Virus record (IMG/VR): IMGVR_UViG_3300007760_000743
Location: 1-64,000 of that record
DNA: 64,000 nt
Reading direction: 5' to 3' (one strand)
From: a virus
The notes beneath the pieces are model-generated. The model was not told where the DNA came from. It ran no database searches and saw nothing but the letters and a program-made list of their open reading frames with translations. Below, piece by piece: positions 1-64,000 of this stretch (position 1 is its first letter; every line of letters begins with the position of its first letter). A program made the position numbers and the translations under genes.

Positions 1-890
1 CATTTACACCGTCAGTATCACAAACAGGATTTGCTTCAATTAAAGCAGGTATTACTTTAAATTCAACTTTGGGTGCAGTATTTGAAGGAACAACAACTTC
101 AGCAACAGCACTTGACGTATCAAGTACATCAAATACTTCAGGTACAGTTATTGCAGGTGGAAACTTTTTAAGAGCAGATGCGGCAGATACAACAACAGGT
201 GCATTAACAATTGATACAGACACAGGATTAATAGTAGGTGACGCACAAGAATTAACAGTAACAGTTTCAAGCAATCATGTAACAGTTGCACAAACTTCAC
301 AAGATAAAAATTTAAGTTTTACAATTAATGATGGAGGAGTAACAAAGACTCCTTTAGCATTTACAGGTAGTACAGGTGCAGTAGCAATTACTGGTGATGT
401 AACAATCACAGGTAATTTAAATATTTCTGGAGAATATAATTCTACAACATCAAATGTATCAACTTATGATGATGCATTTATTAAAGTAAACACAGGTAAC
501 GCAGAAGCAGATGCAGGATTAATTGTTGAAACTGGTGATACCGATGACGCAAGATTATTTTATGATGTATCTGAAAATTATTTTGCCGCAGGACAAGGCG
601 CTTCATATTCACAAGTTATTAGATTAGCAGATGCAGTTGCAGATGGTAATGCTTCAAAAGAAAAAGTATTAAAAACATCAGCGGCCGGTAACGTTAAAGT
701 TACAACAGCAACATTGGCGGCAGTTACGGCTATTACATATACTGATACATCAAATTTAAATGTACCTACTATTGGTGCATGTGCGACTTTAAGTACAAAA
801 TGGGGCGGATCACTAAAAACTGTTTCAACTAGTGCACCAACTTCAGGTGATGGCTCAGACGGAGACTTTTGGTTTGTAAGGGAGGCATAA
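1..890 (+). CDS. Tail-fibre-like structural protein, 5' truncated by window edge
   Basis: The frame is open from base 3, so the start lies outside the window. The visible part is rich in Thr, Ser, Ala and Gly, lacks Cys, and has short beta-type repeats as in phage fibre shafts. It begins with an FTPS segment that recurs in the 3190-4839 protein, and it shares with it the order NDGG, TGxxGDxxITGN and SNVST, so the two are paralogous fibre proteins. The C-terminus ends in a G-D-G-x-D-G-D-F-W stretch. The next gene follows after four bases. A virion fibre role is inferred from composition and neighbours; the receptor is unknown. Confidence 0.75.
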   Translation, partial: FTPSVSQTGFASIKAGITLNSTLGAVFEGTTTSATALDVSSTSNTSGTVIAGGNFLRADAADTTTGALTIDTDTGLIVGDAQELTVTVSSNHVTVAQTSQDKNLSFTINDGGVTKTPLAFTGSTGAVAITGDVTITGNLNISGEYNSTTSNVSTYDDAFIKVNTGNAEADAGLIVETGDTDDARLFYDVSENYFAAGQGASYSQVIRLADAVADGNASKEKVLKTSAAGNVKVTTATLAAVTAITYTDTSNLNVPTIGACATLSTKWGGSLKTVSTSAPTSGDGSDGDFWFVREA

Positions 891-894
891 TCCC

Positions 895-2490
895 ATGGCA
901 ACGGTCATAAAAGAATTCAATTATTCAGGAACACTTCAAATAGCAGATGTACCAATAGGAGTTACTGCACTCACTCTTTATCTATGGGGAGGTGCTGGAG
1001 GTTCTGGCGGATCAGACGCAACAGGCCCAGGAGCAGACGCGGCCGCAGGACATTTTGTATCAAAAACAAGTTTAGATATGACAGCATATGATGGTGTTAA
1101 AAAAATGTGTGTCGCGGTAGGTGGCGGTGGAGCTGGTGGACAGTCAGGCCAAGAAGCTGAAGGTGGAAAAAATGGACAAAGTGTAACTGGCTATTCTGGA
1201 GGAGTAGGTGGAAGTTCAGGCTCAATCGGTGCTTCAGGTTCTGGAGGTGGCGGAGGTGGTGCCACAACAGTAACATTATTTGAAAGTGGACAATCAGTAA
1301 ACAATATTGAATTAGCTATTGCAGGCGGTGGTGCTGGTTCTGGAGGTGGTGGATCATATTCCAGAGGAGGTGCAGGTATTAATACAAATTCAGCAACAGG
1401 AAATTCTCCAGATTCATTAGGAGAAAATGGCGCAGACCACGCAGGAGATGGTGGCGGCGGTGGAGCTGGAGGCGGTGGAGCCGATGGTGGAAAAGGTGGA
1501 TCAGGGGCCTATGGTGACGCTGGAGGAAATTCAGGATATTCTGGATCAAATCTTGTACCAAGTGGAGGCTCAGAAGACAATGGTTCAGGTAAAGTACCAG
1601 GTGGAACAGGAAACGCATATTATTCATCAGGCATAGCAGAAGGCGGAGCAGAATCACAAGCAGGTGGAAACGGAAAAGCAGTTTTAATTTTTACTATACC
1701 TGCTGAAGGAAAACATAAAGTTTCAGGTACATGGAAAAATATGACAGCAATATACACTAAAGTATCAGGTGTATGGAAAAGATTACTTGGTGGATATACT
1801 AAAGTAAGTGGAGCGTGGAAAGCAATTTGGACTGTTGATATTTTATTCTCATCACTTGCCGCAGGATTTGGAAACAGTGATGGAGGTGTAACATCAGGAA
1901 CTCTAGGAACAGGAGGAGTTCCAACTGTCCATACAATTCCAATAAGTGCACCTAACCAACCAGGCGAAGGTAAACCATTCGTACCAAGACCAAGAGATAT
2001 AAATCCTCATATGGCAACTGGATTAGCAGGTAACAACTTTTCCAATGCAGGAAGAGATGATGGTTGTTTCTTAGAAGGTACACTTATTACAATGGAGGAT
2101 GGTAGTACTAAACCAATTGAAGAAATTAAATTAAAAGATAAAGTTGCTATAGGTGGTTTTGTATTTGCTACAGGTAAATTTTTAATTAATAATTTATATG
2201 ATTATAATGGTATTAAAGTAGCAGGTTCTCATATGGTAAAAGAAAATAATAAATGGGTTAGAGTTAGAGATAGTGAAATTGGTAAATCTTTAGGAACTGG
2301 TGATCATGTAGTTTACATTTTTGGCTGTGAAAATAGAAGAATACTAATAAACAAAATATTGTTCACAGATTATTTTGAAGTAAATGAAAAAATAGGTTTA
2401 CAAAAACTAGGGGAAAAATACTTTAACGAGTATAGAGAACATTCAGACGCATTAGACGAAGAAGTTGTTGATTTTATCAATAAAAAATAA
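895..2490 (+). CDS. Glycine-rich adhesin-like tail protein with C-terminal Hint (intein-like) domain
   Basis: This 531 aa protein begins at an ATG behind a strong purine-rich ribosome site (about 878-884). Residues about 30-265 are glycine-rich loops like those of T2-type gp38 receptor-binding adhesins. Residues about 270-310 hold three KVSGxWK repeats. From Cys391 the sequence changes to a Hint fold: Cys-Phe-Leu-Glu-Gly-Thr at the presumed cleavage point, an EDGSTKPIEEIK segment, and a GSH motif typical of a Hint histidine block. No C-terminal His-Asn/Cys junction follows, so self-cleavage is more likely than splicing. Base use also shifts: the Gly-rich part is GC-richer than the Hint part, which suggests domain acquisition. 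Adhesin function and cleavage are inferences. Confidence 0.7.
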   Translation: MATVIKEFNYSGTLQIADVPIGVTALTLYLWGGAGGSGGSDATGPGADAAAGHFVSKTSLDMTAYDGVKKMCVAVGGGGAGGQSGQEAEGGKNGQSVTGYSGGVGGSSGSIGASGSGGGGGGATTVTLFESGQSVNNIELAIAGGGAGSGGGGSYSRGGAGINTNSATGNSPDSLGENGADHAGDGGGGGAGGGGADGGKGGSGAYGDAGGNSGYSGSNLVPSGGSEDNGSGKVPGGTGNAYYSSGIAEGGAESQAGGNGKAVLIFTIPAEGKHKVSGTWKNMTAIYTKVSGVWKRLLGGYTKVSGAWKAIWTVDILFSSLAAGFGNSDGGVTSGTLGTGGVPTVHTIPISAPNQPGEGKPFVPRPRDINPHMATGLAGNNFSNAGRDDGCFLEGTLITMEDGSTKPIEEIKLKDKVAIGGFVFATGKFLINNLYDYNGIKVAGSHMVKENNKWVRVRDSEIGKSLGTGDHVVYIFGCENRRILINKILFTDYFEVNEKIGLQKLGEKYFNEYREHSDALDEEVVDFINKK

Positions 2491-2504
2491 TAAAATAGTT
2501 TATA

Positions 2505-2972
2505 ATGAAATATAGAAAATGGATTTTGGACAAGGATTATTCAATTCTGGTAAAATGGTGGAATGAGTGGAAGTTTGGAACAGTTCCAAAAGAATGTCTT
2601 CCACCAGATGGAATTATAGTTGAAATAGACGGCAAGCCTATATGTGCAGGTGGATTATATATAGGAGTAGGAACACAGTTTGCTTTTATGGAATGGATTG
2701 TAGCAGATAAAAGTACAAATAAGAGAGATGTACATAAAGCCTTAAAAATGTGCATTGATGCTATAATAGAACTTGCAAAATCTAAAGGAATGAAACTAGT
2801 TTATACCGCAACTAAAGAAAGAGAGTTGCATAAAAGATATGTTAAATTCCACAATATGATACTTACAGAAACCAATGTTAAGACGTTTTTACGTGATTTA
2901 GATGGTAATTATTCTAAAGATTTACACTGGATTTCAGATGATGAGCAATTCAAGAAGCAACGTAAAGACTAA
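2505..2972 (+). CDS. Probable GNAT-type acetyltransferase or structural relative
   Basis: 155 aa. A central beta-rich part (GIIVEIDGKPICAGGLY, then FAFMEWIVAD) is followed by an amphipathic helix (residues about 75-95) and a YTATKERELHKRY segment. This matches the strand/helix order of GNAT acetyltransferases, but the acyl-CoA loop (Q/RxxGxG/A) is not clear. It lies between fibre genes, so it could modify a tail component; that is inference. It has no good ribosome site and lies 14 bases after the Hint-containing gene, so coupled translation is likely. Confidence 0.5.
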   Translation: MKYRKWILDKDYSILVKWWNEWKFGTVPKECLPPDGIIVEIDGKPICAGGLYIGVGTQFAFMEWIVADKSTNKRDVHKALKMCIDAIIELAKSKGMKLVYTATKERELHKRYVKFHNMILTETNVKTFLRDLDGNYSKDLHWISDDEQFKKQRKD

Positions 2973-2978
2973 TAAATA
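2971..2978 (+). promoter_or_regulatory. Candidate T4-type late promoter AATAAATA
   Basis: AATAAATA matches the T4-like late promoter pattern (T4 TATAAATA; NATAAATA in marine relatives). It lies 20 nt before the ATG of the small gene at 2999 with an AAGGAGA ribosome site between, the classical leadered arrangement. It overlaps the 3' end of the preceding gene. Confidence 0.5.
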
Positions 2979-2998
2979 ACCATAAGGAGAACATTTAA

Positions 2999-3178
2999 AT
3001 GGCAACAAAACAGGAAGTAGCAGATTTTATTAATACAATTGATACAAAAGATATTTGGGATGATCATGAACAGGCATATGTTCAAGGAAAACTGGATCCA
3101 TATTTTGCAAATATTTTGATTAAATTAGTTGGTGATGTAAGTTGGTTGATTGAAGTTAGAGATAACGCATCTAACTAA
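2999..3178 (+). CDS. Small hypothetical protein (59 aa) between tail genes
   Basis: The ATG is preceded by a clear AAGGAGA ribosome site (2984-2990) and a late-promoter-like AATAAATA. The product is acidic, begins MATKQEVADF and ends EVRDNASN. It contains three Trp and no Cys or membrane segment. The spacing, ribosome site and codon use are those of a real gene. The location suggests a small virion or tail-assembly protein; no family was recognised. Confidence 0.7.
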   Translation: MATKQEVADFINTIDTKDIWDDHEQAYVQGKLDPYFANILIKLVGDVSWLIEVRDNASN

Positions 3179-3189
3179 TATATATATAT

Positions 3190-4839
3190 ATGGCGTATAA
3201 GATTAACAATACATTCGGGACCTTATTGGTCACTTTAGCAGATGGTACAATTGATACCGCTACTACGGATCTTACACTCATAGGAAAAGGGTATGCAGGA
3301 TTTGGTGAGAAGTTAAACGAAAATCTTGTAAAACTTTTAGAAAACTTTAATAATACATCAGCTCCTTCAAACAAAATTACAGGTCAACTTTGGTATGACC
3401 AAACAAATAAACAAATTAATGTTTATACAGGTTCAAAATGGAAACCAGTAGGGTCATCAACAAACTCAACAACGTCACCAACCAATGCAGTACAAGGTGA
3501 TATGTGGTTTGATACAACAAATTCACAATTATATGTTCATTCAGGATCTGCTTGGGTACTTGTTGGTCCAACTTCGACTGCTGGATCAGGCGTAACAAAT
3601 GTTGTACCAGAAACAGTACAAGACAACACAGGCGTTAATAGATCAATTTTAAAATTAGTTGCAAACGATGCCGTAATTGCAGTTGCTTCTAATTTAGCAT
3701 TTACACCGTCAAGTTCAGAAACAAATGCAGTGGCATTAGCGGCCGCAGGTTTCTCAACAGTTGCACAAGGTTTACAATTATCATCAACAGTTTCATCAGC
3801 AAAATTTAGAGGAACTTCCACAGACTCAGATGCATTAGGTGGAGTTGCGGCGGCAAACTATCTTAGATCAAACGCAAATGATACATCAACAGGTACATTA
3901 GGATTGCTAGTTGATGGAGCCGCATTAACTTTAGGTGCAGGTTCAGATGTAACTTTCACAATGTCAAGTGATAATTTAACCATTGCAAACACAACATCAA
4001 ACAAAGATATTATTTTTACAGTAAATGACGGTGGTGCAACAACTACATTAATGACTTTAGATGGTGATACAGGAAGATTAGAACTGCCATCAGTAGGTGA
4101 TTTAAGAGTTAAAGGAAATTTAATAGTTGATGGAGACTCAATTACATCTAATGTATCAACATTAACAGTTGAAGACAATATTATAGAATTAAACAGAAAC
4201 ATATCTTCAAACGCAGGTATGCCAAGTTATACAGGATTAAAAGTAAACAGAGGAGAAACATCTTCTGCTACTGAACAAGACTTATTTTGGGTTTGGGATG
4301 AAACTTTTGCAGATGATGGTACAACAATTTATGGAAATGCAGGCGGAGCCTGGACAGCATTTAAATCAGGTGGCGGAGATGACGAATTATCAGCCGCAAC
4401 TTTAGTAGATATACGAGCCAATGTAGTACACGCAACATCAACAGCGGCACAATACGCTGATTTGGCCGAGCGTTATGCTTCAGATATGCCATTAGAAGCA
4501 GGTGACGTTGTAATGTTAGGTGGTTCAGAAGAAATTACAAAATGTAATAAAGAATTATGCAACAATGTTTTTGGTGTAGTAAGTGATAGTCCAGCATTTT
4601 TGATGAATGCTCAAGCAGGAAACAACCAATCACACCCAATGATAGCATTAAAAGGACGAGTATTTGTTAAATTACAAGGTACAGGACAAGCAGGGGATCG
4701 TATAGTATCAGCAGGCAATGGTTTAGCTAAAGTAGCTAATTTAGATGAGTGTACCACGTTTAATGTACTAGGAAGACTGTTGAAGGCTAAATACAACGAA
4801 GAAACAACATTAACAGAATGTGTGATAGGAGTTAAATAG
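3190..4839 (+). CDS. Large modular tail-fibre protein with C-terminal autoprotease-like domain
   Basis: 549 aa. The N-terminal 60 residues resemble the attachment domains of marine T4-like fibres (GFGEKLNENLVKLLENF, then GQLWYDQTNKQINVYTG). This is followed by two related modules (WFDTTNSQLYVHSG) and a Ser/Thr/Ala shaft. The C-terminal ~140 residues (from YADLAERYASDMPLEAGDVV to the end) resemble the chaperone/autoprotease (peptidase G2-like) ends of fibre proteins; that part is a recollection of family features, not verified. It is a paralog of the protein at 1-890. The ATG sits directly after a run of TA repeats, with no ribosome site. Confidence 0.75.
   Translation: MAYKINNTFGTLLVTLADGTIDTATTDLTLIGKGYAGFGEKLNENLVKLLENFNNTSAPSNKITGQLWYDQTNKQINVYTGSKWKPVGSSTNSTTSPTNAVQGDMWFDTTNSQLYVHSGSAWVLVGPTSTAGSGVTNVVPETVQDNTGVNRSILKLVANDAVIAVASNLAFTPSSSETNAVALAAAGFSTVAQGLQLSSTVSSAKFRGTSTDSDALGGVAAANYLRSNANDTSTGTLGLLVDGAALTLGAGSDVTFTMSSDNLTIANTTSNKDIIFTVNDGGATTTLMTLDGDTGRLELPSVGDLRVKGNLIVDGDSITSNVSTLTVEDNIIELNRNISSNAGMPSYTGLKVNRGETSSATEQDLFWVWDETFADDGTTIYGNAGGAWTAFKSGGGDDELSAATLVDIRANVVHATSTAAQYADLAERYASDMPLEAGDVVMLGGSEEITKCNKELCNNVFGVVSDSPAFLMNAQAGNNQSHPMIALKGRVFVKLQGTGQAGDRIVSAGNGLAKVANLDECTTFNVLGRLLKAKYNEETTLTECVIGVK
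4831..4838 (+). promoter_or_regulatory. Candidate late-type promoter GTTAAATA, 5 nt before ATG
   Basis: GTTAAATA overlaps the stop codon of the fibre gene and leaves five bases to the ATG at 4844. This is the same spacing seen for other NNTAAATA sites in the window. The base before TAAATA deviates from the T4 consensus, so this is one of the weaker examples. Confidence 0.35.
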
Positions 4840-4843
4840 CAAT

Positions 4844-5812
4844 ATGGGATATGTAGTAGGCGAAAAAATTTTAGATGACGAGTATAATACTTTTGTAAAT
4901 TCATCAAGTTCACCATACGGATACAACCACTTCGCAGGAACTGGTGCGTTAAATTATGGATTAGGACAAACAGCAATAGCAACTAACGTAGCAGGTGATA
5001 CAATTACAGCGGCAGAATGGAATTCCTTGTTTACAGGTATGGATAATATTGCAAATCATACAAATGACACATTAACTTCAACAGCGGCAAGATCAGCAGG
5101 TGACACTATTGCAATTAAATCAGCATTAGTGGCAGACTTGGCATCTTTAGCGGCTGAAGTTGCAGGCGGATCTACGTCAGCAACAGCAATATCAGAAAGT
5201 GCAGAATTAGAAAGTGCGGCGGCATCAGGAAGATGGAATACTTCGCACGTAGTAGAACATTCAATAACATTTGCTAATAACAATCAATTAAGATGGTTTT
5301 TTAACGCAGGTGGAACTATGAGATTGAAAATGACTAGAACTGGTAACGGTGGTAGTTCAGCAACTTCAAAAGATAGTTCAGTTGACGAAATGATTACAGC
5401 AATAGGTAACTTTGATCTTAAATCACAAACATCAACTAGATCAGGTTCAGGTGAAACTGTAACAACTAACGGATTATCAAATGGTCTTTATGACTTAGGT
5501 ACTGGTTATACAGTATTATTAAAACTTACACAATCTTCAGGAACATATACATCAATGTATGTTCAAATTTCGGCAAAATTAGATGCCGCAGTAGCTTCAG
5601 CAGTAACGGTAACAATGAAGTGGGAAACTTTTGATCCAGATACCGGTGACGGAACATTTACTGATGGTAATACATCAGGTGTTGATCAATATGCAAACTA
5701 TATTGGTGTAACAGACGTTGCATTACATACAGTGAATCCAACAACTGCACAAGGGTTGGCTTCAGTTGGTGCTATTTCATCTGACGCAACAGTATCTAAT
5801 ACTACATCATAA
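4844..5812 (+). CDS. Virion structural protein (tail/fibre-associated), 322 aa
   Basis: The N-terminus MGYVVGEKILDDEYN is followed by a module containing GALNYGLGQTAI and AAEWNSLFTGMDNIANH, a layout I associate with structural proteins beside fibre genes in marine T4-like phages. The rest is Ser/Thr/Gly-rich beta sequence (RWFFNAGGTMRLKMTRTG and similar) without Cys. It is the last gene of the structural block; a fresh promoter follows. Receptor or baseplate-proximal function is inferred from position. Confidence 0.65.
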   Translation: MGYVVGEKILDDEYNTFVNSSSSPYGYNHFAGTGALNYGLGQTAIATNVAGDTITAAEWNSLFTGMDNIANHTNDTLTSTAARSAGDTIAIKSALVADLASLAAEVAGGSTSATAISESAELESAAASGRWNTSHVVEHSITFANNNQLRWFFNAGGTMRLKMTRTGNGGSSATSKDSSVDEMITAIGNFDLKSQTSTRSGSGETVTTNGLSNGLYDLGTGYTVLLKLTQSSGTYTSMYVQISAKLDAAVASAVTVTMKWETFDPDTGDGTFTDGNTSGVDQYANYIGVTDVALHTVNPTTAQGLASVGAISSDATVSNTTS

Positions 5813-5831
5813 TAAAAAACATTTTACCACA

Positions 5832-5860
5832 TTGACACAGTCCATAATTAACTGTATAAT
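5832..5860 (+). promoter_or_regulatory. Consensus sigma70-type promoter: TTGACA, 17 bp, TATAAT
   Basis: The -35 TTGACA is at 5832-5837 and the -10 TATAAT at 5855-5860, with a 17 bp spacer; both hexamers match the bacterial consensus exactly. Only six bases separate the -10 box from the ATG at 5867, so transcription would start at or next to the start codon. It separates the structural block from the accessory operon. Confidence 0.85.
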
Positions 5861-5866
5861 ACAGTT

Positions 5867-6187
5867 ATGGATATTGGCACTCTCAAAAACTATTCTGATC
5901 TAGCACACGATCTAAACCAAATTAAAAAGAATGCTCTGGAAAAGTTAAAATCCAGACAGATTATAGCATACAATGGTAGATTATTTCGTGCAGACGCTGA
6001 TACCATAAATGTAGTTCAAACATTTAAAGCACACTCTAAGGAGTTTTATATGTTAGATACTAATGATAATCCGTGTCACATAATAGATCCAGATGAATTT
6101 TTGAGAATATTGATTGAAAGAAATCAAGAAACATTAAATTCATACCATCAACTACACGAGGATCTAAAGAATAAAAGGTTAAAATGA
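5867..6187 (+). CDS. Hypothetical protein, first gene of accessory operon
   Basis: 106 aa, mostly helical and charged at both ends, with a central beta-like part (IIAYNGRLFRAD, then FYMLDTNDNPCHII). The only Cys is in the NPCHII stretch. There is no ribosome site because the promoter abuts the ATG, implying leaderless translation. It overlaps the next gene by 4 bp (ATGA). The position after fibre genes fits a fibre-assembly or regulatory role, but no family was recognised. Confidence 0.65.
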   Translation: MDIGTLKNYSDLAHDLNQIKKNALEKLKSRQIIAYNGRLFRADADTINVVQTFKAHSKEFYMLDTNDNPCHIIDPDEFLRILIERNQETLNSYHQLHEDLKNKRLK

Positions 6188-6948
6188 CAACAGGTGTATT
6201 AATGTATTGTTTCAATACGCCTGAAGTTAACTACCACTTGTTAGCTGAACGTTGTGTAGCACAAATACGAAAATATCTAAAATTAGAAATTACTATTGTT
6301 ACTAATTTTGAAACTTACAAAAAGTTTAAACCTTTAGGTATGATTAATTACAAGATTGTTGATAATAAAGTAGGCAATAGAAGAAGTTATAGAGGTCAAA
6401 GTATTGCTTGGCATAATTTAGAAAGAAGTTTAGCATACAAACACTCACCTTATGATACTACAATTCTTATGGATTGTGATTACTTTGTTTTTACTAATAA
6501 TCTATTAACGTATGCAAATACAAAGTATGATTTTTTATTACACAATAACGTATATGATTTAACAGGTGAAAATATGATTGAAGGTAAAAATGAATCAACA
6601 GTACCAATAGTTTGGGCAACGGTTACTATTTTTCGTAAATCAGTATTTGCAGAACAAGTTTTTAATTTAATTCAACACATACAACAATACTATGCTCATT
6701 ATAGAAATTTGTATCGTATAAAATATAAAAATTATAGAAATGATTTTGCTTTTGCAATAGCATTACATCAGTTAAATGGATTTAATTCTCATAAAAATTT
6801 TATTCCAACACCAATGGCTATGATATCACATGAAGTAGATGTATTAGATATGTCGGATAAAACAATAACATTCAAGTACAATAATAAAGTTAATATGGTT
6901 GAAGAACAAGATGTTCATGTTATGGATAAGGAGTTTGTAAATGGATAG
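6184..6948 (+). CDS. Glycosyltransferase-like protein (GT-A type)
   Basis: 254 aa. An N-terminal Rossmann-like strand (GVLMYCFNTPEVNY) and a later ILMDCDYFVF segment give a DxD motif at about residues 97-99, the nucleotide-sugar/metal site of GT-A enzymes. A WATVTIFRKS stretch corresponds to the acceptor-side part of such folds. It overlaps the next gene, a distant paralog, by 8 bp. The acceptor is unknown; nearby fibre, radical SAM and carbamoyltransferase genes suggest glycan or virion-protein modification. No signal peptide, so cytoplasmic. Confidence 0.6.
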   Translation: MTTGVLMYCFNTPEVNYHLLAERCVAQIRKYLKLEITIVTNFETYKKFKPLGMINYKIVDNKVGNRRSYRGQSIAWHNLERSLAYKHSPYDTTILMDCDYFVFTNNLLTYANTKYDFLLHNNVYDLTGENMIEGKNESTVPIVWATVTIFRKSVFAEQVFNLIQHIQQYYAHYRNLYRIKYKNYRNDFAFAIALHQLNGFNSHKNFIPTPMAMISHEVDVLDMSDKTITFKYNNKVNMVEEQDVHVMDKEFVNG

Positions 6949-7741
6949 AGGATATGTTTGGTTTGCATTGAATAACTCCACAACTGATTATATAGAGTTA
7001 AGTAAACGTCTTGCAAAGTCAATTAAAAAGCATAATAGGCAAAATAAAGTATGTATTATAACTGATAAACTAGTTGATCATGAAGAATTTGATCATGTAG
7101 TTGTATTAGAACAAGATTATAGCAAAGATCAGGAATGGAAGTTAAACAACGAATGGCAAGTTTTTAATTTAACACCTTTTAAGCACACAATTAAATTAGA
7201 AGCTGATATGTTGTTTACAAGTAACACAGATTGGTGGTGGAATTATTTGCATCAACATAATATGGTTTTTTCTTATCATGTAAGATGTTATAGAGACACA
7301 ATTATTGAACATACACCTTATAGAAAATTATTTGTTACAAATAATTTGCCAGATGTATATAACGGATTAACTTATTTTAGAAAAAGTAGACAAGCACAAA
7401 CATTTTATAATTTATGTAAAGGCATTATGTTAAATTGGCCTGTTGTACGGAATAAATTTTTAATAAATTGTCATGATGAGCAATCATCAACAGATGTTGT
7501 ATATGCTCTTGCACTTAAAATACAAGATCCATTAAATGAATTACGTATAAAATATGATTGGTTTAATTTTATGCATAATAAAAATGCAATAAATGGATTA
7601 ACCCAAGCATTTATTAACGATCAATATCTATATCCAATGCAAATAGATGAAAAAGTTTATGTAGGTGGATATAAGCAATCAAGAATATTTCATTATTATA
7701 ACAAATCATTACCAGAGGAATTAAATGCCAGGATTTTTTGA
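6941..7741 (+). CDS. Glycosyltransferase-like protein, paralog of upstream gene
   Basis: 266 aa. The N-terminus (GYVWFALNNSTTDYIEL, then KVCIITDKL) and the KLEADMLF segment align in order with the 6184-6948 protein; EADM takes the place of its DCD motif, so catalysis is less certain. A later NCHDEQSSTDVVYAL segment could carry acidic catalytic residues. It overlaps the next gene by 17 bp. I call it GT-A-like from the fold pattern; donor and acceptor are unknown. Confidence 0.55.
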   Translation: MDRGYVWFALNNSTTDYIELSKRLAKSIKKHNRQNKVCIITDKLVDHEEFDHVVVLEQDYSKDQEWKLNNEWQVFNLTPFKHTIKLEADMLFTSNTDWWWNYLHQHNMVFSYHVRCYRDTIIEHTPYRKLFVTNNLPDVYNGLTYFRKSRQAQTFYNLCKGIMLNWPVVRNKFLINCHDEQSSTDVVYALALKIQDPLNELRIKYDWFNFMHNKNAINGLTQAFINDQYLYPMQIDEKVYVGGYKQSRIFHYYNKSLPEELNARIF

Positions 7742-8021
7742 AGCATTAGAAAATTTTAAGCCAAAAGAAAGACAACCTCACGTGGTTACTATCGAAGGTC
7801 AAAGTATAGTTGTAACATTAGAACGTTATTTAGAAATAACAAGAGCAGGTGAGGAAAATTATACGTGGAAAAAAGGAGAAGTTGTAAGAAAAAAACGTAT
7901 ACCTGTAGAACAGCGACAACCATTAATGCATAAGGCAGATAACGGAGTTAAATTTTATAAAAAAAATCCTTTTTGGGTTAAAAATATTGGTAAGGAAGGG
8001 TATGTATGGCGGATAGAGTAA
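7725..8021 (+). CDS. Hypothetical protein, 98 aa, basic
   Basis: No family recognised. The product is basic and Lys-rich, without Cys or membrane segments; a central VTIEGQSIVVTLERYLEI suggests a small beta-plus-helix fold. The ATG at 7725 lies inside the end of the preceding gene with an AGAGGA ribosome site just before it. Its own end overlaps the next gene by 16 bp, so it is embedded in a translationally coupled chain. Confidence 0.6.
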   Translation: MPGFFEALENFKPKERQPHVVTIEGQSIVVTLERYLEITRAGEENYTWKKGEVVRKKRIPVEQRQPLMHKADNGVKFYKKNPFWVKNIGKEGYVWRIE

Positions 8022-8905
8022 GAGTCTCGGATTTAGACTTTGTTTTTATAAGTTATGCTGAACCAAACAAAGAAGAGAATTGGGCAGACTTGTTAAGCAA
8101 AGTGCCGTGGGCAAAGCGTGTTGACGGAGTTAAAGGATTTGATTCAGCACACAAAGCCGCGGCAGAAAAAGCAGAAACAGATTTTTTTATTTCAGTTGAT
8201 GGAGACAATATTATAGATGAGAGTTTTTTATTACAAACTTTAGATTGGTCTAAAACAGATCCAAAAGCCGTACATCGTTGGCGAGCAAGAAATAATGTTA
8301 ATAATTTAGTATATGGCAATGGTGGTTTGGTAGGATGGCCACGTGAAACTTGTTTGCAAATGAAAACACACGAAAACGCAAAAGATGAAAAAGCAGAAAT
8401 AGATTTTTGTTGGACAGTACCTCATGAAAATTTACATAATTGTTATTCAACTACTGTTATTAATGCAACACCACAACAGGCTTGGATAGCAGGTTATAGA
8501 GAAGGTGTTAAGATGAGTTTAAATCAAGGTAAACATATACCACCACAAAATTTTATGCGTGTTATACAAGGTAGCAATCTTAGAATACTAACCACGTGGA
8601 TGACTGTAGGTGCAGATGTTGAGTATGGCAAGTATGCTATGTTAGGAGCAAGAATGGGTTGTTATTCAACTACTGTGGATTCAACCGAATTTATACAAAT
8701 TAGAGAGTTAGATAAAATGGCAGATTTATTTGCAAATGGTATAGTTGAAGATAAAGTAGATGAAGATTTAGAAGTATATGGCAATAGTCTTAAGCAAAGA
8801 ATAGATATACCTTGTGAAAATTTTGATGAAGACCAAAGCAATTTTTTTAAATTTGTAATGCCACGCCCATTCAACACAGGAGTACAAGACCGTGAGTACA
8901 AGTAA
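8006..8905 (+). CDS. Glycosyltransferase-like protein (GT-A)
   Basis: 299 aa. DFVFISYAEPN at the start, then an alternating helix segment (AHKAAAEKAETDFFISVDGDN) with a DGDN metal/nucleotide motif near residues 71-74, and a later YGNGGLVGWP loop. The same series (VFISYDEP, AxxxAAA, YGWGG) occurs in the second half of the 18598-19914 protein, so these are homologs. Many marine phage GT-like proteins share this pattern. It overlaps the first radical SAM gene by 14 bp, which ties it to that operon. Confidence 0.6.
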   Translation: MADRVRVSDLDFVFISYAEPNKEENWADLLSKVPWAKRVDGVKGFDSAHKAAAEKAETDFFISVDGDNIIDESFLLQTLDWSKTDPKAVHRWRARNNVNNLVYGNGGLVGWPRETCLQMKTHENAKDEKAEIDFCWTVPHENLHNCYSTTVINATPQQAWIAGYREGVKMSLNQGKHIPPQNFMRVIQGSNLRILTTWMTVGADVEYGKYAMLGARMGCYSTTVDSTEFIQIRELDKMADLFANGIVEDKVDEDLEVYGNSLKQRIDIPCENFDEDQSNFFKFVMPRPFNTGVQDREYK

Positions 8906-10262
8906 TTATAAAGCAGATGCAGAGTTGGCTAAAAGTTTACTTGATAATGTTTCACCAACTATGTGTTTGGCAAAATGGAATCAAGTTTCATTACACTTGC
9001 CTACTGGATTAACAAACAGTTGCTATCATCCACCTTTACATGAAATAGATGCAACAAAATTAGAAGATAATCCTGCGGCACTACATAATACAGCAGAAAA
9101 ATTAAATCAAAGACAACAAATGCTTAAAGGAGAACGGCCTGAGGGTTGTTCATATTGTTGGAAAATGGAAGACACAGGCGAAATGTCAGATAGACATTAT
9201 CGTTCTGGTGAACCATGGGCCATGCAAGACTTTACAGCAATTAAACAAAATCCAATGGACGAACGTTGGACACCGAGATATGTGGAAGTAAACTTTAATA
9301 ATGCTTGTAATTTTAAGTGTTCTTATTGCTCACCACAATTCTCGACAACGTGGGGGAAGGAGATTGCTGTATATGGCCAATATCCAACATCTCCTCCCCA
9401 CAATGCACCTGAACACTTTCAAGGAAGAAAACGTCCAATACCACATAAAGAAGATAATCCTTATGTTACTGCTTTTTGGAAGTGGTGGCCTACATTATAT
9501 AAAAATTTAAAACATTTTCGTATGACAGGTGGTGAACCTATGATGGACAATAACACATATAAAGTATTTGAATACGTTATTAATAATCCAAAACAAGACT
9601 TACACTTAAACGTAACCAGTAATATGTGTCCACCTAATAACAAATTAAAAAACAAATATTTTGATATGGTTAAGAAAATCTGTATTGAGGAGAAAGTTGA
9701 ACATTTCATGCAATTTGTTTCAGTTGATGCATGGGGTAAACAAGCAGAATATATTAGAAATGGATTAGAATTTAATCGTATGTGGGATAATGTAGATGAA
9801 TTTTTGGATCGTATACCAGTACGTAATTCAGTTACTTTTATAATCACATACAATAATCTTAGTGTTACAAGTTTGGATAAGTTATTAGAAGGTATTTTAG
9901 AATTACGAAAACGACATAGTAAAACGTATCAACGAGTATGGTTTGATATACCATTGCTTAGACAGCCTGCATGGCAACAGATAACATTATTGCCTGAGGC
10001 ATATCAAGCAATACATGAAGCCAACATAGAATATATGAGAGAAAATTCTGGAGAAGATAAAGGATTACACATATTCAAAGACTTTGAGATTCAAAAAATG
10101 TTACGCAATTTAGCTTATTGGCGTAAAAATGCAGACACTAGTACGCAAACTAAAAAGAACTTTTACGCATTTTTTAACGAACATGATCGTAGACGCTTAA
10201 CAAACTTTGAAACAGTATTCCCAGAAATGTCAGAATTTTGGCAGGAGTGTAAAAACGCATGA
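8892..10262 (+). CDS. Radical SAM protein, twitch/SPASM-like type (subfamily B)
   Basis: 456 aa. Radical SAM motif CNFKCSYC has Cys139, Cys143 and Cys146; GGEP is at 213-216. The N-terminal ~100 residues have a second Cys set (Cys25, Cys44 and CSYCW with Cys86/Cys89), which I take as an auxiliary Fe-S cluster placed N-terminal to the barrel. The C-terminus carries the DxxR..FPE tail shared by its paralogs. It belongs to a subfamily with the next gene: both have GERPxGCxYCWKxED and NPYVxAFxxWW and lack the CxxPW start of the others. SAM-dependent radical chemistry is certain at family level; the substrate is unknown. Confidence 0.85.
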   Translation: MSTSNYKADAELAKSLLDNVSPTMCLAKWNQVSLHLPTGLTNSCYHPPLHEIDATKLEDNPAALHNTAEKLNQRQQMLKGERPEGCSYCWKMEDTGEMSDRHYRSGEPWAMQDFTAIKQNPMDERWTPRYVEVNFNNACNFKCSYCSPQFSTTWGKEIAVYGQYPTSPPHNAPEHFQGRKRPIPHKEDNPYVTAFWKWWPTLYKNLKHFRMTGGEPMMDNNTYKVFEYVINNPKQDLHLNVTSNMCPPNNKLKNKYFDMVKKICIEEKVEHFMQFVSVDAWGKQAEYIRNGLEFNRMWDNVDEFLDRIPVRNSVTFIITYNNLSVTSLDKLLEGILELRKRHSKTYQRVWFDIPLLRQPAWQQITLLPEAYQAIHEANIEYMRENSGEDKGLHIFKDFEIQKMLRNLAYWRKNADTSTQTKKNFYAFFNEHDRRRLTNFETVFPEMSEFWQECKNA

Positions 10263-11602
10263 AAGATTTAGAATATAAAAAACAAATATTAGATACAAAG
10301 TCAGCAAGTTTTTGTGGTGCTAAATGGTTCAATGCAACTATATGGTTAGGCAGTGGTATGACTACAAGTTGTCATCACCCATTACCACACAAAATAGATT
10401 TAGAAGAAATAAAAACAAATCCATCTGCAATACACAATACATGGCAAAAGAAGGAGCAACGTAAACAAATGCAGTGTGGTGAAAGACCTGCAGGTTGTGA
10501 ATATTGTTGGAAAATAGAAGACATTGGCAAAGATGCTATATCAGATAGGGTATACAAATCAAAAATATTTGACAGTGGTCATTTAGAAGAAGCATTTACT
10601 GAGAGTCACGAAATTGATTGGAATTTAAAAACATTAGAAATAGCATTTGACAGAACTTGTAATTTTGCTTGTTCTTATTGCAATCCTGCATTTAGCACAA
10701 CATGGGCAAGAGACATTAAACAAAAAGGTCCATACACAGATATGACAACAGACGGAAGAAATCATTTTACTCACAGTCATGAATCAGCAGAACCTTATAA
10801 AAAAGATGAAACTAATCCTTATGTTGAAGCATTTTACACTTGGTGGGAAACAGATTTGCATAAAAGTTTAGATGAATTAAGAATAACAGGCGGTGAACCT
10901 ATGATGTCGCCTAATTTATGGAGACTGTTAGATTGGATAGAAACACAAGGACACAAAATGAATCCTCATATGCGTATTGCAATTAATTCTAATTTAGGTG
11001 CAAAACAAGATATTATAGAACGTTTTAAAAAGAAATTAAAAAACTTTGATAGATTTCACTTGTACACTAGTAATGAAGCAACATTTAGACAAGCAGAATA
11101 TATTAGAGACGGATTAAATTATGGAGATTGGTATAGTCAAGTATTACACATGATGGTTGATAAAGTACCAGCAGAAATTCACAATATGTGTACAATCAAT
11201 GCATTGTGTTTAGAATCACTGGCTGAATTTTTAGAAAAAATTGTATGGTTAAAAAATGCAAGTAAGATTTACGGACCAACAATAAATTATACACTTAATA
11301 TTTTAAGGTTTCCAAGTTTTCAATCACCTTTGGTATTGCCAGATGATTTACGTAATAAGTTTAAAGGGGATATTGAAAAATTTTTAAAAAATAATCAACA
11401 ACATTTAGAAGAAATGGAAATTAATCATACACAAAGATTAATTGATTATTTAGATGTTGTTAAAACACCACACGCTGGAGCGGCCGCAAGAGAAAAATTA
11501 CAAAAAGACTTTAAGTTATTTTATAGTCAATATGACAAACGAAGAGGAAAAGATTTTGAAAAAACTTTCCCAATAATAGGAGAATGGTATCGTGGCATAT
11601 GA
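10259..11602 (+). CDS. Radical SAM protein, twitch/SPASM-like type (subfamily B)
   Basis: 447 aa. Radical SAM CNFACSYC has Cys134, Cys138 and Cys141, with a GGEP motif downstream. N-terminal auxiliary Cys are Cys19, Cys38, Cys80 and Cys83. Closest relative in the window is the gene just upstream, with which it overlaps by 4 bp (ATGA); they look like a tandem duplication that has diverged. The C-terminus has YDKRRGKDFEKTFP, the family tail. Substrate unknown. Confidence 0.85.
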   Translation: MKDLEYKKQILDTKSASFCGAKWFNATIWLGSGMTTSCHHPLPHKIDLEEIKTNPSAIHNTWQKKEQRKQMQCGERPAGCEYCWKIEDIGKDAISDRVYKSKIFDSGHLEEAFTESHEIDWNLKTLEIAFDRTCNFACSYCNPAFSTTWARDIKQKGPYTDMTTDGRNHFTHSHESAEPYKKDETNPYVEAFYTWWETDLHKSLDELRITGGEPMMSPNLWRLLDWIETQGHKMNPHMRIAINSNLGAKQDIIERFKKKLKNFDRFHLYTSNEATFRQAEYIRDGLNYGDWYSQVLHMMVDKVPAEIHNMCTINALCLESLAEFLEKIVWLKNASKIYGPTINYTLNILRFPSFQSPLVLPDDLRNKFKGDIEKFLKNNQQHLEEMEINHTQRLIDYLDVVKTPHAGAAAREKLQKDFKLFYSQYDKRRGKDFEKTFPIIGEWYRGI

Positions 11603-12884
11603 GTACGGAGCAAAAGAGCCTGAGAAATTAAAAATAAAAGATATGACTCCTAAACAAAAGGAGTTATTAATAGAAAGTGACAATTTTTGTATGTTGCCAT
11701 GGATGCACCTTCACGCATTTCCAGATGGCAGAGCATATTCTTGTTGTTTTGCTTTAGACAAATTGCCAGTTGGTGATCTTAATAAACAATCAATGGCTGA
11801 AGTTTGGAATGGTGATAAAATGAAACAAATGCGTTTGAATATGTTAGCAAACAAACCATCACGTGAATGTTTTAAGTGTTATGATCAAGAAAAATCTGGA
11901 TTCTTTAGTTTACGTTTAAGTTCAAACAAACATTTTGGACATAATATTGATATGGTTAATACTACACAGTCAGATGGTTCAGCAGACTTTGTAATAAAAT
12001 ATTGGGATATACGTTTTAGTAATTTGTGTAACATGGCTTGTAGAAGTTGTGGTACATGGTTTAGTTCTAATTGGTACGAAGATCACAAAAAATTAACAGG
12101 TAGTCCACCACCCCATGCAAAAATTATGAAAGTTGGTAGGACTTCTAATGATATATGGGATCAATTATTAGAACAATTTGATCATGTGGAACAGTTTTAT
12201 TTTGCTGGTGGTGAACCAATTATAATGGAAGAACATCTAAGAATTTTAAAAGAATTAGACAAACGTAAAATGTATCATGTTAGGTTAATTTATAATACAA
12301 ATTTTAGTAAGTCCAAATTTAAAGGTACAGATATATTTGAATTATGGAATAAATTTGATTCAGTATCTATAGGAGCAAGTTTAGATGCAGAAGGACCAAG
12401 AGCAGAATTAATGCGTAAAGGAACTGTATGGAAAGATATTGTAGCAAATAGAAAACGTATGTTAGTAGTTTGTCCACAAGTTGATTTTTATATTAGTTCA
12501 ACAGTAGGATTAGTAAATGCATTACACGTTGTAGATTTTCATAAGAATTGGGTAGAGCAAGGATTGATTAAACCACAAGATTTTAATTTTAATTTATTGC
12601 AGTTTCCGTTATGGCAACGTATGGATCTTTTGCCAGAAGAATTTAAGCAACAAATAAAAGAAAAATACGAAAAACATATAGAATGGTTAAAAGCACAAGA
12701 TCATCTTACTCGTGCAACTAAAGGATATGAAAGTGCTTTGGATTATCTTTTTAGAAGAGATAAAACAGATAAACTTGAATTGTTTTTCAGAGAAACAAAG
12801 AAATATGATAAAATTAGAGACGAAACGTTTACTGATACGTTTCCAGAATGGAAAGAATTATTTGACAAATATGAAAAAAATTAA
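11592..12884 (+). CDS. Radical SAM protein, twitch/SPASM-like type (subfamily A), GTG start
   Basis: 430 aa. It begins with GTG at 11592, overlapping the previous gene by 11 bp; no earlier ATG fits. The FCMLPWMH opening, CC pair (Cys51/52) and CFKCYDQE (Cys93/Cys96) form the N-terminal auxiliary Cys set, then CNMACRSC (Cys146/150/153) is the radical SAM motif, followed by AGGEP. The C-terminal tail is RDETFTDTFPEW. This FCMxPW type is the arrangement annotated elsewhere as twitch-domain radical SAM protein. Confidence 0.85.
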   Translation: MAYEYGAKEPEKLKIKDMTPKQKELLIESDNFCMLPWMHLHAFPDGRAYSCCFALDKLPVGDLNKQSMAEVWNGDKMKQMRLNMLANKPSRECFKCYDQEKSGFFSLRLSSNKHFGHNIDMVNTTQSDGSADFVIKYWDIRFSNLCNMACRSCGTWFSSNWYEDHKKLTGSPPPHAKIMKVGRTSNDIWDQLLEQFDHVEQFYFAGGEPIIMEEHLRILKELDKRKMYHVRLIYNTNFSKSKFKGTDIFELWNKFDSVSIGASLDAEGPRAELMRKGTVWKDIVANRKRMLVVCPQVDFYISSTVGLVNALHVVDFHKNWVEQGLIKPQDFNFNLLQFPLWQRMDLLPEEFKQQIKEKYEKHIEWLKAQDHLTRATKGYESALDYLFRRDKTDKLELFFRETKKYDKIRDETFTDTFPEWKELFDKYEKN

Positions 12885-14217
12885 ACCAAACGAAGGTAAT
12901 AAAACATTCTGTATGGCGCCATGGGTGCATACTTATATGTCACCTCAAATGGAAAGGCGATTGTGTTGTGCAAGTCGTGAAGATTCCAATAATTTTAAAC
13001 AATATATTGACACACTACCAAAAGATTATAAGAGTAATATAAGTTCAGGTAAAATTAATTTAAAAAGTTTAGATGAGCATTGGAATTCTGAATATATGAA
13101 ATCAGTTAGGCTTAAATTAATGGCCGGAGAAGAAATACCACAATGTGCTACTTGTAATCATAAACTGCTTAATGCACAGGTGTATAGACAGCACTTCAAC
13201 AGATTTTACGGAAACGATATAGATAAAGCATTTGAGTCAACAGATGACACCGGTGTAACAACAATGAAAGTTGTTAGTTGGGATTATAGATTTTCTAATC
13301 TTTGTAATTTTAGTTGTAGAATGTGTGGTGATATGTTGAGTAGTAGTTGGGAGGCGGAAAATAAAAAACATCGCAAACCTGAACTATACACAAAATATAG
13401 AATTTGGGGTAGGAAAGATGTACAAGCAATATTGCAAAAGTTCCATGATCAAACAATGGTTAAAGAATTTACAAAAGCAATTGAAGAGAAAACTATTAGA
13501 GAGTTTTATTGGTGCGGTGGAGAACCGTTAATGTGGAAAATACACTGGATTGCCATGCAACGTGTAGTAGAATTAGGATATGCAAATCAAGTTTATGTTA
13601 GGTATAATTCTAATATGAGTAGAATTAAATTTTTTAAATTAAATTTATTTGATGATATTCTTTCAAAATTTCAAGATTGGCAAATAAATGCATCAATAGA
13701 CGGAACTGGCGAAATTGGTGAATATATTAGAACAGGTTTAAAATATAACGAATGGTATTCTAATATGCAATATGCAAAAAAATTCGTAAGGCATCCAAGA
13801 CAATTACAATTAGATCTTACTGTAACACTTCCTGGATTATTTGACTTAGAAAATATGTATGAATTACAAAAAGATTTGAAAATACCGTTATTATGTAAAA
13901 AAGTATTTACTTTTAGTCCTGATGTATTCATGAGTCCTTTGTTTATGCCTCAAAAATTATTACACAAAATGGTAGACAAAGTTAAAGACAAAGTTAAAAA
14001 CGAAAAACCTACAGTGTTTAACATGGCATTTTTAGAAGGATTGGACGATTTGAAAAATCATCCTACTAATGAACAACGTTATGATAAAGAAACTTGTATG
14101 AAAGGTTGGAAATCAGGAAAAGAAGAATGCGAGCGTTTAGATAAAATTCGTGGAACAGATATTACAAAAATATTAATAAAAGAACCAGAGGTATTGGAAT
14201 GGTGGAAAAGTATATAA
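12871..14217 (+). CDS. Radical SAM protein, twitch/SPASM-like type (subfamily A)
   Basis: 448 aa from the ATG at 12871; the frame stays open further upstream inside the previous gene, but this start gives the FCMAPWVH opening typical of the family. Auxiliary Cys: Cys14, Cys32/33, Cys92, Cys95. Radical SAM CNFSCRMC: Cys145/149/152; CGGEP follows. The CATCNHK segment has Asn-His where paralogs have Trp/Tyr-x-x-Glu, a local divergence. It overlaps its neighbours at both ends. Confidence 0.85.
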   Translation: MKKIKPNEGNKTFCMAPWVHTYMSPQMERRLCCASREDSNNFKQYIDTLPKDYKSNISSGKINLKSLDEHWNSEYMKSVRLKLMAGEEIPQCATCNHKLLNAQVYRQHFNRFYGNDIDKAFESTDDTGVTTMKVVSWDYRFSNLCNFSCRMCGDMLSSSWEAENKKHRKPELYTKYRIWGRKDVQAILQKFHDQTMVKEFTKAIEEKTIREFYWCGGEPLMWKIHWIAMQRVVELGYANQVYVRYNSNMSRIKFFKLNLFDDILSKFQDWQINASIDGTGEIGEYIRTGLKYNEWYSNMQYAKKFVRHPRQLQLDLTVTLPGLFDLENMYELQKDLKIPLLCKKVFTFSPDVFMSPLFMPQKLLHKMVDKVKDKVKNEKPTVFNMAFLEGLDDLKNHPTNEQRYDKETCMKGWKSGKEECERLDKIRGTDITKILIKEPEVLEWWKSI

Positions 14218-15365
14218 AATCAAATATATGTCCATTACCGTGGACACATTTAGAAGTAGATGTAAATGGAGGTGCTTCGCCTTGTTGTTTATATAAAGGA
14301 AATATACCCAATGTTAAAGTATATGAAACTGATTTAAAAACAATACAAAGTTCTGAATATATGAAAAAATTAAGACAAAAATTTAAAAATGGAGAACGTC
14401 CTTTAAGTTGTGAAAGTTGTTGGCAAGAAGAAAGTGTTGGAAAAACATCAAAACGTATGAATTCAATTTATAAAATGCGTAACAGTTTAAAAGACTGGAC
14501 CCCTAATAGCGAGCCAACACTAAAGTTTATAGATTTTAAGTTGGGCAACGTATGTAATTTAAAATGTAGAATATGTGGCAGTTGGAGTTCCAGCAAGTGG
14601 GCACAGGAAGAATTAGATTATGGAGAAAATCCAGTCGCAAGAAAAAATCTAAAAGAAGGTGGTTGGCCAAAAAAACATCCTACATTTTTTGATGACATAC
14701 AAGAATGTTTAGCAGATGCAGAATATTTTGAGTTTACAGGTGGTGAACCTTTTATGATACGAGATCATTTTAAAATATTAATGCATTGTGTTGAAAAAGG
14801 TTATGCAAAAAATATAGATATACACTACAACACAAATGGAACACAATTGCCGCCTAGAGAAATATTTGACCTGTGGAGATATTTTAAAAGAGTTGAAATA
14901 GCATTTAGTATTGATGATGTAGGAGAGCAGTTTCAATATCAAAGACACCCTGCTAACTGGAGAGAAGTTAATCATAATCTTGTAGAGTTTAAAACATATC
15001 AAACTCATAATATGGAGTTTCAAATTTGTACAACAATTAGTATTTTTAATATTTTTAGTTTAGCAAAAATTTCATTATGGGTAGCACAATATCAACCTAA
15101 ATTCTTTTATGTTAATACCTGTTTTGATCCAGATTATTTTAACATACAAACATTACCTAAACAGGTTAAAAATATTGTTAATAGTAGATACTCAATGCTT
15201 ACAGATTTTCAACCCACATTAAGATTTATGAATTCAGCACATAGAGATTCAGAAGAAATTAGAGAGCAAAGAAAAGCAAGGATATTACAAACAGACAAGT
15301 ATAGAAAAGAAGATTTTGGAGATGTTTTTCCACTTTTAAATAAGGTATTACAAATATATGAATAA
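14199..15365 (+). CDS. Radical SAM protein, twitch/SPASM-like type (subfamily A)
   Basis: 388 aa, the shortest of the plus-strand group. ICPLPWTH opening (Cys11), CC pair (Cys29/30), CESCWQEE (Cys71/74), then CNLKCRIC (Cys119/123/126) and TGGEP. The C-terminus has the family tail (YRKEDFGDVFP). It is the last of five consecutive radical SAM genes and overlaps the following SGNH-like gene by 8 bp, so that protein may act in the same pathway. Confidence 0.85.
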   Translation: MVEKYIKSNICPLPWTHLEVDVNGGASPCCLYKGNIPNVKVYETDLKTIQSSEYMKKLRQKFKNGERPLSCESCWQEESVGKTSKRMNSIYKMRNSLKDWTPNSEPTLKFIDFKLGNVCNLKCRICGSWSSSKWAQEELDYGENPVARKNLKEGGWPKKHPTFFDDIQECLADAEYFEFTGGEPFMIRDHFKILMHCVEKGYAKNIDIHYNTNGTQLPPREIFDLWRYFKRVEIAFSIDDVGEQFQYQRHPANWREVNHNLVEFKTYQTHNMEFQICTTISIFNIFSLAKISLWVAQYQPKFFYVNTCFDPDYFNIQTLPKQVKNIVNSRYSMLTDFQPTLRFMNSAHRDSEEIREQRKARILQTDKYRKEDFGDVFPLLNKVLQIYE

Positions 15366-16179
15366 AAAATTTATAGCAGGAGGTTGTAGTTTTACATTTG
15401 GACACGAATTGTCTGATGATAATGAAGGTAAAACACCATCTAAGCAAAGTTGGGCATATGTTTTAAGTCAAGAAGAAAATTATTGTCAACCAGACAATTA
15501 TATTTGTACAGCAAGACCTGGTACAGGAAATCCAGGAATTGCAAGAAGAGTTTTTAATGCAGTAGCAAATACAACAGATATTGGTTGTGTTGTTGTAATG
15601 TGGAGTTTTTTATCTCGTTATGATTGGGCGATGCCACGACATAGAAATTTAGAAAAAACTCGTTGGGCAACAATATCTCCCTGGGACACTAAAATAGCAA
15701 GTGAAGAGCGACATACTGCGTTAGTAGGATCCGAAGCACAACAAGAACAATGGAAAAGAAGAGAAGAGTTATTAATTAATACAGGAGTTAAACCATTTGC
15801 TGAAGCAATTTATAAACACGCCGCTAATGAATATCATGAAACATATTTGAGCTGGAAATCTATTATTTGGTTACAGAATATTTTAGAAAAAAAGAAAATT
15901 CCATATATGTTTACACTTGCTGATAATAGTTTGTTTTACAGAGACTTTGATAACCACAAAGATCAAGATCCATTTATGTTAGCATTACATAAAGAAATAG
16001 ATTTAACCAGATGGTTTTTCTTTGGTGATCGTTGTATGGGATTTAATCAATGGGCATTATTGAATGAATATGAACGTGGTACAACACACCCGCTAGACAA
16101 AGCACACAGAGATGCTGTAAAATTAATGCAACCTAAGTTTAATGAAATAATAGGAGGAAAAAATGTTCGGATGGATTAA
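15358..16179 (+). CDS. SGNH-hydrolase-like protein
   Basis: 273 aa. It begins with FIAGGCSFTFGHE, the GxSxxxG-type block I seen at the start of SGNH/GDSL-like phage and polysaccharide-cluster proteins; Ser12 would be the nucleophile. A VVVMWSFLSRYDW strand and a C-terminal THPLDKAH segment (candidate Asp/His) follow. Such enzymes remove or transfer acyl groups on glycans. Position between radical SAM and acetyltransferase genes fits tailoring of a glycan. Activity is inferred from the motif only. Confidence 0.55.
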   Translation: MNKKFIAGGCSFTFGHELSDDNEGKTPSKQSWAYVLSQEENYCQPDNYICTARPGTGNPGIARRVFNAVANTTDIGCVVVMWSFLSRYDWAMPRHRNLEKTRWATISPWDTKIASEERHTALVGSEAQQEQWKRREELLINTGVKPFAEAIYKHAANEYHETYLSWKSIIWLQNILEKKKIPYMFTLADNSLFYRDFDNHKDQDPFMLALHKEIDLTRWFFFGDRCMGFNQWALLNEYERGTTHPLDKAHRDAVKLMQPKFNEIIGGKNVRMD

Positions 16180-16267
16180 AAAAATAATCAATAAGATTAA
16201 GCAAGAACTTGCTTATCGTAAAAGATTAAAAGAACTAAAGAAAAAAGACCCGTTTATATACAAATAA
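16163..16267 (+). CDS. Small basic protein, 34 aa
   Basis: A short gene with a strong ribosome site (AGGAGG at 16153-16158) five bases before ATG. It starts inside the end of the SGNH-like gene. The product MFGWIKKIIN... is Lys-rich, helical, and ends in DPFIYK. The ribosome site and coupling argue for real expression. Function unknown; an amphipathic N-terminus could bind membranes or nucleic acid. Confidence 0.6.
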   Translation: MFGWIKKIINKIKQELAYRKRLKELKKKDPFIYK

Positions 16268-16274
16268 GATTTAA

Positions 16275-16562
16275 ATGGAAATTAAATGTAAAAAATTTAG
16301 TCGAAGGTTTAATATTAAACATAAATGGGGAAATTATAATATTGTTAATGGTTGGAAAGTTTATATTAACGGTAAGAAATATCCTAGGAAGTTTAGTTGG
16401 ATTTATCTCTATGAAAAAAATGCATTTTGGTTTGCTTTAGCAGAAGCAGGAAATTTATTAGCACAAATTAAAATGTATAATATAAGAGGATTTATAATAA
16501 AACCACACTCTCTTGCATCTCCGTATTATGGAGAGAGTGAAGAAATAAAAGTAAACAAATGA
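16275..16562 (+). CDS. Hypothetical protein, 95 aa, basic
   Basis: Rich in Lys, Tyr, Trp and Phe. A repeated strand pattern (YNIVNGWKVYINGKKYP) suggests a small beta fold. The end overlaps the following acetyltransferase gene by 4 bp, so they are probably co-expressed. No signal peptide, Cys pair or known motif was seen. Confidence 0.55.
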   Translation: MEIKCKKFSRRFNIKHKWGNYNIVNGWKVYINGKKYPRKFSWIYLYEKNAFWFALAEAGNLLAQIKMYNIRGFIIKPHSLASPYYGESEEIKVNK

Positions 16563-17113
16563 AAAAAATTAAAAAGTTAACATTTGATTGGCTTAAAAAA
16601 GTGGAGTTAGTTGAAATGAAATATTGTCATTTCAAAGAAGATCCTGTGAGGCCTGAATTGGATAATAAGTTTAGAAAAGATTGGGGTAGAAAAATATATG
16701 GTTTAAAACTTGGCAAAGATATTGTTGCGGTTATGTGCTTTGCCTTTACACACGAAATACCAAAGACGATAGAAGAATTAGATTTAATGAGTAAAGATGC
16801 TTTTATACAGGCAACTCATAGAGCAGGAATACAAGGCAATATTGCTATTGCTTATACAGTTTGGTCAAAGAAAAAAGGTGGTGGAAAAAGAATAATACAA
16901 GAAGTTTTTAAAATGATTAAAAAATCAAATCATTTAAATCGATTAGTTACATTATCACCATTAACAGATATGGCACGAGAATTTCATTTAAGGAATGGTG
17001 CTAAAGAATTACAAGTAAACAAAACCTCACAAAATTTTGAATATACAATTGAAAATAAATGGTGGAAAAATTATTTAAAACAAGCAAAAAAATGGTTTAA
17101 ATTAAAAAGATGA
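16559..17113 (+). CDS. GNAT-family acetyltransferase
   Basis: 184 aa. A VAVMCFAF strand is followed by GNIAIAYTVWSKKKGGGKRIIQEVFKMI, which has the strand-loop-helix form of the acyl-CoA site, with GGGKR in place of Q/RxxGxG. A later FHLRNGAKEL matches the strand-7 part of GNAT enzymes. It lies directly before the carbamoyltransferase gene with a 4 bp overlap. Likely transfers an acyl group to an amino or hydroxyl group on a small molecule, sugar or protein; the acceptor is unknown. Confidence 0.6.
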   Translation: MKKIKKLTFDWLKKVELVEMKYCHFKEDPVRPELDNKFRKDWGRKIYGLKLGKDIVAVMCFAFTHEIPKTIEELDLMSKDAFIQATHRAGIQGNIAIAYTVWSKKKGGGKRIIQEVFKMIKKSNHLNRLVTLSPLTDMAREFHLRNGAKELQVNKTSQNFEYTIENKWWKNYLKQAKKWFKLKR

Positions 17114-18573
17114 GAATATTAGGTATAAACTGTATGAATCACGATGCCGCAATGGCAGTAGTAGATTATAGTAGTGGTGTAGGTGAAATATTGTGGGCCG
17201 CTCATGCAGAACGTTATTCAAAAGTTAAAAATGATTTTTATTTAAATTGGCGAATAGTAAATGAAGCAATGACATATGGTCCTTTTGACAAAGTTGTTTA
17301 TTACGAAAAACCTTTATTAAAGAAAACACGACAATTTTATGCAGGACAATACAGTGATGCTTTAAGTTATACAGAAATGCCACAATGGCATTTAGATAAT
17401 TTTAAAATTAAAATAGATGAATATGTAAAACATCATGATAGTCATGCCGCGGCAGGATATTTTACTTCACCATTTCGAGAAGCAACTATTTTAACAGTGG
17501 ATGCAATAGGTGAATGGGATACAGTATCAATATCTACTGCTAACAAAGTTTGGATAGAACGAAAAGAAACTATAAAGTATCCACATAGTTTGGGCATATT
17601 ATATTCTGCATTTACACAACGTTGTGGATTAAAACCTGCAGAAGAAGAATATATTTTAATGGGAATGGCGGCTTATGGAAAACCAAGATATAAAGATGAT
17701 ATCTATGAAGACTTTGTGATACAATCACCTTTTAAATTAAAAAAGAATTTACATAGAGGGTTAAGTGATTGGCATCCAGAAGCAGATGTTATGGATATAG
17801 CCGCAAGTATACAATCAGTTCTTGAAGAATGTCTTGCAGATTTATGGCATAGAGCATCTAAGTATGGTAGCAGAAATTTAGTTTATGCAGGCGGAGTTGC
17901 TCTTAATTGTGCGGCAAACACTGCATTAGCAAATATGGGATTGTTTGATAACATTTGGATTATACCTAATCCAGGAGATGCAGGAAGTTCATTAGGGTGT
18001 ATTGCGGCATCAGAACAAAGACATTTAGATTGGAAAAATCCGTTCTTAGGACATAACATTGAAGGAGAATATCCAGTAGATAAAATTATAAAAGAATTAA
18101 CAGAAAATAAAATGGTAGGAGTTGCAAATGGTAGAGCAGAGTTTGGACCAAGAGCTCTTGGTAATAGATCTCTTTTAGCTGACCCAAGAGGATTGGAAAT
18201 TAAGGATATGGTAAATCAAATTAAAAGAAGACAAAAGTTTAGACCGTTTGCTCCTGCCATTTTAGAAGAGGATGTAAACGAGTATTTTAAGCTACCTAAA
18301 GGTGTTTTAAACACCCCTTATATGCAATATACAGCAACGTACACGCATGGTAAAGACTGTCCTGCCATAATACACTATGATAATACATCTAGGGTGCAAA
18401 CCGTCGCTAAAAGCGATAACGAAGGGTTTTATGAGTTACTTAAAGCATGGAAAAAGAAAACAGGTTGTCCAATATTGTTAAACACCAGTTTGAACATTAA
18501 GGGTATGCCAATGGTAAATGACACCAAAGATGGTAAAGACTGGACAGCCAAATATGGAGTAAAAGTACTATGA
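17110..18573 (+). CDS. Carbamoyltransferase (NodU/CmcH/TobZ family)
   Basis: 487 aa. HHDSHAAAGYF (Fe/metal-binding HxxxH of the Kae1-like domain), a DAIGEWD nucleotide loop, YAGGVALNCAANT, and EFGPRALGNRS with KFRPFAPAIL from the YrdC-like domain are all present. The family carbamoylates hydroxyl groups of sugars, antibiotics or, in some phages, modified cytosines. The C-terminus ends soon after LLNTSLNIKG, so it is shorter than TobZ-like enzymes (about 560-600 aa) and may lack the last helices. It is co-transcribed with the acetyltransferase before it and a GT-like protein after it. Confidence 0.85.
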   Translation: MRILGINCMNHDAAMAVVDYSSGVGEILWAAHAERYSKVKNDFYLNWRIVNEAMTYGPFDKVVYYEKPLLKKTRQFYAGQYSDALSYTEMPQWHLDNFKIKIDEYVKHHDSHAAAGYFTSPFREATILTVDAIGEWDTVSISTANKVWIERKETIKYPHSLGILYSAFTQRCGLKPAEEEYILMGMAAYGKPRYKDDIYEDFVIQSPFKLKKNLHRGLSDWHPEADVMDIAASIQSVLEECLADLWHRASKYGSRNLVYAGGVALNCAANTALANMGLFDNIWIIPNPGDAGSSLGCIAASEQRHLDWKNPFLGHNIEGEYPVDKIIKELTENKMVGVANGRAEFGPRALGNRSLLADPRGLEIKDMVNQIKRRQKFRPFAPAILEEDVNEYFKLPKGVLNTPYMQYTATYTHGKDCPAIIHYDNTSRVQTVAKSDNEGFYELLKAWKKKTGCPILLNTSLNIKGMPMVNDTKDGKDWTAKYGVKVL

Positions 18574-18597
18574 TAAAACTTAATGGTGGAGACTTTT

Positions 18598-19914
18598 ATG
18601 GCGTTTGATAGTGTACAGGTCAGATTTAAAGATACAGGATTTTTTCCAAGTCCTTTTGCTAACACTAGGGTAGTACCTTTTGTTAAGAGTTATTTTGAAA
18701 TACTTAAGAGTGTAGTAGGGGAGATTAAGACAGAGTACTTCTGGTTTTTTTCTAGTTTCATTAATATGAAAACTATAGATATAGATTACATTCCAGAACA
18801 ACACGAAAAAAATCAAATACACGTATGGTACAACACGCACCCTAACGGTGGAACAAATAAAGAAGGTAATATTATGTTGATACCTACAAAAGAATTTAAA
18901 GAACAGATGTACAACATACAATATTTGCGAGATTTTCAAGACATTAATTATCATGCTCATGCTAATCTTTTTCAAAACATAATACCAAAAATTGCATTTA
19001 AATTAAGTGATCCAATTACCGCATACAATAACAGTGAAGAATACTATACATGGCTGTATAATAAAGAATTGGATCCTGACAAAGTGCCAAATTTTTACCC
19101 TAGCTTCTGGGAAGACGTTAAACTGTATTCTTGGGGTAACACAAAAGATATTATGTTGGTACCAAAGCAAGATAATTTAAAACAATTTTATGATGTAGAA
19201 AGAAGTGTACATTATGACTTAGACTATAATATAAATCCAATGGACATAGTTTTTATATCGTATGACGAACCTAGTGCTGAAAAACGATATAATAAATTAA
19301 AAGAAAAATTTCCTAGAGCTAAATGGAGCAAAGGTGTACAAGGACAGACACTTGCTTACATGGCCGCGGCACAGATGAGTAAAACAGAATATTTCTTTGC
19401 TGTGTTCCCAAAGAGCGAAATAGTAGATAGTTTTAAATTCGATTTTCAACCAGAGAGGTTAAGGAACCCTTGTCATTACATATTTGATTGTTATAATTCT
19501 GTGATAGATCTAACATATGGTTGGGGAGGCGTTATACTTTACAATAAAGATCTAGTAATGAAAACAACAAAGCCAGGTTTAGATTTTACATTGTCACAAG
19601 CACATCATTCAGTACCTATATTGTCTGCAATTAGTAACTGTAACGAAACACCATTGTTAGCTTATAGGTCATCATTTAGGGAAGTTATAAAATTATTACA
19701 AATGAAACCAACAGTGGAATCTAAATACAGACTTAAAAAATGGAGTACGTTGGGTAATGGTGAGAATGCTAAATGGATATATCAAGGTGCAGTTGATGGT
19801 CAGAAGCATTACAACAACTACAAAAATGATTACAATAAATTAATGTATTCTTATGATTATGAATGGATTAAAGAGCAGTTTAAGTCTTTGTACCCAGAGC
19901 AAACTTTGGATTAA
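18598..19914 (+). CDS. Glycosyltransferase-like protein, two-part
   Basis: I chose the ATG at 18598 because a GGTGGAG ribosome site precedes it; an in-frame ATG at 18583 lacks one. The N-terminal half (VWYNTHPNGG, then FFSSF) has no clear family. The second half repeats the pattern of the 8006-8905 protein (DIVFISYDEP, AYMAAAQMSKTEYFFAVF, YGWGGVILY) but without a clear DxD, so its catalytic state is doubtful. Its end overlaps the convergent epimerase gene by 35 bp. Confidence 0.55.
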   Translation: MAFDSVQVRFKDTGFFPSPFANTRVVPFVKSYFEILKSVVGEIKTEYFWFFSSFINMKTIDIDYIPEQHEKNQIHVWYNTHPNGGTNKEGNIMLIPTKEFKEQMYNIQYLRDFQDINYHAHANLFQNIIPKIAFKLSDPITAYNNSEEYYTWLYNKELDPDKVPNFYPSFWEDVKLYSWGNTKDIMLVPKQDNLKQFYDVERSVHYDLDYNINPMDIVFISYDEPSAEKRYNKLKEKFPRAKWSKGVQGQTLAYMAAAQMSKTEYFFAVFPKSEIVDSFKFDFQPERLRNPCHYIFDCYNSVIDLTYGWGGVILYNKDLVMKTTKPGLDFTLSQAHHSVPILSAISNCNETPLLAYRSSFREVIKLLQMKPTVESKYRLKKWSTLGNGENAKWIYQGAVDGQKHYNNYKNDYNKLMYSYDYEWIKEQFKSLYPEQTLD

Positions 19915-20881
19915 TATTTAAATTATTAAAATAAAAAGGTTGTTCTAAAAACCAATTAATATATTTTGGAATACCTTCTTCTATATCTATTGTTGGATTA
20001 AAATTAAACATAGTTTTTGCTTTATCACTGTTTAGTGTATCTCTGTTTGGATAGAATGAATCATGTGGTTTAGTAATAATATTTCCAGTACCTATTTTTG
20101 ATTTTATTATCTCTGCCGCGTCTATAATTTTTCTACCATTACCACGAGTACAATTAAATGTTTCGTTGAGTACTTCGTTTGTAGTAGCTAATGAAAAGTA
20201 TTTGGCAACATCCAGTACATTTGAGAAGTCTAATTTATTATCAGGTCCCTGCACAGTCATATCACCGGTCGTTAATACACTCTTTAACATTTGGCTGATG
20301 ACTCTGCATATAGTATCACGTGTGCCATAAAGTGCTGATGGTCTCATAATAATATAAGGTAAGCCATACTCTCTGTTCCATATCTTGCACATAGTTTCAC
20401 CTTGTTTTTTGTATGAGCCGTACAATGTATTTGGTTCTGGTATAACTTCTTCGTCTGGTATTTGATTATTAAACTCTCCATATACCATACTGCTTGAAGC
20501 ATAAACTATCTTTTGTACCTTATGTTTGACACATAGATCTAATATGTATGCAGTAGCAGTAATCATATTATTAGTTGCATCTAACACATTTCTTTTAACC
20601 ATTTTTGCATTTGGAAAAGTAGCAACATGAATAATTCTGTCTGGCTTAAAATCTTCAAATGTTTGTTCCATAAATTGAAAGTTTTCTATTTGTCCTATGT
20701 ATTCTTTATCTGTTTTTGTAATTTCTTTTCTTTGATTAAGCACAGGATAGTATTCCCAATCTGGAAACGTGTAATATTGATGATAACAATCTACAACTCC
20801 TATTGTGTGTCCTTCTGATTTTAATTGTTGACAAATATGGCTACCTATAAATCCATAGCCCCCTAATATTAGTATTCTCAT
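19880..20881 (-). CDS. NAD-dependent sugar epimerase/dehydratase (extended SDR)
   Basis: 333 aa from ATG at 20881, which overlaps the upstream stop as ATGA. MRILILGGYGFIGSH holds the GxxGxxG NAD site; YGSYKKQGE holds the catalytic Tyr-x-x-x-Lys; ASSSM supplies the Ser. This family epimerises or dehydrates nucleotide sugars. It is the last of a four-gene sugar cassette (aminotransferase, oxidoreductase, deacetylase, epimerase, in transcription order). The product sugar cannot be told from sequence. Confidence 0.8.
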   Translation of the reverse strand: MRILILGGYGFIGSHICQQLKSEGHTIGVVDCYHQYYTFPDWEYYPVLNQRKEITKTDKEYIGQIENFQFMEQTFEDFKPDRIIHVATFPNAKMVKRNVLDATNNMITATAYILDLCVKHKVQKIVYASSSMVYGEFNNQIPDEEVIPEPNTLYGSYKKQGETMCKIWNREYGLPYIIMRPSALYGTRDTICRVISQMLKSVLTTGDMTVQGPDNKLDFSNVLDVAKYFSLATTNEVLNETFNCTRGNGRKIIDAAEIIKSKIGTGNIITKPHDSFYPNRDTLNSDKAKTMFNFNPTIDIEEGIPKYINWFLEQPFYFNNLNINPKFALGTKT

Positions 20882-21519
20882 AGTGTTCTCCATTTGCATT
20901 CGAAAGCTTCAGCATATTTAGAGTCAGTCATCTGTCCTCTGTATGCCGCAAGTCCTTTTATATTGTGTAATAATGTATCAGAGAAATAACTGTCATAACA
21001 ACTAACTAACTCGATTTTTTTATCTATGTAATCAGATATGTCTATAAACACATTTGGGTTAAATTGTTGATTTTTATTACTGTATGGTCCGCCCTCCATC
21101 AACCAAAACTCTCCTTTCCATCTACGTAAAGAAGAATTAACAATGTGAAAAGTATTCACATGATCCTGATGATGGTCTCCTGGACTGTGTGTTATTATAA
21201 GATCATAGTTGTCATTATAAACAATGTCGTCCATTTTCTTAACAAACTTACTATTCCATTCTAGAACTGGCCTTCCATCGTTATCGGTAGGATTTTCAAG
21301 TATATTAAATTTAATTCCAAATAGTTCTTCAGACTTTTTGTATTCTGTCTGCATCTTTTCTCTGTCTCTCCAAGTACTTGGCTTTGGTGCGTTATCATCT
21401 CTACAAATAACAATGTCAATGTGAGAACCTTCTGCTTGATACTTTAATAATGTACCTGAGCAACCTAGTTCAACATCGTCTGGATGTGCACCTATGGCTA
21501 ATATTTTTTTGAAGGACAT
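20878..21519 (-). CDS. LmbE/PIG-L family deacetylase
   Basis: The ATG at 21519 is chosen for its AGGAGAGG ribosome site; the frame is open further upstream. 213 aa. GAHPDDVELG near residue 10 is the zinc-binding PHPDDxE motif of GlcNAc deacetylases, and GDHHQDHVNT provides the HxxDH part. These zinc enzymes remove N-acetyl groups from GlcNAc conjugates or sugar nucleotides. In this cassette it would free an amino group on the sugar, perhaps one added by the aminotransferase. Overlaps both neighbours. Confidence 0.8.
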   Translation of the reverse strand: MSFKKILAIGAHPDDVELGCSGTLLKYQAEGSHIDIVICRDDNAPKPSTWRDREKMQTEYKKSEELFGIKFNILENPTDNDGRPVLEWNSKFVKKMDDIVYNDNYDLIITHSPGDHHQDHVNTFHIVNSSLRRWKGEFWLMEGGPYSNKNQQFNPNVFIDISDYIDKKIELVSCYDSYFSDTLLHNIKGLAAYRGQMTDSKYAEAFECKWRTL

Positions 21520-22397
21520 ACAACCTCTCCTGTTTTTAAACTTTTCTCCATACACTCTACAATGTATGTAACTTTTTTAATATGTTCCATGCTTGAATCT
21601 GGTAATTTGTCTTTCTCGCAATAGTCTATAAATGCTGATATTTGTCTCTGCATAGGAGACGTAGATTCAGTAAATGTTTTGTCTAGATCCATATGTTGTA
21701 TCTGTCGACCATCTTCTATTGTTTGGCTAATCCATTTGCTTTTGTTCTCAGCATCATTCCAAATAAGTGTACCTTTGTCTGTTATAACAGAAATATCCCT
21801 AACTTTCTTATGGTAGTACCAACCCATTTGTAATTGTACAGTTACTTTGCCATACTTTAAATTACAAGTGACAAAGTCAGGTTGTGTTTGTTTTATAATG
21901 TGTATGCCTGTGCTATGTATCTCATCTGGCATAGTACCTAACAAGTTATCTAAAATGGCTATGTCGTGTGGTGCATAGTGTAATATTGGATTAATATCTT
22001 TTTGTAATCTTCCCCATGCCAATCTACGATGTTCAATGTGTAATATTTCTTTGTCAACAACTGTTTGTTTTAAAAAATCAAAGTGTTCATTATATAACAA
22101 TATGTGTCCTGCCATTAATTTTGCATTAGCAGTATAAGGTGCTATCTCGTTATATTCAGCCATGTTCATAAACGCAGGTTTTTCAACTAAACAATCAATA
22201 CCTCTTCTTAAAAATACTTTTGCAAGGGTTATATGTGTTTGTGCAGGAGTGGCAATTATTACACCATCAATTAAACTAGGAACAATTGCATCTATATTGT
22301 CATTTAAATCATATAGAGATACTTGTAGATTCATTTTTTTAATTGTATCTACAATTTTACTTCCCCAATATCCTGTACCTATTACTGCTAATCTCAT
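21498..22397 (-). CDS. Gfo/Idh/MocA family oxidoreductase
   Basis: 299 aa. The N-terminal MRLAVIGTGYWGSK gives the NAD(P)-binding Rossmann motif, and CLVEKPAFMN gives the diagnostic EKP motif of the family. In sugar pathways such enzymes oxidise nucleotide sugars at C3 before transamination, for example the WbpB type. The aminotransferase gene lies directly upstream with a 4 bp overlap, supporting oxidation-then-amination. Substrate inferred from context only. Confidence 0.8.
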   Translation of the reverse strand: MRLAVIGTGYWGSKIVDTIKKMNLQVSLYDLNDNIDAIVPSLIDGVIIATPAQTHITLAKVFLRRGIDCLVEKPAFMNMAEYNEIAPYTANAKLMAGHILLYNEHFDFLKQTVVDKEILHIEHRRLAWGRLQKDINPILHYAPHDIAILDNLLGTMPDEIHSTGIHIIKQTQPDFVTCNLKYGKVTVQLQMGWYYHKKVRDISVITDKGTLIWNDAENKSKWISQTIEDGRQIQHMDLDKTFTESTSPMQRQISAFIDYCEKDKLPDSSMEHIKKVTYIVECMEKSLKTGEVVCPSKKY

Positions 22398-23452
22398 GTT
22401 GCTTCTTTAATAGTTTTTATTATAGTTTTAACTTCGCTATCTGTCAAATATTGATGTACAGGAATTGCCAATGCATTACTGCTACAATATTCAGAATTTG
22501 GATAAGAATTTTCATCTTTGTATGTTTCTGTTTTGTGTAAAGGTGTTGGATAGTATCTTCTAGACTGTATTCCCTTGCCTAGTAAAGCCTTTTCGATGTT
22601 GTTAATTTTTTTATGTTTTATTATGTATTGATGATAGACGTGTAAACTGTTAATATTTTGGACTGGTATTTCCACAGACTTCCATAGGGTTCCATTGTAC
22701 AGTGTAGCATTTGCTCTACGTCTGGCATTGTGTTTGTCTAATTCTGGTAGTTTGTTAAGAAGCACTTCTGCTTGTATCGAATCCATTCTTGCATTCCATC
22801 CAACCATATGCATTTTAAATCTAGTAGACTGACCATGGTTTCTCAATTGCCTGATTGTTTTTAAATATTTTTCATTGCCTGTGACAGCACCCGCATCTCC
22901 CCAACAACTTAAATTTTTTGTAGGATAGAAACTAAAACAAGTTAAGTCAGCAACACTACCCACTCTTTTGCTTTTATAAAAAGCACCTGTGCTTTGTGCA
23001 GAATCTTGTATAACTGGAACATTAAACTTTTTTAATTCGTCTATATCGCATACATTTCCATAAAGATCTACACCAATGATTGCTTTAGTTTTATTGTTTA
23101 TTTTTTTAGCGACTTCCTTTGGATCTATACACATATCATTAAGACTTATGTCAGCAAATACTGGTGTGGCGCCTACTTGTTTTATAACCTCAACTGTACT
23201 GACCCAAGTGTATGGTACAGTAATAACTTCGTCTCCTGGTCCAATACCTAAGGCTAGAAGTGATAAGTGTAGTGCAGATGTGCATGAACTTACTGCAACA
23301 CAATGATTTGTGCCACAGTATTGAGCAAACTGCTTTTCAAATTCTTTTACAGCAGGCCCGTTGATAAAACTTTTAGACTTCCATGTTTCGGCAAATGCCT
23401 TAGATGGATTTTTTAGCTTTCTTTCGTAGCCAAAACCAGATAGTGCTATCAT
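22394..23452 (-). CDS. DegT/DnrJ/EryC1/StrS aminotransferase
   Basis: 352 aa. PLP enzyme of the sugar-aminotransferase family: SCTSALHLSLLAL phosphate-binding loop, DSAQS (residues 150-154) contacting the cofactor, and Lys179 in FYPTKN as the Schiff-base Lys. It converts keto-sugar nucleotides to amino sugars with Glu as donor. It is the first gene of the sugar cassette in transcription order and begins where the small gene at 23452-23796 ends. Confidence 0.85.
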   Translation of the reverse strand: MIALSGFGYERKLKNPSKAFAETWKSKSFINGPAVKEFEKQFAQYCGTNHCVAVSSCTSALHLSLLALGIGPGDEVITVPYTWVSTVEVIKQVGATPVFADISLNDMCIDPKEVAKKINNKTKAIIGVDLYGNVCDIDELKKFNVPVIQDSAQSTGAFYKSKRVGSVADLTCFSFYPTKNLSCWGDAGAVTGNEKYLKTIRQLRNHGQSTRFKMHMVGWNARMDSIQAEVLLNKLPELDKHNARRRANATLYNGTLWKSVEIPVQNINSLHVYHQYIIKHKKINNIEKALLGKGIQSRRYYPTPLHKTETYKDENSYPNSEYCSSNALAIPVHQYLTDSEVKTIIKTIKEAT

Positions 23453-23796
23453 TATTTCTTAAAAGTTTTTGCTAATATTGTATTTGTTCGTGATTCCATA
23501 TCACGTTTTAGTGCAGGAATATCAAATTTCAAATCTACATTTTTAATTTTAAAGTAATTTGCTTCAATTGTTTTTTTAAGAAAACGTGCTATAGAATCTT
23601 GACTTTTAATTTTTAATTCTTTTTTAATATCATAATGTATCGTTATATGATTTTTAAGATTAATATTGCAGTAAAGTAGATATTTGACGGGCATATTCTT
23701 GAAGTGTAATCCTTCAAGAATCTCGGGCCATTCCTTAACAAAATCTTTTGTTAATTGTACCCAACTACTATTTTTTGGCGGTAGTTTTTTTGGCAT
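23452..23796 (-). CDS. Hypothetical protein, 114 aa, basic
   Basis: Lys-rich. One Cys in YLLYCNINLK; the middle (HITIHYDIKKELKIKSQD) could form beta strands. It begins inside the end of the 23768-24316 gene (29 bp overlap) and ends on the start of the aminotransferase. No recognised family. The position beside conserved phage genes, rather than sugar enzymes, suggests it belongs to the phage core. Confidence 0.5.
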   Translation of the reverse strand: MPKKLPPKNSSWVQLTKDFVKEWPEILEGLHFKNMPVKYLLYCNINLKNHITIHYDIKKELKIKSQDSIARFLKKTIEANYFKIKNVDLKFDIPALKRDMESRTNTILAKTFKK

Positions 23797-24316
23797 CTGC
23801 TTTTTTAGTAGTAGCCGCTTCAGCCGTAACTGGTGTTTCGTCTTTGACTGCTAATTCAGATACTTTAACACCTAGATCTCTTGCCATTTGTTCGTTTAAT
23901 TTGTTTAGTGCAATTCTACCTTCTACAGTATTTCCAAAAGTAACTATAATCTCTTTAGTTGTAAACTTTTTAATATAGTTGTCATTATGTAATACGGCCA
24001 ACATATTAGTTCCATCTGGAAATGTTTGTCTGCCTAAAAATTCACCTAGTTCTTTTGCGTCTTGCCCACCATCTGATTCTACTGCTCTCATTAGTGCATT
24101 GTGGTATAGGTCAGGTAAAAATTTTGTACCTACTATCAAACAGTTATTTGGTTCACCTGGTACAGTTCTATAAACAATTACTACCTTTGCCTTACTTTCA
24201 TCCGCAAGTTCTCCAATATGTTTGAAGTGTCTTCTCGGACCTGTTTGTCCTTCTCCAGGTTTACCTGTTCCACTATCCATTGGCATAGCCTGGTTGTTTA
24301 CATTTACTAGTGGCAT
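23768..24316 (-). CDS. Conserved phage hypothetical protein with Lys/Ala tail
   Basis: 182 aa. A globular part (GELADESKAKVVIVYRTVPGEPNNCLIVGTKF, then EGRIALNKLNEQMARDLG) is followed by a low-complexity Ala/Thr/Lys tail (residues about 160-182). An AGGAGG ribosome site precedes the ATG. The tail resembles flexible nucleic-acid-binding or virion tails. The compact gene pair with 24318-24626 looks like a phage-core operon; function unknown. Confidence 0.65.
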   Translation of the reverse strand: MPLVNVNNQAMPMDSGTGKPGEGQTGPRRHFKHIGELADESKAKVVIVYRTVPGEPNNCLIVGTKFLPDLYHNALMRAVESDGGQDAKELGEFLGRQTFPDGTNMLAVLHNDNYIKKFTTKEIIVTFGNTVEGRIALNKLNEQMARDLGVKVSELAVKDETPVTAEAATTKKADAKKTTAKK

Positions 24317-24317
24317 A

Positions 24318-24626
24318 TTATTTTCCTCCTGTGCCTGTTGTTGTAGGTTCTGCTTCTTTCGCAGGTTCAGGTGGTGCCACTTTGGCTAAGAACGCCTGAA
24401 GTTTGTTATATAAAAATCCTACACCTGCCATTTCTCCAGCCTTGAATGCACCTCTTGTAGATGCTACATCAAGTATTGATGAAAGATTTTTTAAGTCGCC
24501 AATTGATAAAGCATTAGGATCTGGTTGTGGTCCACCTGCTGGTGCCGAATTAGCTGTAGCCGTTTCTGTTGGTGCCTTTGTAGTGGCAGTTGTTGGCTTT
24601 TTTAAAGTTCTCTTTTTTGTTGCCAT
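24318..24626 (-). CDS. Conserved phage hypothetical protein, Ala/Pro/Thr-rich
   Basis: 102 aa. Low-complexity ends rich in Lys/Thr and Pro/Glu/Thr surround a helical core (LSIGDLKNLSSILDVASTRGAF, then EMAGVGFLYNKLQAFL). An AGGAGA ribosome site and a sigma70-type promoter precede it. First gene of a transcript that likely continues into 23768-24316. No family recognised. Confidence 0.65.
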   Translation of the reverse strand: MATKKRTLKKPTTATTKAPTETATANSAPAGGPQPDPNALSIGDLKNLSSILDVASTRGAFKAGEMAGVGFLYNKLQAFLAKVAPPEPAKEAEPTTTGTGGK

Positions 24627-24668
24627 TTTTGTATTTCTCCTAATTGCAATTAGTTATTTAATATACAT

Positions 24669-24697
24669 ATATTATACTAAAATTAATTATCAAATGC
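24669..24697 (-). promoter_or_regulatory. Sigma70-type promoter: TTGCAT, 17 bp, TATAAT
   Basis: On the minus strand the -35 TTGCAT is at 24697-24692 and the -10 TATAAT at 24674-24669 with a 17 bp spacer. The predicted start lies about 35 nt before the ATG at 24626, leaving a short leader with an AGGAGA ribosome site, so this one is leadered. It occupies the intergenic region. Confidence 0.75.
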
Positions 24698-24702
24698 AAT
24701 AG

Positions 24703-24987
24703 TTATTTTTGATTGTTTTGAGCTAGACCGCTTAACGCAAATAGAGTAAGATCACCTGGGTTTTCAAATCCAAAAACAGTAACAGGTTTAGTTTTGTCGT
24801 TGTATGTTATTATATCATTGGTAATTGAATATCTACCTGAACAATGTTCATAAATCCATGTTCGTATGTTCTCAACATCGTATTCAGTTGCTTTTATTAC
24901 AGTATTAACAAAATGTGGTGGTAATATATGTAATTCTCTTTGGTAAAAGTTTTTTGGATTAATCTTTAACATTTTTGCTCTCATCAT
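24703..24987 (-). CDS. Hypothetical protein, 94 aa
   Basis: No family recognised. The sequence alternates helix and strand (FVNTVIKATEYDVENIRTWIYEHC, then VTVFGFENPGDLTLFALSGL). A later start at 24972 (MLKINP) is also possible and would reduce the overlap with the previous gene from 29 to 14 bp. It is followed by the 24.67 kb promoter, so it ends a transcript. Confidence 0.6.
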   Translation of the reverse strand: MMRAKMLKINPKNFYQRELHILPPHFVNTVIKATEYDVENIRTWIYEHCSGRYSITNDIITYNDKTKPVTVFGFENPGDLTLFALSGLAQNNQK

Positions 24988-25204
24988 TAATCATTTTTCT
25001 TAGGTGTGCATGTTTTTTCATAGAATTATAAATTCTTACAACTCCTCTAGCGGCATGTTGTCTTAACACCATAGGAAAGAATGCATGGATAACAGAACTA
25101 AAAACGATTATTGTTAATAGATAAGCATTGTATAATGAATGAGTAAAATGTTTTTGATAATTCATTTTACTATTTTCTAAATGTTCTTTGGCTGTTTTAA
25201 TCAT
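24959..25204 (-). CDS. Small membrane-associated phage protein, DUF6356-like
   Basis: I place the start at 25204, where AATAAATA lies five bases upstream, rather than at an in-frame codon at 25264. 81 aa. MNYQKHFTHSLYNAYL is followed by a hydrophobic segment (TIIVFSSVIHAFFPMVL) with the HAxFP signature I associate with DUF6356 membrane proteins. The C-terminus is charged and likely cytoplasmic. One membrane span; function unknown. Confidence 0.6.
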   Translation of the reverse strand: MIKTAKEHLENSKMNYQKHFTHSLYNAYLLTIIVFSSVIHAFFPMVLRQHAARGVVRIYNSMKKHAHLRKMINDESKNVKD

Positions 25205-25209
25205 GCAAA

Positions 25210-25217
25210 TATTTATT
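25210..25217 (-). promoter_or_regulatory. Late-type promoter AATAAATA, 5 nt before ATG
   Basis: On the minus strand AATAAATA is followed by five bases and the ATG at 25204. The T4 late promoter box sits at about -13 to -6, so transcription would begin at the start codon. This spacing recurs at several genes in the window. Confidence 0.55.
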
Positions 25218-25256
25218 TGTGCATATAAGCCTGGGGTTATAGTTTGGTAAAGCATA

Positions 25257-26492
25257 TTAGTCATTGTATTGTACAGTCATTCCAAATGGTGCTTCTATTC
25301 CTCTTTCGTATGGGTTATTAATTAAAAATATTGTATCACAATAAGTTTCATCTCCCCAACTATTAAATGGCCAACCATCTGTAAACATTATAAATTTTTT
25401 AGGTTCTATACCTTCTCTTTTCATATAATCCCAATTACATTCAAACTCTGTACCACCACCTGAACCTAATTTATAATCTAATAATTCATCTGCATTATCT
25501 GGTGTAAACACTTTTGGATTAAAAACTTCTGTGTCAAAAGTCCAAAGATGTATTCTAAAATCTTTGTATTGATCCATTATGTTTTTTACTTCTGTCAAAA
25601 ATTCTTTACATTGTTCATTGCTTATCGAACCAGAAGCATCAAGAGCCAAACATATATCAATCATTTCGTCATTGTTTTGTCCTGGTAGTATAGCAGATGT
25701 GTGCCATGATTTTCTACTAGGTCTCATCCAGGTATAATCTGATTTAATTGTACTCATAATTTGTTGTTGAAGTATTTCTCTCCAATCCATTTTTGGTTCT
25801 GTTAAGTCAGCAACTAATCTTTGTAAAGCCCCCGGTAAGTTACCTGCACCTGTAGATTGTGCGGCACTCACCATTGCTTCTTTTACTTCGTCTCTGATTT
25901 TTTTTAATTCTTCTTTAGAATAAACTGGTTGTTTTCCTTTTCCGTTTTTATCTTTTCCTTTTCCACCTGATCCTGGCTCTTTGCCCCAATCAACGTGTTC
26001 GTCCATAAGTTTACCTAATTTGTCTAACATCTTCTTACCATTCTTTTTGGCTTGTTTATAGATGTCATCATATATTCTTTCTGCTGGCCAATCCTTGTAT
26101 TTTTCATCTTGGAAGCCTTTGTTCTCACCTTTTTTACCCTTTGGCATTTCTCCAATTTTTCCGTCAACAAGTATTTGGTTAACGGCATAGTCTGCCGCTA
26201 TGTTCCAAAGTTGTGGATCTCTATTTCCAATTCTAACTAACATATGTTCAAATACATTATGTAGAACTTCATGACCAAATAAGAACTCTGCTTCTTTTGG
26301 TGTAAGTGAATCTATAAATTTTGTATTGTAATAAAAGTATCTACCATCTGTACCAGCAGTAGGACACCAATCATCTGCATTCACAAGTTTCAATCTAGTA
26401 GCAAGGTTGCCAAAGAAAGGGTGTTTCAATAGTAAGGCAATCCTCGCTGTCACTAGTTTGTCTATGATTTTTTGATTATGGTAGTCTGACAT
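25257..26492 (-). CDS. VWA-like metallopeptidase (DUF2201 type), partner of MoxR ATPase
   Basis: 411 aa. HEVLHNVFEH at about residues 70-79 is a zinc HExxH plus third ligand; the middle is a charged, Lys-rich linker; the C-terminal ~140 residues are a von Willebrand A fold with DASGS (MIDAS) and FTDG. This peptidase-plus-VWA layout is the known partner of MoxR/AAA_5 ATPases and is thought to act as an ATPase-driven remodelling pair. The ATPase gene is two genes upstream, separated by an inserted gene. Confidence 0.75.
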   Translation of the reverse strand: MSDYHNQKIIDKLVTARIALLLKHPFFGNLATRLKLVNADDWCPTAGTDGRYFYYNTKFIDSLTPKEAEFLFGHEVLHNVFEHMLVRIGNRDPQLWNIAADYAVNQILVDGKIGEMPKGKKGENKGFQDEKYKDWPAERIYDDIYKQAKKNGKKMLDKLGKLMDEHVDWGKEPGSGGKGKDKNGKGKQPVYSKEELKKIRDEVKEAMVSAAQSTGAGNLPGALQRLVADLTEPKMDWREILQQQIMSTIKSDYTWMRPSRKSWHTSAILPGQNNDEMIDICLALDASGSISNEQCKEFLTEVKNIMDQYKDFRIHLWTFDTEVFNPKVFTPDNADELLDYKLGSGGGTEFECNWDYMKREGIEPKKFIMFTDGWPFNSWGDETYCDTIFLINNPYERGIEAPFGMTVQYND

Positions 26493-26507
26493 TATTTAGA
26501 CTCCATA
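26489..26507. repeat. 19 bp direct repeat, copy 1 (other copy 27202-27220)
   Basis: ACATTATTTAGACTCCATA occurs identically at the two ends of the 26492-27205 gene. On the minus strand each copy encodes Met-Glu-Ser-Lys-stop and the ATG of the next gene, so both flanking junctions have identical ends. Confidence 0.9.
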
Positions 26508-27205
26508 CTAGTTAAATTTTTTCTAATTGTTGGATGTTGGTTACTTAACCAAAATTCTATAAAATCAAAACTAATTAATTTGCACGGTAGATTTAAATAT
26601 TTTATTAATCTTGTATAAACGTTCTCAAATTTTTTTTTATTTAATAACTCATGAAATTTTATTTCAAATAATCTTTCATCTTGTAAATTAGTTTTAAATT
26701 TTTCAAATGAGACTTGTTTTATTATATCATCATCAAATGATAGGTTTTTAGATAGGTTTTTAAACATACTCAGCCATTTAATAATCTCTGCTTCATTTTT
26801 ATTTTTTGGTAGTATTCTTATTATTTTTGCTTTTTTAAAAAAAGATAATATGTTTTCAACAACGCAATCTCTCCAATTATGATTAGAAAATAGAACCATA
26901 TCTAACATATTATATGATAATGTATTTTTTCCAATTTCGTTATTAATGTCATGGATTAGTTGTTTATTAAAGATAATAGTACCTTCAACTTCTAATCCAG
27001 CAGTTTTTCCATCAGTAGGAGAAAACATAACTTTTCCTCGATCACTTATTCCAAAAAATGAAGAACCTGTTTCTAAATAATGATAATTAATTATTGTTGC
27101 AAGTAAATCTCCTCCTGCACCCGGAGGATATACTATCCAAATACATTCATCATTATTTGAAAAATTTTTACTTTTTTTATAATCTATTGGTCCTCGGTAA
27201 TACAT
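26492..27205 (-). CDS. Inserted protein, P-loop/sulfotransferase-like (tentative)
   Basis: 237 aa. The start IWIVYPPGAGGDLLATIINYH resembles the N-terminal nucleotide-binding strand-loop-helix of sulfotransferase-like P-loop proteins and matches the pattern Y-x-x-G-x-x-G-x-L-L of the pair at 33270-35116. The rest is Lys/Asn/Phe-rich and AT-rich, unlike the flanking ATPase and VWA genes. It ends in MESK like the ATPase gene and is bounded by a 19 bp repeat, which suggests insertion between two partner genes. The activity call is weak. Confidence 0.45.
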   Translation of the reverse strand: MYYRGPIDYKKSKNFSNNDECIWIVYPPGAGGDLLATIINYHYLETGSSFFGISDRGKVMFSPTDGKTAGLEVEGTIIFNKQLIHDINNEIGKNTLSYNMLDMVLFSNHNWRDCVVENILSFFKKAKIIRILPKNKNEAEIIKWLSMFKNLSKNLSFDDDIIKQVSFEKFKTNLQDERLFEIKFHELLNKKKFENVYTRLIKYLNLPCKLISFDFIEFWLSNQHPTIRKNLTSMESK

Positions 27206-27220
27206 TATTTAGACTCCATA
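27202..27220. repeat. 19 bp direct repeat, copy 2 (other copy 26489-26507)
   Basis: Second copy of the junction repeat, covering the end of the MoxR ATPase gene and the start of the inserted gene on the minus strand. Confidence 0.9.
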
Positions 27221-28308
27221 GCAGTTATGACATACTTGCCAAACTTCTTATGGAACCTATCAAATGATTTCAACTTGCTAGGATCGAACGGAAGTTTATA
27301 GTTTGTCAGTGCAATTTTAGCACCCATAACAACCAACTCTGTTTCAAAGTTGTCCATCATATAGTGAAAAAATCTATCTGCTTGTTCGTTCCAATTTTTC
27401 ACTTTCTTTTCATGTGCCTGTTGTAATTCATAACACAACGAAACTGTAAGTGAATACATCGCTGATATTTCTTTAGTTTTAAGATCTTTAACCTTACCGC
27501 TCAATATATCAGATGGGTTAGGTAACTGACCGCTAACCTTACGATGATTCATAAACTTAACGGCCAGGCCTTCTCCTACGCAACCTGCAACGAGGTCAGT
27601 GAGCGTACTTTCTGGCAGGTCATCTGATAGAAGTTGTGATACGAAACTCCATGATCTCGGAGTTGCGAATGATCTACTTGATCCTTTAGGATCAAAATCA
27701 TATAAATCTTGTTTTGCGAATGTGCAATAACCTACCACATCAGAATGGATATGTTTGTCTGTTGCCCATTGTAACCAATCGTCATAGTCCACTCTTAGTT
27801 CAATGTGAACAAATCTGTTGGCTAACGGAGCAGGCATTCTGTAAGTGACACCTTTATCACTATCTCTATTACCAGCCGCTACAATTGAAACGCCTTCTGG
27901 CAAATGATATTGTCCTACTCTTCTGTTTAAAATAAGTTGATAAGCCGCCGCTTGTACTGCCGGTGCCGCTGAGTTCAATTCATCTAAGAATACAATAGCA
28001 GTCGATTTAAGATCAGTTGGCAGTTCTGCAGGACTAGCCCAAACCATGTTGTTTTCTTTTGAATTGTAATAAGGAATACCCTTAATATCTGTAGGTTCCC
28101 ATAAAGGAAGTCTAATATCGATAACTTCTCTTTTTTGTGAATCTGCAATTTGTTTAACTATGTCGGATTTACCAATACCAGGTGCCCCCCACATCATTAT
28201 TGGTCTTTGTAATTTGATACAATGTGTTAATGCTGATTTTGCCTCGTTTGGCGTTACAGTTCTATTTTGACTGCCTATTGCTTGTTCTTTGTTTTTGGTT
28301 CTTGCCAT
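27205..28308 (-). CDS. MoxR/AAA_5 family ATPase
   Basis: 367 aa. Walker A GAPGIGKS (about residues 41-48), Walker B AIVFLDEL (about 105-112), sensor 1 AAGNRDSD and a later arginine-containing NRFVHIELR. This AAA+ type works with VWA-domain proteins in protein remodelling, as with RavA/ViaA. An AGGAG ribosome site precedes the ATG, and a promoter with an inverted repeat lies upstream. Partner VWA gene lies downstream beyond the inserted gene. Confidence 0.85.
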   Translation of the reverse strand: MARTKNKEQAIGSQNRTVTPNEAKSALTHCIKLQRPIMMWGAPGIGKSDIVKQIADSQKREVIDIRLPLWEPTDIKGIPYYNSKENNMVWASPAELPTDLKSTAIVFLDELNSAAPAVQAAAYQLILNRRVGQYHLPEGVSIVAAGNRDSDKGVTYRMPAPLANRFVHIELRVDYDDWLQWATDKHIHSDVVGYCTFAKQDLYDFDPKGSSRSFATPRSWSFVSQLLSDDLPESTLTDLVAGCVGEGLAVKFMNHRKVSGQLPNPSDILSGKVKDLKTKEISAMYSLTVSLCYELQQAHEKKVKNWNEQADRFFHYMMDNFETELVVMGAKIALTNYKLPFDPSKLKSFDRFHKKFGKYVITAMESK

Positions 28309-28334
28309 TTGTACACTCCTGTTTAAATGTTTAT

Positions 28335-28356
28335 AATACTATAATAACATAGTATT
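28335..28356. repeat. Inverted repeat, 8 bp arms, upstream of MoxR ATPase
   Basis: AATACTAT and ATAGTATT are perfect inverted arms around a 6-base loop. It overlaps the likely -10 region of the ATPase promoter, so it could be an operator; a hairpin in RNA is another possibility. Confidence 0.5.
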
Positions 28357-28368
28357 GTAATACGTCAA
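28338..28368 (-). promoter_or_regulatory. Candidate promoter for MoxR ATPase: TTGACG ... TATAGT
   Basis: On the minus strand the -35 TTGACG is at 28368-28363 and a -10 TATAGT at 28343-28338, with a 19 bp spacer that is longer than ideal. A second reading uses ATTATA with a 17 bp spacer. The region lies 30-60 nt before the ATG and overlaps the inverted repeat. Confidence 0.45.
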
Positions 28369-28381
28369 CCTGGTATTATGG

Positions 28382-29539
28382 CTAAAAAGTCGCTATTTTA
28401 CTAGGATTTTTGTCCAGAAGAAGAGAAAAATTAGGAATAAAATGCTCAATGCTTGTATTTCGTTGCTCATCAAGGTATTTTACTTGATACATTAATTGTT
28501 TTATTGCATTATGGTTTGTTTTTGCTTCTTTTAACGATTTTAAAAACATTAACATTTCTAATTTCCATTTGCTATTATGGGTTAAATTATTATATTGTAA
28601 AAAATCGTTTATTTGGTGTATAAAGTAATCTTTAAGATTGTTTGTTGCAATAAATGGACTATAATAAATTGGATTTAATATTTTTGATGGTGTAACTCTA
28701 AAGGTTTTTCCGTTTGTAGCATAAAATGATTCCATTTCTTTACACCAAAATAAAAAGTTTTTGTAATCGAATAAAGATAATACGTTAATTGTGCTAAAAA
28801 CTTCTGTATGGAAATTTTTGTATTTGGCTAATGCACGAACGTTTTTATCAATTGCTTCAAATTTACTAGGCCATCTAATATAGTTGTTTGCTAACCCATA
28901 ACTGTCTATGCTAACACTTAATCTAACTGATTTAAAATTTTTTAAAGAATTACAAAATTTTTTATTTAAATTTGTACCATTTATGTTAATCAATACGGTT
29001 ATGTTTTTTGAGTAACCTTTTTCGTCAAGCCTTTGAAAATAATAATTGTTATCTTCCATAATACTAGGTTCTCCACCTTGTATTTGAATTTCTTTTACTT
29101 CTGCGGATATATTAATTAGGTCATCTATAACTTGTTTAGAAACTTGAGATACTCCTTTATTGTTTACATATAGTTTTTTGTCTTTTGCCAACTCAGAACT
29201 ACGTTCTGAATTGCACATTATACATTTTAAATTACATAAATTGCTAAAATCTAAATCTAAAAGTACTGGTAGATCTTTGGTAGGAAGAGAATTGTGTTTT
29301 TTCAATCTTGTCCTATTACTTGGCAACTTTTTACTTTCAAGTCTATAACAAGAAGCACAGCCATCGACAGGCATATCTTTGTGACTTCTAATTATAGCTT
29401 GTTGTCTTTTTTTACTATTCCAAAATTTGCTTGGTAGTTGCGTTGGTTTTTCGATTTGTTCATTAACACAACATAAACTTGTTCCTCTGTGAGAAACAAA
29501 TAATCCTTTGTCTATAAATTCACATGAATATTGGTTCAC
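28382..29539 (-). CDS. Radical SAM protein, twitch/SPASM-like type
   Basis: 385 aa. Auxiliary Cys: Cys6, CC pair (Cys23/24), CASCYRLE (Cys61/64). Radical SAM CNLKCIMC: Cys102/106/109, followed by QGGEP. The C-terminal tail is LDEQRNTSIEHFIP. The CNLKCIMCN form is the same as in the 37343-38521 protein, so these two belong together. It sits alone between phage-core genes, as an inserted accessory gene. Confidence 0.85.
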   Translation of the reverse strand: MNQYSCEFIDKGLFVSHRGTSLCCVNEQIEKPTQLPSKFWNSKKRQQAIIRSHKDMPVDGCASCYRLESKKLPSNRTRLKKHNSLPTKDLPVLLDLDFSNLCNLKCIMCNSERSSELAKDKKLYVNNKGVSQVSKQVIDDLINISAEVKEIQIQGGEPSIMEDNNYYFQRLDEKGYSKNITVLININGTNLNKKFCNSLKNFKSVRLSVSIDSYGLANNYIRWPSKFEAIDKNVRALAKYKNFHTEVFSTINVLSLFDYKNFLFWCKEMESFYATNGKTFRVTPSKILNPIYYSPFIATNNLKDYFIHQINDFLQYNNLTHNSKWKLEMLMFLKSLKEAKTNHNAIKQLMYQVKYLDEQRNTSIEHFIPNFSLLLDKNPSKIATF

Positions 29540-29931
29540 GTATTTTTCCCCTCATCGGCCTTGCTCATAGCCCGTGCTAAACCGTATTTTGTTACATCTC
29601 CAGCAAACATCATGAGTTGTAATGCCATTTTTTCCATGGTTACAACAATTTGCTTTTTGTCTACATAATATGGGCAGTCAACAAATTCATCTAACCATAA
29701 AAATGTTTGTGGTCTGAATATGATTTTAGCAGGAAATTTAATTTCATAGGTTTTAATATCTAAGGATTTCACACATTCATAGCCTATTTTTGTTAATCTC
29801 AGTGATCTTGCTTGGTAGCTTTCTCGTACATTTTGCCACCAACTAAAATAAGCCGCTTTTATACTTTCATCGTGTAATGGTTGTTCCTTGAGTGTAAGGA
29901 AGGTTCGAGTGTAGGCTGTCTTTGTGTCCAT
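29536..29931 (-). CDS. Conserved phage hypothetical protein, 131 aa
   Basis: Mixed helix/strand; Trp-rich N-terminal part (YFSWWQNVRESYQARSL), then YEIKFPAKIIFRPQTFLWLDEF. No motif assigned. Overlaps the radical SAM gene by 4 bp, so that gene is read through from here. It lies in the run of small phage-core genes upstream toward the exonuclease. Confidence 0.6.
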   Translation of the reverse strand: MDTKTAYTRTFLTLKEQPLHDESIKAAYFSWWQNVRESYQARSLRLTKIGYECVKSLDIKTYEIKFPAKIIFRPQTFLWLDEFVDCPYYVDKKQIVVTMEKMALQLMMFAGDVTKYGLARAMSKADEGKNT

Positions 29932-29939
29932 ACACTTAA

Positions 29940-30227
29940 TTATCTAGAGAATTTGTCGCCAGTTTTTAAAAGATACACACCAAATTTATCGGTGTTGTGT
30001 TGTGTGTTTAACTTCTTAGCCAAATTCTCTGCATGGCCTGGATTAGAGAATGATACTTTCTTGTATTTTGGTCCTGGATAATTCGCAACCAAACTTGACG
30101 ATTTTAAGTTGATTGGTTTACCATCATAAAAAACTGCCCATATGCCTTCAGCCGCAAGGACTTCGTCCATTTTATAGGTAGTTTTATTACTGTGCTGTAG
30201 TAACACTGTTGGTTTTGGCCTGCTCAT
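29940..30227 (-). CDS. Conserved phage hypothetical protein, 95 aa
   Basis: I start it at the ATG at 30227 (MSRPKPTVLL); the open frame continues upstream but would overlap the previous gene. Basic, with GIWAVFYDGKPINLK and YPGPKYKKVSFSN segments suggesting a small beta fold. No recognised family. Confidence 0.6.
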   Translation of the reverse strand: MSRPKPTVLLQHSNKTTYKMDEVLAAEGIWAVFYDGKPINLKSSSLVANYPGPKYKKVSFSNPGHAENLAKKLNTQHNTDKFGVYLLKTGDKFSR

Positions 30228-30258
30228 GATACAACTATATTTACCAATAATTGTATTA

Positions 30259-30507
30259 CTATTTTTTATTAAAGTCGCCACCGTCCATCTCAATATTGAT
30301 CGTTTGTGCTTCTTTGGCAGTTTTGAGTGCTTCAATTATTTCTTCTTGAATAGTGACTATTCTTGTCATGACTTGTGATAAAGAATCTGCTAACTTGTCA
30401 GCTTCACTAGCTGGTATCCTAATTTCACGTTCACCTTTTTGACGTAAGGTTCTTATTCTACCTAGCAAATCTTCAATTGGTTTAGTTTGAATTTTTGAGT
30501 GCGTCAT
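30259..30507 (-). CDS. Small coiled-coil phage protein, 82 aa
   Basis: Residues about 10-65 form a charged heptad-like helix (EDLLGRIRTLRQKGEREI, then MTRIVTIQEEIIEALKTA). Starts inside the preceding gene (26 bp overlap). No known family; likely a small assembly or regulatory protein. Confidence 0.6.
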   Translation of the reverse strand: MTHSKIQTKPIEDLLGRIRTLRQKGEREIRIPASEADKLADSLSQVMTRIVTIQEEIIEALKTAKEAQTINIEMDGGDFNKK

Positions 30508-30997
30508 TTAGTTGTGATACCATTTCAGTTTTTGATTTTATAGGTCCTTTGTAAGGATACCTTTGTAGTGTAATAATTTTTGGACAGTATGCTTTACGCC
30601 AATTTACAGTTTCAAATTTTACAATGTAATAACCTGCACAAAACATTGATTTGGATTTTGGTGTTTTTGTATACAGAGGTAATTTTTTTTGTACGTCCCA
30701 TAATGAATTATAAGGTTTTTGTGAACATGGATAGCCATGTACTTCAAAATCTTGTGCTTGTTTTACGTCCCATTTATCAACTGACTTTTCTTCTACTTCT
30801 TTAATTTTCTCTTTAAAAATATTAAAACCAAATTTGGTGAACAGGCTCTCCTGTGTGTGAAACACTTGTCTATGATCTTTTTTACTTAAAAAGATCCAAC
30901 CATTATCTTCTTTTTTTTGAAGGGTACCTAATTTTTGACCGCGTTCTTCAACAATCCAAAACTTGTCTTTTACAAGTGTTTTTGCTTTTATTGTCAT
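30482..30997 (-). CDS. Conserved phage hypothetical protein, 171 aa
   Basis: Basic and aromatic-rich, with FWIVEERGQKLGTLQK, WIFLSKKDHRQVFHT and YYIVKFETVNWRKAYCPKI segments indicating a beta-rich fold. It starts within the end of the exonuclease gene (4 bp overlap). The location next to replication genes suggests a role in replication or nucleotide metabolism, but nothing diagnostic was seen. Confidence 0.6.
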   Translation of the reverse strand: MTIKAKTLVKDKFWIVEERGQKLGTLQKKEDNGWIFLSKKDHRQVFHTQESLFTKFGFNIFKEKIKEVEEKSVDKWDVKQAQDFEVHGYPCSQKPYNSLWDVQKKLPLYTKTPKSKSMFCAGYYIVKFETVNWRKAYCPKIITLQRYPYKGPIKSKTEMVSQLNDALKNSN

Positions 30998-31980
30998 ACA
31001 CTTAACCTCGCATTAAAGGGCTCTACGTATAGTTGAGCCTGCTCACTAATTCTATTTAAATCATACTTGGCACAGAACCTCATGAATCTGATTCCAACTT
31101 GATCTATACTTTTATTTTCTGCCTTAGCCTGTGTAATCGTTTGATCTAGTTCTTCTACAATGGCTTCTGGTTGTGCGTGAAGATCTACTAATAACTTGTT
31201 TCTTTCGTAATCGTCTATTACTCTATGTTCAGTACCTTCTGTATCAACCCATTTAGATAACATTATATTATTCCAAGTATATCCTTTTTCATTACGATCT
31301 GCAAATGCTTCTTGCAATCCTATTTTATTTTTAGTGCCTTTTGTTCTAACACCAGGGTATGCACTAAAAATATTATCACTAGGATCGCCTCTCATACTTT
31401 TTTCGAATATAATCCACTCTGGATTTGGTGCTCCTTTTGGTGTTTTTGTTTTCTTGTCTATAATTTCATTTCCTTTTCCGTCAAACCAACCTTCGTGTGT
31501 AATAGTGGTTTCTGTAATACCGTTGTATTGCTTAACATTTTCACTTACAAGTTGATTTAGATCTTTGTCAGTACTTAAAATTACGTGTTTTTTGTTTGGA
31601 TGCTTATCAATCCAACGTGCAATTAAGTCATCTGCTTCGCAACGTGAGTTTTGTAATACAGTAACATTGGTTTTTGTTTTAATAAAATCAATAAAATCAT
31701 CATAACACTCCCAAAATACTTTATTTTCATCTTTCTCTTTTTCAGTCATTGCTTCAAACACTTCTTTTCTATTTTTTTTGTATGGAGTATAGTGGTCTTT
31801 ACGCCAACTACGTCCTTCTAAACAGAAAACCATGTGTGTACCGTTAAAGTCTTGCCATGCTTTTTTAATAGAGTTCATAGTGATATGGATAGCCATACCT
31901 ATTTTTTCAGACGTGTCTCCTCTAATTACATGCCTAGCACGAAAAAATGTGTTTGCTGTATCAACTAATATGTGGGTCAT
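30994..31980 (-). CDS. rnh: 5'-3' exonuclease, FEN/T4 RNase H family
   Basis: 328 aa. FEN-family acidic motifs in order: ILVDTANTFFRA, CEADDLIARW, STDKDLNQLV and GDPSDNIFSAYPGV (helix-hairpin-helix region). These metal-dependent nucleases remove RNA primers and flaps in T4-like replication. The size matches T4 RNase H (305 aa). It overlaps the next gene upstream by a base or so and precedes small conserved genes. Confidence 0.85.
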   Translation of the reverse strand: MTHILVDTANTFFRARHVIRGDTSEKIGMAIHITMNSIKKAWQDFNGTHMVFCLEGRSWRKDHYTPYKKNRKEVFEAMTEKEKDENKVFWECYDDFIDFIKTKTNVTVLQNSRCEADDLIARWIDKHPNKKHVILSTDKDLNQLVSENVKQYNGITETTITHEGWFDGKGNEIIDKKTKTPKGAPNPEWIIFEKSMRGDPSDNIFSAYPGVRTKGTKNKIGLQEAFADRNEKGYTWNNIMLSKWVDTEGTEHRVIDDYERNKLLVDLHAQPEAIVEELDQTITQAKAENKSIDQVGIRFMRFCAKYDLNRISEQAQLYVEPFNARLSV

Positions 31981-32333
31981 TACGAGACCTCTGTTTTGCC
32001 ATCATCTCGTCTGTTTATTTGAACATAACCAGAGCCAGTAACGTCAATACCTTGCTCATTGCCAATTGTTCGACAGAGAGTTTGAAACCATCTGTCAACT
32101 ATTTCTTCATCTGATTGACCAAGATATCCATGTTGTTTTAAATTGTTAACAAATTCGTCATTCCAATCTAGTTCAAAAAATCCATTACGTGGATTGTCTG
32201 GACTAACATTTATATTTAAAACCTTAACCCAAGGTTCCTCACTTTTAGTAGTTTTCTTTTTTGCTCTCGGTTTTGTAGTTTTTTTAACTTTCATTGTTTT
32301 ATTATAGTTTGTTTTTCCTTTTTTTGCAATCAT
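31980..32333 (-). CDS. Conserved phage hypothetical protein, 117 aa
   Basis: Start taken at 32333, where the queE stop and this ATG overlap as TAATG; an in-frame start 12 bases earlier would lie inside queE. A basic Lys/Thr tail at the N-terminus (residues about 5-30) precedes a globular part (DEFVNNLKQHGYLGQSDEEIVDRWF). No family recognised; coupling to queE suggests co-expression only. Confidence 0.6.
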   Translation of the reverse strand: MIAKKGKTNYNKTMKVKKTTKPRAKKKTTKSEEPWVKVLNINVSPDNPRNGFFELDWNDEFVNNLKQHGYLGQSDEEIVDRWFQTLCRTIGNEQGIDVTGSGYVQINRRDDGKTEVS

Positions 32334-33220
32334 TATGTTCCCCACTTATTACCAAATAAATCTACGTGCAGTCTTGGAGAATATTTAAAACCATATTTCA
32401 AACATAAGTCAGCGACTTGTTTAGCAGTTTTAGATTGCCCTTCAACTGTGGCACCTACTGCCATTAGATATATGTCTGCTTCTACACCTGCGTCTGCATA
32501 TGCTTTTCTTGCCATATCAACTTCTTCTAAATCTTCTTCATCTTCAACAACAAATTTAAAATATAAATGTGTGTTTGGTATTTCTGAATATTGTCTTGCA
32601 ACTTCAGGTTTAATTGCTTTTTCCCACTTCTCACCTGATATTGATAATTTTGGTGAAGTTGACCAAGTTACGTGAACTGGATGTTTTGTATAATCACCAG
32701 CAGTTAAACCGTGCATAAATTTATCAAAGTTTTCTTTAAATGGTTGTGTGCAATTAGTTTCAATAGTTAAATTTTTTAAATCATTAAATTGTGGTTGTCT
32801 TAATAAATGTTGTGTTTCTCTTTGCCACAACATAGGTTCTCCACCTGTTATAACAAAATGTATATCTTGTCCTGTAGAACATATCCACTTATTTTCTGGT
32901 GTGAAAGATATAATTTGTTTTGCAATTTTATCTATAGGTTCCCAATCAACTAAATGTTTATATCTTGTTGACCAACTTGCACTTGCGTCACAGCCAATAT
33001 CAACAACAGGTAAATCTTTAATATTTTTAAGTTCTGATAGGTCTTGCGTGGAATATGGCATTTCTTCTGGTTTAAGCCATTTACTTTTATCTCTACCTTG
33101 CCCAAATCCATGACAATGGAAATTGCAACCAAATACTCTAAAGAATACACTAGGTACGCCTACAAATCGCCCTTCACCTTGTACTGAATGAAATATTTCT
33201 GAATATCTTATTTTTTCCAT
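32333..33220 (-). CDS. queE: QueE, 7-carboxy-7-deazaguanine synthase (radical SAM)
   Basis: 295 aa. YSEIFHSVQGEGRFVGVPSVFFR is the QueE opening, and ITGGEPMLW matches the SAM-binding motif. QueE turns 6-carboxy-tetrahydropterin into 7-carboxy-7-deazaguanine. The cluster motif is unusual: Cys32 and Cys36 fit CxxxC, but residue 39 is Phe where the third Cys belongs; Cys77 (IGCDAS) may supply it. With FolE, a QueD-like protein and a DpdA-like enzyme in the window, the pathway points to deazaguanine in phage DNA. A consensus promoter precedes it. Confidence 0.8.
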   Translation of the reverse strand: MEKIRYSEIFHSVQGEGRFVGVPSVFFRVFGCNFHCHGFGQGRDKSKWLKPEEMPYSTQDLSELKNIKDLPVVDIGCDASASWSTRYKHLVDWEPIDKIAKQIISFTPENKWICSTGQDIHFVITGGEPMLWQRETQHLLRQPQFNDLKNLTIETNCTQPFKENFDKFMHGLTAGDYTKHPVHVTWSTSPKLSISGEKWEKAIKPEVARQYSEIPNTHLYFKFVVEDEEDLEEVDMARKAYADAGVEADIYLMAVGATVEGQSKTAKQVADLCLKYGFKYSPRLHVDLFGNKWGT

Positions 33221-33261
33221 ATTTTTGGATCTATATTTTTTGTTGTTTCTACTATTCTTTA

Positions 33262-33290
33262 ATTGTATACTACTTTTGCGGGTATGTCAA
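33262..33290 (-). promoter_or_regulatory. Sigma70-type promoter for queE: TTGACA, 17 bp, TACAAT
   Basis: On the minus strand TTGACA is at 33290-33285 and TACAAT at 33267-33262 with a 17 bp spacer. It overlaps the 3' end of the upstream gene and gives a leader of about 35 nt before the queE ATG. Confidence 0.75.
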
Positions 33291-34190
33291 TTCATTGTAA
33301 TAAAATGGATTTTTTATATTATTATACCATGGTAATCGTGGATTCATATGTTTTAGATACGAAGGATATGTTTCTAAAAATTCATTTATTTGATTGGTAT
33401 TTCCAAACCAATTAGTACCATATGGAAAAATTATAGAATCGTGTTGTTTTTCTAGTATTACTTCTATCCATGCTTGTTCAAGTATATCTAATTCGTTACA
33501 CTCTATATTGGTATTTTCTTTAATTGCTTTTAAAATATTTTTTGCTCTATATTTCGTAGAAATTGGATACATCTTACTAATTTTTTCTGTAATGTTGCTT
33601 ATAATAGCTTCATTGATATTTAGGTCAAGTGAGAACTTGTTAGATATTGCTTTAAGCTCTTTAATAAAATTCTCTTTGTTCCATAATGCATATATAGAGA
33701 ATTGATAATGATTATTGTTTTTCATATATTTTGTCATTTCTTTCCAATGTCTATGGTTTTCATGATCGTGTAATTGTATTTTGTAAATTTCTTTGGCAAC
33801 AGATTTGTGTATTTTGTCTTTATTGATGTTAAACAATTTTAAAATTTTAATATCTGTGTCATTAATAATAGATTTGTATCTTGCTTGTTCTGTATAATTT
33901 TTTGGGTTCCTGTAGAATCCACAACGTTCAACAAACAATAAATCGTCTAGATTAAAATTTATAATTATTTTACTTGCCTCCGGGTCAATCGAACTTTCAC
34001 CTCTGTTTTTTTTTATTTGATGTGCCCTCCTAAATCTTTGATTGTATTCAAATACTCCATGTACTCTATCATGTTCATCCCATGGATTGTTAATGTGTTT
34101 AAATTTACAATCAGGAGAAAATCTGTCCAATAACCAACGTAATAATCTTCCATATGTGCCTGAATGATAAACAATTTGTATTTTACTCAT
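33270..34190 (-). CDS. Tandem-duplicated protein, sulfotransferase-like N-terminus (copy 1)
   Basis: About 306 aa from the ATG at 34190 (MSKIQIVYHSG); the open frame continues to 34229 but would overlap the upstream copy. The start has YHSGTYGRLLRWLLDRFS, a P-loop-like strand-loop-helix. The first ~50 and last ~90 residues are nearly identical to copy 2 at 34205-35116, while the middle differs. No promoter signal of its own was found. Sulfotransferase similarity is tentative. Confidence 0.55.
   Translation of the reverse strand: MSKIQIVYHSGTYGRLLRWLLDRFSPDCKFKHINNPWDEHDRVHGVFEYNQRFRRAHQIKKNRGESSIDPEASKIIINFNLDDLLFVERCGFYRNPKNYTEQARYKSIINDTDIKILKLFNINKDKIHKSVAKEIYKIQLHDHENHRHWKEMTKYMKNNNHYQFSIYALWNKENFIKELKAISNKFSLDLNINEAIISNITEKISKMYPISTKYRAKNILKAIKENTNIECNELDILEQAWIEVILEKQHDSIIFPYGTNWFGNTNQINEFLETYPSYLKHMNPRLPWYNNIKNPFYYNELTYPQK
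33310..33460. repeat. Near-identical repeat with about 34240-34390 (3' part of tandem paralogs)
   Basis: Both copies contain long shared runs such as ATTATACCATGGTAATCG and GAAGGATATGTTTCTAAAA with few differences; the matching stretch covers about 150 bases. Confidence 0.85.
34040..34140. repeat. Near-identical repeat with about 34955-35055 (5' part of tandem paralogs)
   Basis: About 95 bases encoding the start region (FKHINNPWDEHDRVHGVFEY and RWLLDRFS) are identical or almost so in both copies, including ACTCCATGTACTCTATCATG. Confidence 0.85.
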
Positions 34191-34204
34191 CTGGTTTAAG
34201 CTAT

Positions 34205-35116
34205 TTACTTTTCTGTCAACGTACTCCAATAAAAGGGATTTTTTGCATTATTATACCATGGTAATCGTGGATTCATATGTTTTAGATACGAAGGATATGT
34301 TTCTAAAAATTCATTAATTTGATTGGTATTTTTAAACCAATTAGTACCATATGGAAAAATTATAGAATCGTGTTGTTTTTCTAATAAAACTTCTATCCAG
34401 GCCTGTTCTAATATATCTAATTCACTGCAATTCATTTGTTGTTTATTTTGTATTGCTTCTAATACAGTCTTTGCTCTGTTTCTTGTTTTTATAACAAATG
34501 TTTCACTTATTTTTTTTGTTACGTTTTCAATAATAGTTTCGTCAATTTCTAAATCAAGTATAAATTTATTGCTAATAGTTCGAAGTTGTTGTATGAACAG
34601 ATCTTTGTTCCAGAGTGCATAAACAGGAAATTGATAGTAAGTTGGGTTTGACATAAATTTAATAATACGGTCAGACCAAATTCCATTTTCACCGTCATGT
34701 AGTTGTATTTTGTAAAGTTCTTTAGTAACTGCTTTAGAGTTTTTTGTTTTATCAATTTTAAATAAATTTAACAATTTAATGTCAGAGTCAGATATAAGTA
34801 TCTTATATCTACCTGTATCATCTTCAAATCCCTCACCTCTATAAAAAGTACATCTTTCTGCAAATAATAAATCAGATAAATTAAAATATATCACTATCTT
34901 ATTTGTTGAATTATCTGATGGTACTTTAAAATTTAAATCTGCCCGATTAAATTTGTTATTGTATTCAAATACTCCATGTACTCTATCATGTTCATCCCAT
35001 GGATTGTTAATGTGTTTAAATTTACAATCAGGAGAAAATCTGTCCAATAACCATCTTAGTAATCCGCCATACATTCCAGGATGGTAAGCAATTACTATTT
35101 TTTTATTTGAGTTCAT
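34205..35116 (-). CDS. Tandem-duplicated protein, sulfotransferase-like N-terminus (copy 2)
   Basis: 303 aa. Starts MNSNKKIVIAYHPGMYGGLLRWLL; DRFSPDCKFKHINNPWDEH and MNPRLPWYNN are shared with copy 1 at DNA level. The middle third is divergent. Related in its first motif to the inserted protein at 26492-27205. It overlaps the DUF6614-like gene by 14 bp. Function unknown; a transferase acting on a surface or metabolite is a guess. Confidence 0.55.
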   Translation of the reverse strand: MNSNKKIVIAYHPGMYGGLLRWLLDRFSPDCKFKHINNPWDEHDRVHGVFEYNNKFNRADLNFKVPSDNSTNKIVIYFNLSDLLFAERCTFYRGEGFEDDTGRYKILISDSDIKLLNLFKIDKTKNSKAVTKELYKIQLHDGENGIWSDRIIKFMSNPTYYQFPVYALWNKDLFIQQLRTISNKFILDLEIDETIIENVTKKISETFVIKTRNRAKTVLEAIQNKQQMNCSELDILEQAWIEVLLEKQHDSIIFPYGTNWFKNTNQINEFLETYPSYLKHMNPRLPWYNNAKNPFYWSTLTEK

Positions 35117-35441
35117 CTGGAAAATCTCTGTATAAAAAGTGTTGTATTGTTTCTTTGTTTACTAATTGATTAAACGAAACGTGTGATTCATCTATTTTTT
35201 CTTCATTACGGATTATGCTTGTCATAGCATCATCTAGTTGTTGCATATTGGTAAATTCCATCATAACATGAAATTCAGGCATATCCATTGATCTAAAACC
35301 TAATTTTGATCTTGTAAGTCTGTAACTTTTCATTTTACCCATTTCAACTAAACCATCTAAAAACTTTCGCATTTTTTTTGCAAAGTCATATGCGTCTACG
35401 TCTTTATGATGATCTGCCCAAATGTGATATATGTCAGCCAA
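35103..35441 (-). CDS. DUF6614-like protein, TTG start
   Basis: 112 aa. The start is TTG at 35441 with a strong GGAGGATTAC ribosome site before it. ADIYHIWADH, a YRLTRSKLGF segment and EFHVMMEFTNMQQLDDAM match the DUF6614 pattern as I recall it, a ferredoxin-like fold of unknown function. It overlaps the amidinotransferase gene by 8 bp and may work with it. Confidence 0.55.
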   Translation of the reverse strand: MADIYHIWADHHKDVDAYDFAKKMRKFLDGLVEMGKMKSYRLTRSKLGFRSMDMPEFHVMMEFTNMQQLDDAMTSIIRNEEKIDESHVSFNQLVNKETIQHFLYRDFPDELK

Positions 35442-36435
35442 AGTAATCCTCCATTTTTCCTTCTCTATATAAATCTTGTGTTATACAATGTATTCCACCA
35501 TCCCAAAAGTATCTATGTCTAAAGTTGAATATAATTGGTTCAACTTTATGTTTTTTAAAATGTTCAAATACGTCTTTGTTGTAATTGTTGCATATTATTC
35601 TGTTTTCGTCAACTGACAACATATTAACATCAAATACAGTTTCTTCCACATAACCAACCCAATCATTTAACCATGTGTCAACAAATTCAATTAATTGATC
35701 GTTATGCTCTTCTCCTTTTAACCACCAACGTCCTCCTACTTTTTTTTTCATTTCTAAAAAAGGACTTACTTTATCCCACGATTGATCTGGTAGATATAGT
35801 ACGTCCCAGCCTGGGAATTCTGTTTTATAATCTTGTATATCGTTTAATGAAACAATACAACCAGGTTTCACAACACAAAACACACCATCTGAATGATAAC
35901 CTCTGTTTGATTTATGTACTCTAAATCCTTCCTTAGTCCAAATGTCTGTAAATTTTTTTATAGTTGCTTCGGTTGTGTCAGTAACACCGTGATCCCAATA
36001 CAAATCTTTTCCTACTCTACAAATACAAGCAGAAGTAATTGTACTGTCTTGTATGTTTATGTATAGATTTTTTTTGTCTATTTGTTTTAAAATATCTACA
36101 TATCCAGGAGTACCCGATCCATGGCAGGCATATAGTTTTTCACCAATTACTGCAAAATGGTCTCTTGGGTTAACTGGTGGACGAAATATATTTTTAAGAG
36201 AACCTACCTTATCTATATCCAACCAACTGCGATGTGTTTTTACACCAGCATCTTTTAATATTTTTTCTAGTGTTTGAGAATCTTCTTCGGTTTCCTCTGC
36301 AATACGTTTCAAAGGATCCATAATTTTGTTATTTTTATATATAGGTAAATCTTGAAACCATTCTGCTTTAAATCCGGATCCTATCCAACAATGTTTTAAT
36401 GGGTGAAAAGTTGCATATCCTTTTATAGGAATCAT
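35434..36435 (-). CDS. Glycine/inosamine amidinotransferase-like protein (pentein fold)
   Basis: 333 aa. RPPVNPRDHFAVIG, YHSDGVFCVVKPG and the catalytic segment GGIHCITQDL are family features; the Cys in GGIHC would attack the guanidino carbon of arginine, and the His before (HSDG) is its partner. Such enzymes move the amidino group of Arg to glycine or an amino-cyclitol. Similar genes occur in other marine phages. An AAAGGA ribosome site precedes it, and the cupin gene lies just upstream. Confidence 0.75.
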   Translation of the reverse strand: MIPIKGYATFHPLKHCWIGSGFKAEWFQDLPIYKNNKIMDPLKRIAEETEEDSQTLEKILKDAGVKTHRSWLDIDKVGSLKNIFRPPVNPRDHFAVIGEKLYACHGSGTPGYVDILKQIDKKNLYINIQDSTITSACICRVGKDLYWDHGVTDTTEATIKKFTDIWTKEGFRVHKSNRGYHSDGVFCVVKPGCIVSLNDIQDYKTEFPGWDVLYLPDQSWDKVSPFLEMKKKVGGRWWLKGEEHNDQLIEFVDTWLNDWVGYVEETVFDVNMLSVDENRIICNNYNKDVFEHFKKHKVEPIIFNFRHRYFWDGGIHCITQDLYREGKMEDYFG

Positions 36436-36436
36436 G

Positions 36437-36826
36437 TTACTTTCCTTTTTTCTTATCCAGTCTAACTACGTTGCCTTCTGTTAAGTGTCCTACAGATTCT
36501 CTTTGTATATCGTTGTGTCTGAATTCTGCCCAATATAATTCAAATGCAACACCGTCTTCTAAGCCTTCAAATGAATGGAATAATTGTGGTTTGACAGCAG
36601 TAAAATCGCCAGGGTTTAAAATAGTTTCGTCTACTAAATTGTAATCTTTTTGCCATACTTTAATTTTTAGTTTTCCTGTCATACAATAGAAGCCATTCCA
36701 TTTGTATTCGTGTTTGTGTTTAGAGCAAACACCACCTTTTTTATAATCTATTCTATGAAATTCTAATGAACTGTTTGCGAGAATAAGTTCTGTAGATCCC
36801 CAAATTTTTCCTGCTATATTTGACAT
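36437..36826 (-). CDS. Cupin domain protein
   Basis: 129 aa. A single cupin barrel with CSKHKHEYKWNGFYCMTGKLKIKV (first cupin motif, two His and a Glu) and PGDFTAVKPQLFHSFEG (second motif with His). Related in form to mannose-6-phosphate isomerase C-terminal domains. A promoter lies six bases before the ATG, with no ribosome site, suggesting leaderless translation. It probably heads the transcript into the amidinotransferase. Confidence 0.75.
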   Translation of the reverse strand: MSNIAGKIWGSTELILANSSLEFHRIDYKKGGVCSKHKHEYKWNGFYCMTGKLKIKVWQKDYNLVDETILNPGDFTAVKPQLFHSFEGLEDGVAFELYWAEFRHNDIQRESVGHLTEGNVVRLDKKKGK

Positions 36827-36832
36827 AATATT

Positions 36833-36861
36833 ATTTTACTATTATTTAGATGATTTGTCAA
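36833..36861 (-). promoter_or_regulatory. Sigma70-type promoter: TTGACA, 17 bp, TAAAAT, 6 nt before ATG
   Basis: On the minus strand TTGACA is at 36861-36856 and TAAAAT at 36838-36833, spacer 17 bp. Six bases separate it from the cupin ATG, so the mRNA would be leaderless. Confidence 0.75.
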
Positions 36862-36872
36862 CAGAGTGTAAA

Positions 36873-37331
36873 TTATTTGTCCCATTCTTCCCATGGGAAA
36901 ACAATCCATGCAGGATCTTTTGACTTGTCTATTTTGTATCCTTGGTAATCTACTTTTGCTTTGCTTGGTTTATTATGTATAAGTGCGGCAAATTTAATTC
37001 TACCATCACCCTTACTAAAATTTTCAACAATATAATTGAACGTTGCTCCTGTATCATTAATATCATCAATGATTAAAATTTTCTTTTGAAATGCAAACGC
37101 TTTTTCTAATACAGATAGATTTGGCTTTGTTGTATGATCTCTTAATCGTATATCAAGTACTTCGTGTGCTATATTAAGTCTGTGTGAAAGGTAAACGCCA
37201 GGAATACAACCACCTCTATTAATACCTAATATAATAGTTGGCATCCAATTGGAGTGGACCATTTGATCTTCTATTTGTATTAATGCATTACGCATTTGAC
37301 CTGTTGTAAAATAGTTTTTCTTTGTATCCAT
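36873..37331 (-). CDS. Purine phosphoribosyltransferase (Gpt/Hpt-like)
   Basis: 152 aa. ILIIDDINDTGAT (about residues 82-94) is the PRPP-binding motif, IILGINRGG the PPi loop, and WIVFPWEEW near the end resembles the base-pocket loop of xanthine/guanine phosphoribosyltransferases. It would convert guanine, hypoxanthine or xanthine to the nucleotide. It sits near GMP reductase and FolE, all purine enzymes. A promoter abuts the ATG. Confidence 0.75.
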   Translation of the reverse strand: MDTKKNYFTTGQMRNALIQIEDQMVHSNWMPTIILGINRGGCIPGVYLSHRLNIAHEVLDIRLRDHTTKPNLSVLEKAFAFQKKILIIDDINDTGATFNYIVENFSKGDGRIKFAALIHNKPSKAKVDYQGYKIDKSKDPAWIVFPWEEWDK

Positions 37332-37336
37332 ATTTT

Positions 37337-37365
37337 ATTTTACTATATTTGATGTAAATTTTCAA
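37337..37365 (-). promoter_or_regulatory. Sigma70-type promoter: TTGAAA, 17 bp, TAAAAT, 5 nt before ATG
   Basis: On the minus strand TTGAAA is at 37365-37360 and TAAAAT at 37342-37337 with 17 bp between. Five bases remain before the ATG at 37331. The -35 lies inside the end of the radical SAM gene. Confidence 0.6.
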
Positions 37366-38521
37366 ACGGTATTATTTTTTTATAATTTGTTTTTCTACTT
37401 TTATCTAGTAATTCTAAATGTTTAATACATTTTTTAGAAAGACTTTTATCGTGATCAATGTATTTTTTAGACATGTTTCTTATAAAATTGACAAAACTTT
37501 TATTAAAACCATTATAATCCTTAGTATCGGATATAAATTTGTTTTTAGCATATTTGGTTAATGATGAAATATGGAAGTGTTTTGGATCTGATAACATAAT
37601 AGGATCTATTTTAATTTTAAGTGAATCAAAATATTTAACCATAGCTATGATTGAATGATAACTGAGTGCTTGAACAACATAATTTACTGCTAAAATAATG
37701 TTTTTTGAATTCATATTTTGAATAATTTTAAAATTTTCATCTAGTGTTTTCCATTTATGACCAAATCTTACATATTCTAGTGTTTCTTCTATACCTTCGC
37801 AAGAAACACTCAGCCAAACTTCTTTAAATTTTGTAAAATAATTTAATATATCTTTATTAATATTCGTTAAATTTGTAGTAAAATGCAAAATACAATTCTT
37901 CTTTTGTGAGTCTGGGATTTGTTCTATAATTTTATGAAGCCCCGGAATTATAAAAGGTTCTCCACCAGTAAATTTTATATGAATACTTTGTGGTAGATTT
38001 TTCTCACACCAGTTGACAAAATCATTGTCTTCTGGCCAATTAAATAATTTTTGATTATATGTAGTATTTTTTGTATACCATTTTTTCAATTCAGGATTTA
38101 AATTTGCTTCTGCTAGTAATTGACTACTTTGTCCTGGATTACACATTATACACTTTAAATTGCATAAATTTCCTAGAACTAGATCAAAACTTTTTATATT
38201 TTTTACTGATGGATTATTGATTTGATTGAGAATAGAACCTTTATCAAATCTCATGGCTAAAGTCCTATTGTATTGTTTTCGTAATGAATCTCCGTTTTGT
38301 TCTTCTGTTTCCCAACATGCTGAACAAGTCTTGTTTTTTATTCCATTAATTAAGTCTTTGCGTAATTGTTCTAATTCGTTAGAAAAAAAATAATCGTTTA
38401 ATTGAGAATAATTGTATTTGTTTGTCTTATTACTTTTGCAACATGGTGATAATTTTTTTCTTGAATCAATAAAAACACTAAACCATGGAGCAATACAAAA
38501 TGTATTCTTATTAGGAATCAT
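37343..38521 (-). CDS. Radical SAM protein, twitch/SPASM-like type
   Basis: 392 aa. FCIAPW opening (Cys9), CC pair (Cys27/28), CSACWETE (Cys66/69), then CNLKCIMC (Cys120/124/127) and TGGEP. Tail LDKSRKTNYKKIIP. Closest to the 28382-29539 protein by its CNLKCIMCN form. It is inserted between the phosphoribosyltransferase and GMP reductase genes, which are both purine enzymes. Codon and base use are more AT-rich than in GMP reductase. Confidence 0.85.
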   Translation of the reverse strand: MIPNKNTFCIAPWFSVFIDSRKKLSPCCKSNKTNKYNYSQLNDYFFSNELEQLRKDLINGIKNKTCSACWETEEQNGDSLRKQYNRTLAMRFDKGSILNQINNPSVKNIKSFDLVLGNLCNLKCIMCNPGQSSQLLAEANLNPELKKWYTKNTTYNQKLFNWPEDNDFVNWCEKNLPQSIHIKFTGGEPFIIPGLHKIIEQIPDSQKKNCILHFTTNLTNINKDILNYFTKFKEVWLSVSCEGIEETLEYVRFGHKWKTLDENFKIIQNMNSKNIILAVNYVVQALSYHSIIAMVKYFDSLKIKIDPIMLSDPKHFHISSLTKYAKNKFISDTKDYNGFNKSFVNFIRNMSKKYIDHDKSLSKKCIKHLELLDKSRKTNYKKIIPFENLHQI

Positions 38522-38527
38522 ATAATG

Positions 38528-38535
38528 TATTTAAA
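38528..38535 (-). promoter_or_regulatory. Candidate late-type promoter TTTAAATA, 6 nt before ATG
   Basis: On the minus strand TTTAAATA lies six bases before the radical SAM ATG at 38521 and just after the GMP reductase stop. One base differs from T4 TATAAATA. Confidence 0.35.
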
Positions 38536-38538
38536 TAT

Positions 38539-39582
38539 TTAAAATTGCTCGTAAACTTTATTAATTACGTTGTATGTTGTTACAAAAGTTGCACATTTAG
38601 GCATATCTTTTAATCGTCTTGCACCAATATATGTACAAGCACTTCTTACACCGCCAAGTATATTTTCTATAGTTTCTTTAACAGGTCCTCTATCAGGTAA
38701 ATGTACTACTCTACCTTCGTTGCCTCTATATCCGTCTTTTCTTTTGCCGTGTACTTCTCTTGCACGATCAGAACTCATGCCATAAAATTCTCTAAATCCG
38801 TCTTTTACTTCTACTTCTGATTCGTTATGTCCTGCTAACATACCGCCAATCATAACCATATGTGCACCACCACCTAATGCTTTTGCAATATCTCCTGGTT
38901 GTGTGCAACCACCATCCGCCATTATGTGTCCATCAACACCATTAGCCGCATCAGCACATTCTAATATTGCTGAAAATTGTGGAACACCAACACCAGTCAT
39001 TGTTCGTGTAGTGCAAACACTACCTGGTCCTATTCCTATTTTAACTACGTCAGCACCGTTAATAATTAATTCTTCGGTCATCTCAGGTGTTACTACGTTA
39101 CCTGCTACAATAACTTTGTCTGGATATTCTTCTCTAACTTTTTGAACAAAGCCAACCATATTTTGATGATATGCATTAGCAACATCTATTGTAATCATTT
39201 TAATATCAGGAAAACTTTTTAATATTTCTTGCATATTAGTATAATCTTCAGCTTCATCATCAAACATTTTATTTGTGCCTGTACATACAGAAACACTTTG
39301 TAATCTTACACCATTGCCTACTGCCTCTTTCCATTGATCTGGAGTAGTGGATTTTGTAATAACAGTCATCATTTTATATTCTTGTAATATTTTTGCCATA
39401 CTAAATGTACCAACACCATCCATATTACTTGCAAAGATTGGTGTAAAGTTCATTACTTTGTCTGAGTTCCGAAATGTAAACTTACGAGTCATGTCTACAT
39501 CTTTTCTTGATGATAACGTGGAACGTTTTGGTTGTAATAAAACGTCTTCGTAATTTAGTTTTGGATCTTGGTTAATTCGCAT
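38539..39582 (-). CDS. guaC: GMP reductase (GuaC-like, IMPDH superfamily)
   Basis: 347 aa from the ATG at 39582, the same length as E. coli GuaC. GIGPGSVCTTRTMTGVGVPQ holds the catalytic Cys loop; DGGCTQPGDIAKALGGGA, GGMLAGH, FYGMSSDRA and GGVRSACTYIGA are close to GuaC rather than IMP dehydrogenase, and no CBS domains are present. It reduces GMP to IMP and ammonia with NADPH. The start overlaps the end of the upstream gene by 11 bp. In a phage this could drain guanine nucleotides while 7-deazaguanine is made. Confidence 0.85.
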   Translation of the reverse strand: MRINQDPKLNYEDVLLQPKRSTLSSRKDVDMTRKFTFRNSDKVMNFTPIFASNMDGVGTFSMAKILQEYKMMTVITKSTTPDQWKEAVGNGVRLQSVSVCTGTNKMFDDEAEDYTNMQEILKSFPDIKMITIDVANAYHQNMVGFVQKVREEYPDKVIVAGNVVTPEMTEELIINGADVVKIGIGPGSVCTTRTMTGVGVPQFSAILECADAANGVDGHIMADGGCTQPGDIAKALGGGAHMVMIGGMLAGHNESEVEVKDGFREFYGMSSDRAREVHGKRKDGYRGNEGRVVHLPDRGPVKETIENILGGVRSACTYIGARRLKDMPKCATFVTTYNVINKVYEQF

Positions 39583-39847
39583 CTTCTTCTTTTTCTCTTG
39601 CTTCACACATTTGTTTTATATTTTGATAATGCTCCCAAGCATCTTTTAGTGCAGGATATTTTTTTCTTAAATCTCTTTCAAAATCAAAATTCATTTGATC
39701 TGAATCATAACCTACGTCAAAATCTATATTCATAGTATCGACGGTGCCTATTGAACCTTCACTTGGAACCCAATTTTCCATTTCTACATTATCTGATTGT
39801 AAGTTAGCTTGTCTTTCTTTTTCTTTTTGGTATTGTTTTTTATTCAT
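39572..39847 (-). CDS. Conserved phage hypothetical protein, 91 aa, acidic
   Basis: A charged protein with a Gln/Lys/Glu N-terminus, an acidic middle (DTMNIDFDVGYDSDQ) and a helical end (LRKKYPALKDAWEHYQNI). No domain found. Overlaps folE by 8 bp at its start and GMP reductase by 11 bp at its end, so the three are co-expressed. Confidence 0.6.
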   Translation of the reverse strand: MNKKQYQKEKERQANLQSDNVEMENWVPSEGSIGTVDTMNIDFDVGYDSDQMNFDFERDLRKKYPALKDAWEHYQNIKQMCEAREKEEDAN

Positions 39848-40550
39848 GACCCTTCATGTTCATACAAATTTTATAAAATTCATCTCTAGTTGCTGGATCT
39901 TCTTTAAATGCACCTAACATAATTGCAGTTGTCATATCAGATTCGTGTTCTCTTACGCCTCTGTGTGTCATGCAATGATGTTCTGCTTTAACTACTACTG
40001 CAATATGACTTGTATGTGCATATTCTTTTAATGCATCAGCAATTTGTGTTGTCATCTCTTCTTGTATTTGTGGTCTTTCTACAATATGGTGAATAATTCT
40101 ATTAAACTTACTTAATCCGATAACTTTGCCATTTGGAATAATACCTACCCAAGCATTACCTACAATGTTTTGTAAATGGTGAGCACACGTTGATTTAATA
40201 CTGATTGGACCACTAGTGTACATACTCTTATATCCCATATTAGGAAAGTGTGTAATTCTTGGCATTGGATTATATCTGCCACCAAATGTTTCTTTGATGT
40301 ACATTTTTGCGACACGTTTTGCAGTTTCTTGTGTGTTGTGATCGTTTTCTGTATCAATTACAAGACTTTCCAAAACTCCTTGTAATTTTTCTTGTACCTC
40401 TACTTGTAATTTTTCTAAGTCACCATCCTCAATATATTCAGAAATATTATCATTACAGTGAAATCTTTTTCCTGCTTTTTTAATTCTGTCTTTAATTGTT
40501 TTTGATATTGGACCTTTAACAATCCAACTGTCTTTTAAAGTGTCATCCAT
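39840..40550 (-). CDS. folE: GTP cyclohydrolase I (FolE)
   Basis: 236 aa. STCAHHLQNIVG (first zinc ligands), GLSKFNRIIHHIVERPQIQE and AEHHCMTHRGVRE (Cys zinc ligand) are GTP cyclohydrolase I motifs. It makes dihydroneopterin triphosphate from GTP, the first step toward 7-deazaguanines (and folate). Length is near E. coli FolE (222). With QueE, the QueD-like gene and a DpdA-like gene it supports DNA-base modification. Confidence 0.9.
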   Translation of the reverse strand: MDDTLKDSWIVKGPISKTIKDRIKKAGKRFHCNDNISEYIEDGDLEKLQVEVQEKLQGVLESLVIDTENDHNTQETAKRVAKMYIKETFGGRYNPMPRITHFPNMGYKSMYTSGPISIKSTCAHHLQNIVGNAWVGIIPNGKVIGLSKFNRIIHHIVERPQIQEEMTTQIADALKEYAHTSHIAVVVKAEHHCMTHRGVREHESDMTTAIMLGAFKEDPATRDEFYKICMNMKGHE

Positions 40551-40553
40551 ATA

Positions 40554-40754
40554 TTATTCTATATCTGTTCTAACTATGTGTTTTCTTAATGCTCTAACTA
40601 ACTCTTCAATTTTATCAATTACAGCAATTAAACTTTTATCTGTAATATATTTTTGATGTTCTTTGAGTTTGTCATACTCTTTAATTGAGATTTGTACCAT
40701 TGGTGATGGACTGGCCGATTCATTTTCATAGCTTTTGTCTTCTTCATTTGTCAT
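40554..40754 (-). CDS. Small helical protein, 66 aa, first gene of folE operon
   Basis: An acidic Ser-rich N-terminus followed by a helix (ISIKEYDKLKEHQKYI, then AVIDKIEELVRALRKHI). An AAGGAGA ribosome site and a promoter precede it. No family recognised. Confidence 0.6.
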   Translation of the reverse strand: MTNEEDKSYENESASPSPMVQISIKEYDKLKEHQKYITDKSLIAVIDKIEELVRALRKHIVRTDIE

Positions 40755-40772
40755 TGTATCTCCTTATATACT

Positions 40773-40801
40773 ATTTTACAGTAGTTGCACCATTTTGTCA
40801 A
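40773..40801 (-). promoter_or_regulatory. Sigma70-type promoter: TTGACA, 17 bp, TAAAAT
   Basis: On the minus strand TTGACA is at 40801-40796 and TAAAAT at 40778-40773, spacer 17 bp. The ATG at 40754 is 18 bases downstream with an AAGGAGA site, so this transcript has a short leader. It should drive 40554, folE and GMP reductase. Confidence 0.8.
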
Positions 40802-40805
40802 ACAA

Positions 40806-41417
40806 TTATTCAATTATTTGTCCATTGCATTTAATTTGGTTGCTACAAATTTTATAAATTAAATCTGTATAGTCAGAAGAACCAAATTTGGGATTAATAC
40901 CAAAACATTGGTATTTTGTATTAAAGTTTTTCATTATTAAATAGTTTGTAAATTTATAACCACTGTAATCAGCATAGTCGTCAACACCTTTAACATTTTT
41001 ATCAATGTAACTAGACAGCATCCAACCTATAGTAGCATTTTTATCTAACTTATTTTGTTCTTCTAGTGTTTTGATTATTATAAAAGGAAATTGACAACTT
41101 AACCAATAACTTTTACTCCAGCTCTTAGTTAAACTCCATAAATCTACAGTTTTAATTGTATTAATAAAATTTTCTTTTGCCAACGCCGATGAATTTTGAT
41201 TAAAAAATATAAAGTCAAAATTGTAAGACAGTTGTTTATAAATTTTATGCATTTGTATTATATCAAAGGTTCTCCAATCAATCTTAATGTTTTCTACATT
41301 TTTTAATTTAGATTCACTAGAACCTATATTAATTACGTCAAAGTCAGCCTGTTGGCAACCTTTTATTAAATCTTCTCCTCTTTTTCCGCCACAACCAATT
41401 AATAATGCTGTCTTCAT
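40806..41417 (-). CDS. Short-chain dehydrogenase-like protein (truncated/divergent SDR)
   Basis: About 203 aa from the ATG at 41417, which overlaps the radical SAM stop as ATGA. MKTALLIGCGGKRGE is a variant GxxxGxG NAD motif, FDFIFFNQNS sits where SDR has NNAG, and YSGYKF could be the YxxxK site (Tyr-x-x-x-Lys). It is shorter than classical SDR enzymes (about 250 aa). Coupling to a radical SAM gene suggests linked chemistry. Function inferred. Confidence 0.55.
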   Translation of the reverse strand: MKTALLIGCGGKRGEDLIKGCQQADFDVINIGSSESKLKNVENIKIDWRTFDIIQMHKIYKQLSYNFDFIFFNQNSSALAKENFINTIKTVDLWSLTKSWSKSYWLSCQFPFIIIKTLEEQNKLDKNATIGWMLSSYIDKNVKGVDDYADYSGYKFTNYLIMKNFNTKYQCFGINPKFGSSDYTDLIYKICSNQIKCNGQIIE

Positions 41418-42550
41418 ACTAAATCTACAAATACTTGTCTCCAATTTGTTTTATGTTTTTTTGTAACATGATCTAACGTAGGAACATAATCTTTTATATT
41501 TTCCAAACTTATTTGCATGATACAATTTTCTAAATTATTAAGTAAATTTGTGTGTTCGTTAGATATAGTTTTTTTAATTTTTTGCAATTTAGATATGATA
41601 TTTGTTTTTTTTCCTGCAGGGTAGTTTCTTGGATCCATTGCATTAGGAACATATACTAAATTAATAGTCATGTCAGTTATATTCATTTGGTTATAAAAAT
41701 AATTAATTAAATTATCTATACAATCAGCATTGATTATACTAAAAATTGTGTTTACTCTGATTGAAAAATTTGTATTGTTTTTAATATATTCTAAATTATT
41801 ACAAAACAAGTCCCAATCCGCTCCGTTTCTTATATAATTAAATTTATCACCTACAGCATCAGCACTCATTGTGAGTTGAACATTATTAAAATTTTTCAAT
41901 GCTTGTAATAAAGGATTTGTTTTTTTCCATTGCATATTAGTATTAATTCTTAATGGTACATCTTTATTTTCCAGTTGTTTTAAAAGTTGTACATTGTAAG
42001 GAATATAAAATGGTTCTCCACCACTCAAGTATATTTCTTTTATTTTTGCTTGATTTTTAACAGTCATTTGTATTATTTTTTCTACACTTTTTTTATTAAC
42101 TGGAGTAATAATTTCCTTTTCATCTTTTGCAATCAAACTGCTTTGTTGTGGATTACACATTATACAACGTAAATTACATATATTAGACCAATGCAAATCA
42201 ATACAGTGCATATCAAAAGTTTCAATGTTTTCATAATCAACATCTGCTTTGACCAGTAATTTGTTGTAATGATCTCGTAGATATGAAAAATTTTTATCTT
42301 CAATAGATCTGTGATAGCATGATACACAGTTTTTATCTGGTTTATTTTCTAGCATATTTGATTTAATTCGTTTAATAGTATCACTTTGTAAAATATCTTC
42401 AATATCTTGATTGTTAATATTGCCTAAAGTTTCGCCACCCATTGAACAGGTTCTAACATCTCCATTTGTGTATATTTCAAAATTAGTCCACGGAACAACA
42501 CAAAAATTTTTATTTGTTTTGAATAAATGGTATTTTTTCTTTGGATCCAT
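41414..42550 (-). CDS. Radical SAM protein, twitch/SPASM-like type
   Basis: 378 aa. FCVVPWTN opening (Cys17), single Cys35 where others have CC, CVSCYHRS (Cys75/78), then CNLRCIMC (Cys125/129/132) and SGGEP. Tail HVTKKHKTNWRQVF is a degenerate form of the family tail. Similar in its TLGNI segment to the 44710-45864 protein (TIGNI), so those two form a further subgroup (single Cys, GN). Confidence 0.85.
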   Translation of the reverse strand: MDPKKKYHLFKTNKNFCVVPWTNFEIYTNGDVRTCSMGGETLGNINNQDIEDILQSDTIKRIKSNMLENKPDKNCVSCYHRSIEDKNFSYLRDHYNKLLVKADVDYENIETFDMHCIDLHWSNICNLRCIMCNPQQSSLIAKDEKEIITPVNKKSVEKIIQMTVKNQAKIKEIYLSGGEPFYIPYNVQLLKQLENKDVPLRINTNMQWKKTNPLLQALKNFNNVQLTMSADAVGDKFNYIRNGADWDLFCNNLEYIKNNTNFSIRVNTIFSIINADCIDNLINYFYNQMNITDMTINLVYVPNAMDPRNYPAGKKTNIISKLQKIKKTISNEHTNLLNNLENCIMQISLENIKDYVPTLDHVTKKHKTNWRQVFVDLV

Positions 42551-43581
42551 TAATGGATATCTTTCTTGTGCATCTTATTATACCATCTTAATGCAGTTGC
42601 TACTATATTATCAATTGAACTTTGTGTTGGTTCCCAATTTAATATTTCTTTTACCTTTGTTATATCTGCTACAAGATATGCAGGATCCCCTGCTCTGCTT
42701 GGCTCAAATTTAATATCCATTTTACCTGTATGCTTTTGTATAACATCTAATAATTCTCTATTAGAAACAGGTGCTCCAGAACCTAAATTAAAAACATCGG
42801 CACAATTATTTTCATGAGCATAGTTTAAAGCCTTAATGTGTGCATCTGCAAGGTCCATAACATGAACATAATCTCTAACACACGTGCCATCTTCTGTTGG
42901 AAATTTTGCACCAAATAATTTAAATGTTTTTAGTTGCCTAGATGCTTTAATGGCTAATGGTATTATATGTGTTTCTTTTTCTCTTAATTCTCCAACGTCT
43001 CCTTCTGGGTCTGCTCCAGCGGCATTAAAATACCTTAATCCTACTGATGATATACCATATGCTCTATGATAATCTTTTAAAACTTGTTCTATCATTAATT
43101 TACTTCCACCATAAGAACTAATTGGATTGCATTGATCTGTTTCTTTGCATAGTTTCATTCCTGGATTGCCATAAACTGCCGCACTAGAAGAATATACAAA
43201 TGATTTAATATCTAAAGAAACTAATTTGTCTAGTAATGTAATTGTGTTTATAAGATTGTTTTTATAATATAATGAGGGATTTGTAACAGATTCAGATACT
43301 GATGTGCTGGCCAGAAAATGTATACAACTTGTAATGTTATGTCTTTTAATAATTTCATCTAATCTATTAATTTCTTGTGGTAGATGTAAATTATAATTTG
43401 GCCCAAACGATACTAGTCCTTCTCTGTAATGTCTATCAACAGTTACAGGAACGTATCCATTTTTAGATAATAATTTGCAAGTGTGAGAACCCACATAGCC
43501 ACCTCCACCTGTAACTAATACAGATCTTGTAAGTGTGTTAATACTTGGACTCGGAAACTGGTGTTCTGTAGTGTTTTCCAT
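42550..43581 (-). CDS. galE: UDP-glucose 4-epimerase (GalE-like)
   Basis: 343 aa. SVLVTGGGGYVGSHTCKLL (NAD site), SSAAVYG, YGGSKLMIEQ (Tyr-x-x-x-Lys), RYFNAAGADPEG and VRDYVHVMDLADAH are all GalE features, which distinguish it from other SDR epimerases. It interconverts UDP-Glc and UDP-Gal (or the N-acetyl forms). A ~16 aa extension precedes the NAD motif; the start lies inside the preceding glycosyltransferase gene. It could feed donors to that enzyme. Confidence 0.85.
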   Translation of the reverse strand: MENTTEHQFPSPSINTLTRSVLVTGGGGYVGSHTCKLLSKNGYVPVTVDRHYREGLVSFGPNYNLHLPQEINRLDEIIKRHNITSCIHFLASTSVSESVTNPSLYYKNNLINTITLLDKLVSLDIKSFVYSSSAAVYGNPGMKLCKETDQCNPISSYGGSKLMIEQVLKDYHRAYGISSVGLRYFNAAGADPEGDVGELREKETHIIPLAIKASRQLKTFKLFGAKFPTEDGTCVRDYVHVMDLADAHIKALNYAHENNCADVFNLGSGAPVSNRELLDVIQKHTGKMDIKFEPSRAGDPAYLVADITKVKEILNWEPTQSSIDNIVATALRWYNKMHKKDIH

Positions 43582-44713
43582 CTCTTCTCCATTGTTCTCC
43601 CGTGCCTGTCATAATGTCAATCATTCTATCTATTGTACCGTCTGTCCAATCAGATATTTGACCTATACTAGGGGATGGTTTCATTAATAATACTTTTAAT
43701 TTTTCCATTGCGTCTCTACCGCTCCATGGAATATACATTCTTGTTTCATCGTTAGCAAATACTTCTGGAAATGTTCTGTATGCTGGAAACAATACGTTTG
43801 TGCCTAATGAGTCTGCTTCTGATACTGTATTGGATGTCCAATCTTGTAATGCACAATTAAACAATACTCTTGAATCTGCAAGTATGTTGTAGTATTCATT
43901 CTTTTTTAAATTTTCATATATTTTTAATGTACCGTCTTGTTCCATTATTCTTGCTCTGTTTACATAAGAAGTGTTATTACTTCTTAAAGGACCGCCACAA
44001 CATATTGCAAATTCTACTTCTGGTAATTTTGGATTTGCTTTCCAGTGATCAATCATATCCATAAAAAATCCTGGTTGTTTTTCTTGATCCCATCTTGCTC
44101 CAAATATTACTCTCATTTTTCTATCATTAAATGCTTTTCTATTAGGAACTCTTTCTTGTACTTCTTCTTTGCCAAAACTTAAACCAGATATATTGTATAT
44201 AGGTGCTTTCCAGTTTGCTATACGCATATGTGCAACCATTTCTTCGTTTGTTGCAAGTATATTGACATTTGGAATTTCATTACACATCTGTTCATATAAA
44301 CTCATCCATTTGCTCATTCCCCAAACGTGTACAAAGTCATCAGGATCAATTGCCTGTGCTAAACATCTCAAATATATTGTTGGCATATGCTCTTTGTCAA
44401 CTTGGTGTAAAATATATGGAAGAGATTCCATTCCTGGTTGGAACATATCCTCAAAAAATATTATATCCTCGGAAGTAACTTCGCCAGCTTTCATCATTTG
44501 TACAAGATTCATCATTTGGCTCATACCAAAATAACTTCTGCCATGTGCATCTAAAACTTGTCCTGTTACTATTGCTTTTGAATCGTCAATAGTAGTACCT
44601 GGAACAATCACATAGTCAATATCACGTTTTTTATAAACACGTTTAGTCCATTCTGTTAATTGTAATGTATATCGTCCTTCATAGGGTTCTAAACCCATGT
44701 AAAATATTTTCAA
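43538..44713 (-). CDS. GT-B-type glycosyltransferase-like protein
   Basis: 391 aa. MKIFYMGLEPYEGRYTLQL opens a Rossmann domain; IFGARWDQEKQPGFFMDMI opens the second, as in GT-B phage enzymes; a late NTVSEADSLGTNVLFP stretch matches the donor-site E-x7-E region. It overlaps galE by 44 bp downstream. The acceptor is unknown: glycosylated DNA bases, fibres or host glycans are options. Confidence 0.7.
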   Translation of the reverse strand: MKIFYMGLEPYEGRYTLQLTEWTKRVYKKRDIDYVIVPGTTIDDSKAIVTGQVLDAHGRSYFGMSQMMNLVQMMKAGEVTSEDIIFFEDMFQPGMESLPYILHQVDKEHMPTIYLRCLAQAIDPDDFVHVWGMSKWMSLYEQMCNEIPNVNILATNEEMVAHMRIANWKAPIYNISGLSFGKEEVQERVPNRKAFNDRKMRVIFGARWDQEKQPGFFMDMIDHWKANPKLPEVEFAICCGGPLRSNNTSYVNRARIMEQDGTLKIYENLKKNEYYNILADSRVLFNCALQDWTSNTVSEADSLGTNVLFPAYRTFPEVFANDETRMYIPWSGRDAMEKLKVLLMKPSPSIGQISDWTDGTIDRMIDIMTGTGEQWRRDGKHYRTPVSESKY

Positions 44714-45864
44714 TTTAGTACCTCTTTGTATAATTCTGGAAATACTTTTTCGCTATCTAATTTTCTTCTTAAATCCATTTTTTTAATGTTTTGTCTTGTT
44801 AGTTCTATATTAGCATTAAAACCATTTTCAGTCAAATACTTTAAGCAATTTTCCAAACTATTTTGTAGGTAAAATCCTGGTTGTTCAGCAATTTTGTTTT
44901 CAAACATAGTAATAACTTCTTCTTTTATATTTTTTGGTAAATGTCTAACATTTAAAAACAATGGTGTATATAATGGTCCTATTATAAAACTATTATTGTG
45001 AAATCCTATCGATTTAAAGTAATCAATGCAATCAAATATGCTTTTGTAGTTTAAAATGAAATACAACATATTAAAACTAATTTTATGATTAAGTGTTTGT
45101 ATGTATTTTAGATTTTTTATAAAGTCTTTCCATGAACTATGGTATCTAATATATTCATATTCCTTATCCATGGATTCAACACTTACCGTCCAATGGACAT
45201 TTTTAAATTTACACAATAATTCAAATACTCCAGTTTTTGTTGAACTTAAATTTGTGTTTACTCTTATATGTACATCTGGATTTTGTTCTAATAATAATTT
45301 TAAAAATTCACGATTTTCGTTTATAAGTAAAGGTTCACCACCAGCAAGATAGATGTTTTTTAATTTTTTAATATTTTTAAAGACATATTGTTTTACTTTT
45401 TCAACATTTCCTTTTTCAAACTCTTGTTTAATGTTTAATTCTTGTGCCCATTTACTACTGTATTCTGGGTAACAATAAACACAGGCCTGATTGCATTTAT
45501 TATTCCATCTGAGATCAACATGACTTAAATCAAAGTTATCTTTTTTGTCTAGTAATTTATTGTCAATGTGTGGGCCTAATTCTTTTGCATAATATAGTCT
45601 ACTACTAATACTTTCAAAATTTGTTGCACGATCTTTTTCTTGAAAATAACAACCTGCACAATTATTTGGGAATTCTTTGTTTAGCATTTGAGCTTTAATC
45701 TCAAGATTCTTTTCTGATTGAAGAATATCTTCTATGCTATTTTGATGTATGTTGCCAATAGTTTCTTTTGAGATAATGCAGTTTTTTACTACACCGTCAG
45801 GTTCTAGTTCAAAACCTGTCCAAGGTAATACACAGAAATTTTTTTCTAGTATTTTTCGTGACAT
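44710..45864 (-). CDS. Radical SAM protein, twitch/SPASM-like type
   Basis: 384 aa. FCVLPWTG opening (Cys11), Cys29, CAGCYFQE (Cys69/72), then CNQACVYC (Cys124/128/131) and AGGEP. Tail MDLRRKLDSEKVFPEL. The GN segment pairs it with 41414-42550. A 4 bp overlap links it to the glycosyltransferase downstream. It lies after a TCTAAATA late-type box. Confidence 0.85.
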   Translation of the reverse strand: MSRKILEKNFCVLPWTGFELEPDGVVKNCIISKETIGNIHQNSIEDILQSEKNLEIKAQMLNKEFPNNCAGCYFQEKDRATNFESISSRLYYAKELGPHIDNKLLDKKDNFDLSHVDLRWNNKCNQACVYCYPEYSSKWAQELNIKQEFEKGNVEKVKQYVFKNIKKLKNIYLAGGEPLLINENREFLKLLLEQNPDVHIRVNTNLSSTKTGVFELLCKFKNVHWTVSVESMDKEYEYIRYHSSWKDFIKNLKYIQTLNHKISFNMLYFILNYKSIFDCIDYFKSIGFHNNSFIIGPLYTPLFLNVRHLPKNIKEEVITMFENKIAEQPGFYLQNSLENCLKYLTENGFNANIELTRQNIKKMDLRRKLDSEKVFPELYKEVLN

Positions 45865-45870
45865 TCATGT

Positions 45871-45878
45871 TATTTAGA
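45871..45878 (-). promoter_or_regulatory. Candidate late-type promoter TCTAAATA, 6 nt before ATG
   Basis: On the minus strand TCTAAATA lies six bases before the ATG at 45864, in the gap after the peroxiredoxin gene. The same octamer with similar spacing precedes the methyltransferase-like gene at 52328. Confidence 0.4.
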
Positions 45879-45882
45879 TGAC

Positions 45883-46413
45883 TTATGCACCCTTCAAATA
45901 ATTTAACATTGTTTTAGCGTCAGAAACCTCAAACGGATCGTTGTCATCACTAGCGTCGTTTTTACCCGGTTCAATAAATTGTTTAACAACTTCTCCGTTA
46001 TCAACAAGCATTGAGTATCTCCAAGACCTCATGCCAAAACCTTGTCCAGGTTTATTCACAAGCATACCCATACCTTGTGTAAATGCACCTTCACCATCGC
46101 CGATTGGTTTAACTTTTGTAATTTTTTCATCTTTAAACCAAGCATTCATTACAAATGCATCATTTACTGATAAGCAATAAACTTCATCTATACCTTGTGC
46201 TTTAATTTCATCATACATTTTTTCATATCCTGGTACTTGTTGTGATGAACAAGTTGGTGTAAATGCTCCTGGAAGTGCAAATACAACGACTTTTTTATTG
46301 TCAAATATTTCTGTAGTATCTACTTCTTTCCATTCACCTCCAATAAATGTACAACCACCTACTGCGTCGTTATCGCCTATTCTTGTTTTAAAATTTACAT
46401 ATGGTACTCTCAT
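45883..46413 (-). CDS. Peroxiredoxin (Prx5/redoxin type)
   Basis: 176 aa. PGAFTPTCSSQQVPGY (Cys55, peroxidatic, in PxxxTxxC), VNDAFVMNAW and a SWRYSMLV segment match Prx5 enzymes that reduce peroxides with thiol donors. No clear resolving Cys follows, so it is probably a 1-Cys type; Cys21 is early. An AAGGAGG ribosome site precedes it. Last gene of the transcript starting at 47.95 kb. May protect infected cells from oxidative stress. Confidence 0.85.
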   Translation of the reverse strand: MRVPYVNFKTRIGDNDAVGGCTFIGGEWKEVDTTEIFDNKKVVVFALPGAFTPTCSSQQVPGYEKMYDEIKAQGIDEVYCLSVNDAFVMNAWFKDEKITKVKPIGDGEGAFTQGMGMLVNKPGQGFGMRSWRYSMLVDNGEVVKQFIEPGKNDASDDNDPFEVSDAKTMLNYLKGA

Positions 46414-46422
46414 CTTGCCTCC

Positions 46423-46662
46423 TTATGTGTTGTCTGATGGCAGTCCGATCCTGTCATTTGAGAAGTCCCTCTCACTGATTGGTTTGGCGCTGATGGCATT
46501 GGCGTCAGTGTAGTTGAAGTCGTTATCTTTGACATATTGGTCTGTAACGAATCCTTCGACCTTCTCCATCGCTTCATGTTTTGATTCTGCTTTTATGTAC
46601 TCGGTTTTGTGTGTCTTAATTTTTTCAGTAAGTTCTATCTTCACTTCGTATAGTTTAGTCAT
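46423..46662 (-). CDS. Hypothetical protein, 79 aa, charged
   Basis: Starts YEVKIELTEKIKTHKTEYIKA, then a Glu/Lys helix; a short beta-plus-helix form. AGGAGAG ribosome site. Overlaps the next gene upstream by 4 bp. No family recognised. Confidence 0.55.
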   Translation of the reverse strand: MTKLYEVKIELTEKIKTHKTEYIKAESKHEAMEKVEGFVTDQYVKDNDFNYTDANAISAKPISERDFSNDRIGLPSDNT

Positions 46663-46979
46663 GCTCTCTCCTTTGTTAGTTTGATTGTGCCGTTAACGGT
46701 GTGTTTAATTCTGTGTGAGTTTTGTAGTGCTAAATGTAAAAAAGTTTCATACTTGTCTTCTTTCACCATTAATGTAACACAGTCATCGTCTTCATTGTCA
46801 TATCCGTGATATGCCCAAATGAAATCTTTGCCATATTTCATACCTAAATTACCTGCGGTAGTGCATATATTTGCTACTGCATCAACAAAAGTATATGAAG
46901 CATTAAGTCCACCTCCACCAATTGGTAGGTAACCCATTCTTGTTGTTGCTCTTTTTTCTTTAAACGTTATTTCTTTCAT
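46659..46979 (-). CDS. Hypothetical protein, 106 aa, in queD-like operon
   Basis: Start taken at 46979 (MKEITFKEKR), overlapping the QueD-like gene by 20 bp. ATTRMGYLPIGGGGLN and FVDAVANICTTAGNLG suggest a compact fold with one Cys and a Gly-rich loop. No family found. The overlap means translation is tied to the QueD-like gene. Confidence 0.55.
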   Translation of the reverse strand: MKEITFKEKRATTRMGYLPIGGGGLNASYTFVDAVANICTTAGNLGMKYGKDFIWAYHGYDNEDDDCVTLMVKEDKYETFLHLALQNSHRIKHTVNGTIKLTKERA

Positions 46980-47397
46980 ATACTGCGTGTGATCCGTTTT
47001 CTCCATCTTCAGAAACATCTATTTCAATTTTTCTGCCAGGATATTTTTTTGTTATTTGAATGTATAAATCATCTGACATCATTTCACAACTTTTAAAGTC
47101 GTTTTGTAATGTACCTTGACTATATAAACTTAAAATCCATCTTTGAAATTGTATAAATTCAATATCTCTATCGTCGTGGAATACTTCTATTGCAACTTTA
47201 AAATGGAACGTATGTCTATGTGGGTATCCTAAAAACGATACATCATATTCATCACCTGTTTTTAATTTTGGATCTTCTAATGCCGCTGGGTATTTGTGCA
47301 TACCTTCCTTACGGAAAGTAACCCATATCATTTTACTTGCTTTACTCAAGTTTTCCGTTAATGCTTGATCTCTTCTTTCTTCTACTTCATTGACCAT
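46960..47397 (-). CDS. queD: QueD-like protein (6-carboxytetrahydropterin synthase T-fold)
   Basis: 145 aa. A GMHKYPAA stretch, then FLGYPHRHTFHFKVAIEVF and a late EDGENGSHAVYE segment fit the T-fold of PTPS/QueD, with His of MHKYP and HRHxFH as zinc ligands. The usual catalytic CxxxHGH is absent, so it may be a divergent phage-type QueD or a relative. FolE, QueE and a DpdA-like gene in the window support a role in 7-deazaguanine synthesis: H2NTP to 6-carboxytetrahydropterin. Confidence 0.6.
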   Translation of the reverse strand: MVNEVEERRDQALTENLSKASKMIWVTFRKEGMHKYPAALEDPKLKTGDEYDVSFLGYPHRHTFHFKVAIEVFHDDRDIEFIQFQRWILSLYSQGTLQNDFKSCEMMSDDLYIQITKKYPGRKIEIDVSEDGENGSHAVYERNNV

Positions 47398-47918
47398 ATT
47401 TTGTTCTCTTCTATTGGTTCATCTTTTATATATTGATCCCATTTAGTAAATCCTGCTTTATCTTTAAAATCTTTCATACTCATTGTCCATACACCGGGAT
47501 TAGTTTTGTTAAAATCAATATCGTCAATTTTAAAACATAGCGATGAGTCTTCTTCTGAATCTGGCATTATAATTGAACAGAACGGAATAAATTTTGGATG
47601 TTTCCAAACTAATGCAAATTTTTGTCCAACCATTTGGTGTAATTCAAAAGGATATTCCACAGTTACATAATAACCGTGTTCTAAAAATTTCATAATTTGT
47701 GCTACTTGCATATACTGATTGTGCATATAACTTCTATTTGCACCATAATAAATTGCTTCAGCATTGGTTATTACAGCCATTTCTTGTATTTGATCAAATG
47801 TTAAATCATTACGAGCAATGAATAGTGTTTGTAAGCCATATGCAGGCGTATGCTCAATTTCCAATCCAGAAAACACAGTAACATCTTTTTTTATACCTGT
47901 TGCATAAGTTCTTTTCAT
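47382..47918 (-). CDS. Conserved phage hypothetical protein beside queD-like gene
   Basis: 178 aa from the ATG at 47918. Mixed alpha/beta (VTVFSGLEIEHTPAYGLQTLF, then YYVTVEYPFELHQMVG and CFKIDDIDFNKTNPG). No QueC P-loop (SGGxDS) is present. A consensus promoter sits seven bases before this ATG, so it is the first, probably leaderless gene of the transcript, ahead of the QueD-like gene. Its constant closeness suggests a deazaguanine-related role; inference only. Confidence 0.65.
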   Translation of the reverse strand: MKRTYATGIKKDVTVFSGLEIEHTPAYGLQTLFIARNDLTFDQIQEMAVITNAEAIYYGANRSYMHNQYMQVAQIMKFLEHGYYVTVEYPFELHQMVGQKFALVWKHPKFIPFCSIIMPDSEEDSSLCFKIDDIDFNKTNPGVWTMSMKDFKDKAGFTKWDQYIKDEPIEENKIWSMK

Positions 47919-47925
47919 TGTTAAC

Positions 47926-47953
47926 ATTATAGCATATCCTAAGATTTTGTCAA
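47926..47953 (-). promoter_or_regulatory. Sigma70-type promoter: TTGACA, 16 bp, TATAAT, 7 nt before ATG
   Basis: On the minus strand TTGACA is at 47953-47948 and TATAAT at 47931-47926, spacer 16 bp, both hexamers consensus. The ATG at 47918 is seven bases downstream. The alternative in-frame ATG at 47927 would lie inside the -10 box, which decides the start at 47918. Confidence 0.8.
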
Positions 47954-48139
47954 TGTTTGTTTGGTTTTAGCGATTGCATCTTTTATCGCAAGTTTGGTTT
48001 TTTTCAAACGCATTAAAAGTTGTTTGCTTTCATCACTTCTATCTTTTTTTCTGTCTTTGGTAAGGTCATCTACCTTTCGATTTAGGTAATCATGATGATC
48101 TTGTAATTTTTTTAATTTTTTGTCTTTTATTTTTGGCAT
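47939..48139 (-). CDS. Small DUF465 (YdcH)-like helical protein, 66 aa
   Basis: Lys-rich helical hairpin: LQDHHDYLNRKVDDLTKDR, then LLMRLKKTKLAIKDAI, the form of DUF465 proteins (H-x-x-L-D, then LKKxKLxLKD). A strong AGGAGGA ribosome site precedes it. DUF465 proteins are mostly bacterial, so this may be host-derived. Function unknown. Confidence 0.6.
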   Translation of the reverse strand: MPKIKDKKLKKLQDHHDYLNRKVDDLTKDRKKDRSDESKQLLMRLKKTKLAIKDAIAKTKQTLTKS

Positions 48140-48140
48140 A

Positions 48141-49313
48141 TTATCCTCCTATTTGTTTAAGTTCTGGTAATACTTCAAATAGACTTTGACCTCTTAATCT
48201 ATCAAGTATTTCCATCCTTTTTAAAAACTCATCTGTATATTTTACATTGTTAAAGTTTTTACTCAAAAAGTTCTTTGTTTGTATTAGACTTTGCTTTAAT
48301 TCACCAAAAAGAATGTTATTAAATTTTGGATTATTTAAAAAAGGTCTATGTAAAAATTCTTCTATATCGTTAATACATTTTTTTTTCATAAAATTTGGAG
48401 CATATATTGAATCAAGATAATATGGATCAGTAACCAATTGAAACCAAATACCACCAAAATCAATATTGCAATTTTCAATGTAATCAAATATCTCATTTAA
48501 TCTTGTCATGTTTAACCATTGTATAGTTGTGTTAAAAGATACTCCAACACCGTTTTTATTAATGTTTTGTAAATTATTTTTAATAGTTTTCCAATTACTA
48601 GGATGTCTAATATAATTTGCTAAATTACCAACTGCATCTATTGATACATTAAAACTAACACTCTTAAATTTCTTACTAATTTCTATAAATTTTTGATTTA
48701 TATTTGTGGCGTTTGTTGTAAAAATAAGTTCAACATTTTTACTATATCCTGATTCTACAATTTTATCAATATAATCTAAGTTACGTTTTATAATTGTTGG
48801 TTCTCCGCCAGTCATGAATACACGTCTTACAAACGGAATCCAATTATCTAATAGTTTCCATGAGTCGTCGTCCAATTCAATTATTTTTTGTTTAGGTGTG
48901 TCTATCCAGTCTTCATTAGGATTATCTAATATCTCTCCTGCAATTTGACTGCTCCATTCACTTACACACATTCTACATTTAAGGTTACATAAGTTTCCTA
49001 AACGTAAATCAAGATAGTATGGTTGCTTATCAATACTGTTGCTTTTAATTGAGTCTATGTGTTCTTTGTAAATTTGATTACTATGTTGTCTTAAACTGCT
49101 ATACCCTCTGTCTTCTTTTTTCCAACAAACTCTGCAACCTGCGTCACGTGTGTTGCTCAACATATTTTGTTGAATTGTTTTGAGTTGTTCAGAAGCCCAA
49201 TATTGTTTTTTTGAATTAAATTTGAGTGGTGTAGTATAGGCACAACAAGGACTTATGATGTTAGATGTAACAAATGCGTGTACAAACGGCATTACGCAAA
49301 AATTATCTTGCAT
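48141..49313 (-). CDS. Radical SAM protein, twitch/SPASM-like type
   Basis: 390 aa. FCVMPFVH opening (Cys6; Phe replaces the Trp of others), CC pair (Cys23/24), CRVCWKKE (Cys60/63), then CNLKCRMC (Cys109/113/116) and TGGEP. Tail LDRLRGQSLFEVLPEL. AGGAGGATA ribosome site. It is between the DpdA-like gene and the small DUF465 gene and shares the CNLKCR form with 14199-15365. Confidence 0.85.
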   Translation of the reverse strand: MQDNFCVMPFVHAFVTSNIISPCCAYTTPLKFNSKKQYWASEQLKTIQQNMLSNTRDAGCRVCWKKEDRGYSSLRQHSNQIYKEHIDSIKSNSIDKQPYYLDLRLGNLCNLKCRMCVSEWSSQIAGEILDNPNEDWIDTPKQKIIELDDDSWKLLDNWIPFVRRVFMTGGEPTIIKRNLDYIDKIVESGYSKNVELIFTTNATNINQKFIEISKKFKSVSFNVSIDAVGNLANYIRHPSNWKTIKNNLQNINKNGVGVSFNTTIQWLNMTRLNEIFDYIENCNIDFGGIWFQLVTDPYYLDSIYAPNFMKKKCINDIEEFLHRPFLNNPKFNNILFGELKQSLIQTKNFLSKNFNNVKYTDEFLKRMEILDRLRGQSLFEVLPELKQIGG

Positions 49314-50764
49314 TATCCTCCTTCAAATAATGAACTAAAGTTGTTTTTACCTTTACCACCACCTGTATGTCTTGCCCAACGTGTTCCTCTTATATCTGCT
49401 AAAAATGGTCTAGCATTATTGATAACTTCCATGGGATTCTCTGATGTGAATACTTCTTCTACAAGTGTATTGAAATATAATATATTTCTTGGAACAAAAT
49501 TACTCATTTCATCGGTTGTATCTGATCCTTTTGTTTTCCTCCAATGTCCTACTTGTGGTTTATATTTTATGCTTTCAATATCGTTTAAATCATTTGCTAC
49601 TTGTACTGCTTTGATTTGATTGTATACATTATGAGCCATCATTAAACAATAACTGAAACTATCCCAGGAAGTTGTACTTTCTTTGTTGTTTTTATTTAGG
49701 TCGCCTTCGCCATACCAACAAACATCTCCCATTGTTAATCTATCTCCAATTTGACTGTGGAATGGAAAAGGTATATTTGAACCTTTCATTCTTTTGTCAT
49801 CTGGTGCTTTATCCATAATAAATGAGAATCTACTTGGAGTAAATGTATTTTGTGTATAAACTAAACCGTTTGCAGTTGATAAAAATGCAGATGCTGAATC
49901 AAAACTTATTGTAACGTTTGGATTGATATGTTTTCTTAGTTGTCTTTGTATTGCAGTTAAGAAACAAGCCCAATCTAATTGTGATGTTCCTAATACGTGA
50001 ATCCAATCTTTGCCATCTAATTGCTTTTCATCTCTCATTACAATTAGTCTTTTAAGTAGTATTTCCATATCACACATATTAATACCACCAAATGCCCAAC
50101 CTTCAAACTCGTATTTTTTCATTTGATCATACCAAATTGTTCCAGTCTCCCAATCATCACCTTGTAGTACATTTAAAAATTTTGTTTGTCCTAATCTATT
50201 TTTTTGGAAATAATCATTATTAAATTTTGTAGCATCTAAACAATCTTGGAAACTGTTTAATCCTGATTTGCCTCTGTTTAAATCATCTGCCGCCCATGTA
50301 GGTACATCTAATGTCATTGACCAGTCTGCAATAAGTTCTAACCAATTTAATATGTTAGATCTAACTTTATTTGCTTTGTTACCTTCAAAATCTTTCCAAT
50401 CAAATTGTATAACACCTTTTGCTATCTGATATCCACCAGAGTCGCCTACTATTGTACTAAATTTTCGATCTCTATTAACACACATAGAATCTCTGTCTGT
50501 AACTTTATCCATATCTAAACAAGCGTGTCCTGCTGAATATAATGCAGTTGGATATGTAAAGTAACCTTCGTCTGGATTAATAAAGTTTAAACCTTCAACT
50601 CCTCTGTCTAAACCTTTTGGAATTCTTTCTGTTGGAATATGAGTACCTTTAGTAACTCTTTGTCTGGAAATGAATGTATTAAAAAAATTGGAAATAGCAG
50701 GCAAGAACACTGCAAAATTTCGATTAAAATCTCCTAAATGTTCTTGCCTTTTATTTTCTGTCAT
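49313..50764 (-). CDS. dpdA: TGT-like DNA transglycosylase (DpdA-type)
   Basis: 483 aa. VGDSGGYQIAKG (Asp108, as in the DSGGxQ loop of tRNA-guanine transglycosylases) and MTLDVPTWA (Asp153, position of the catalytic Asp) are clear; FGGINMC and HVLGTSQL are further barrel-strand matches. No canonical C-terminal zinc site was noticed. Phage relatives (DpdA) exchange guanine in DNA for a 7-deazaguanine. It abuts the sliding-clamp gene (TAATG overlap), as a replication-linked modifier would. tRNA as target cannot be ruled out. Confidence 0.75.
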   Translation of the reverse strand: MTENKRQEHLGDFNRNFAVFLPAISNFFNTFISRQRVTKGTHIPTERIPKGLDRGVEGLNFINPDEGYFTYPTALYSAGHACLDMDKVTDRDSMCVNRDRKFSTIVGDSGGYQIAKGVIQFDWKDFEGNKANKVRSNILNWLELIADWSMTLDVPTWAADDLNRGKSGLNSFQDCLDATKFNNDYFQKNRLGQTKFLNVLQGDDWETGTIWYDQMKKYEFEGWAFGGINMCDMEILLKRLIVMRDEKQLDGKDWIHVLGTSQLDWACFLTAIQRQLRKHINPNVTISFDSASAFLSTANGLVYTQNTFTPSRFSFIMDKAPDDKRMKGSNIPFPFHSQIGDRLTMGDVCWYGEGDLNKNNKESTTSWDSFSYCLMMAHNVYNQIKAVQVANDLNDIESIKYKPQVGHWRKTKGSDTTDEMSNFVPRNILYFNTLVEEVFTSENPMEVINNARPFLADIRGTRWARHTGGGKGKNNFSSLFEGG

Positions 50765-51501
50765 TATTGCGCCTGAGCTGGAATAATATATTGATACTTG
50801 CCAAGTCCTGAATCAACAGAAATCATCATTGCACCTTCGTTAGAAAAATGCAACATAACTTTTGCCGAATCAGAGAGTTTCAGTATTTGCAATACCTGTG
50901 CTACAGGCCAACTCCATCCTTTGTTTAGAGTTCCATTCATTCCGTTTGCAAAAACAAATTCTCCACCGTGTGATGCTTGATCACCAAATGTGAATACCAG
51001 GTTACCATTCTCTGTTCTAACAACAAAAGAATTGTGTTCTGTATTTGCTACTGACTGAAAGTTAAATCTTTGTACACTTGCCACACTTGGTTCAATTTCA
51101 ACGTCCCACTTAACACCTTTAAATTTAACTGTTTTAAGTTTCTCGTTGATAATTTCAGCATTCATAAATCTGTAATCGTTCTTAAAGTCACCTTTTTCAT
51201 TTTCAAAATGAATACCTGTTGGCACTTCAGCGCCATTCCTAGTTCCTTTGAGTACAGTTATTTTTGCTTTTTCTTTATATTCTGGGCACTTCAAGTGAAT
51301 ATCTAGTTTGCCTAACTGTGGCATACCAAAAGTACCAACCATTTCTGATTGTGGTTTGTGAAAAGATCCTTGCAAGATAACTGATCTGTCTTCTGCCATT
51401 GAATCAATGACAGTCTCGTTACTGTCTCCAGTAATTTTAACAAGATCTAAAAATCCCAAGCCATGCGTATGCTTGACAATGTCTTTCAAGATATCTATCA
51501 T
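50764..51501 (-). CDS. gp45: DNA polymerase sliding clamp (gp45)
   Basis: 245 aa, near T4 gp45 (228). LKDIVKHTHGLGFLDLVKITG, DYRFMNAEIINEKLK and a final GLGKYQYIIPAQ stretch match marine T4-like clamps. It forms the processivity ring for gp43 and, in T4, couples replication to late transcription. A promoter eight bases before the ATG implies a nearly leaderless mRNA. The DpdA-like gene follows in the same transcript. Confidence 0.85.
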   Translation of the reverse strand: MIDILKDIVKHTHGLGFLDLVKITGDSNETVIDSMAEDRSVILQGSFHKPQSEMVGTFGMPQLGKLDIHLKCPEYKEKAKITVLKGTRNGAEVPTGIHFENEKGDFKNDYRFMNAEIINEKLKTVKFKGVKWDVEIEPSVASVQRFNFQSVANTEHNSFVVRTENGNLVFTFGDQASHGGEFVFANGMNGTLNKGWSWPVAQVLQILKLSDSAKVMLHFSNEGAMMISVDSGLGKYQYIIPAQAQ

Positions 51502-51509
51502 AGTGCTTT

Positions 51510-51538
51510 ATTATATAGGTTATTCATATATTAATCAA
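51510..51538 (-). promoter_or_regulatory. Sigma70-type promoter for gp45: TTGATT, 17 bp, TATAAT
   Basis: On the minus strand TTGATT is at 51538-51533 and TATAAT at 51515-51510, spacer 17 bp. Eight bases separate it from the gp45 ATG. The -35 overlaps the end of the methyltransferase-like gene. Confidence 0.7.
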
Positions 51539-52328
51539 GTGTCATTTCAGAAATTTTATATATAGCAGGATTTTGTTTACCAGGTTTTTTAAATATGGCA
51601 TAATTGGCACCTGGTTTAAATTGTAACATTTCTATAATTTCATAACCTTCTTCTTTAATAATTTTTTCCATTGCAGTTTTGGTATTATAATTCCAATAAC
51701 CACGTTTTGCTAGATGTAAGTCATAATCATAATGGCAATCAGCATATTGTATAAACACATAACCACCCGGTATTAACACTCTTTTAATGTCATGTAGATA
51801 TTGTTGTATATGATTTTGTGTAAAAAATACAAAGGTATCCCAACTAAACACAAAGTTGCATGAACCTTGTGGAATATTTGAACATTCTGTTCTGCGTGTT
51901 GTATAAAATTTTAAATATTTTTGATGTGGAGGTTTAAATCTTCTTCTAATTTTTAGTTCTAGTTCTGGTATTGTTTCTAAAAAGAAATTGTTCCTCCATG
52001 ATCTAAATTCTTTGGAAAACATTCCTGTACCTGGGCCTATTTCTAAACTATTGTAAATATTGGTTTTAGCAAATTGAAATATTTTTGTTTGTATTGTTCT
52101 ATATAACATCAGGTCAACAACAGGCTTTTTTATTTTCTGTTCCAGATCAAGTCTATACCATTCTACAGTCTTATCTAATCTGTTAATTTCTTCGTTATTA
52201 TTAGCATCTATAGCTATTGCTAAATTTTTTAGAATTTTTAAATTAGAATCAATTAATTTTTGTAAATCTTCTTTTTTTACTTTTTCAAGTTTTTCAATTA
52301 ACAGTTTTATTTCTTCTATACTCAGCAT
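51531..52328 (-). CDS. SAM-dependent methyltransferase-like protein
   Basis: 265 aa. Residues about 1-85 form a Lys/Leu coiled coil; then SLEIGPGTGMFSKEF is the SAM-binding motif I, FVFSWDTFVFF motif II/III area, and LIPGGYVFIQYAD a post-motif strand. Class I methyltransferase; target unknown. It is inserted between gp43 and gp45, which are usually near each other, and is preceded by a TCTAAATA late-type box, so it may be a late accessory gene. Confidence 0.65.
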   Translation of the reverse strand: MLSIEEIKLLIEKLEKVKKEDLQKLIDSNLKILKNLAIAIDANNNEEINRLDKTVEWYRLDLEQKIKKPVVDLMLYRTIQTKIFQFAKTNIYNSLEIGPGTGMFSKEFRSWRNNFFLETIPELELKIRRRFKPPHQKYLKFYTTRRTECSNIPQGSCNFVFSWDTFVFFTQNHIQQYLHDIKRVLIPGGYVFIQYADCHYDYDLHLAKRGYWNYNTKTAMEKIIKEEGYEIIEMLQFKPGANYAIFKKPGKQNPAIYKISEMTLD

Positions 52329-52333
52329 AATAC

Positions 52334-52341
52334 TATTTAGA
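52334..52341 (-). promoter_or_regulatory. Candidate late-type promoter TCTAAATA, 5 nt before ATG
   Basis: On the minus strand TCTAAATA overlaps the end of the polymerase gene and leaves five bases to the ATG at 52328. It differs from TATAAATA at one base. Confidence 0.45.
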
Positions 52342-55000
52342 ATTCAAACAGTTTGTTGAATGTATTACTGGTTTCAGTACTTTGTACGTCCCAATTTAAT
52401 ACACCTATTAGGTTGTCTATCTTTTGATTTAATATTGTTTGTTCCATAGCTTCAGAATCAAAAGGTAGTTCTTTAAACCATTCTGGAATACGTAATTCAT
52501 CTGTAGGATATGCAATACTTGTATAGTTTAATGGATTGTTTTTAAGTTTACATACAATAACTTTTGCACCATCTAATATAGGTAAAGAATACTTGTCACC
52601 ATACATTTGTTTACAGTTGTTCCAGTTCATACTTGCTCTTACGTGTCCTGGCATATTTGCTTTGCCTTTTTTCTTTTCTTCGTCGGTATATTTTGTAACA
52701 TTATTTGCTCTTTTTGGAGATCCTTTTTCCCAACCAGGTCTTGCTTTAAATTCTGATCTAAATTCGCCAATCCTGTTTAATACTTGTTTTTCTGTTTTAC
52801 CTGTTAATACCATATATAATATATCACTTAAAAAATCTTGTACAAATATTGGAGTATCAGATCTTTTTAAATCTAATCCCATAGCTTTCATTTTGCCTTC
52901 TTTACCTGCGTTATCTGTACGTTCACCTTCAATGTCGTAATATAATACTGCATATCTTTTCTTTGTAATGAATAATCCTTTAATTGCCACAAGTTCTCTA
53001 CCTGCTCTAATAACAGAACCACGTGTATGTGGACAATGAAATGCGTTAGTCATGAATCCTGTAAAAGATGTATTCATTTCCTCTGCAATTTTATCATATA
53101 ATGCAATTACTGATTCTTTATTCCAAGCAATTTTACCTGCGTTAATATCATTTTGTAAAGTTTTATGTGCTGTAAAATAAACTGAATCTGTATCTCCATA
53201 AATTATAGATTCGCCAGTATGATTATATTTGCCTGCAATAATATCATTTACTTTTGCCGCCATGTGTTTTGTAATGCATCTGCCTGTTAATGTTACTGAT
53301 TGTCCTATACGTATATCAAAAAATCTACAACCAGGATTTAAAAGTGCTCCATATAAACTATTTAAATTAATTTTTTTAACTAATTGTCTTTTATCCCAAT
53401 ATGCTCTTTCAATTTCGTTACTTCCAGACTGTTGCATTTTACGTTGCATTTCTTTTCGTTCAGCATACCAACGTTTAAGTAGTCCTGGAATAATTGCTTC
53501 AAATTCATATGTGAATATTGTGCCATTGGCACTTAACATCCATTTGTTGTTACTTTCAAATACTAAATCATACAGTTGTGCCGCTGACATTCTAATACTA
53601 GTACCGTCAGCCCAATCTATAACTATTTCTGTACCTTTATCTTTGTTCATTACTGCTTGATATTCCCAACTGCCAAATTGATTATCCCAAGCCGCCGCAA
53701 ATGATTTTTTTTGTAATTTTGCTCTGTTTATTTCTGCTGATGTTATTACTGGTCTTATTTGTCCTACAATAGTTTCTGGACCCATGTTCAATGCTCTAAT
53801 AACAGATGGATATAGTGAGTTAATATCAATAGATCCTATCCAGTCATGTATACCTTTTTTTGGAGTTGCCACATAAGCACCTGCCGCCGTAATTGGTTCA
53901 GCGTCTTTTTCTCTGTATTTTCTACCTGGTACAATCATGCCACGTCTATGTGCTTCGTTAACGATTGCTTGTTCTGTAACTGCAACTGCACCCATTGTAG
54001 TTTGTAGCAATACAGTATTTTGGTGTGCTATTTCGTTTGCCAAATCTATAAATTTTAATTTCTTTTCTAATTTTGCAAGTAAGTGTGTGTCTTGTCTGTT
54101 ATATTCTATAAACAAACCAAAGTCATTTTTATAAAGTGAATCTAACGATCCTTCATATATAGTTTTCTTTTCTCCTAATTCATGTTCACCTATTGCATCT
54201 AATCTAAAACTATGACGTTCTTCATATGTGTATTTTCTATATAACTCTAATAAATCTAAATGTACTCTGCCAATTAAATCATAACTTAAATGTTCTCTAC
54301 CGTATTTTTCAAATACTCTTTTTTTAGGTTTTTCTCCCCAAAAACATAAACGTCTTGTATCATCACTGCTTAAAACTTTTTGTATTCGTCCTACTGTGTA
54401 TGGAATGTCATATCCTTCTGAGTTCCAACCTGATAAAATATCTGCATCTTCAACTAATTGTAAAAATGCATCAAGCATATCTTTTTCTTTTTCGAATAAC
54501 ATTGTATTAGGAAATCTCTCTGTGAGTACTTTTGCTTCTTGCATTGTAATTGTTTTTGGTGGAATTGCAAGGGTAACTAATTGATCCGTCCATTCCATAT
54601 AACAACTTATGGCAGTTATGGGCATGAACGGATCATCAGTTGTGGCATAACCCTTTTCAGGATCAAAGTCCACTTCGATATCAAAGAACAGTACGTTTAA
54701 CTTGGGTGTTTCTTTACCTAAATAATTTTCCTCAAGGCATCTAAACACTGGATTGATATCTTGTTCATAAAGAGTTTTATTAGACCTTATTCGTTGCTCT
54801 TTAATGAATTCTTTTGATGTACGACATTGTACTTTTTGTAATGTTTCACCAGTCATGGATTTATGTTTGCCTCTTGTGTCTGGATAATAGAATACATACC
54901 TAGCATCATAATCTACAAATACACGACCTTTTTTAGAATCACGTTCTACTACGTAAATTTTGTCTTCGTCTTTTTTATATAGAGCGTCTATGTAACTCAT
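52337..55000 (-). CDS. gp43: DNA polymerase, family B (gp43)
   Basis: 887 aa, near T4 gp43 (898). Exonuclease motifs: LFFDIEVDF (Exo I), NSEGYDIPY (Exo II), YNRQDTHLL (Exo III). Polymerase motifs: DINSLYPSVI (A), KKINLNSLYG (B), YGDTDSVYF (C, two Asp). All catalytic residues are present, so an active, proofreading replicase. It overlaps the small upstream gene by 4 bp. The long C-terminal region ends TSNTFNKLFEF; the last Leu/Phe residues are the T4-like clamp-binding peptide position. Confidence 0.95.
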   Translation of the reverse strand: MSYIDALYKKDEDKIYVVERDSKKGRVFVDYDARYVFYYPDTRGKHKSMTGETLQKVQCRTSKEFIKEQRIRSNKTLYEQDINPVFRCLEENYLGKETPKLNVLFFDIEVDFDPEKGYATTDDPFMPITAISCYMEWTDQLVTLAIPPKTITMQEAKVLTERFPNTMLFEKEKDMLDAFLQLVEDADILSGWNSEGYDIPYTVGRIQKVLSSDDTRRLCFWGEKPKKRVFEKYGREHLSYDLIGRVHLDLLELYRKYTYEERHSFRLDAIGEHELGEKKTIYEGSLDSLYKNDFGLFIEYNRQDTHLLAKLEKKLKFIDLANEIAHQNTVLLQTTMGAVAVTEQAIVNEAHRRGMIVPGRKYREKDAEPITAAGAYVATPKKGIHDWIGSIDINSLYPSVIRALNMGPETIVGQIRPVITSAEINRAKLQKKSFAAAWDNQFGSWEYQAVMNKDKGTEIVIDWADGTSIRMSAAQLYDLVFESNNKWMLSANGTIFTYEFEAIIPGLLKRWYAERKEMQRKMQQSGSNEIERAYWDKRQLVKKINLNSLYGALLNPGCRFFDIRIGQSVTLTGRCITKHMAAKVNDIIAGKYNHTGESIIYGDTDSVYFTAHKTLQNDINAGKIAWNKESVIALYDKIAEEMNTSFTGFMTNAFHCPHTRGSVIRAGRELVAIKGLFITKKRYAVLYYDIEGERTDNAGKEGKMKAMGLDLKRSDTPIFVQDFLSDILYMVLTGKTEKQVLNRIGEFRSEFKARPGWEKGSPKRANNVTKYTDEEKKKGKANMPGHVRASMNWNNCKQMYGDKYSLPILDGAKVIVCKLKNNPLNYTSIAYPTDELRIPEWFKELPFDSEAMEQTILNQKIDNLIGVLNWDVQSTETSNTFNKLFEF

Positions 55001-55233
55001 TTAATAATTTCAACATCACTTTCTGTTTTAATAACAACTCTAGCACCACAAGGAAGTAAAGGTTTATTATTACCTCCATATAATACTTGGCTTGGTCCTA
55101 ATATTGCAACCTCGTGACAGTAAGTATTTTTAGAACCTTGTTTAATTGTGATAACTGGATCATTTAAGCCATGTTTTTTATTTGAACGAATTTTGTGTTG
55201 ATTAACGTGAATATATTTTGTTTTTGTTCTCAT
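54997..55233 (-). CDS. Conserved phage hypothetical protein next to gp43
   Basis: 78 aa, basic, beta-rich (YIHVNQHKIRSNKK, then PVITIKQGSKNTYCHEVAILG). Starts next to the membrane-protein gene and ends with a 4 bp overlap into gp43. Such small genes are often found beside gp43 in marine T4-like phages; function unknown. Confidence 0.65.
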   Translation of the reverse strand: MRTKTKYIHVNQHKIRSNKKHGLNDPVITIKQGSKNTYCHEVAILGPSQVLYGGNNKPLLPCGARVVIKTESDVEIIK

Positions 55234-55508
55234 AAAAATACTCTAAAATTTCCTATTACATTCATTATAGTAAACCATGATGCCAAAACGCAAGTCCAAA
55301 TTATCCTTCTACGCCATGATGCATATGCAAGAGTAGATGAACCTAAAAGATACAATGGAAAAATCAAACGCATATCTGGTCCTGGGGAGGTAAAAGTTAA
55401 TAGATATGATCCTGCTACCGTAACTGAGACTGAAAATACTTCTAGGTAAAAAGCAATTTTATCTTGTTTGTAACTTGTTACCCAAAATTCTTTGAGTAAA
55501 CGATACAC
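55230..55508 (-). CDS. Small membrane protein, 92 aa
   Basis: Hydrophobic segments at about residues 23-42 (VFSVSVTVAGSYLLTF), 48-62 (LIFPLYLLGSSTLAY) and 69-85 (IIWTCVLASWFTIMNV) give two or three membrane spans. No known family. Overlaps neighbours at both ends, so co-expressed with DsbA and gp43 genes. Confidence 0.65.
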   Translation of the reverse strand: MYRLLKEFWVTSYKQDKIAFYLEVFSVSVTVAGSYLLTFTSPGPDMRLIFPLYLLGSSTLAYASWRRRIIWTCVLASWFTIMNVIGNFRVFL

Positions 55509-55765
55509 TAAAGTTTACCGACTGAGTTTAGTATGCTTTCTAATGCGTCCATGTCATCAGCAATATTTTGGTAATTGCCTTTATGTGCAACGGAAATTGC
55601 TTTGTTGATTAATGCAGGTTTTAATTCTAATTCCTCTGCAATTGACTTAACGGTATCTCTTAATCCAGATCGTAAATCATCAACTTCACCTAACACTTGT
55701 GAACCTTGTGATATAATTTGGATTAATTTTTGTTTTTCTTCTTCGTTAAAGTTTCTTACTGCCAT
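55508..55765 (-). CDS. dsbA: dsDNA-binding protein, DsbA-like (late transcription)
   Basis: 85 aa. RDTVKSIAEELELKPALINKAISVAHKGNY resembles the DsbA-type proteins of marine T4-like phages, which bind dsDNA near late promoters. The N-terminus (NFNEEEKQKLIQIISQGSQVLGEV) is helical. AGGAGAA ribosome site. An inverted repeat lies in its leader. Size equals T4 DsbA (89 aa). Confidence 0.65.
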   Translation of the reverse strand: MAVRNFNEEEKQKLIQIISQGSQVLGEVDDLRSGLRDTVKSIAEELELKPALINKAISVAHKGNYQNIADDMDALESILNSVGKL

Positions 55766-55778
55766 AGTTTCTCCTGTT

Positions 55779-55797
55779 GTTATAACAAGTATATAAC
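55779..55797. repeat. Inverted repeat GTTATA-N7-TATAAC upstream of dsbA
   Basis: Perfect 6 bp arms, 14-32 nt before the dsbA ATG. The TATAAC/TATATA steps could be a -10 region, so this may be an operator over a promoter; no clear -35 was found. The rest of the 55,766-55,823 gap shows nothing else. Confidence 0.4.
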
Positions 55798-55823
55798 AGT
55801 TTTAGATGATATGCAAATGGTTT

Positions 55824-56060
55824 TTAGAGTAGACCCGCTAATTTCATGATACGTTGTAATTCTTGATCGTGTTCTTCAACTACATCGTTATTTTTCATTA
55901 TTTGATTTGGACTATCAGCAAATGCTTCAACTTTTGCAAGTCCTCTACTACCAGCACTGTTAGGAGATTTTACTTGTTCACCTGCACTAATGGCTCCTCT
56001 TTGACGCATTTTAGTAACGTCATTAATATAATCTTTATAGTTGTAAGGAATACCCGTCAT
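55824..56060 (-). CDS. Small late protein, 78 aa
   Basis: MTGIPYNYKDYINDVTKMRQRG start; ends ELQRIMKLAGLL, a helical end also seen as IAKLAGI in the next gene upstream. AATAAATA lies six bases before the ATG with no ribosome site. The company of capsid-type genes suggests a virion or assembly protein. Confidence 0.6.
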   Translation of the reverse strand: MTGIPYNYKDYINDVTKMRQRGAISAGEQVKSPNSAGSRGLAKVEAFADSPNQIMKNNDVVEEHDQELQRIMKLAGLL

Positions 56061-56066
56061 ATAGGG

Positions 56067-56074
56067 TATTTATT
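56067..56074 (-). promoter_or_regulatory. Late-type promoter AATAAATA, 6 nt before ATG
   Basis: On the minus strand AATAAATA overlaps the stop of the upstream gene; six bases follow before the ATG at 56060. Confidence 0.6.
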
Positions 56075-56903
56075 TTTTTTCTACTGGGTCTAAATCGTTG
56101 GTAAATTTATCTTGTTGAGGGACTTCAATTGCTGGTTCAACAGCATCTAGTTCAACTTCTTCGCCACCATCTTCTACAGCAGGTGTTTCTACTGATGGTG
56201 TTCCAGGATCTGGTAAAACTTCTTTATCTAAGTCTACTGATCTTTCTTCTGGTTCTTTTTCTTGAACAACTTCATCTTCTTCAGGTGCTTCTGCTTTTTC
56301 TGCGTCTGCAATTATTTCTGTAGTTTCTGGAGTTTTGACAAGAATGCTTTTTTGTTCTTCATTGTAAATTGCTTCATTGTCTGAGAAAGTGTTGTATAAT
56401 TCAACAAGTTGAGATTCTTCTGCGTTTTTAATATATTCTGCGATATCTGTTGAGATAACGTCTCTAAATGCTTTACTATCATATGTTTGTTCTTCTTTTT
56501 GTTCTGCTTTTAATTCTGCTAGTTGTGCTTCAAGTTCAGTAATTTTATCTAATCTATTGCTTTCTTCTGTTACTGCTTTTTTAATGTTTGTTGATATTGA
56601 ATCATCAGCGTCAGACTCTGCTATTGCTTTAGCTATGCTTGATTCTACTTTTGGTTCTTTAGTAATTTCCTCAACTAGTTTTTGTGCTTTTTTAGAAACT
56701 TTTACAGGTTCAACATATTCTTTAATACCTGCTAATTTGGCAATATCTGCTAATGAAATGTCTTTGTCGTCTAGTACTTTTGGTGCCTTGCCAACTGATT
56801 CCATTAGAGATGCACGTTCTTGCTCAGGAGTCATGTTACTCATTGCGTTTAAACGAGCAACCAGGTCTCTAAAACTATTATCTTCGGATTTATTATGTGC
56901 CAT
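56070..56903 (-). CDS. Acidic, repetitive late protein (probable virion/internal protein)
   Basis: 277 aa, strongly acidic in its second half (EKAEAPEEDEVVQEKEPEERSV), with a helical, coiled-coil middle (LDKITELEAQLAELKAEQKEEQ). Several LxE/IxE tripeptides are present, the cleavage type of the T4 prohead protease. No Cys. TATAAATA lies five bases before the ATG. Scaffold or internal head protein is inferred. Confidence 0.6.
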   Translation of the reverse strand: MAHNKSEDNSFRDLVARLNAMSNMTPEQERASLMESVGKAPKVLDDKDISLADIAKLAGIKEYVEPVKVSKKAQKLVEEITKEPKVESSIAKAIAESDADDSISTNIKKAVTEESNRLDKITELEAQLAELKAEQKEEQTYDSKAFRDVISTDIAEYIKNAEESQLVELYNTFSDNEAIYNEEQKSILVKTPETTEIIADAEKAEAPEEDEVVQEKEPEERSVDLDKEVLPDPGTPSVETPAVEDGGEEVELDAVEPAIEVPQQDKFTNDLDPVEKK

Positions 56904-56908
56904 CTAAG

Positions 56909-56916
56909 TATTTATA
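56909..56916 (-). promoter_or_regulatory. Consensus T4 late promoter TATAAATA, 5 nt before ATG
   Basis: On the minus strand the octamer matches T4 TATAAATA exactly; five bases separate it from the ATG at 56903. Confidence 0.7.
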
Positions 56917-56928
56917 TTTGTTGTAGTT

Positions 56929-59055
56929 TTATTTAAGACGTTGATTTAACATATTAGCAAGTTTTGATTCGTATGTTCCAGTTCTTTTGCTAGTCATATG
57001 GTTTCTAACTCTGTCCAAGTAATGAGAACTCATTTTACCATATCCGTGTCTCCAAGCCATTTGTCTTAATCTTTGTTCATCAAAATCTTTAAATCTATCT
57101 GCTAATTCTTCATCAGACATATGTGCAAGTTTTTGTTTATGTTTAATAATTGAAGCAGGCATACCACCTTCTGTTGCAACAGGTTCACCTTGCATTCTAA
57201 CATTTTTAATACCTGCTTTTTCTATTTCTTCTGGTTGTTTTGTAACAACAAATCTACCACTTGTATCTTGGTCATCAAATTCATATCCAACAGCAGTCAT
57301 TAAATCTCTAATTGCAAAGTTGTGATCTGATGATCCAAAACCTTCGCCTTCTGGCCAATCACTATATTGTTGTTCAACTTCAGCGGCCGCTTCTTTCCAT
57401 TTGTGTTTTAATAAATCCCATTCTTGAACAGTAATAAACTTTCTCATAATTGCCATTCTTAAAAGTTCCATGCCTGAACCAAATGGAGCGCCGTCTTCTT
57501 TTAATTTTTGATAATTTTTTTTGAAGTAATGCTGTGCTAATCTTTCATCTTTTGTTTTGTATGCTGATTTACCGTCTTTGTCTAGTACGTCATATACAGT
57601 TTTTCCATCATCACCTTTATACATTGACACATAAGGTTTGATAGATGATTCTTCAACTGATTCTTTACTTCTATATTTTGGATCACTACTATATGGACTT
57701 TTTGGATACATATCTCCAGCATCGTGAGATGCTAACACCATGGCCATAGCATCTGCTACTCCAATTTTAACTTCGTTCATGTCTTCTAACTCTGAAGTAT
57801 CACCGTGGTCATTGAACACTGCCATATACTCATGAATTGCATTTGGATCAAATCCTGCTTTTTCTAAAGCAATTCTGCCTTTTTCTGAAATGTCTTCTTG
57901 CACTGATTCGTCGCTCATTGGACTTGTAATTGGTGTTCCATTATCTTTTTTATATTGTGGTTTTAATTCTTTTCCTTTGTATGCAGTTTTTCCTGTTGGT
58001 ACTTTTTCAACTTTTCCACCTTTAGCAAGATACTTTTTCATTAATGCATCACGTTCTGCTTTCTTTTCTGGTGAGTCGTATTCTTGCATAGCTTTATCTA
58101 ATTTATTTTGTAAAGAGTTATTGTAGTCAGCATCTTTTAAATCTTGTGCTGGTTTCATTACAGAAAGATAACCCTCTTGGTCACCATACATTTTTTTAAA
58201 TGTCTCTGGATCATGATCCGCTATTTTTTTCATTACGTATTCTCTTGGAGCGGTATCTGACTTATCTATAAGTTGTGCTAATGATTTCAGCATACCTTTG
58301 TCTAATAGTTCTGCTGATGTCATAAACATACCATAGTCCATGGAATCCGGACCAATCTCTCTAGCATAATTTCTGATTACTCTTGATGCCATTGTTGTTA
58401 TATCTTCTTTCATTTCATTTGCTCTTCTTAATGCGTTTGCAACATCTGGGTGATCTGCTAGACCAGGAGCAATTCTATTAATAATATTATAAGCGGCTGT
58501 ATAATTGCCACCTTTAACTCTTGGATGATTTAAAACACGATAAGCCTGTTTAATTTGGTTGGTAGTAAACTTTTGGTTTCTTATTCGATCAACATCAGCA
58601 GATGTCATACCGTCTTCTTCAAATGGATAATCGTCTGGCGCATCTGGTCCAGATGATGCATAATCCATACTAACCCAGTCAGTAAATTCGTCTGTCCTTT
58701 CAAGTTCTTGTAATTCTTCATCAGTTAAAGGTGTACCATCTATATATTTTGCTCCATGTAGCTCATAAATCATATCACTAAAATCCTGCATTTCATATTC
58801 TATACTATTATGATCTATTTCTTTACCACGAAACATTATATTGGCATAATCAACTTTTGTTCCGCCTGGTGTTACACCTGCTTCTACTGCTGGTTTTTCT
58901 TTACTCCATAATTTTGTAAAGTCCAATGGTTCAGGTTTTTTATAATTTTTTGCTCTTGCTTTTTCTATTCTATCACCAAGCTCTTTTGACGTCATGGTTG
59001 TTACTGGTCTAACTTGTGGTTTTTCTCTAGGGTTATTAAATTCGTTATATTTCAT
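56929..59055 (-). CDS. Large late protein, 708 aa, probable head/internal protein
   Basis: Start at the ATG at 59055, which follows the upstream stop as TAATATG; a TTG 15 bases earlier would overlap that gene. MKYNEFNNPREKPQ resembles the Lys-x-x-x-Glu-Phe start of neighbouring proteins. The rest is charged, Lys/Asp/Glu-rich and helical with Gly/Pro breaks; segments such as DISEKGRIALEKAGF and SGMELLRMAIMRKFI recur in style but no enzyme motif was found. Large size and late genes around it suggest a virion component. Confidence 0.55.
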   Translation of the reverse strand: MKYNEFNNPREKPQVRPVTTMTSKELGDRIEKARAKNYKKPEPLDFTKLWSKEKPAVEAGVTPGGTKVDYANIMFRGKEIDHNSIEYEMQDFSDMIYELHGAKYIDGTPLTDEELQELERTDEFTDWVSMDYASSGPDAPDDYPFEEDGMTSADVDRIRNQKFTTNQIKQAYRVLNHPRVKGGNYTAAYNIINRIAPGLADHPDVANALRRANEMKEDITTMASRVIRNYAREIGPDSMDYGMFMTSAELLDKGMLKSLAQLIDKSDTAPREYVMKKIADHDPETFKKMYGDQEGYLSVMKPAQDLKDADYNNSLQNKLDKAMQEYDSPEKKAERDALMKKYLAKGGKVEKVPTGKTAYKGKELKPQYKKDNGTPITSPMSDESVQEDISEKGRIALEKAGFDPNAIHEYMAVFNDHGDTSELEDMNEVKIGVADAMAMVLASHDAGDMYPKSPYSSDPKYRSKESVEESSIKPYVSMYKGDDGKTVYDVLDKDGKSAYKTKDERLAQHYFKKNYQKLKEDGAPFGSGMELLRMAIMRKFITVQEWDLLKHKWKEAAAEVEQQYSDWPEGEGFGSSDHNFAIRDLMTAVGYEFDDQDTSGRFVVTKQPEEIEKAGIKNVRMQGEPVATEGGMPASIIKHKQKLAHMSDEELADRFKDFDEQRLRQMAWRHGYGKMSSHYLDRVRNHMTSKRTGTYESKLANMLNQRLK

Positions 59056-59056
59056 A

Positions 59057-59476
59057 TTAATTAAATCCAAAATGTGTTACTTCTGGATATTTTGCTAAAA
59101 TTTTTCTTGCTAATTCGTTATGATGTTTTACTTGTCTATTATCCCAACCTTCTGGTTTTCCGCCACCTATCATTGTAGCACCGCCTCCGGATCTATCAAC
59201 TGTTGTTGGAATTTCTTGTGATGGTTTATCAATATTTTTTTGTAACCATTGTGTAGTACGTCCTATAAATTCTTTTGCATCTACTGGACTTGCACTTTCA
59301 AAATCACTGTCATATCCTAGTGTGTCTAAAAACTGACGCATACTCATATTACTCATATAAGGTGTGTCTAATGCTTCGTCTTTTGCCCAAGCATCTGGAA
59401 AAGACCAAGTTTTTTCATCTTTTTTAAAGTAAGGTAACATTGATGCGCCTTCTTGAATAAATTCTTGTGCTTTCAT
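59057..59476 (-). CDS. Late protein with T4-type capsid-targeting N-terminus, 139 aa
   Basis: MKAQEFIQEGAS closely copies the T4 capsid-targeting sequence (MKTYQEFIAEA); IQE followed by Gly fits the prohead protease cleavage rule (L/I-x-E). The body has AWAKDEALDTPYM and IGGGKPEGWDNRQVKHHNELARKI. AATAAATA lies five bases before the ATG. Probably packaged inside the head and trimmed. Confidence 0.65.
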   Translation of the reverse strand: MKAQEFIQEGASMLPYFKKDEKTWSFPDAWAKDEALDTPYMSNMSMRQFLDTLGYDSDFESASPVDAKEFIGRTTQWLQKNIDKPSQEIPTTVDRSGGGATMIGGGKPEGWDNRQVKHHNELARKILAKYPEVTHFGFN

Positions 59477-59481
59477 AGTAG

Positions 59482-59489
59482 TATTTATT
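59482..59489 (-). promoter_or_regulatory. Late-type promoter AATAAATA, 5 nt before ATG
   Basis: On the minus strand the octamer overlaps the stop codon of the small Cys-rich gene, then five bases and the ATG at 59476. Confidence 0.6.
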
Positions 59490-59631
59490 TACAAGTGTCG
59501 CATCTACATTCACGGCATACTTCTATTTCATATTCTTCGCCGCCTTCAGATGGATACCTATGTTCCGTTCTTGTAGCTCTAGTTTCGCAGTGTGAATCAC
59601 CACCACAGTTCTTGCATTTTTTTAGTTCCAT
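59485..59631 (-). CDS. Small Cys-rich (zinc-ribbon-like) protein, 48 aa
   Basis: CKNCGG, then SHCE, and at the end CRECRCDTCK: seven Cys in 48 residues arranged as two Cys-x-x-Cys knuckles. Begins at a TAATG overlap with the upstream gene. Likely binds zinc; no target is known. The gene has no other start or strand competitor. Confidence 0.65.
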   Translation of the reverse strand: MELKKCKNCGGDSHCETRATRTEHRYPSEGGEEYEIEVCRECRCDTCK

Positions 59632-59918
59632 TATGGATATGGTCTCCGTTGTACAGGCCCACCAAACATACTAGTACCTTTTCCTAATTCATGCCATGGT
59701 TTAGCTGTACCGTCTTTATTTTTCTTTTGTACTATTTTAGGTAGTTTTGGTGCTTTTGTGCCTGAACGTCCTGGTGATCCTATATAGGATTTATTACCTC
59801 TATCCTTGCCTATTGCAACGTGTGGTGATGTAACTGTTGCTATATTGCCGCTTGATGTAGCACCTGCAGTTGCTTGTTCACCTATTCGTTTATGTATTAT
59901 AATTTCTGTAATTTTCAT
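59631..59918 (-). CDS. Late protein with capsid-targeting-like N-terminus, 95 aa
   Basis: MKITEIIIHKRIGEQ: Lys-x-x-Glu opening, with IGE as a possible protease site. Then a Gly/Ser/Thr/Lys-rich basic body (PSGRSGTK-type, GKGTSMFGG). No Cys. CATAAATA lies six bases before the ATG. Probably a small basic head protein that could bind DNA. Confidence 0.6.
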   Translation of the reverse strand: MKITEIIIHKRIGEQATAGATSSGNIATVTSPHVAIGKDRGNKSYIGSPGRSGTKAPKLPKIVQKKNKDGTAKPWHELGKGTSMFGGPVQRRPYP

Positions 59919-60790
59919 TACTTATATTTATGGGAAAAGTAGTGGGCAAACGAAAAGGTTTGCATAGAAACTGTAGGGTTTCCACTAGTTACATTATATG
60001 CGTCTAGAAAATATATTTTATTCTTTTTGTTAATGTTAAATGTTATATGAAATGATCCTCCAATATATTGTGGATATTGTGTAAAATATGGTAAAACATA
60101 AGGGTCAGCTAAAGTACCACGTTTTTTAAAAAGATCTATCCATTTTGTTCTTGGAAAGTTATAATTTTTCTGATTATCCTTATATGCCCCATTACGTTGA
60201 TACCAAAGTTCTTGTTTTTCACAATCTTTTTTAATTTTATTAATTTTATTGTTTCTATCTAAAACAATATCAAAAAATTGAGGTATTGGCCACTCCAGTC
60301 TGGGTTTTTCGCTCCGGATCGAAAAATCCTTATCTTTTTCAATCTTAGATACTAATTTTTTGTATAGGTTTTCTTGGAATTCGAAAAAAAACTGCCCATT
60401 GTTTTTTAAAAGTTCTTTTGGACAAAGTATAAAAAAATTTGGTTCTATTAGTGATGACTTTGACATAAATCCATTAGTATAATTACTATCATCATTGTCA
60501 ACTTCAATTCTAACTTCTCCAGTAAGTTTTTCTTCTTCAATTTCAATTAATTTTAAAAATTTTGGAATTTTACATTTAATTTGAATTAGATCAGGAATGG
60601 AGAGAGAATTATGGTTAAACCGTTTGAGTTTTTTCATAAAACTTTTTATTATACTTGTGGGTATTTCTATATGATTGATGTCTTGTGTTAATTGATATGT
60701 TTCAATTAAATTATTGTTTATATAAATTCTAATTGTTGCATTTTTTTTATACTTTTTATATAGTAAACCAATACCTAATATATAACTCAT
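59918..60790 (-). CDS. Hypothetical protein, 290 aa, AT-rich accessory gene
   Basis: No family recognised. Lys/Asn/Ile-rich; ends with HITFNINKKNKIYFLDAYNVTSGNP. FRTKW-like and WYQRNGAYKDN segments could belong to a transferase. Its low GC and place between two late head-type genes mark it as an insertion, coupled to the next gene by a 4 bp overlap (ATGA). Confidence 0.5.
   Translation of the reverse strand: MSYILGIGLLYKKYKKNATIRIYINNNLIETYQLTQDINHIEIPTSIIKSFMKKLKRFNHNSLSIPDLIQIKCKIPKFLKLIEIEEEKLTGEVRIEVDNDDSNYTNGFMSKSSLIEPNFFILCPKELLKNNGQFFFEFQENLYKKLVSKIEKDKDFSIRSEKPRLEWPIPQFFDIVLDRNNKINKIKKDCEKQELWYQRNGAYKDNQKNYNFPRTKWIDLFKKRGTLADPYVLPYFTQYPQYIGGSFHITFNINKKNKIYFLDAYNVTSGNPTVSMQTFSFAHYFSHKYK
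59925..59932 (-). promoter_or_regulatory. Late-type promoter CATAAATA, 6 nt before ATG
   Basis: On the minus strand CATAAATA lies within the end of the 290-aa gene, six bases before the ATG at 59918. Confidence 0.55.
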
Positions 60791-61530
60791 ATTTTTTTGA
60801 TTTTTCCGTTTTCAAATTTTAATCTTATACCATTGGATATAAAAATTCCATTTATTCTGTTAGAAATAAGCTCTGTCTTAAAACCTAAAATTTGATACCT
60901 ATGACTTGACACCTTTGGTATATTAATGTTCAGATTGAATAGATCAATTTCAATATCTTCTTCAATTAAATCTTCAATTATATCAGTTTCCATTTTAACA
61001 TTACAAATTCCATCACCAAATTGTCTTTTAATATAATCATTACCAATTTTTTCAGGTTGATAATAAGTCTTATCTATGTAATCACTATTAAATTTAAAAA
61101 TTTTTAATCGTATCGGATTTGGAATAATTCTTGCAAAATTTTTCCACTTATACATATGTTCCCATGTTTTAAAATCATATGCTCTAGTCCATATTTGTTC
61201 CCATACAACATAGTCAAATCCTTCCAAAGGATCATTACGCAGGTCATAAACAATATGATTAATTTTAGGGTAATATCTTTTTCCAATATTAACGCAAAGT
61301 TGACCTAAATCAGAATTTGTTACTTTTGCACCTAAGTTTCTAAGAGTATCGGCATTTCTGCCTACTCCTCCTGCTATTGTTAAAATTTTTTTATTATTAA
61401 AGTCGTAAGGCAACTTAGATATATTTTCAAACATTATTTTTTTCCGTAAACCTGAATTAGCGTCCCAAGTTGAGTTTCCTGCTCCCATAACAGGATCGTC
61501 ATTATTACCAAAACTTCTAAGGTGTATCAT
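60787..61530 (-). CDS. Methyltransferase-like protein, divergent
   Basis: 247 aa. KILTIAGGVGRNADTLRNLGAKVTNSDLG resembles SAM-binding motif I and the acidic end of strand 2 (Asp of SDLG). The HIVYDLRNDPLEGFDYVVWEQIW segment follows as in class I enzymes. The C-terminus differs from known families. Paired with the 290-aa gene downstream as a two-gene accessory unit. Confidence 0.55.
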   Translation of the reverse strand: MIHLRSFGNNDDPVMGAGNSTWDANSGLRKKIMFENISKLPYDFNNKKILTIAGGVGRNADTLRNLGAKVTNSDLGQLCVNIGKRYYPKINHIVYDLRNDPLEGFDYVVWEQIWTRAYDFKTWEHMYKWKNFARIIPNPIRLKIFKFNSDYIDKTYYQPEKIGNDYIKRQFGDGICNVKMETDIIEDLIEEDIEIDLFNLNINIPKVSSHRYQILGFKTELISNRINGIFISNGIRLKFENGKIKKI

Positions 61531-61552
61531 ACGTATAAAGTAATTATTTGTA

Positions 61553-62200
61553 TTATCTAAGGTGTAATTTTTTTACGTTCTTATATTCGTCGCCAGGTTT
61601 GACGTCTTTAGTGGTGTTTTGTTTGGTAATAATACCAACACCGGCGGCATCTTCTTTTTTGTATATGTTTTGAATTTTATCAATCAAAGGTGGCCAATTT
61701 TCTGCAATGACTTTGGCTTGAACTTCTGCCAATTTATAATCTTTTTTAATTATATTTTGAGCCATTTGTAATCCATGCATTAAAGAAGATTGAGCTTCAC
61801 CTAATGCTCTTGCTGGTGCAAATTGATCTACCTCTTCTTTTACTTGTTTGTGTTTAATGTATGCGTCAATAATTTTGTCATCCATATCGTGTAATGCTTT
61901 CCATTCTGGCATATCAACATATGGTTTTGCTATAGGATTGTTATGATCTTGTTCTATCGGTGCTTCATTAGTTTTATTTTTGCTTTTGTTATAAGAAGCC
62001 CAAGCAACTGCATATGGATTATCAACCTTGCCTTTTAATGCTTTAACTTGTTTTTCTCTGCCAGGAGGTGCTTTTTCGTTGGCTCTGTTGTTGCCTTTAT
62101 TTTTAAAGTCAAAACCCCCACCAGGTTTTCTAATTAAACCCATAGGTTTAATTGATTGGGGCATTATCAGCCATTCACCTATAATTTCATTAATTCTCAT
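61553..62200 (-). CDS. Late protein with capsid-targeting-like N-terminus, 215 aa
   Basis: MRINEIIGEW opening (Arg-x-x-Glu-Ile, IGE as possible protease site), then Gly/Lys/Asn-rich basic segment, KVDNPYAVAWASYNKSK, and helices (QSSLMHGLQMAQNIIKKDYKLAEVQAKV). Begins inside the end of the thioredoxin-like gene (11 bp). Probable head/internal protein. Confidence 0.6.
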   Translation of the reverse strand: MRINEIIGEWLIMPQSIKPMGLIRKPGGGFDFKNKGNNRANEKAPPGREKQVKALKGKVDNPYAVAWASYNKSKNKTNEAPIEQDHNNPIAKPYVDMPEWKALHDMDDKIIDAYIKHKQVKEEVDQFAPARALGEAQSSLMHGLQMAQNIIKKDYKLAEVQAKVIAENWPPLIDKIQNIYKKEDAAGVGIITKQNTTKDVKPGDEYKNVKKLHLR

Positions 62201-62570
62201 AATCTAATTTGTGTTCCTCAATAAAAATGTTAATTCTTATCATAAAATCGCCTTTGTCTCTATAACCAGTAAGTCTTGATAACTCTTTTTTACCATTCCA
62301 TATAATAAATGTTGGTGTTCCTCTAATATGTTTAATTCTGTTTTCAGCATATGCTTCTTTAAACCATTCAGGTTGTTTATATACATTAATTATGACTAAT
62401 GGAAGATACCTTGATTGTTCAGTATCGTTATAGTCTACTGCTACTTCGTTAATAAAATTTTGACAAATATTACAACCTGGATTGTGTGCCATTAACAATT
62501 GTAAGTGTTCTTTTGCATATATTGGAAAAGTAAATAATATAAAAAATAAAGTTAATAATAGTTTTTTCAT
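62190..62570 (-). CDS. Periplasmic thioredoxin-like protein
   Basis: 126 aa. Signal peptide: KK then a Leu/Phe-rich core and IYAK cleavage near residue 19-20. PGCNICQNF (Cys33/Cys36) is a CxxC redox site, and RGTPTFIIW carries the cis-Pro loop. It would act in the periplasm as a thiol reductase or oxidase. It sits among late structural genes with a GGAGATGG ribosome site. Phage exported thioredoxins are uncommon; it could affect host envelope proteins or virion disulfides. Confidence 0.75.
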   Translation of the reverse strand: MKKLLLTLFFILFTFPIYAKEHLQLLMAHNPGCNICQNFINEVAVDYNDTEQSRYLPLVIINVYKQPEWFKEAYAENRIKHIRGTPTFIIWNGKKELSRLTGYRDKGDFMIRINIFIEEHKLDYEN

Positions 62571-62828
62571 CTACCATCTCCATGGCAACATTGACATACC
62601 TACTAGATTAAAATACATCTCAATAAGGTAGATACATATTATCAACATAGATGTTTTGAATATAAATCTATATGGTTGAGGTAGACTATTCTGCCATCTA
62701 TTAAATCTACTACCTTGTACCTTTTCATGCATATTGGTTTTATCGGCTATTTTGTTTGCCCAGTAATTTGCAGATAATATGTTTGACAACATCTTAAAAG
62801 GCCATAATATAATTCTAAGTATTTTCAT
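62571..62828 (-). CDS. Small membrane protein, 85 aa
   Basis: One clear membrane segment at residues about 56-75 (FIFKTSMLIICIYLIEMYF); the amphipathic N-terminus (ILRIILWPFKMLSNIL) may lie on the membrane. Basic loop between. No family recognised. Overlaps the kinase-like gene by 4 bp at its start. Confidence 0.6.
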   Translation of the reverse strand: MKILRIILWPFKMLSNILSANYWANKIADKTNMHEKVQGSRFNRWQNSLPQPYRFIFKTSMLIICIYLIEMYFNLVGMSMLPWRW

Positions 62829-63433
62829 TGCAAAAATTTTCTAATGTCTTTTTCAACTTGTACTATTTGTTCAGGCATTGTGTCTTGTTCATCATCAGAA
62901 TTATTAATAATATGTACGTCATTAAACAAACGTTGAAATCTTCCTAAATTTTGTTCTATAACTTCAAAATTTTTATGTATAAGATCGTCAGGTAATTGAC
63001 GTTCTCTTTGTTTGTTTCTACGTAAAGCAGTTTGTAAATCAGTGTTGACAAAAACCATTGTTGTTTCATATCCTTTATCTTCTAATCCACTTTTTATTCT
63101 TTCAATAGTTTCATATACTCTACCTGTAGAATCTATTAGCAAACCTAATCCACTTTCGGTGTGTAATTGTTGTTGTTTAGCAACTAATTCTTTTGATCTT
63201 TGTCTTTGTTTTTCTCGTTCAGGTTCCTCTTCAGGAGGCATTTTCCATGATAAGTTTTTCTTTGTCATGAGACGTTTAAACCAAGTGTCCATGTTTACTT
63301 GTTTTAATCCTTGGAATACACCTGCTAATTTTCTAGCAACATATGTTTTACCTGCACCAGGAGAGCCAGCAAAAAATATTGCTTTATGTCTAAAAGGATC
63401 GTGTGGACCTTCTAGGATTTCATTTATTCGCAT
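62825..63433 (-). CDS. P-loop kinase-like protein with capsid-targeting-like N-terminus
   Basis: Start at the ATG at 63433; a frame extension upstream lacks this N-terminus. 202 aa. MRINEILEGP is a capsid-targeting-like start with ILE before Gly; FAGSPGAGKTYVARKL is Walker A; VNMDTWF and LLIDSTGRVYE follow as in polynucleotide-kinase or zeta-toxin-type P-loop proteins; LRRNKQRERQLPDD is an Arg-rich lid. AATAAATA lies seven bases upstream. Could be a kinase packaged in the head; substrate unknown. Confidence 0.65.
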   Translation of the reverse strand: MRINEILEGPHDPFRHKAIFFAGSPGAGKTYVARKLAGVFQGLKQVNMDTWFKRLMTKKNLSWKMPPEEEPEREKQRQRSKELVAKQQQLHTESGLGLLIDSTGRVYETIERIKSGLEDKGYETTMVFVNTDLQTALRRNKQRERQLPDDLIHKNFEVIEQNLGRFQRLFNDVHIINNSDDEQDTMPEQIVQVEKDIRKFLQ

Positions 63434-63440
63434 ATATGAA

Positions 63441-63448
63441 TATTTATT
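63441..63448 (-). promoter_or_regulatory. Late-type promoter AATAAATA, 7 nt before ATG
   Basis: On the minus strand AATAAATA overlaps the end of the radical SAM gene and lies seven bases before the ATG at 63433. Confidence 0.5.
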
Positions 63449-64000
63449 GAAATATCCAAGAGTGTAAAAATGGATCAACGTCTATTAGTTTTAAGTGTCT
63501 ATGCGAATCTTGTTCAGTAATTTCGTCTTTTAACGCATTATGTGATGATTTTACATATTTCGCTGTCGAGTATTTTTTGATTAGATAGTTTATTTCACTT
63601 CTGAATTGTGAAGCATAATAAACAGATACAGGAAATTTTAATAGTTTTTTAATATTATTAATGTATGTTTCTCTGTATTCCAATGGTACACTACATTCTA
63701 AAAAAATTTCGGGTTCATTTAAAATAGATATATTAATATGATTTGAATATTGCTTCATCCATGAGCAAGTTTCGTATAATTTGTGAGAAGTTAAATTACT
63801 TGCAACTAAATTAAATTGTAGAAAGTTTGCATTCTCACTTACAAATTTAACGTTTTGTTCAAATTCATCCCAACCTAAAGGATAACGTACATATGTACCA
63901 AGTATACCAACAGCATCACAAGAACAAATTATTGTTAAATTTTCAAATTTTTTAATTATTTCTTTCCATGGAGCAGGCAGTCTTTTTAGATTTGTGTTAA
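63444..64000 (-). CDS. Radical SAM protein of the same family, cut by right window edge
   Basis: The frame is open to the window end, so only the C-terminal ~185 residues are seen. NTNLKRLPAPW, then TIICSCDAVGILGTYVRYPLGWDEF correspond to the NTNLS..VSVE/D..EYIR...W block of the paralogs. The tail has DSHRHLKLIDVDPFL, matching the family end. The CxxxCxxC region lies outside. It would be the eleventh family member in the window. Confidence 0.8.
   Translation of the reverse strand, partial: NTNLKRLPAPWKEIIKKFENLTIICSCDAVGILGTYVRYPLGWDEFEQNVKFVSENANFLQFNLVASNLTSHKLYETCSWMKQYSNHINISILNEPEIFLECSVPLEYRETYINNIKKLLKFPVSVYYASQFRSEINYLIKKYSTAKYVKSSHNALKDEITEQDSHRHLKLIDVDPFLHSWIFQ

What the first reader, a model, noticed from the sequence alone, without database searches (positions are those of the whole stretch)
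8892..64000. Eleven paralogous radical SAM proteins with an N-terminal Cys set and a shared C-terminal tail
Ten complete genes (8892, 10259, 11592, 12871, 14199, 28382, 37343, 41414, 44710, 48141) and one cut at 63444 share one architecture. The N-terminus has Cys and CC (or single Cys) plus CxxCW/Y, followed by CxxxCxxC and GGEP, and a DxxR..FP-type tail closes the protein. In most SPASM/twitch enzymes the auxiliary Cys lie after the barrel; here they precede it. Such a number in one 64 kb phage window points to a dedicated chemistry programme. No precursor peptide was seen next to them, so small molecules, sugars or virion proteins are likelier substrates. They form subgroups: 8892/10259; 28382/37343; 41414/44710; and the FCMxPW group.
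Basis: partly seen in the sequence, partly recalled or inferred. Interest (0 to 1): 0.88.

Follow-up and report, generated by a model that had tools for sequence, protein, structure and literature searches.

The report
Phage radical-enzyme battery for sugar chemistry
A virus of bacteria carries eleven relatives of one poorly understood radical-making enzyme family, five of them in a recurrent gene group with likely sugar-transfer enzymes next to its tail genes, which suggests that it builds unusual sugars on itself or its host.

Summary
In detail: ten complete radical SAM genes plus one cut at the window edge (complete in the 79,997-bp record), all with four N-terminal Cys before CxxxCxxC. The architecture is already catalogued: 11 of 11 exceed the cut-off of NCBIfam NF033640 (N-terminal twitch radical SAM; no function assigned). 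The N-terminal domain carries the first half of the SPASM motif and matches the C-terminal twitch of BtrN, so domain order is reversed. A marine phage with 12 radical SAM genes was reported before. New here is the setting. Five paralogs belong to an overlapping gene run that starts at a perfect sigma-70 consensus beside tail-fibre-like genes: small protein, two glycogenin/GT8-like proteins, small protein, GT-A-fold protein, five radical SAMs, SGNH-like protein. The arrangement recurs in dozens of virus contigs; 78 of 80 sampled viral loci hold a glycosyltransferase-like gene, Vibrio phage K566 has GT8 genes among its radical SAMs, and some Bacteriovoracaceae-type loci hold O-antigen-type export genes nearby. 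Best reading: radical tailoring of sugars for virion or host-surface glycans; modification of virion proteins is the main rival. No cluster, substrate or reaction was shown.

The parts
5832..5860 (+). Perfect sigma-70 consensus TTGACA-N17-TATAAT, 6 nt before the first ATG of the gene run
   Evidence: 34 of 57 viral loci with this first gene have a match of 10-12 of 12 upstream, 20 of the 34 at the same offset within 2 nt
5867..6187 (+). Small protein (106 aa), neighbour family 5, first gene of the run; function unknown
   Evidence: present in 59 of 80 viral loci; no Pfam or PHROG match
6184..6948 (+). Glycogenin/GT8-like putative glycosyltransferase (family 1, copy 1)
   Evidence: profile vs PDB: glycogenin, E 0.0042, weak; no Pfam match; family in 62 of 80 viral loci
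6941..7741 (+). Glycogenin/GT8-like putative glycosyltransferase (family 1, copy 2)
   Evidence: no Pfam match
7725..8021 (+). Small protein (98 aa), family 20, between the two putative glycosyltransferase types
   Evidence: no match
8006..8905 (+). GT-A-fold protein, putative glycosyltransferase (family 2), with conserved DGDN
   Evidence: model pLDDT 88.9; VIA Z 10.3, rmsd 3.0, 141 aligned, to B4GALNT1; IspD-type nucleotidyltransferases follow at Z 8-9; family in 64 of 80 viral loci
8892..10262 (+). N-twitch radical SAM 1
   Evidence: NF033640 334 bits
10259..11602 (+). N-twitch radical SAM 2
   Evidence: NF033640 295 bits
11592..12884 (+). N-twitch radical SAM 3 (modelled)
   Evidence: NF033640 403 bits; model pLDDT 95.8, pTM 0.92
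12871..14217 (+). N-twitch radical SAM 4
   Evidence: NF033640 314 bits
14199..15365 (+). N-twitch radical SAM 5
   Evidence: NF033640 359 bits
15358..16179 (+). SGNH-hydrolase-like protein (family 11), last gene of the overlapping run
   Evidence: family in 19 of 80 viral loci; no Pfam or PHROG match; SGNH label from reading the sequence
17110..18573 (+). Carbamoyltransferase (family 8; NodU/TobZ type, label recalled)
   Evidence: Pfam Carbam_trans_C E 8.6e-53; family in 24 of 80 viral loci
18583..19914 (+). Second family-2 protein
   Evidence: same cluster as 8006
19880..20899 (-). NAD-dependent epimerase/dehydratase
20878..21555 (-). PIG-L-type de-N-acetylase
21498..22397 (-). Gfo/Idh/MocA oxidoreductase
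22394..23452 (-). DegT/DnrJ/EryC1 aminotransferase
   Evidence: E 5.7e-103
28382..29539 (-). N-twitch radical SAM 6
   Evidence: 208 bits
35434..36435 (-). Amidinotransferase (StrB/SxtG/AGAT family)
   Evidence: profile of 4 sequences vs PDB: SxtG E 1.7e-49, inosamine-phosphate amidinotransferase E 1.3e-45
36437..36826 (-). Cupin
37343..38521 (-). N-twitch radical SAM 7
   Evidence: 275 bits
41414..42550 (-). N-twitch radical SAM 8
   Evidence: 253 bits
42550..43581 (-). NAD-dependent epimerase (GalE-like by reading)
   Evidence: Pfam Epimerase E 1.3e-45
44710..45864 (-). N-twitch radical SAM 9
   Evidence: 268 bits
48141..49313 (-). N-twitch radical SAM 10
   Evidence: 335 bits
63444..64000 (-). 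N-twitch radical SAM 11, cut by the window edge, complete in the record
   Evidence: 189.6 bits; 363 aa
3190..5812 (+). Two Ser/Thr-rich proteins upstream of the run: 3190-4839 tail-fibre-like; 4844-5812 without any match, virion role guessed from position
   Evidence: PHROG partial matches to tail fiber and virion structural families for 3190, none for 4844; S+T 20% and 26% against a background of 13%

Best explanation
Each protein is a radical SAM enzyme with two iron-sulphur clusters. The SAM-cleaving 4Fe-4S cluster sits on CxxxCxxC in the barrel; an auxiliary cluster is held by four Cys of a twitch domain that lies before the barrel instead of after it. The 5'-deoxyadenosyl radical takes a hydrogen from a C-H bond of a sugar (nucleotide-linked or already transferred), and the auxiliary cluster probably takes up the second electron, as proposed for BtrN, giving oxidised, epimerised or deoxygenated sugars. 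In the gene run 5867-16179 the five paralogs work with two GT8-like proteins and one GT-A-fold protein. Scattered paralogs add steps together with the aminotransferase, oxidoreductase, deacetylase, amidinotransferase, carbamoyltransferase and epimerases. The product would be a modified glycan put on the tail proteins encoded just upstream, or on the host surface. Shown by computation: family membership, Cys pattern, domain order, overlapping genes, recurrent promoter-like site, recurrent glycosyltransferase-like neighbours. Inferred: the clusters, the reaction type, the sugar substrate, the place of display.
For: NF033640 over cut-off in 11 of 11. Pfam SPASM on the N-terminus in 5 of 10. BtrN C-terminal twitch 183-257 aligned to profile positions 9-80, E 1.5e-5; in SkfB the barrel match precedes the twitch match, the reverse of the query, though the twitch part scores only 3.3 bits. 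Four N-terminal Cys in 477-485 of 485; motif never after the core, 0 of 485. Model of 11592 pLDDT 95.8; barrel like anSME Z 12.6 and BlsE Z 12.5. 78 of 80 viral loci hold a gene of family 1, 2 or 9; family 9 is Pfam GT7, E 5.5e-21. Family 2 has a GT-A fold. Vibrio phage K566: two Pfam GT8 genes (E 8.2e-8, 2.5e-12) among four N-twitch-like radical SAM genes, a fifth 10 kb away; two of the five over cut-off. An O-antigen/TarG-type ABC permease (family 39) lies within 1.4 kb of an N-twitch radical SAM gene in L100, L105, L107 and L108 and about 7 kb away in L104, L106 and L116. In 67 non-phage-like genome loci, Glycos_transf_1 in 5 and Glycos_transf_2 in 3 of 110 near neighbours, neither among the 25 families shown for 110 far ones. 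Overlapping genes 5867-16179 and promoter-like site.
Against: No substrate, cluster or product was shown. Structural neighbours also include peptide-acting enzymes (anSME, CteB, SuiB), and no distance between the Cys could be measured. The glycogenin match of family 1 is weak (E 0.0042), and the GT-A fold of family 2 is shared with nucleotidyltransferases such as IspD (Z 8-9). The 80 viral loci were chosen by likeness to 8892, so they are not independent. In the neighbour test ABC_tran (4) and Epimerase (3) led on the far side and are not among the 25 families shown for the near side, so sugar genes as a whole are not cleanly enriched; other radical SAMs (15 near, 4 far, of 110 each) and Asp/Asn beta-hydroxylases (3 near) fit protein modification as well. 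The amidinotransferase family has only 6 members in the loci examined. Three of the five K566 genes fall below the family cut-off.
Confidence: 0.5

Rival explanations
1. The enzymes modify amino-acid side chains of virion proteins (epimerisation, crosslinks, oxidation), preparing or stabilising the Ser/Thr-rich tail proteins; the glycosyltransferases decorate the same proteins.
For: The run lies directly after tail-fibre-like genes; S+T content 27% in family 4 and 22% in family 3 against 13% background (common in fibre proteins anyway, recalled); barrel resembles peptide-acting anSME, CteB and SuiB; Asp/Asn beta-hydroxylases near genome-collection copies.
Against: N-terminal domain is twitch and matches BtrN, an aminocyclitol dehydrogenase; copies also lie in loci with O-antigen-type export genes and without the tail-gene families; a consensus sigma-70 promoter points to expression apart from the tail genes.
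Confidence: 0.25
2. The gene run remodels host surface polysaccharide during infection (blocking of further phages), not the virion.
For: Host-type sigma-70 consensus, perfect 12 of 12, recurrent; nucleotide-sugar type genes elsewhere in the window; O-antigen-type export neighbours in bacteria.
Against: Recurrent position beside tail-fibre-like genes, family 3 in 53 and family 4 in 55 of 80 viral loci; I noticed no flippase or polymerase among the window genes annotated, but did not search for them as such.
Confidence: 0.2
3. RiPP-like maturases acting on a small peptide, for example the 106-aa first gene or the small gene between the glycosyltransferase-like genes.
For: Two small protein families recur in the run (family 5 in 59, families 12/20 in 37 of 80 viral loci).
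Against: No further domain beyond SPASM, radical SAM and Fer4_12 (which overlaps the barrel) in the Pfam scans; the small proteins are 98 and 106 aa in the window, with only three invariant residues in 26 family-5 sequences.
Confidence: 0.05

Closest known systems
NCBIfam NF033640, N_Twi_rSAM (twitch domain-containing radical SAM protein)
   Same: Match over cut-off for 11 of 11; N-terminal twitch then barrel
   Different: The model line names no function; it says nothing of a gene run with glycosyltransferases
BtrN (2-deoxy-scyllo-inosamine dehydrogenase, twitch)
   Same: Four-Cys twitch matched by profile, E 1.5e-5
   Different: Twitch is C-terminal in BtrN and N-terminal here; substrate here unknown
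Marine phage genome TARA_ERS488813_N000010 (PMC5332604; passages and section 14 read)
   Same: T4-like genome with 12 radical SAM genes
   Different: The section read treats them as part of Fe-S-related metabolism and gives neither domain order nor glycosyltransferase linkage; the subfamily of those 12 was not checked here
Mycobacteriophage virion glycosylation (Freeman 2023; seen only as cited in PMC12619734)
   Same: Glycans on virion proteins of phages
   Different: Radical SAM enzymes are not part of that system as far as I recall

Membership tests
NF033640 N_Twi_rSAM | Score over curated cut-off of 170 bits | tested here: met
   10 of 10 at 208-403 bits; eleventh 189.6
NF033640 N_Twi_rSAM | Radical SAM CxxxCxxC | tested here: met
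   11 of 11 and 485 of 485 in the set
NF033640 N_Twi_rSAM | Twitch Cys set before the barrel | tested here: met
   Four Cys in 11 of 11; CX9-16GX4C..CX2C in 8 of 11 and 399 of 485; 12871, 37343 and 48141 keep the Cys but not the strict motif
Canonical SPASM/twitch radical SAM enzymes | Auxiliary Cys domain after the barrel | tested here: not met
   Motif after the core in 0 of 485
Canonical SPASM/twitch radical SAM enzymes | Auxiliary Fe-S cluster present | not testable with these tools
   No coordinates and no metal data
BtrN-type sugar/cyclitol dehydrogenases | Four-Cys twitch site | tested here: met
   By sequence only: profile match to 4m7t, E 1.5e-5; four Cys conserved
BtrN-type sugar/cyclitol dehydrogenases | Twitch at the C-terminus | tested here: not met
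   Twitch match is N-terminal
BtrN-type sugar/cyclitol dehydrogenases | Acts on a sugar or aminocyclitol | not testable with these tools
   Only neighbourhood evidence
RiPP maturases | Precursor peptide and RiPP recognition element | tested here: inconclusive
   No RRE match in Pfam scans; small recurrent genes present but without match
Phage virion glycosylation systems | Glycosyltransferase genes beside virion genes | tested here: inconclusive
   GT-A-fold and weakly GT8-like genes beside a tail-fibre-like gene
Phage virion glycosylation systems | Glycan on virion protein | not testable with these tools
   Needs mass spectrometry

The most novel reading that the evidence does not exclude
A widespread group of large phages encodes a gene run in which glycosyltransferases hand a growing glycan to a set of radical SAM enzymes that rewrite single C-H bonds, each paralog at its own position, so that phages wear or impose glycans whose chemistry changes by shuffling radical SAM paralogs.
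Probability: 0.3. Interest if true: 0.82.

Novelty: new variant of a known kind. Interest (0 to 1): 0.58.

Why it matters
A radical SAM family with no assigned function gains a testable context: recurrent linkage to glycosyltransferase-like genes and, in phages, to tail-like genes. If right, phages are a rich source of radical sugar-tailoring enzymes, and receptor recognition or competition between phages may depend on glycans that ordinary annotation misses.

Tried and rejected
Rejected: that the domain layout is unrecorded (NF033640). Rejected: that eleven copies is a record (16 over cut-off in G027, one of them with a TAG inside). Not found: SAR11 chromosomal homologs; the two Pelagibacter-labelled contigs carry phage gene orders, and only the best 80 matches were kept. 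Annotated phages hold few relatives: tblastn of 48144 found 3 and of 11592 2 of 50,697 records.

Led nowhere: Pfam for 5867, 6184, 6941, 7725, 8006, 15358 and 18583; PDB profile search for families 2 and 6 and PDB search of one family-15 protein. PDB structure matches hardly cover the N-terminal 108 residues of the model, so the second cluster could not be tested by fold. A general excess of promoter-like sites was absent (95 against 92 expected); only the perfect consensus stands out (5 in the window against 0.36 expected). Literature: ten searches listed no paper that I recognised as treating N-terminal twitch radical SAM enzymes linked to glycosyltransferases in phages; listings were capped, and most subscription journals are not held. 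Passages of PMC11002830 were read and not used.

Rows dropped: L010 and L082-L085 (taken as the same virus as the window) left out of the tree and Cys census; L010 left out of the promoter count. Six phage-like contigs of 74 left out of the neighbour test, and one more locus without a clustered radical SAM ORF, leaving 67; some of the 67, such as L117, may still be phage contigs. 110 of 351 near and 110 of 138 far neighbours were sampled at random. One search covers 50 records, mostly the longer ones among those behind the loci, all of which carry the family by choice.
Full report
What is there. The window (32% G+C on average, no tRNA genes found) is part of a virus record of 79,997 bp. Its DNA polymerase is closest to the phages Phosso and Atu_ph07 (469 and 490 kb; 50.6% and 45.5% identity), so the record is probably a fragment of a larger genome. 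All ten complete radical SAM genes and the cut eleventh were confirmed. A 137,583-bp record (G049, 99% identical at 48144) carries eleven over-cut-off matches with nearly the same scores and is taken as the same virus.

Family. Every protein exceeds the curated cut-off of NCBIfam NF033640, whose name I read as N-terminal twitch radical SAM. Pfam finds SPASM at the N-terminus of 5 of 10. C-terminal segments of other families (SkfB, GeoRSP, STM4011) align to the N-terminus here in some of the proteins, and profile searches of the PDB place the C-terminal twitch of BtrN there, E 1.5e-5 with 73 sequences and 4e-4 with ten. The SPASM/twitch Cys motif and the proposed role of the auxiliary cluster were read in passages of PMC6231123 and PMC9012708. 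In 485 proteins the four Cys are nearly universal and the second Cys of the CC pair is not; the half-SPASM motif is N-terminal in 399 of 485 and after the barrel core in none. A model of 11592 from 73 sequences is confident (pLDDT 95.8); its barrel resembles anSME, BlsE, CteB, SkfB, viperin, MoaA and DesII, and long matches in the viral structure library include a protein of Vibrio phage KVP40. Cys distances could not be read.

Diversity. In the tree of 485 proteins each of the five tandem paralogs has a nearest relative in another contig at 0.10-0.38 substitutions per site, while its nearest paralog in this virus is 2.7-4.6 away. They are an old set kept together, not a recent expansion. The minus-strand paralogs 28382, 37343, 41414, 44710 and 63444 have only distant relatives in the set, and 48141 one near relative; but the set was gathered by likeness to the plus-strand type, so this is not a fair census. 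In 50 virus records the family gives 1 to 21 matches at E 0.001; the largest record has 16 over cut-off.

Setting. Clustering of neighbours shows a recurrent order: tail-fibre-like gene, Ser/Thr-rich protein, 106-aa protein, two glycogenin/GT8-like proteins, small protein, GT-A-fold protein, then radical SAM genes. Of the 44 viral loci that reach 20 kb, 32 hold five or six radical SAM genes. Of 80 viral loci, 62 have family 1, 64 family 2 and 14 family 9; 78 have at least one of these. The family-9 group (14 loci) has one or two radical SAM genes in the fetched stretch beside GT7-type proteins. Vibrio phage K566, a distant case at 22% identity, has two GT8 genes among four N-twitch-like radical SAM genes and a fifth 10 kb on; two of the five are over cut-off. 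The family-2 model has the GT-A fold, which nucleotidyltransferases share. In the window the genes overlap from 5867 to 16179 (with 12871 as the start of the fourth radical SAM gene), and a perfect sigma-70 consensus ends 6 nt before the first ATG. Of 57 loci with that first gene, 34 have a match of 10 or more of 12 upstream, against 1 of 62, 10 of 62 and 2 of 54 for families 1, 2 and 4. The spacing suggests a leaderless transcript; this is inference.

Bacteria. Of 74 loci from the genome collection, 48 by my count bear Bdellovibrionota-type names, with Oligoflexia placed there from memory; six of the 74 have phage gene orders. In L100 (Bacteriovorax), L104, L106, L107 and L108 (Bacteriovoracaceae), L116 (Bacteriovoracales) and L105 (labelled Deltaproteobacteria), the same stretch holds an O-antigen/TarG-type ABC permease family (one member, of L116, was matched), within 1.4 kb of a radical SAM gene in four of the seven and about 7 kb away in three. 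Six of these seven also hold the carbamoyltransferase family, and L105 and L108 the DegT family, both shared with the window. A further family there, 15, reads like a group-1 glycosyltransferase, but one member found nothing in the PDB. In sampled neighbours of 67 loci, Radical_SAM (15 against 4 of 110) and Glycos_transf_1/2 (5 and 3, not among the families shown for far) are commoner near than far, while ABC_tran and Epimerase lead on the far side. The control is therefore only mildly in favour.

Interpretation. The element shared by two phage groups, K566 and part of the bacterial loci is glycan machinery, and the twitch resembles that of a cyclitol dehydrogenase. Hence sugar tailoring is preferred. 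Protein modification is not excluded. Whether the glycan ends on the virion or the host cannot be told: the place beside tail-like genes favours the virion, the host-type promoter favours neither clearly.

Prior work. PMC5332604 (passages and section 14 read) reported 12 radical SAM genes in a 183-kb T4-like marine phage and placed them in Fe-S-related metabolism. PMC12619734 (abstract and passages) describes four putative glycosyltransferase groups among core genes of an aquatic jumbo phage lineage, with no mention of radical SAM in its main text; its relation to this virus was not checked. The family is thus known and unsolved; the gene run with its glycosyltransferase-like members is the addition made here.

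Noticed in passing
window 32333-33220, 39840-40550, 49313-50764 (minus strand): QueE-like radical SAM (weak Pfam support), GTP cyclohydrolase I (E 3.8e-48) and a protein that reads like a tRNA-guanine transglycosylase/DpdA but has no Pfam match: a possible 7-deazaguanine DNA modification set.
   Followed up: partly
window 35434-36435 (minus strand): Amidinotransferase of the StrB/SxtG type in a phage, next to a cupin and a phosphoribosyltransferase; relatives also lie near radical SAM genes in L134 and L160.
   Followed up: partly
L001:7771-11394 (record 67,771-71,394), minus strand: 1,207-aa subtilase (Peptidase_S8 E 2.3e-31) with what reads like a lipoprotein signal and an autotransporter-like C-terminus, encoded in the virus record.
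   Followed up: partly
window 895-2490: Glycine-rich protein with a C-terminal stretch that reads like a Hint/intein-type domain; Pfam shows only the glycine-rich part, below its cut-off.
   Followed up: no
window 5832-5866 and viral loci with family 5: Promoter-like -10 box 6 nt before the ATG in the window and at the same offset within 2 nt in 20 loci in all: possible leaderless mRNA at the head of the gene run.
   Followed up: partly
window 33270-34229 and 34205-35116: Tandem duplicated genes of unknown family with a closely similar N-terminal stretch and no Pfam match.
   Followed up: no
window 62190-62570 and 45883-46413: Thioredoxin-like protein with a signal-peptide-like start (by eye) and a peroxiredoxin, possible redox support for Fe-S enzymes.
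   Followed up: no
OZ196521.1 171,561-172,010 (Vibrio phage K566, L161:20733-21182): Gene annotated as PagP-like lipid A acylation protein close to the radical SAM/GT8 genes, which would fit a change of the host envelope.
   Followed up: no
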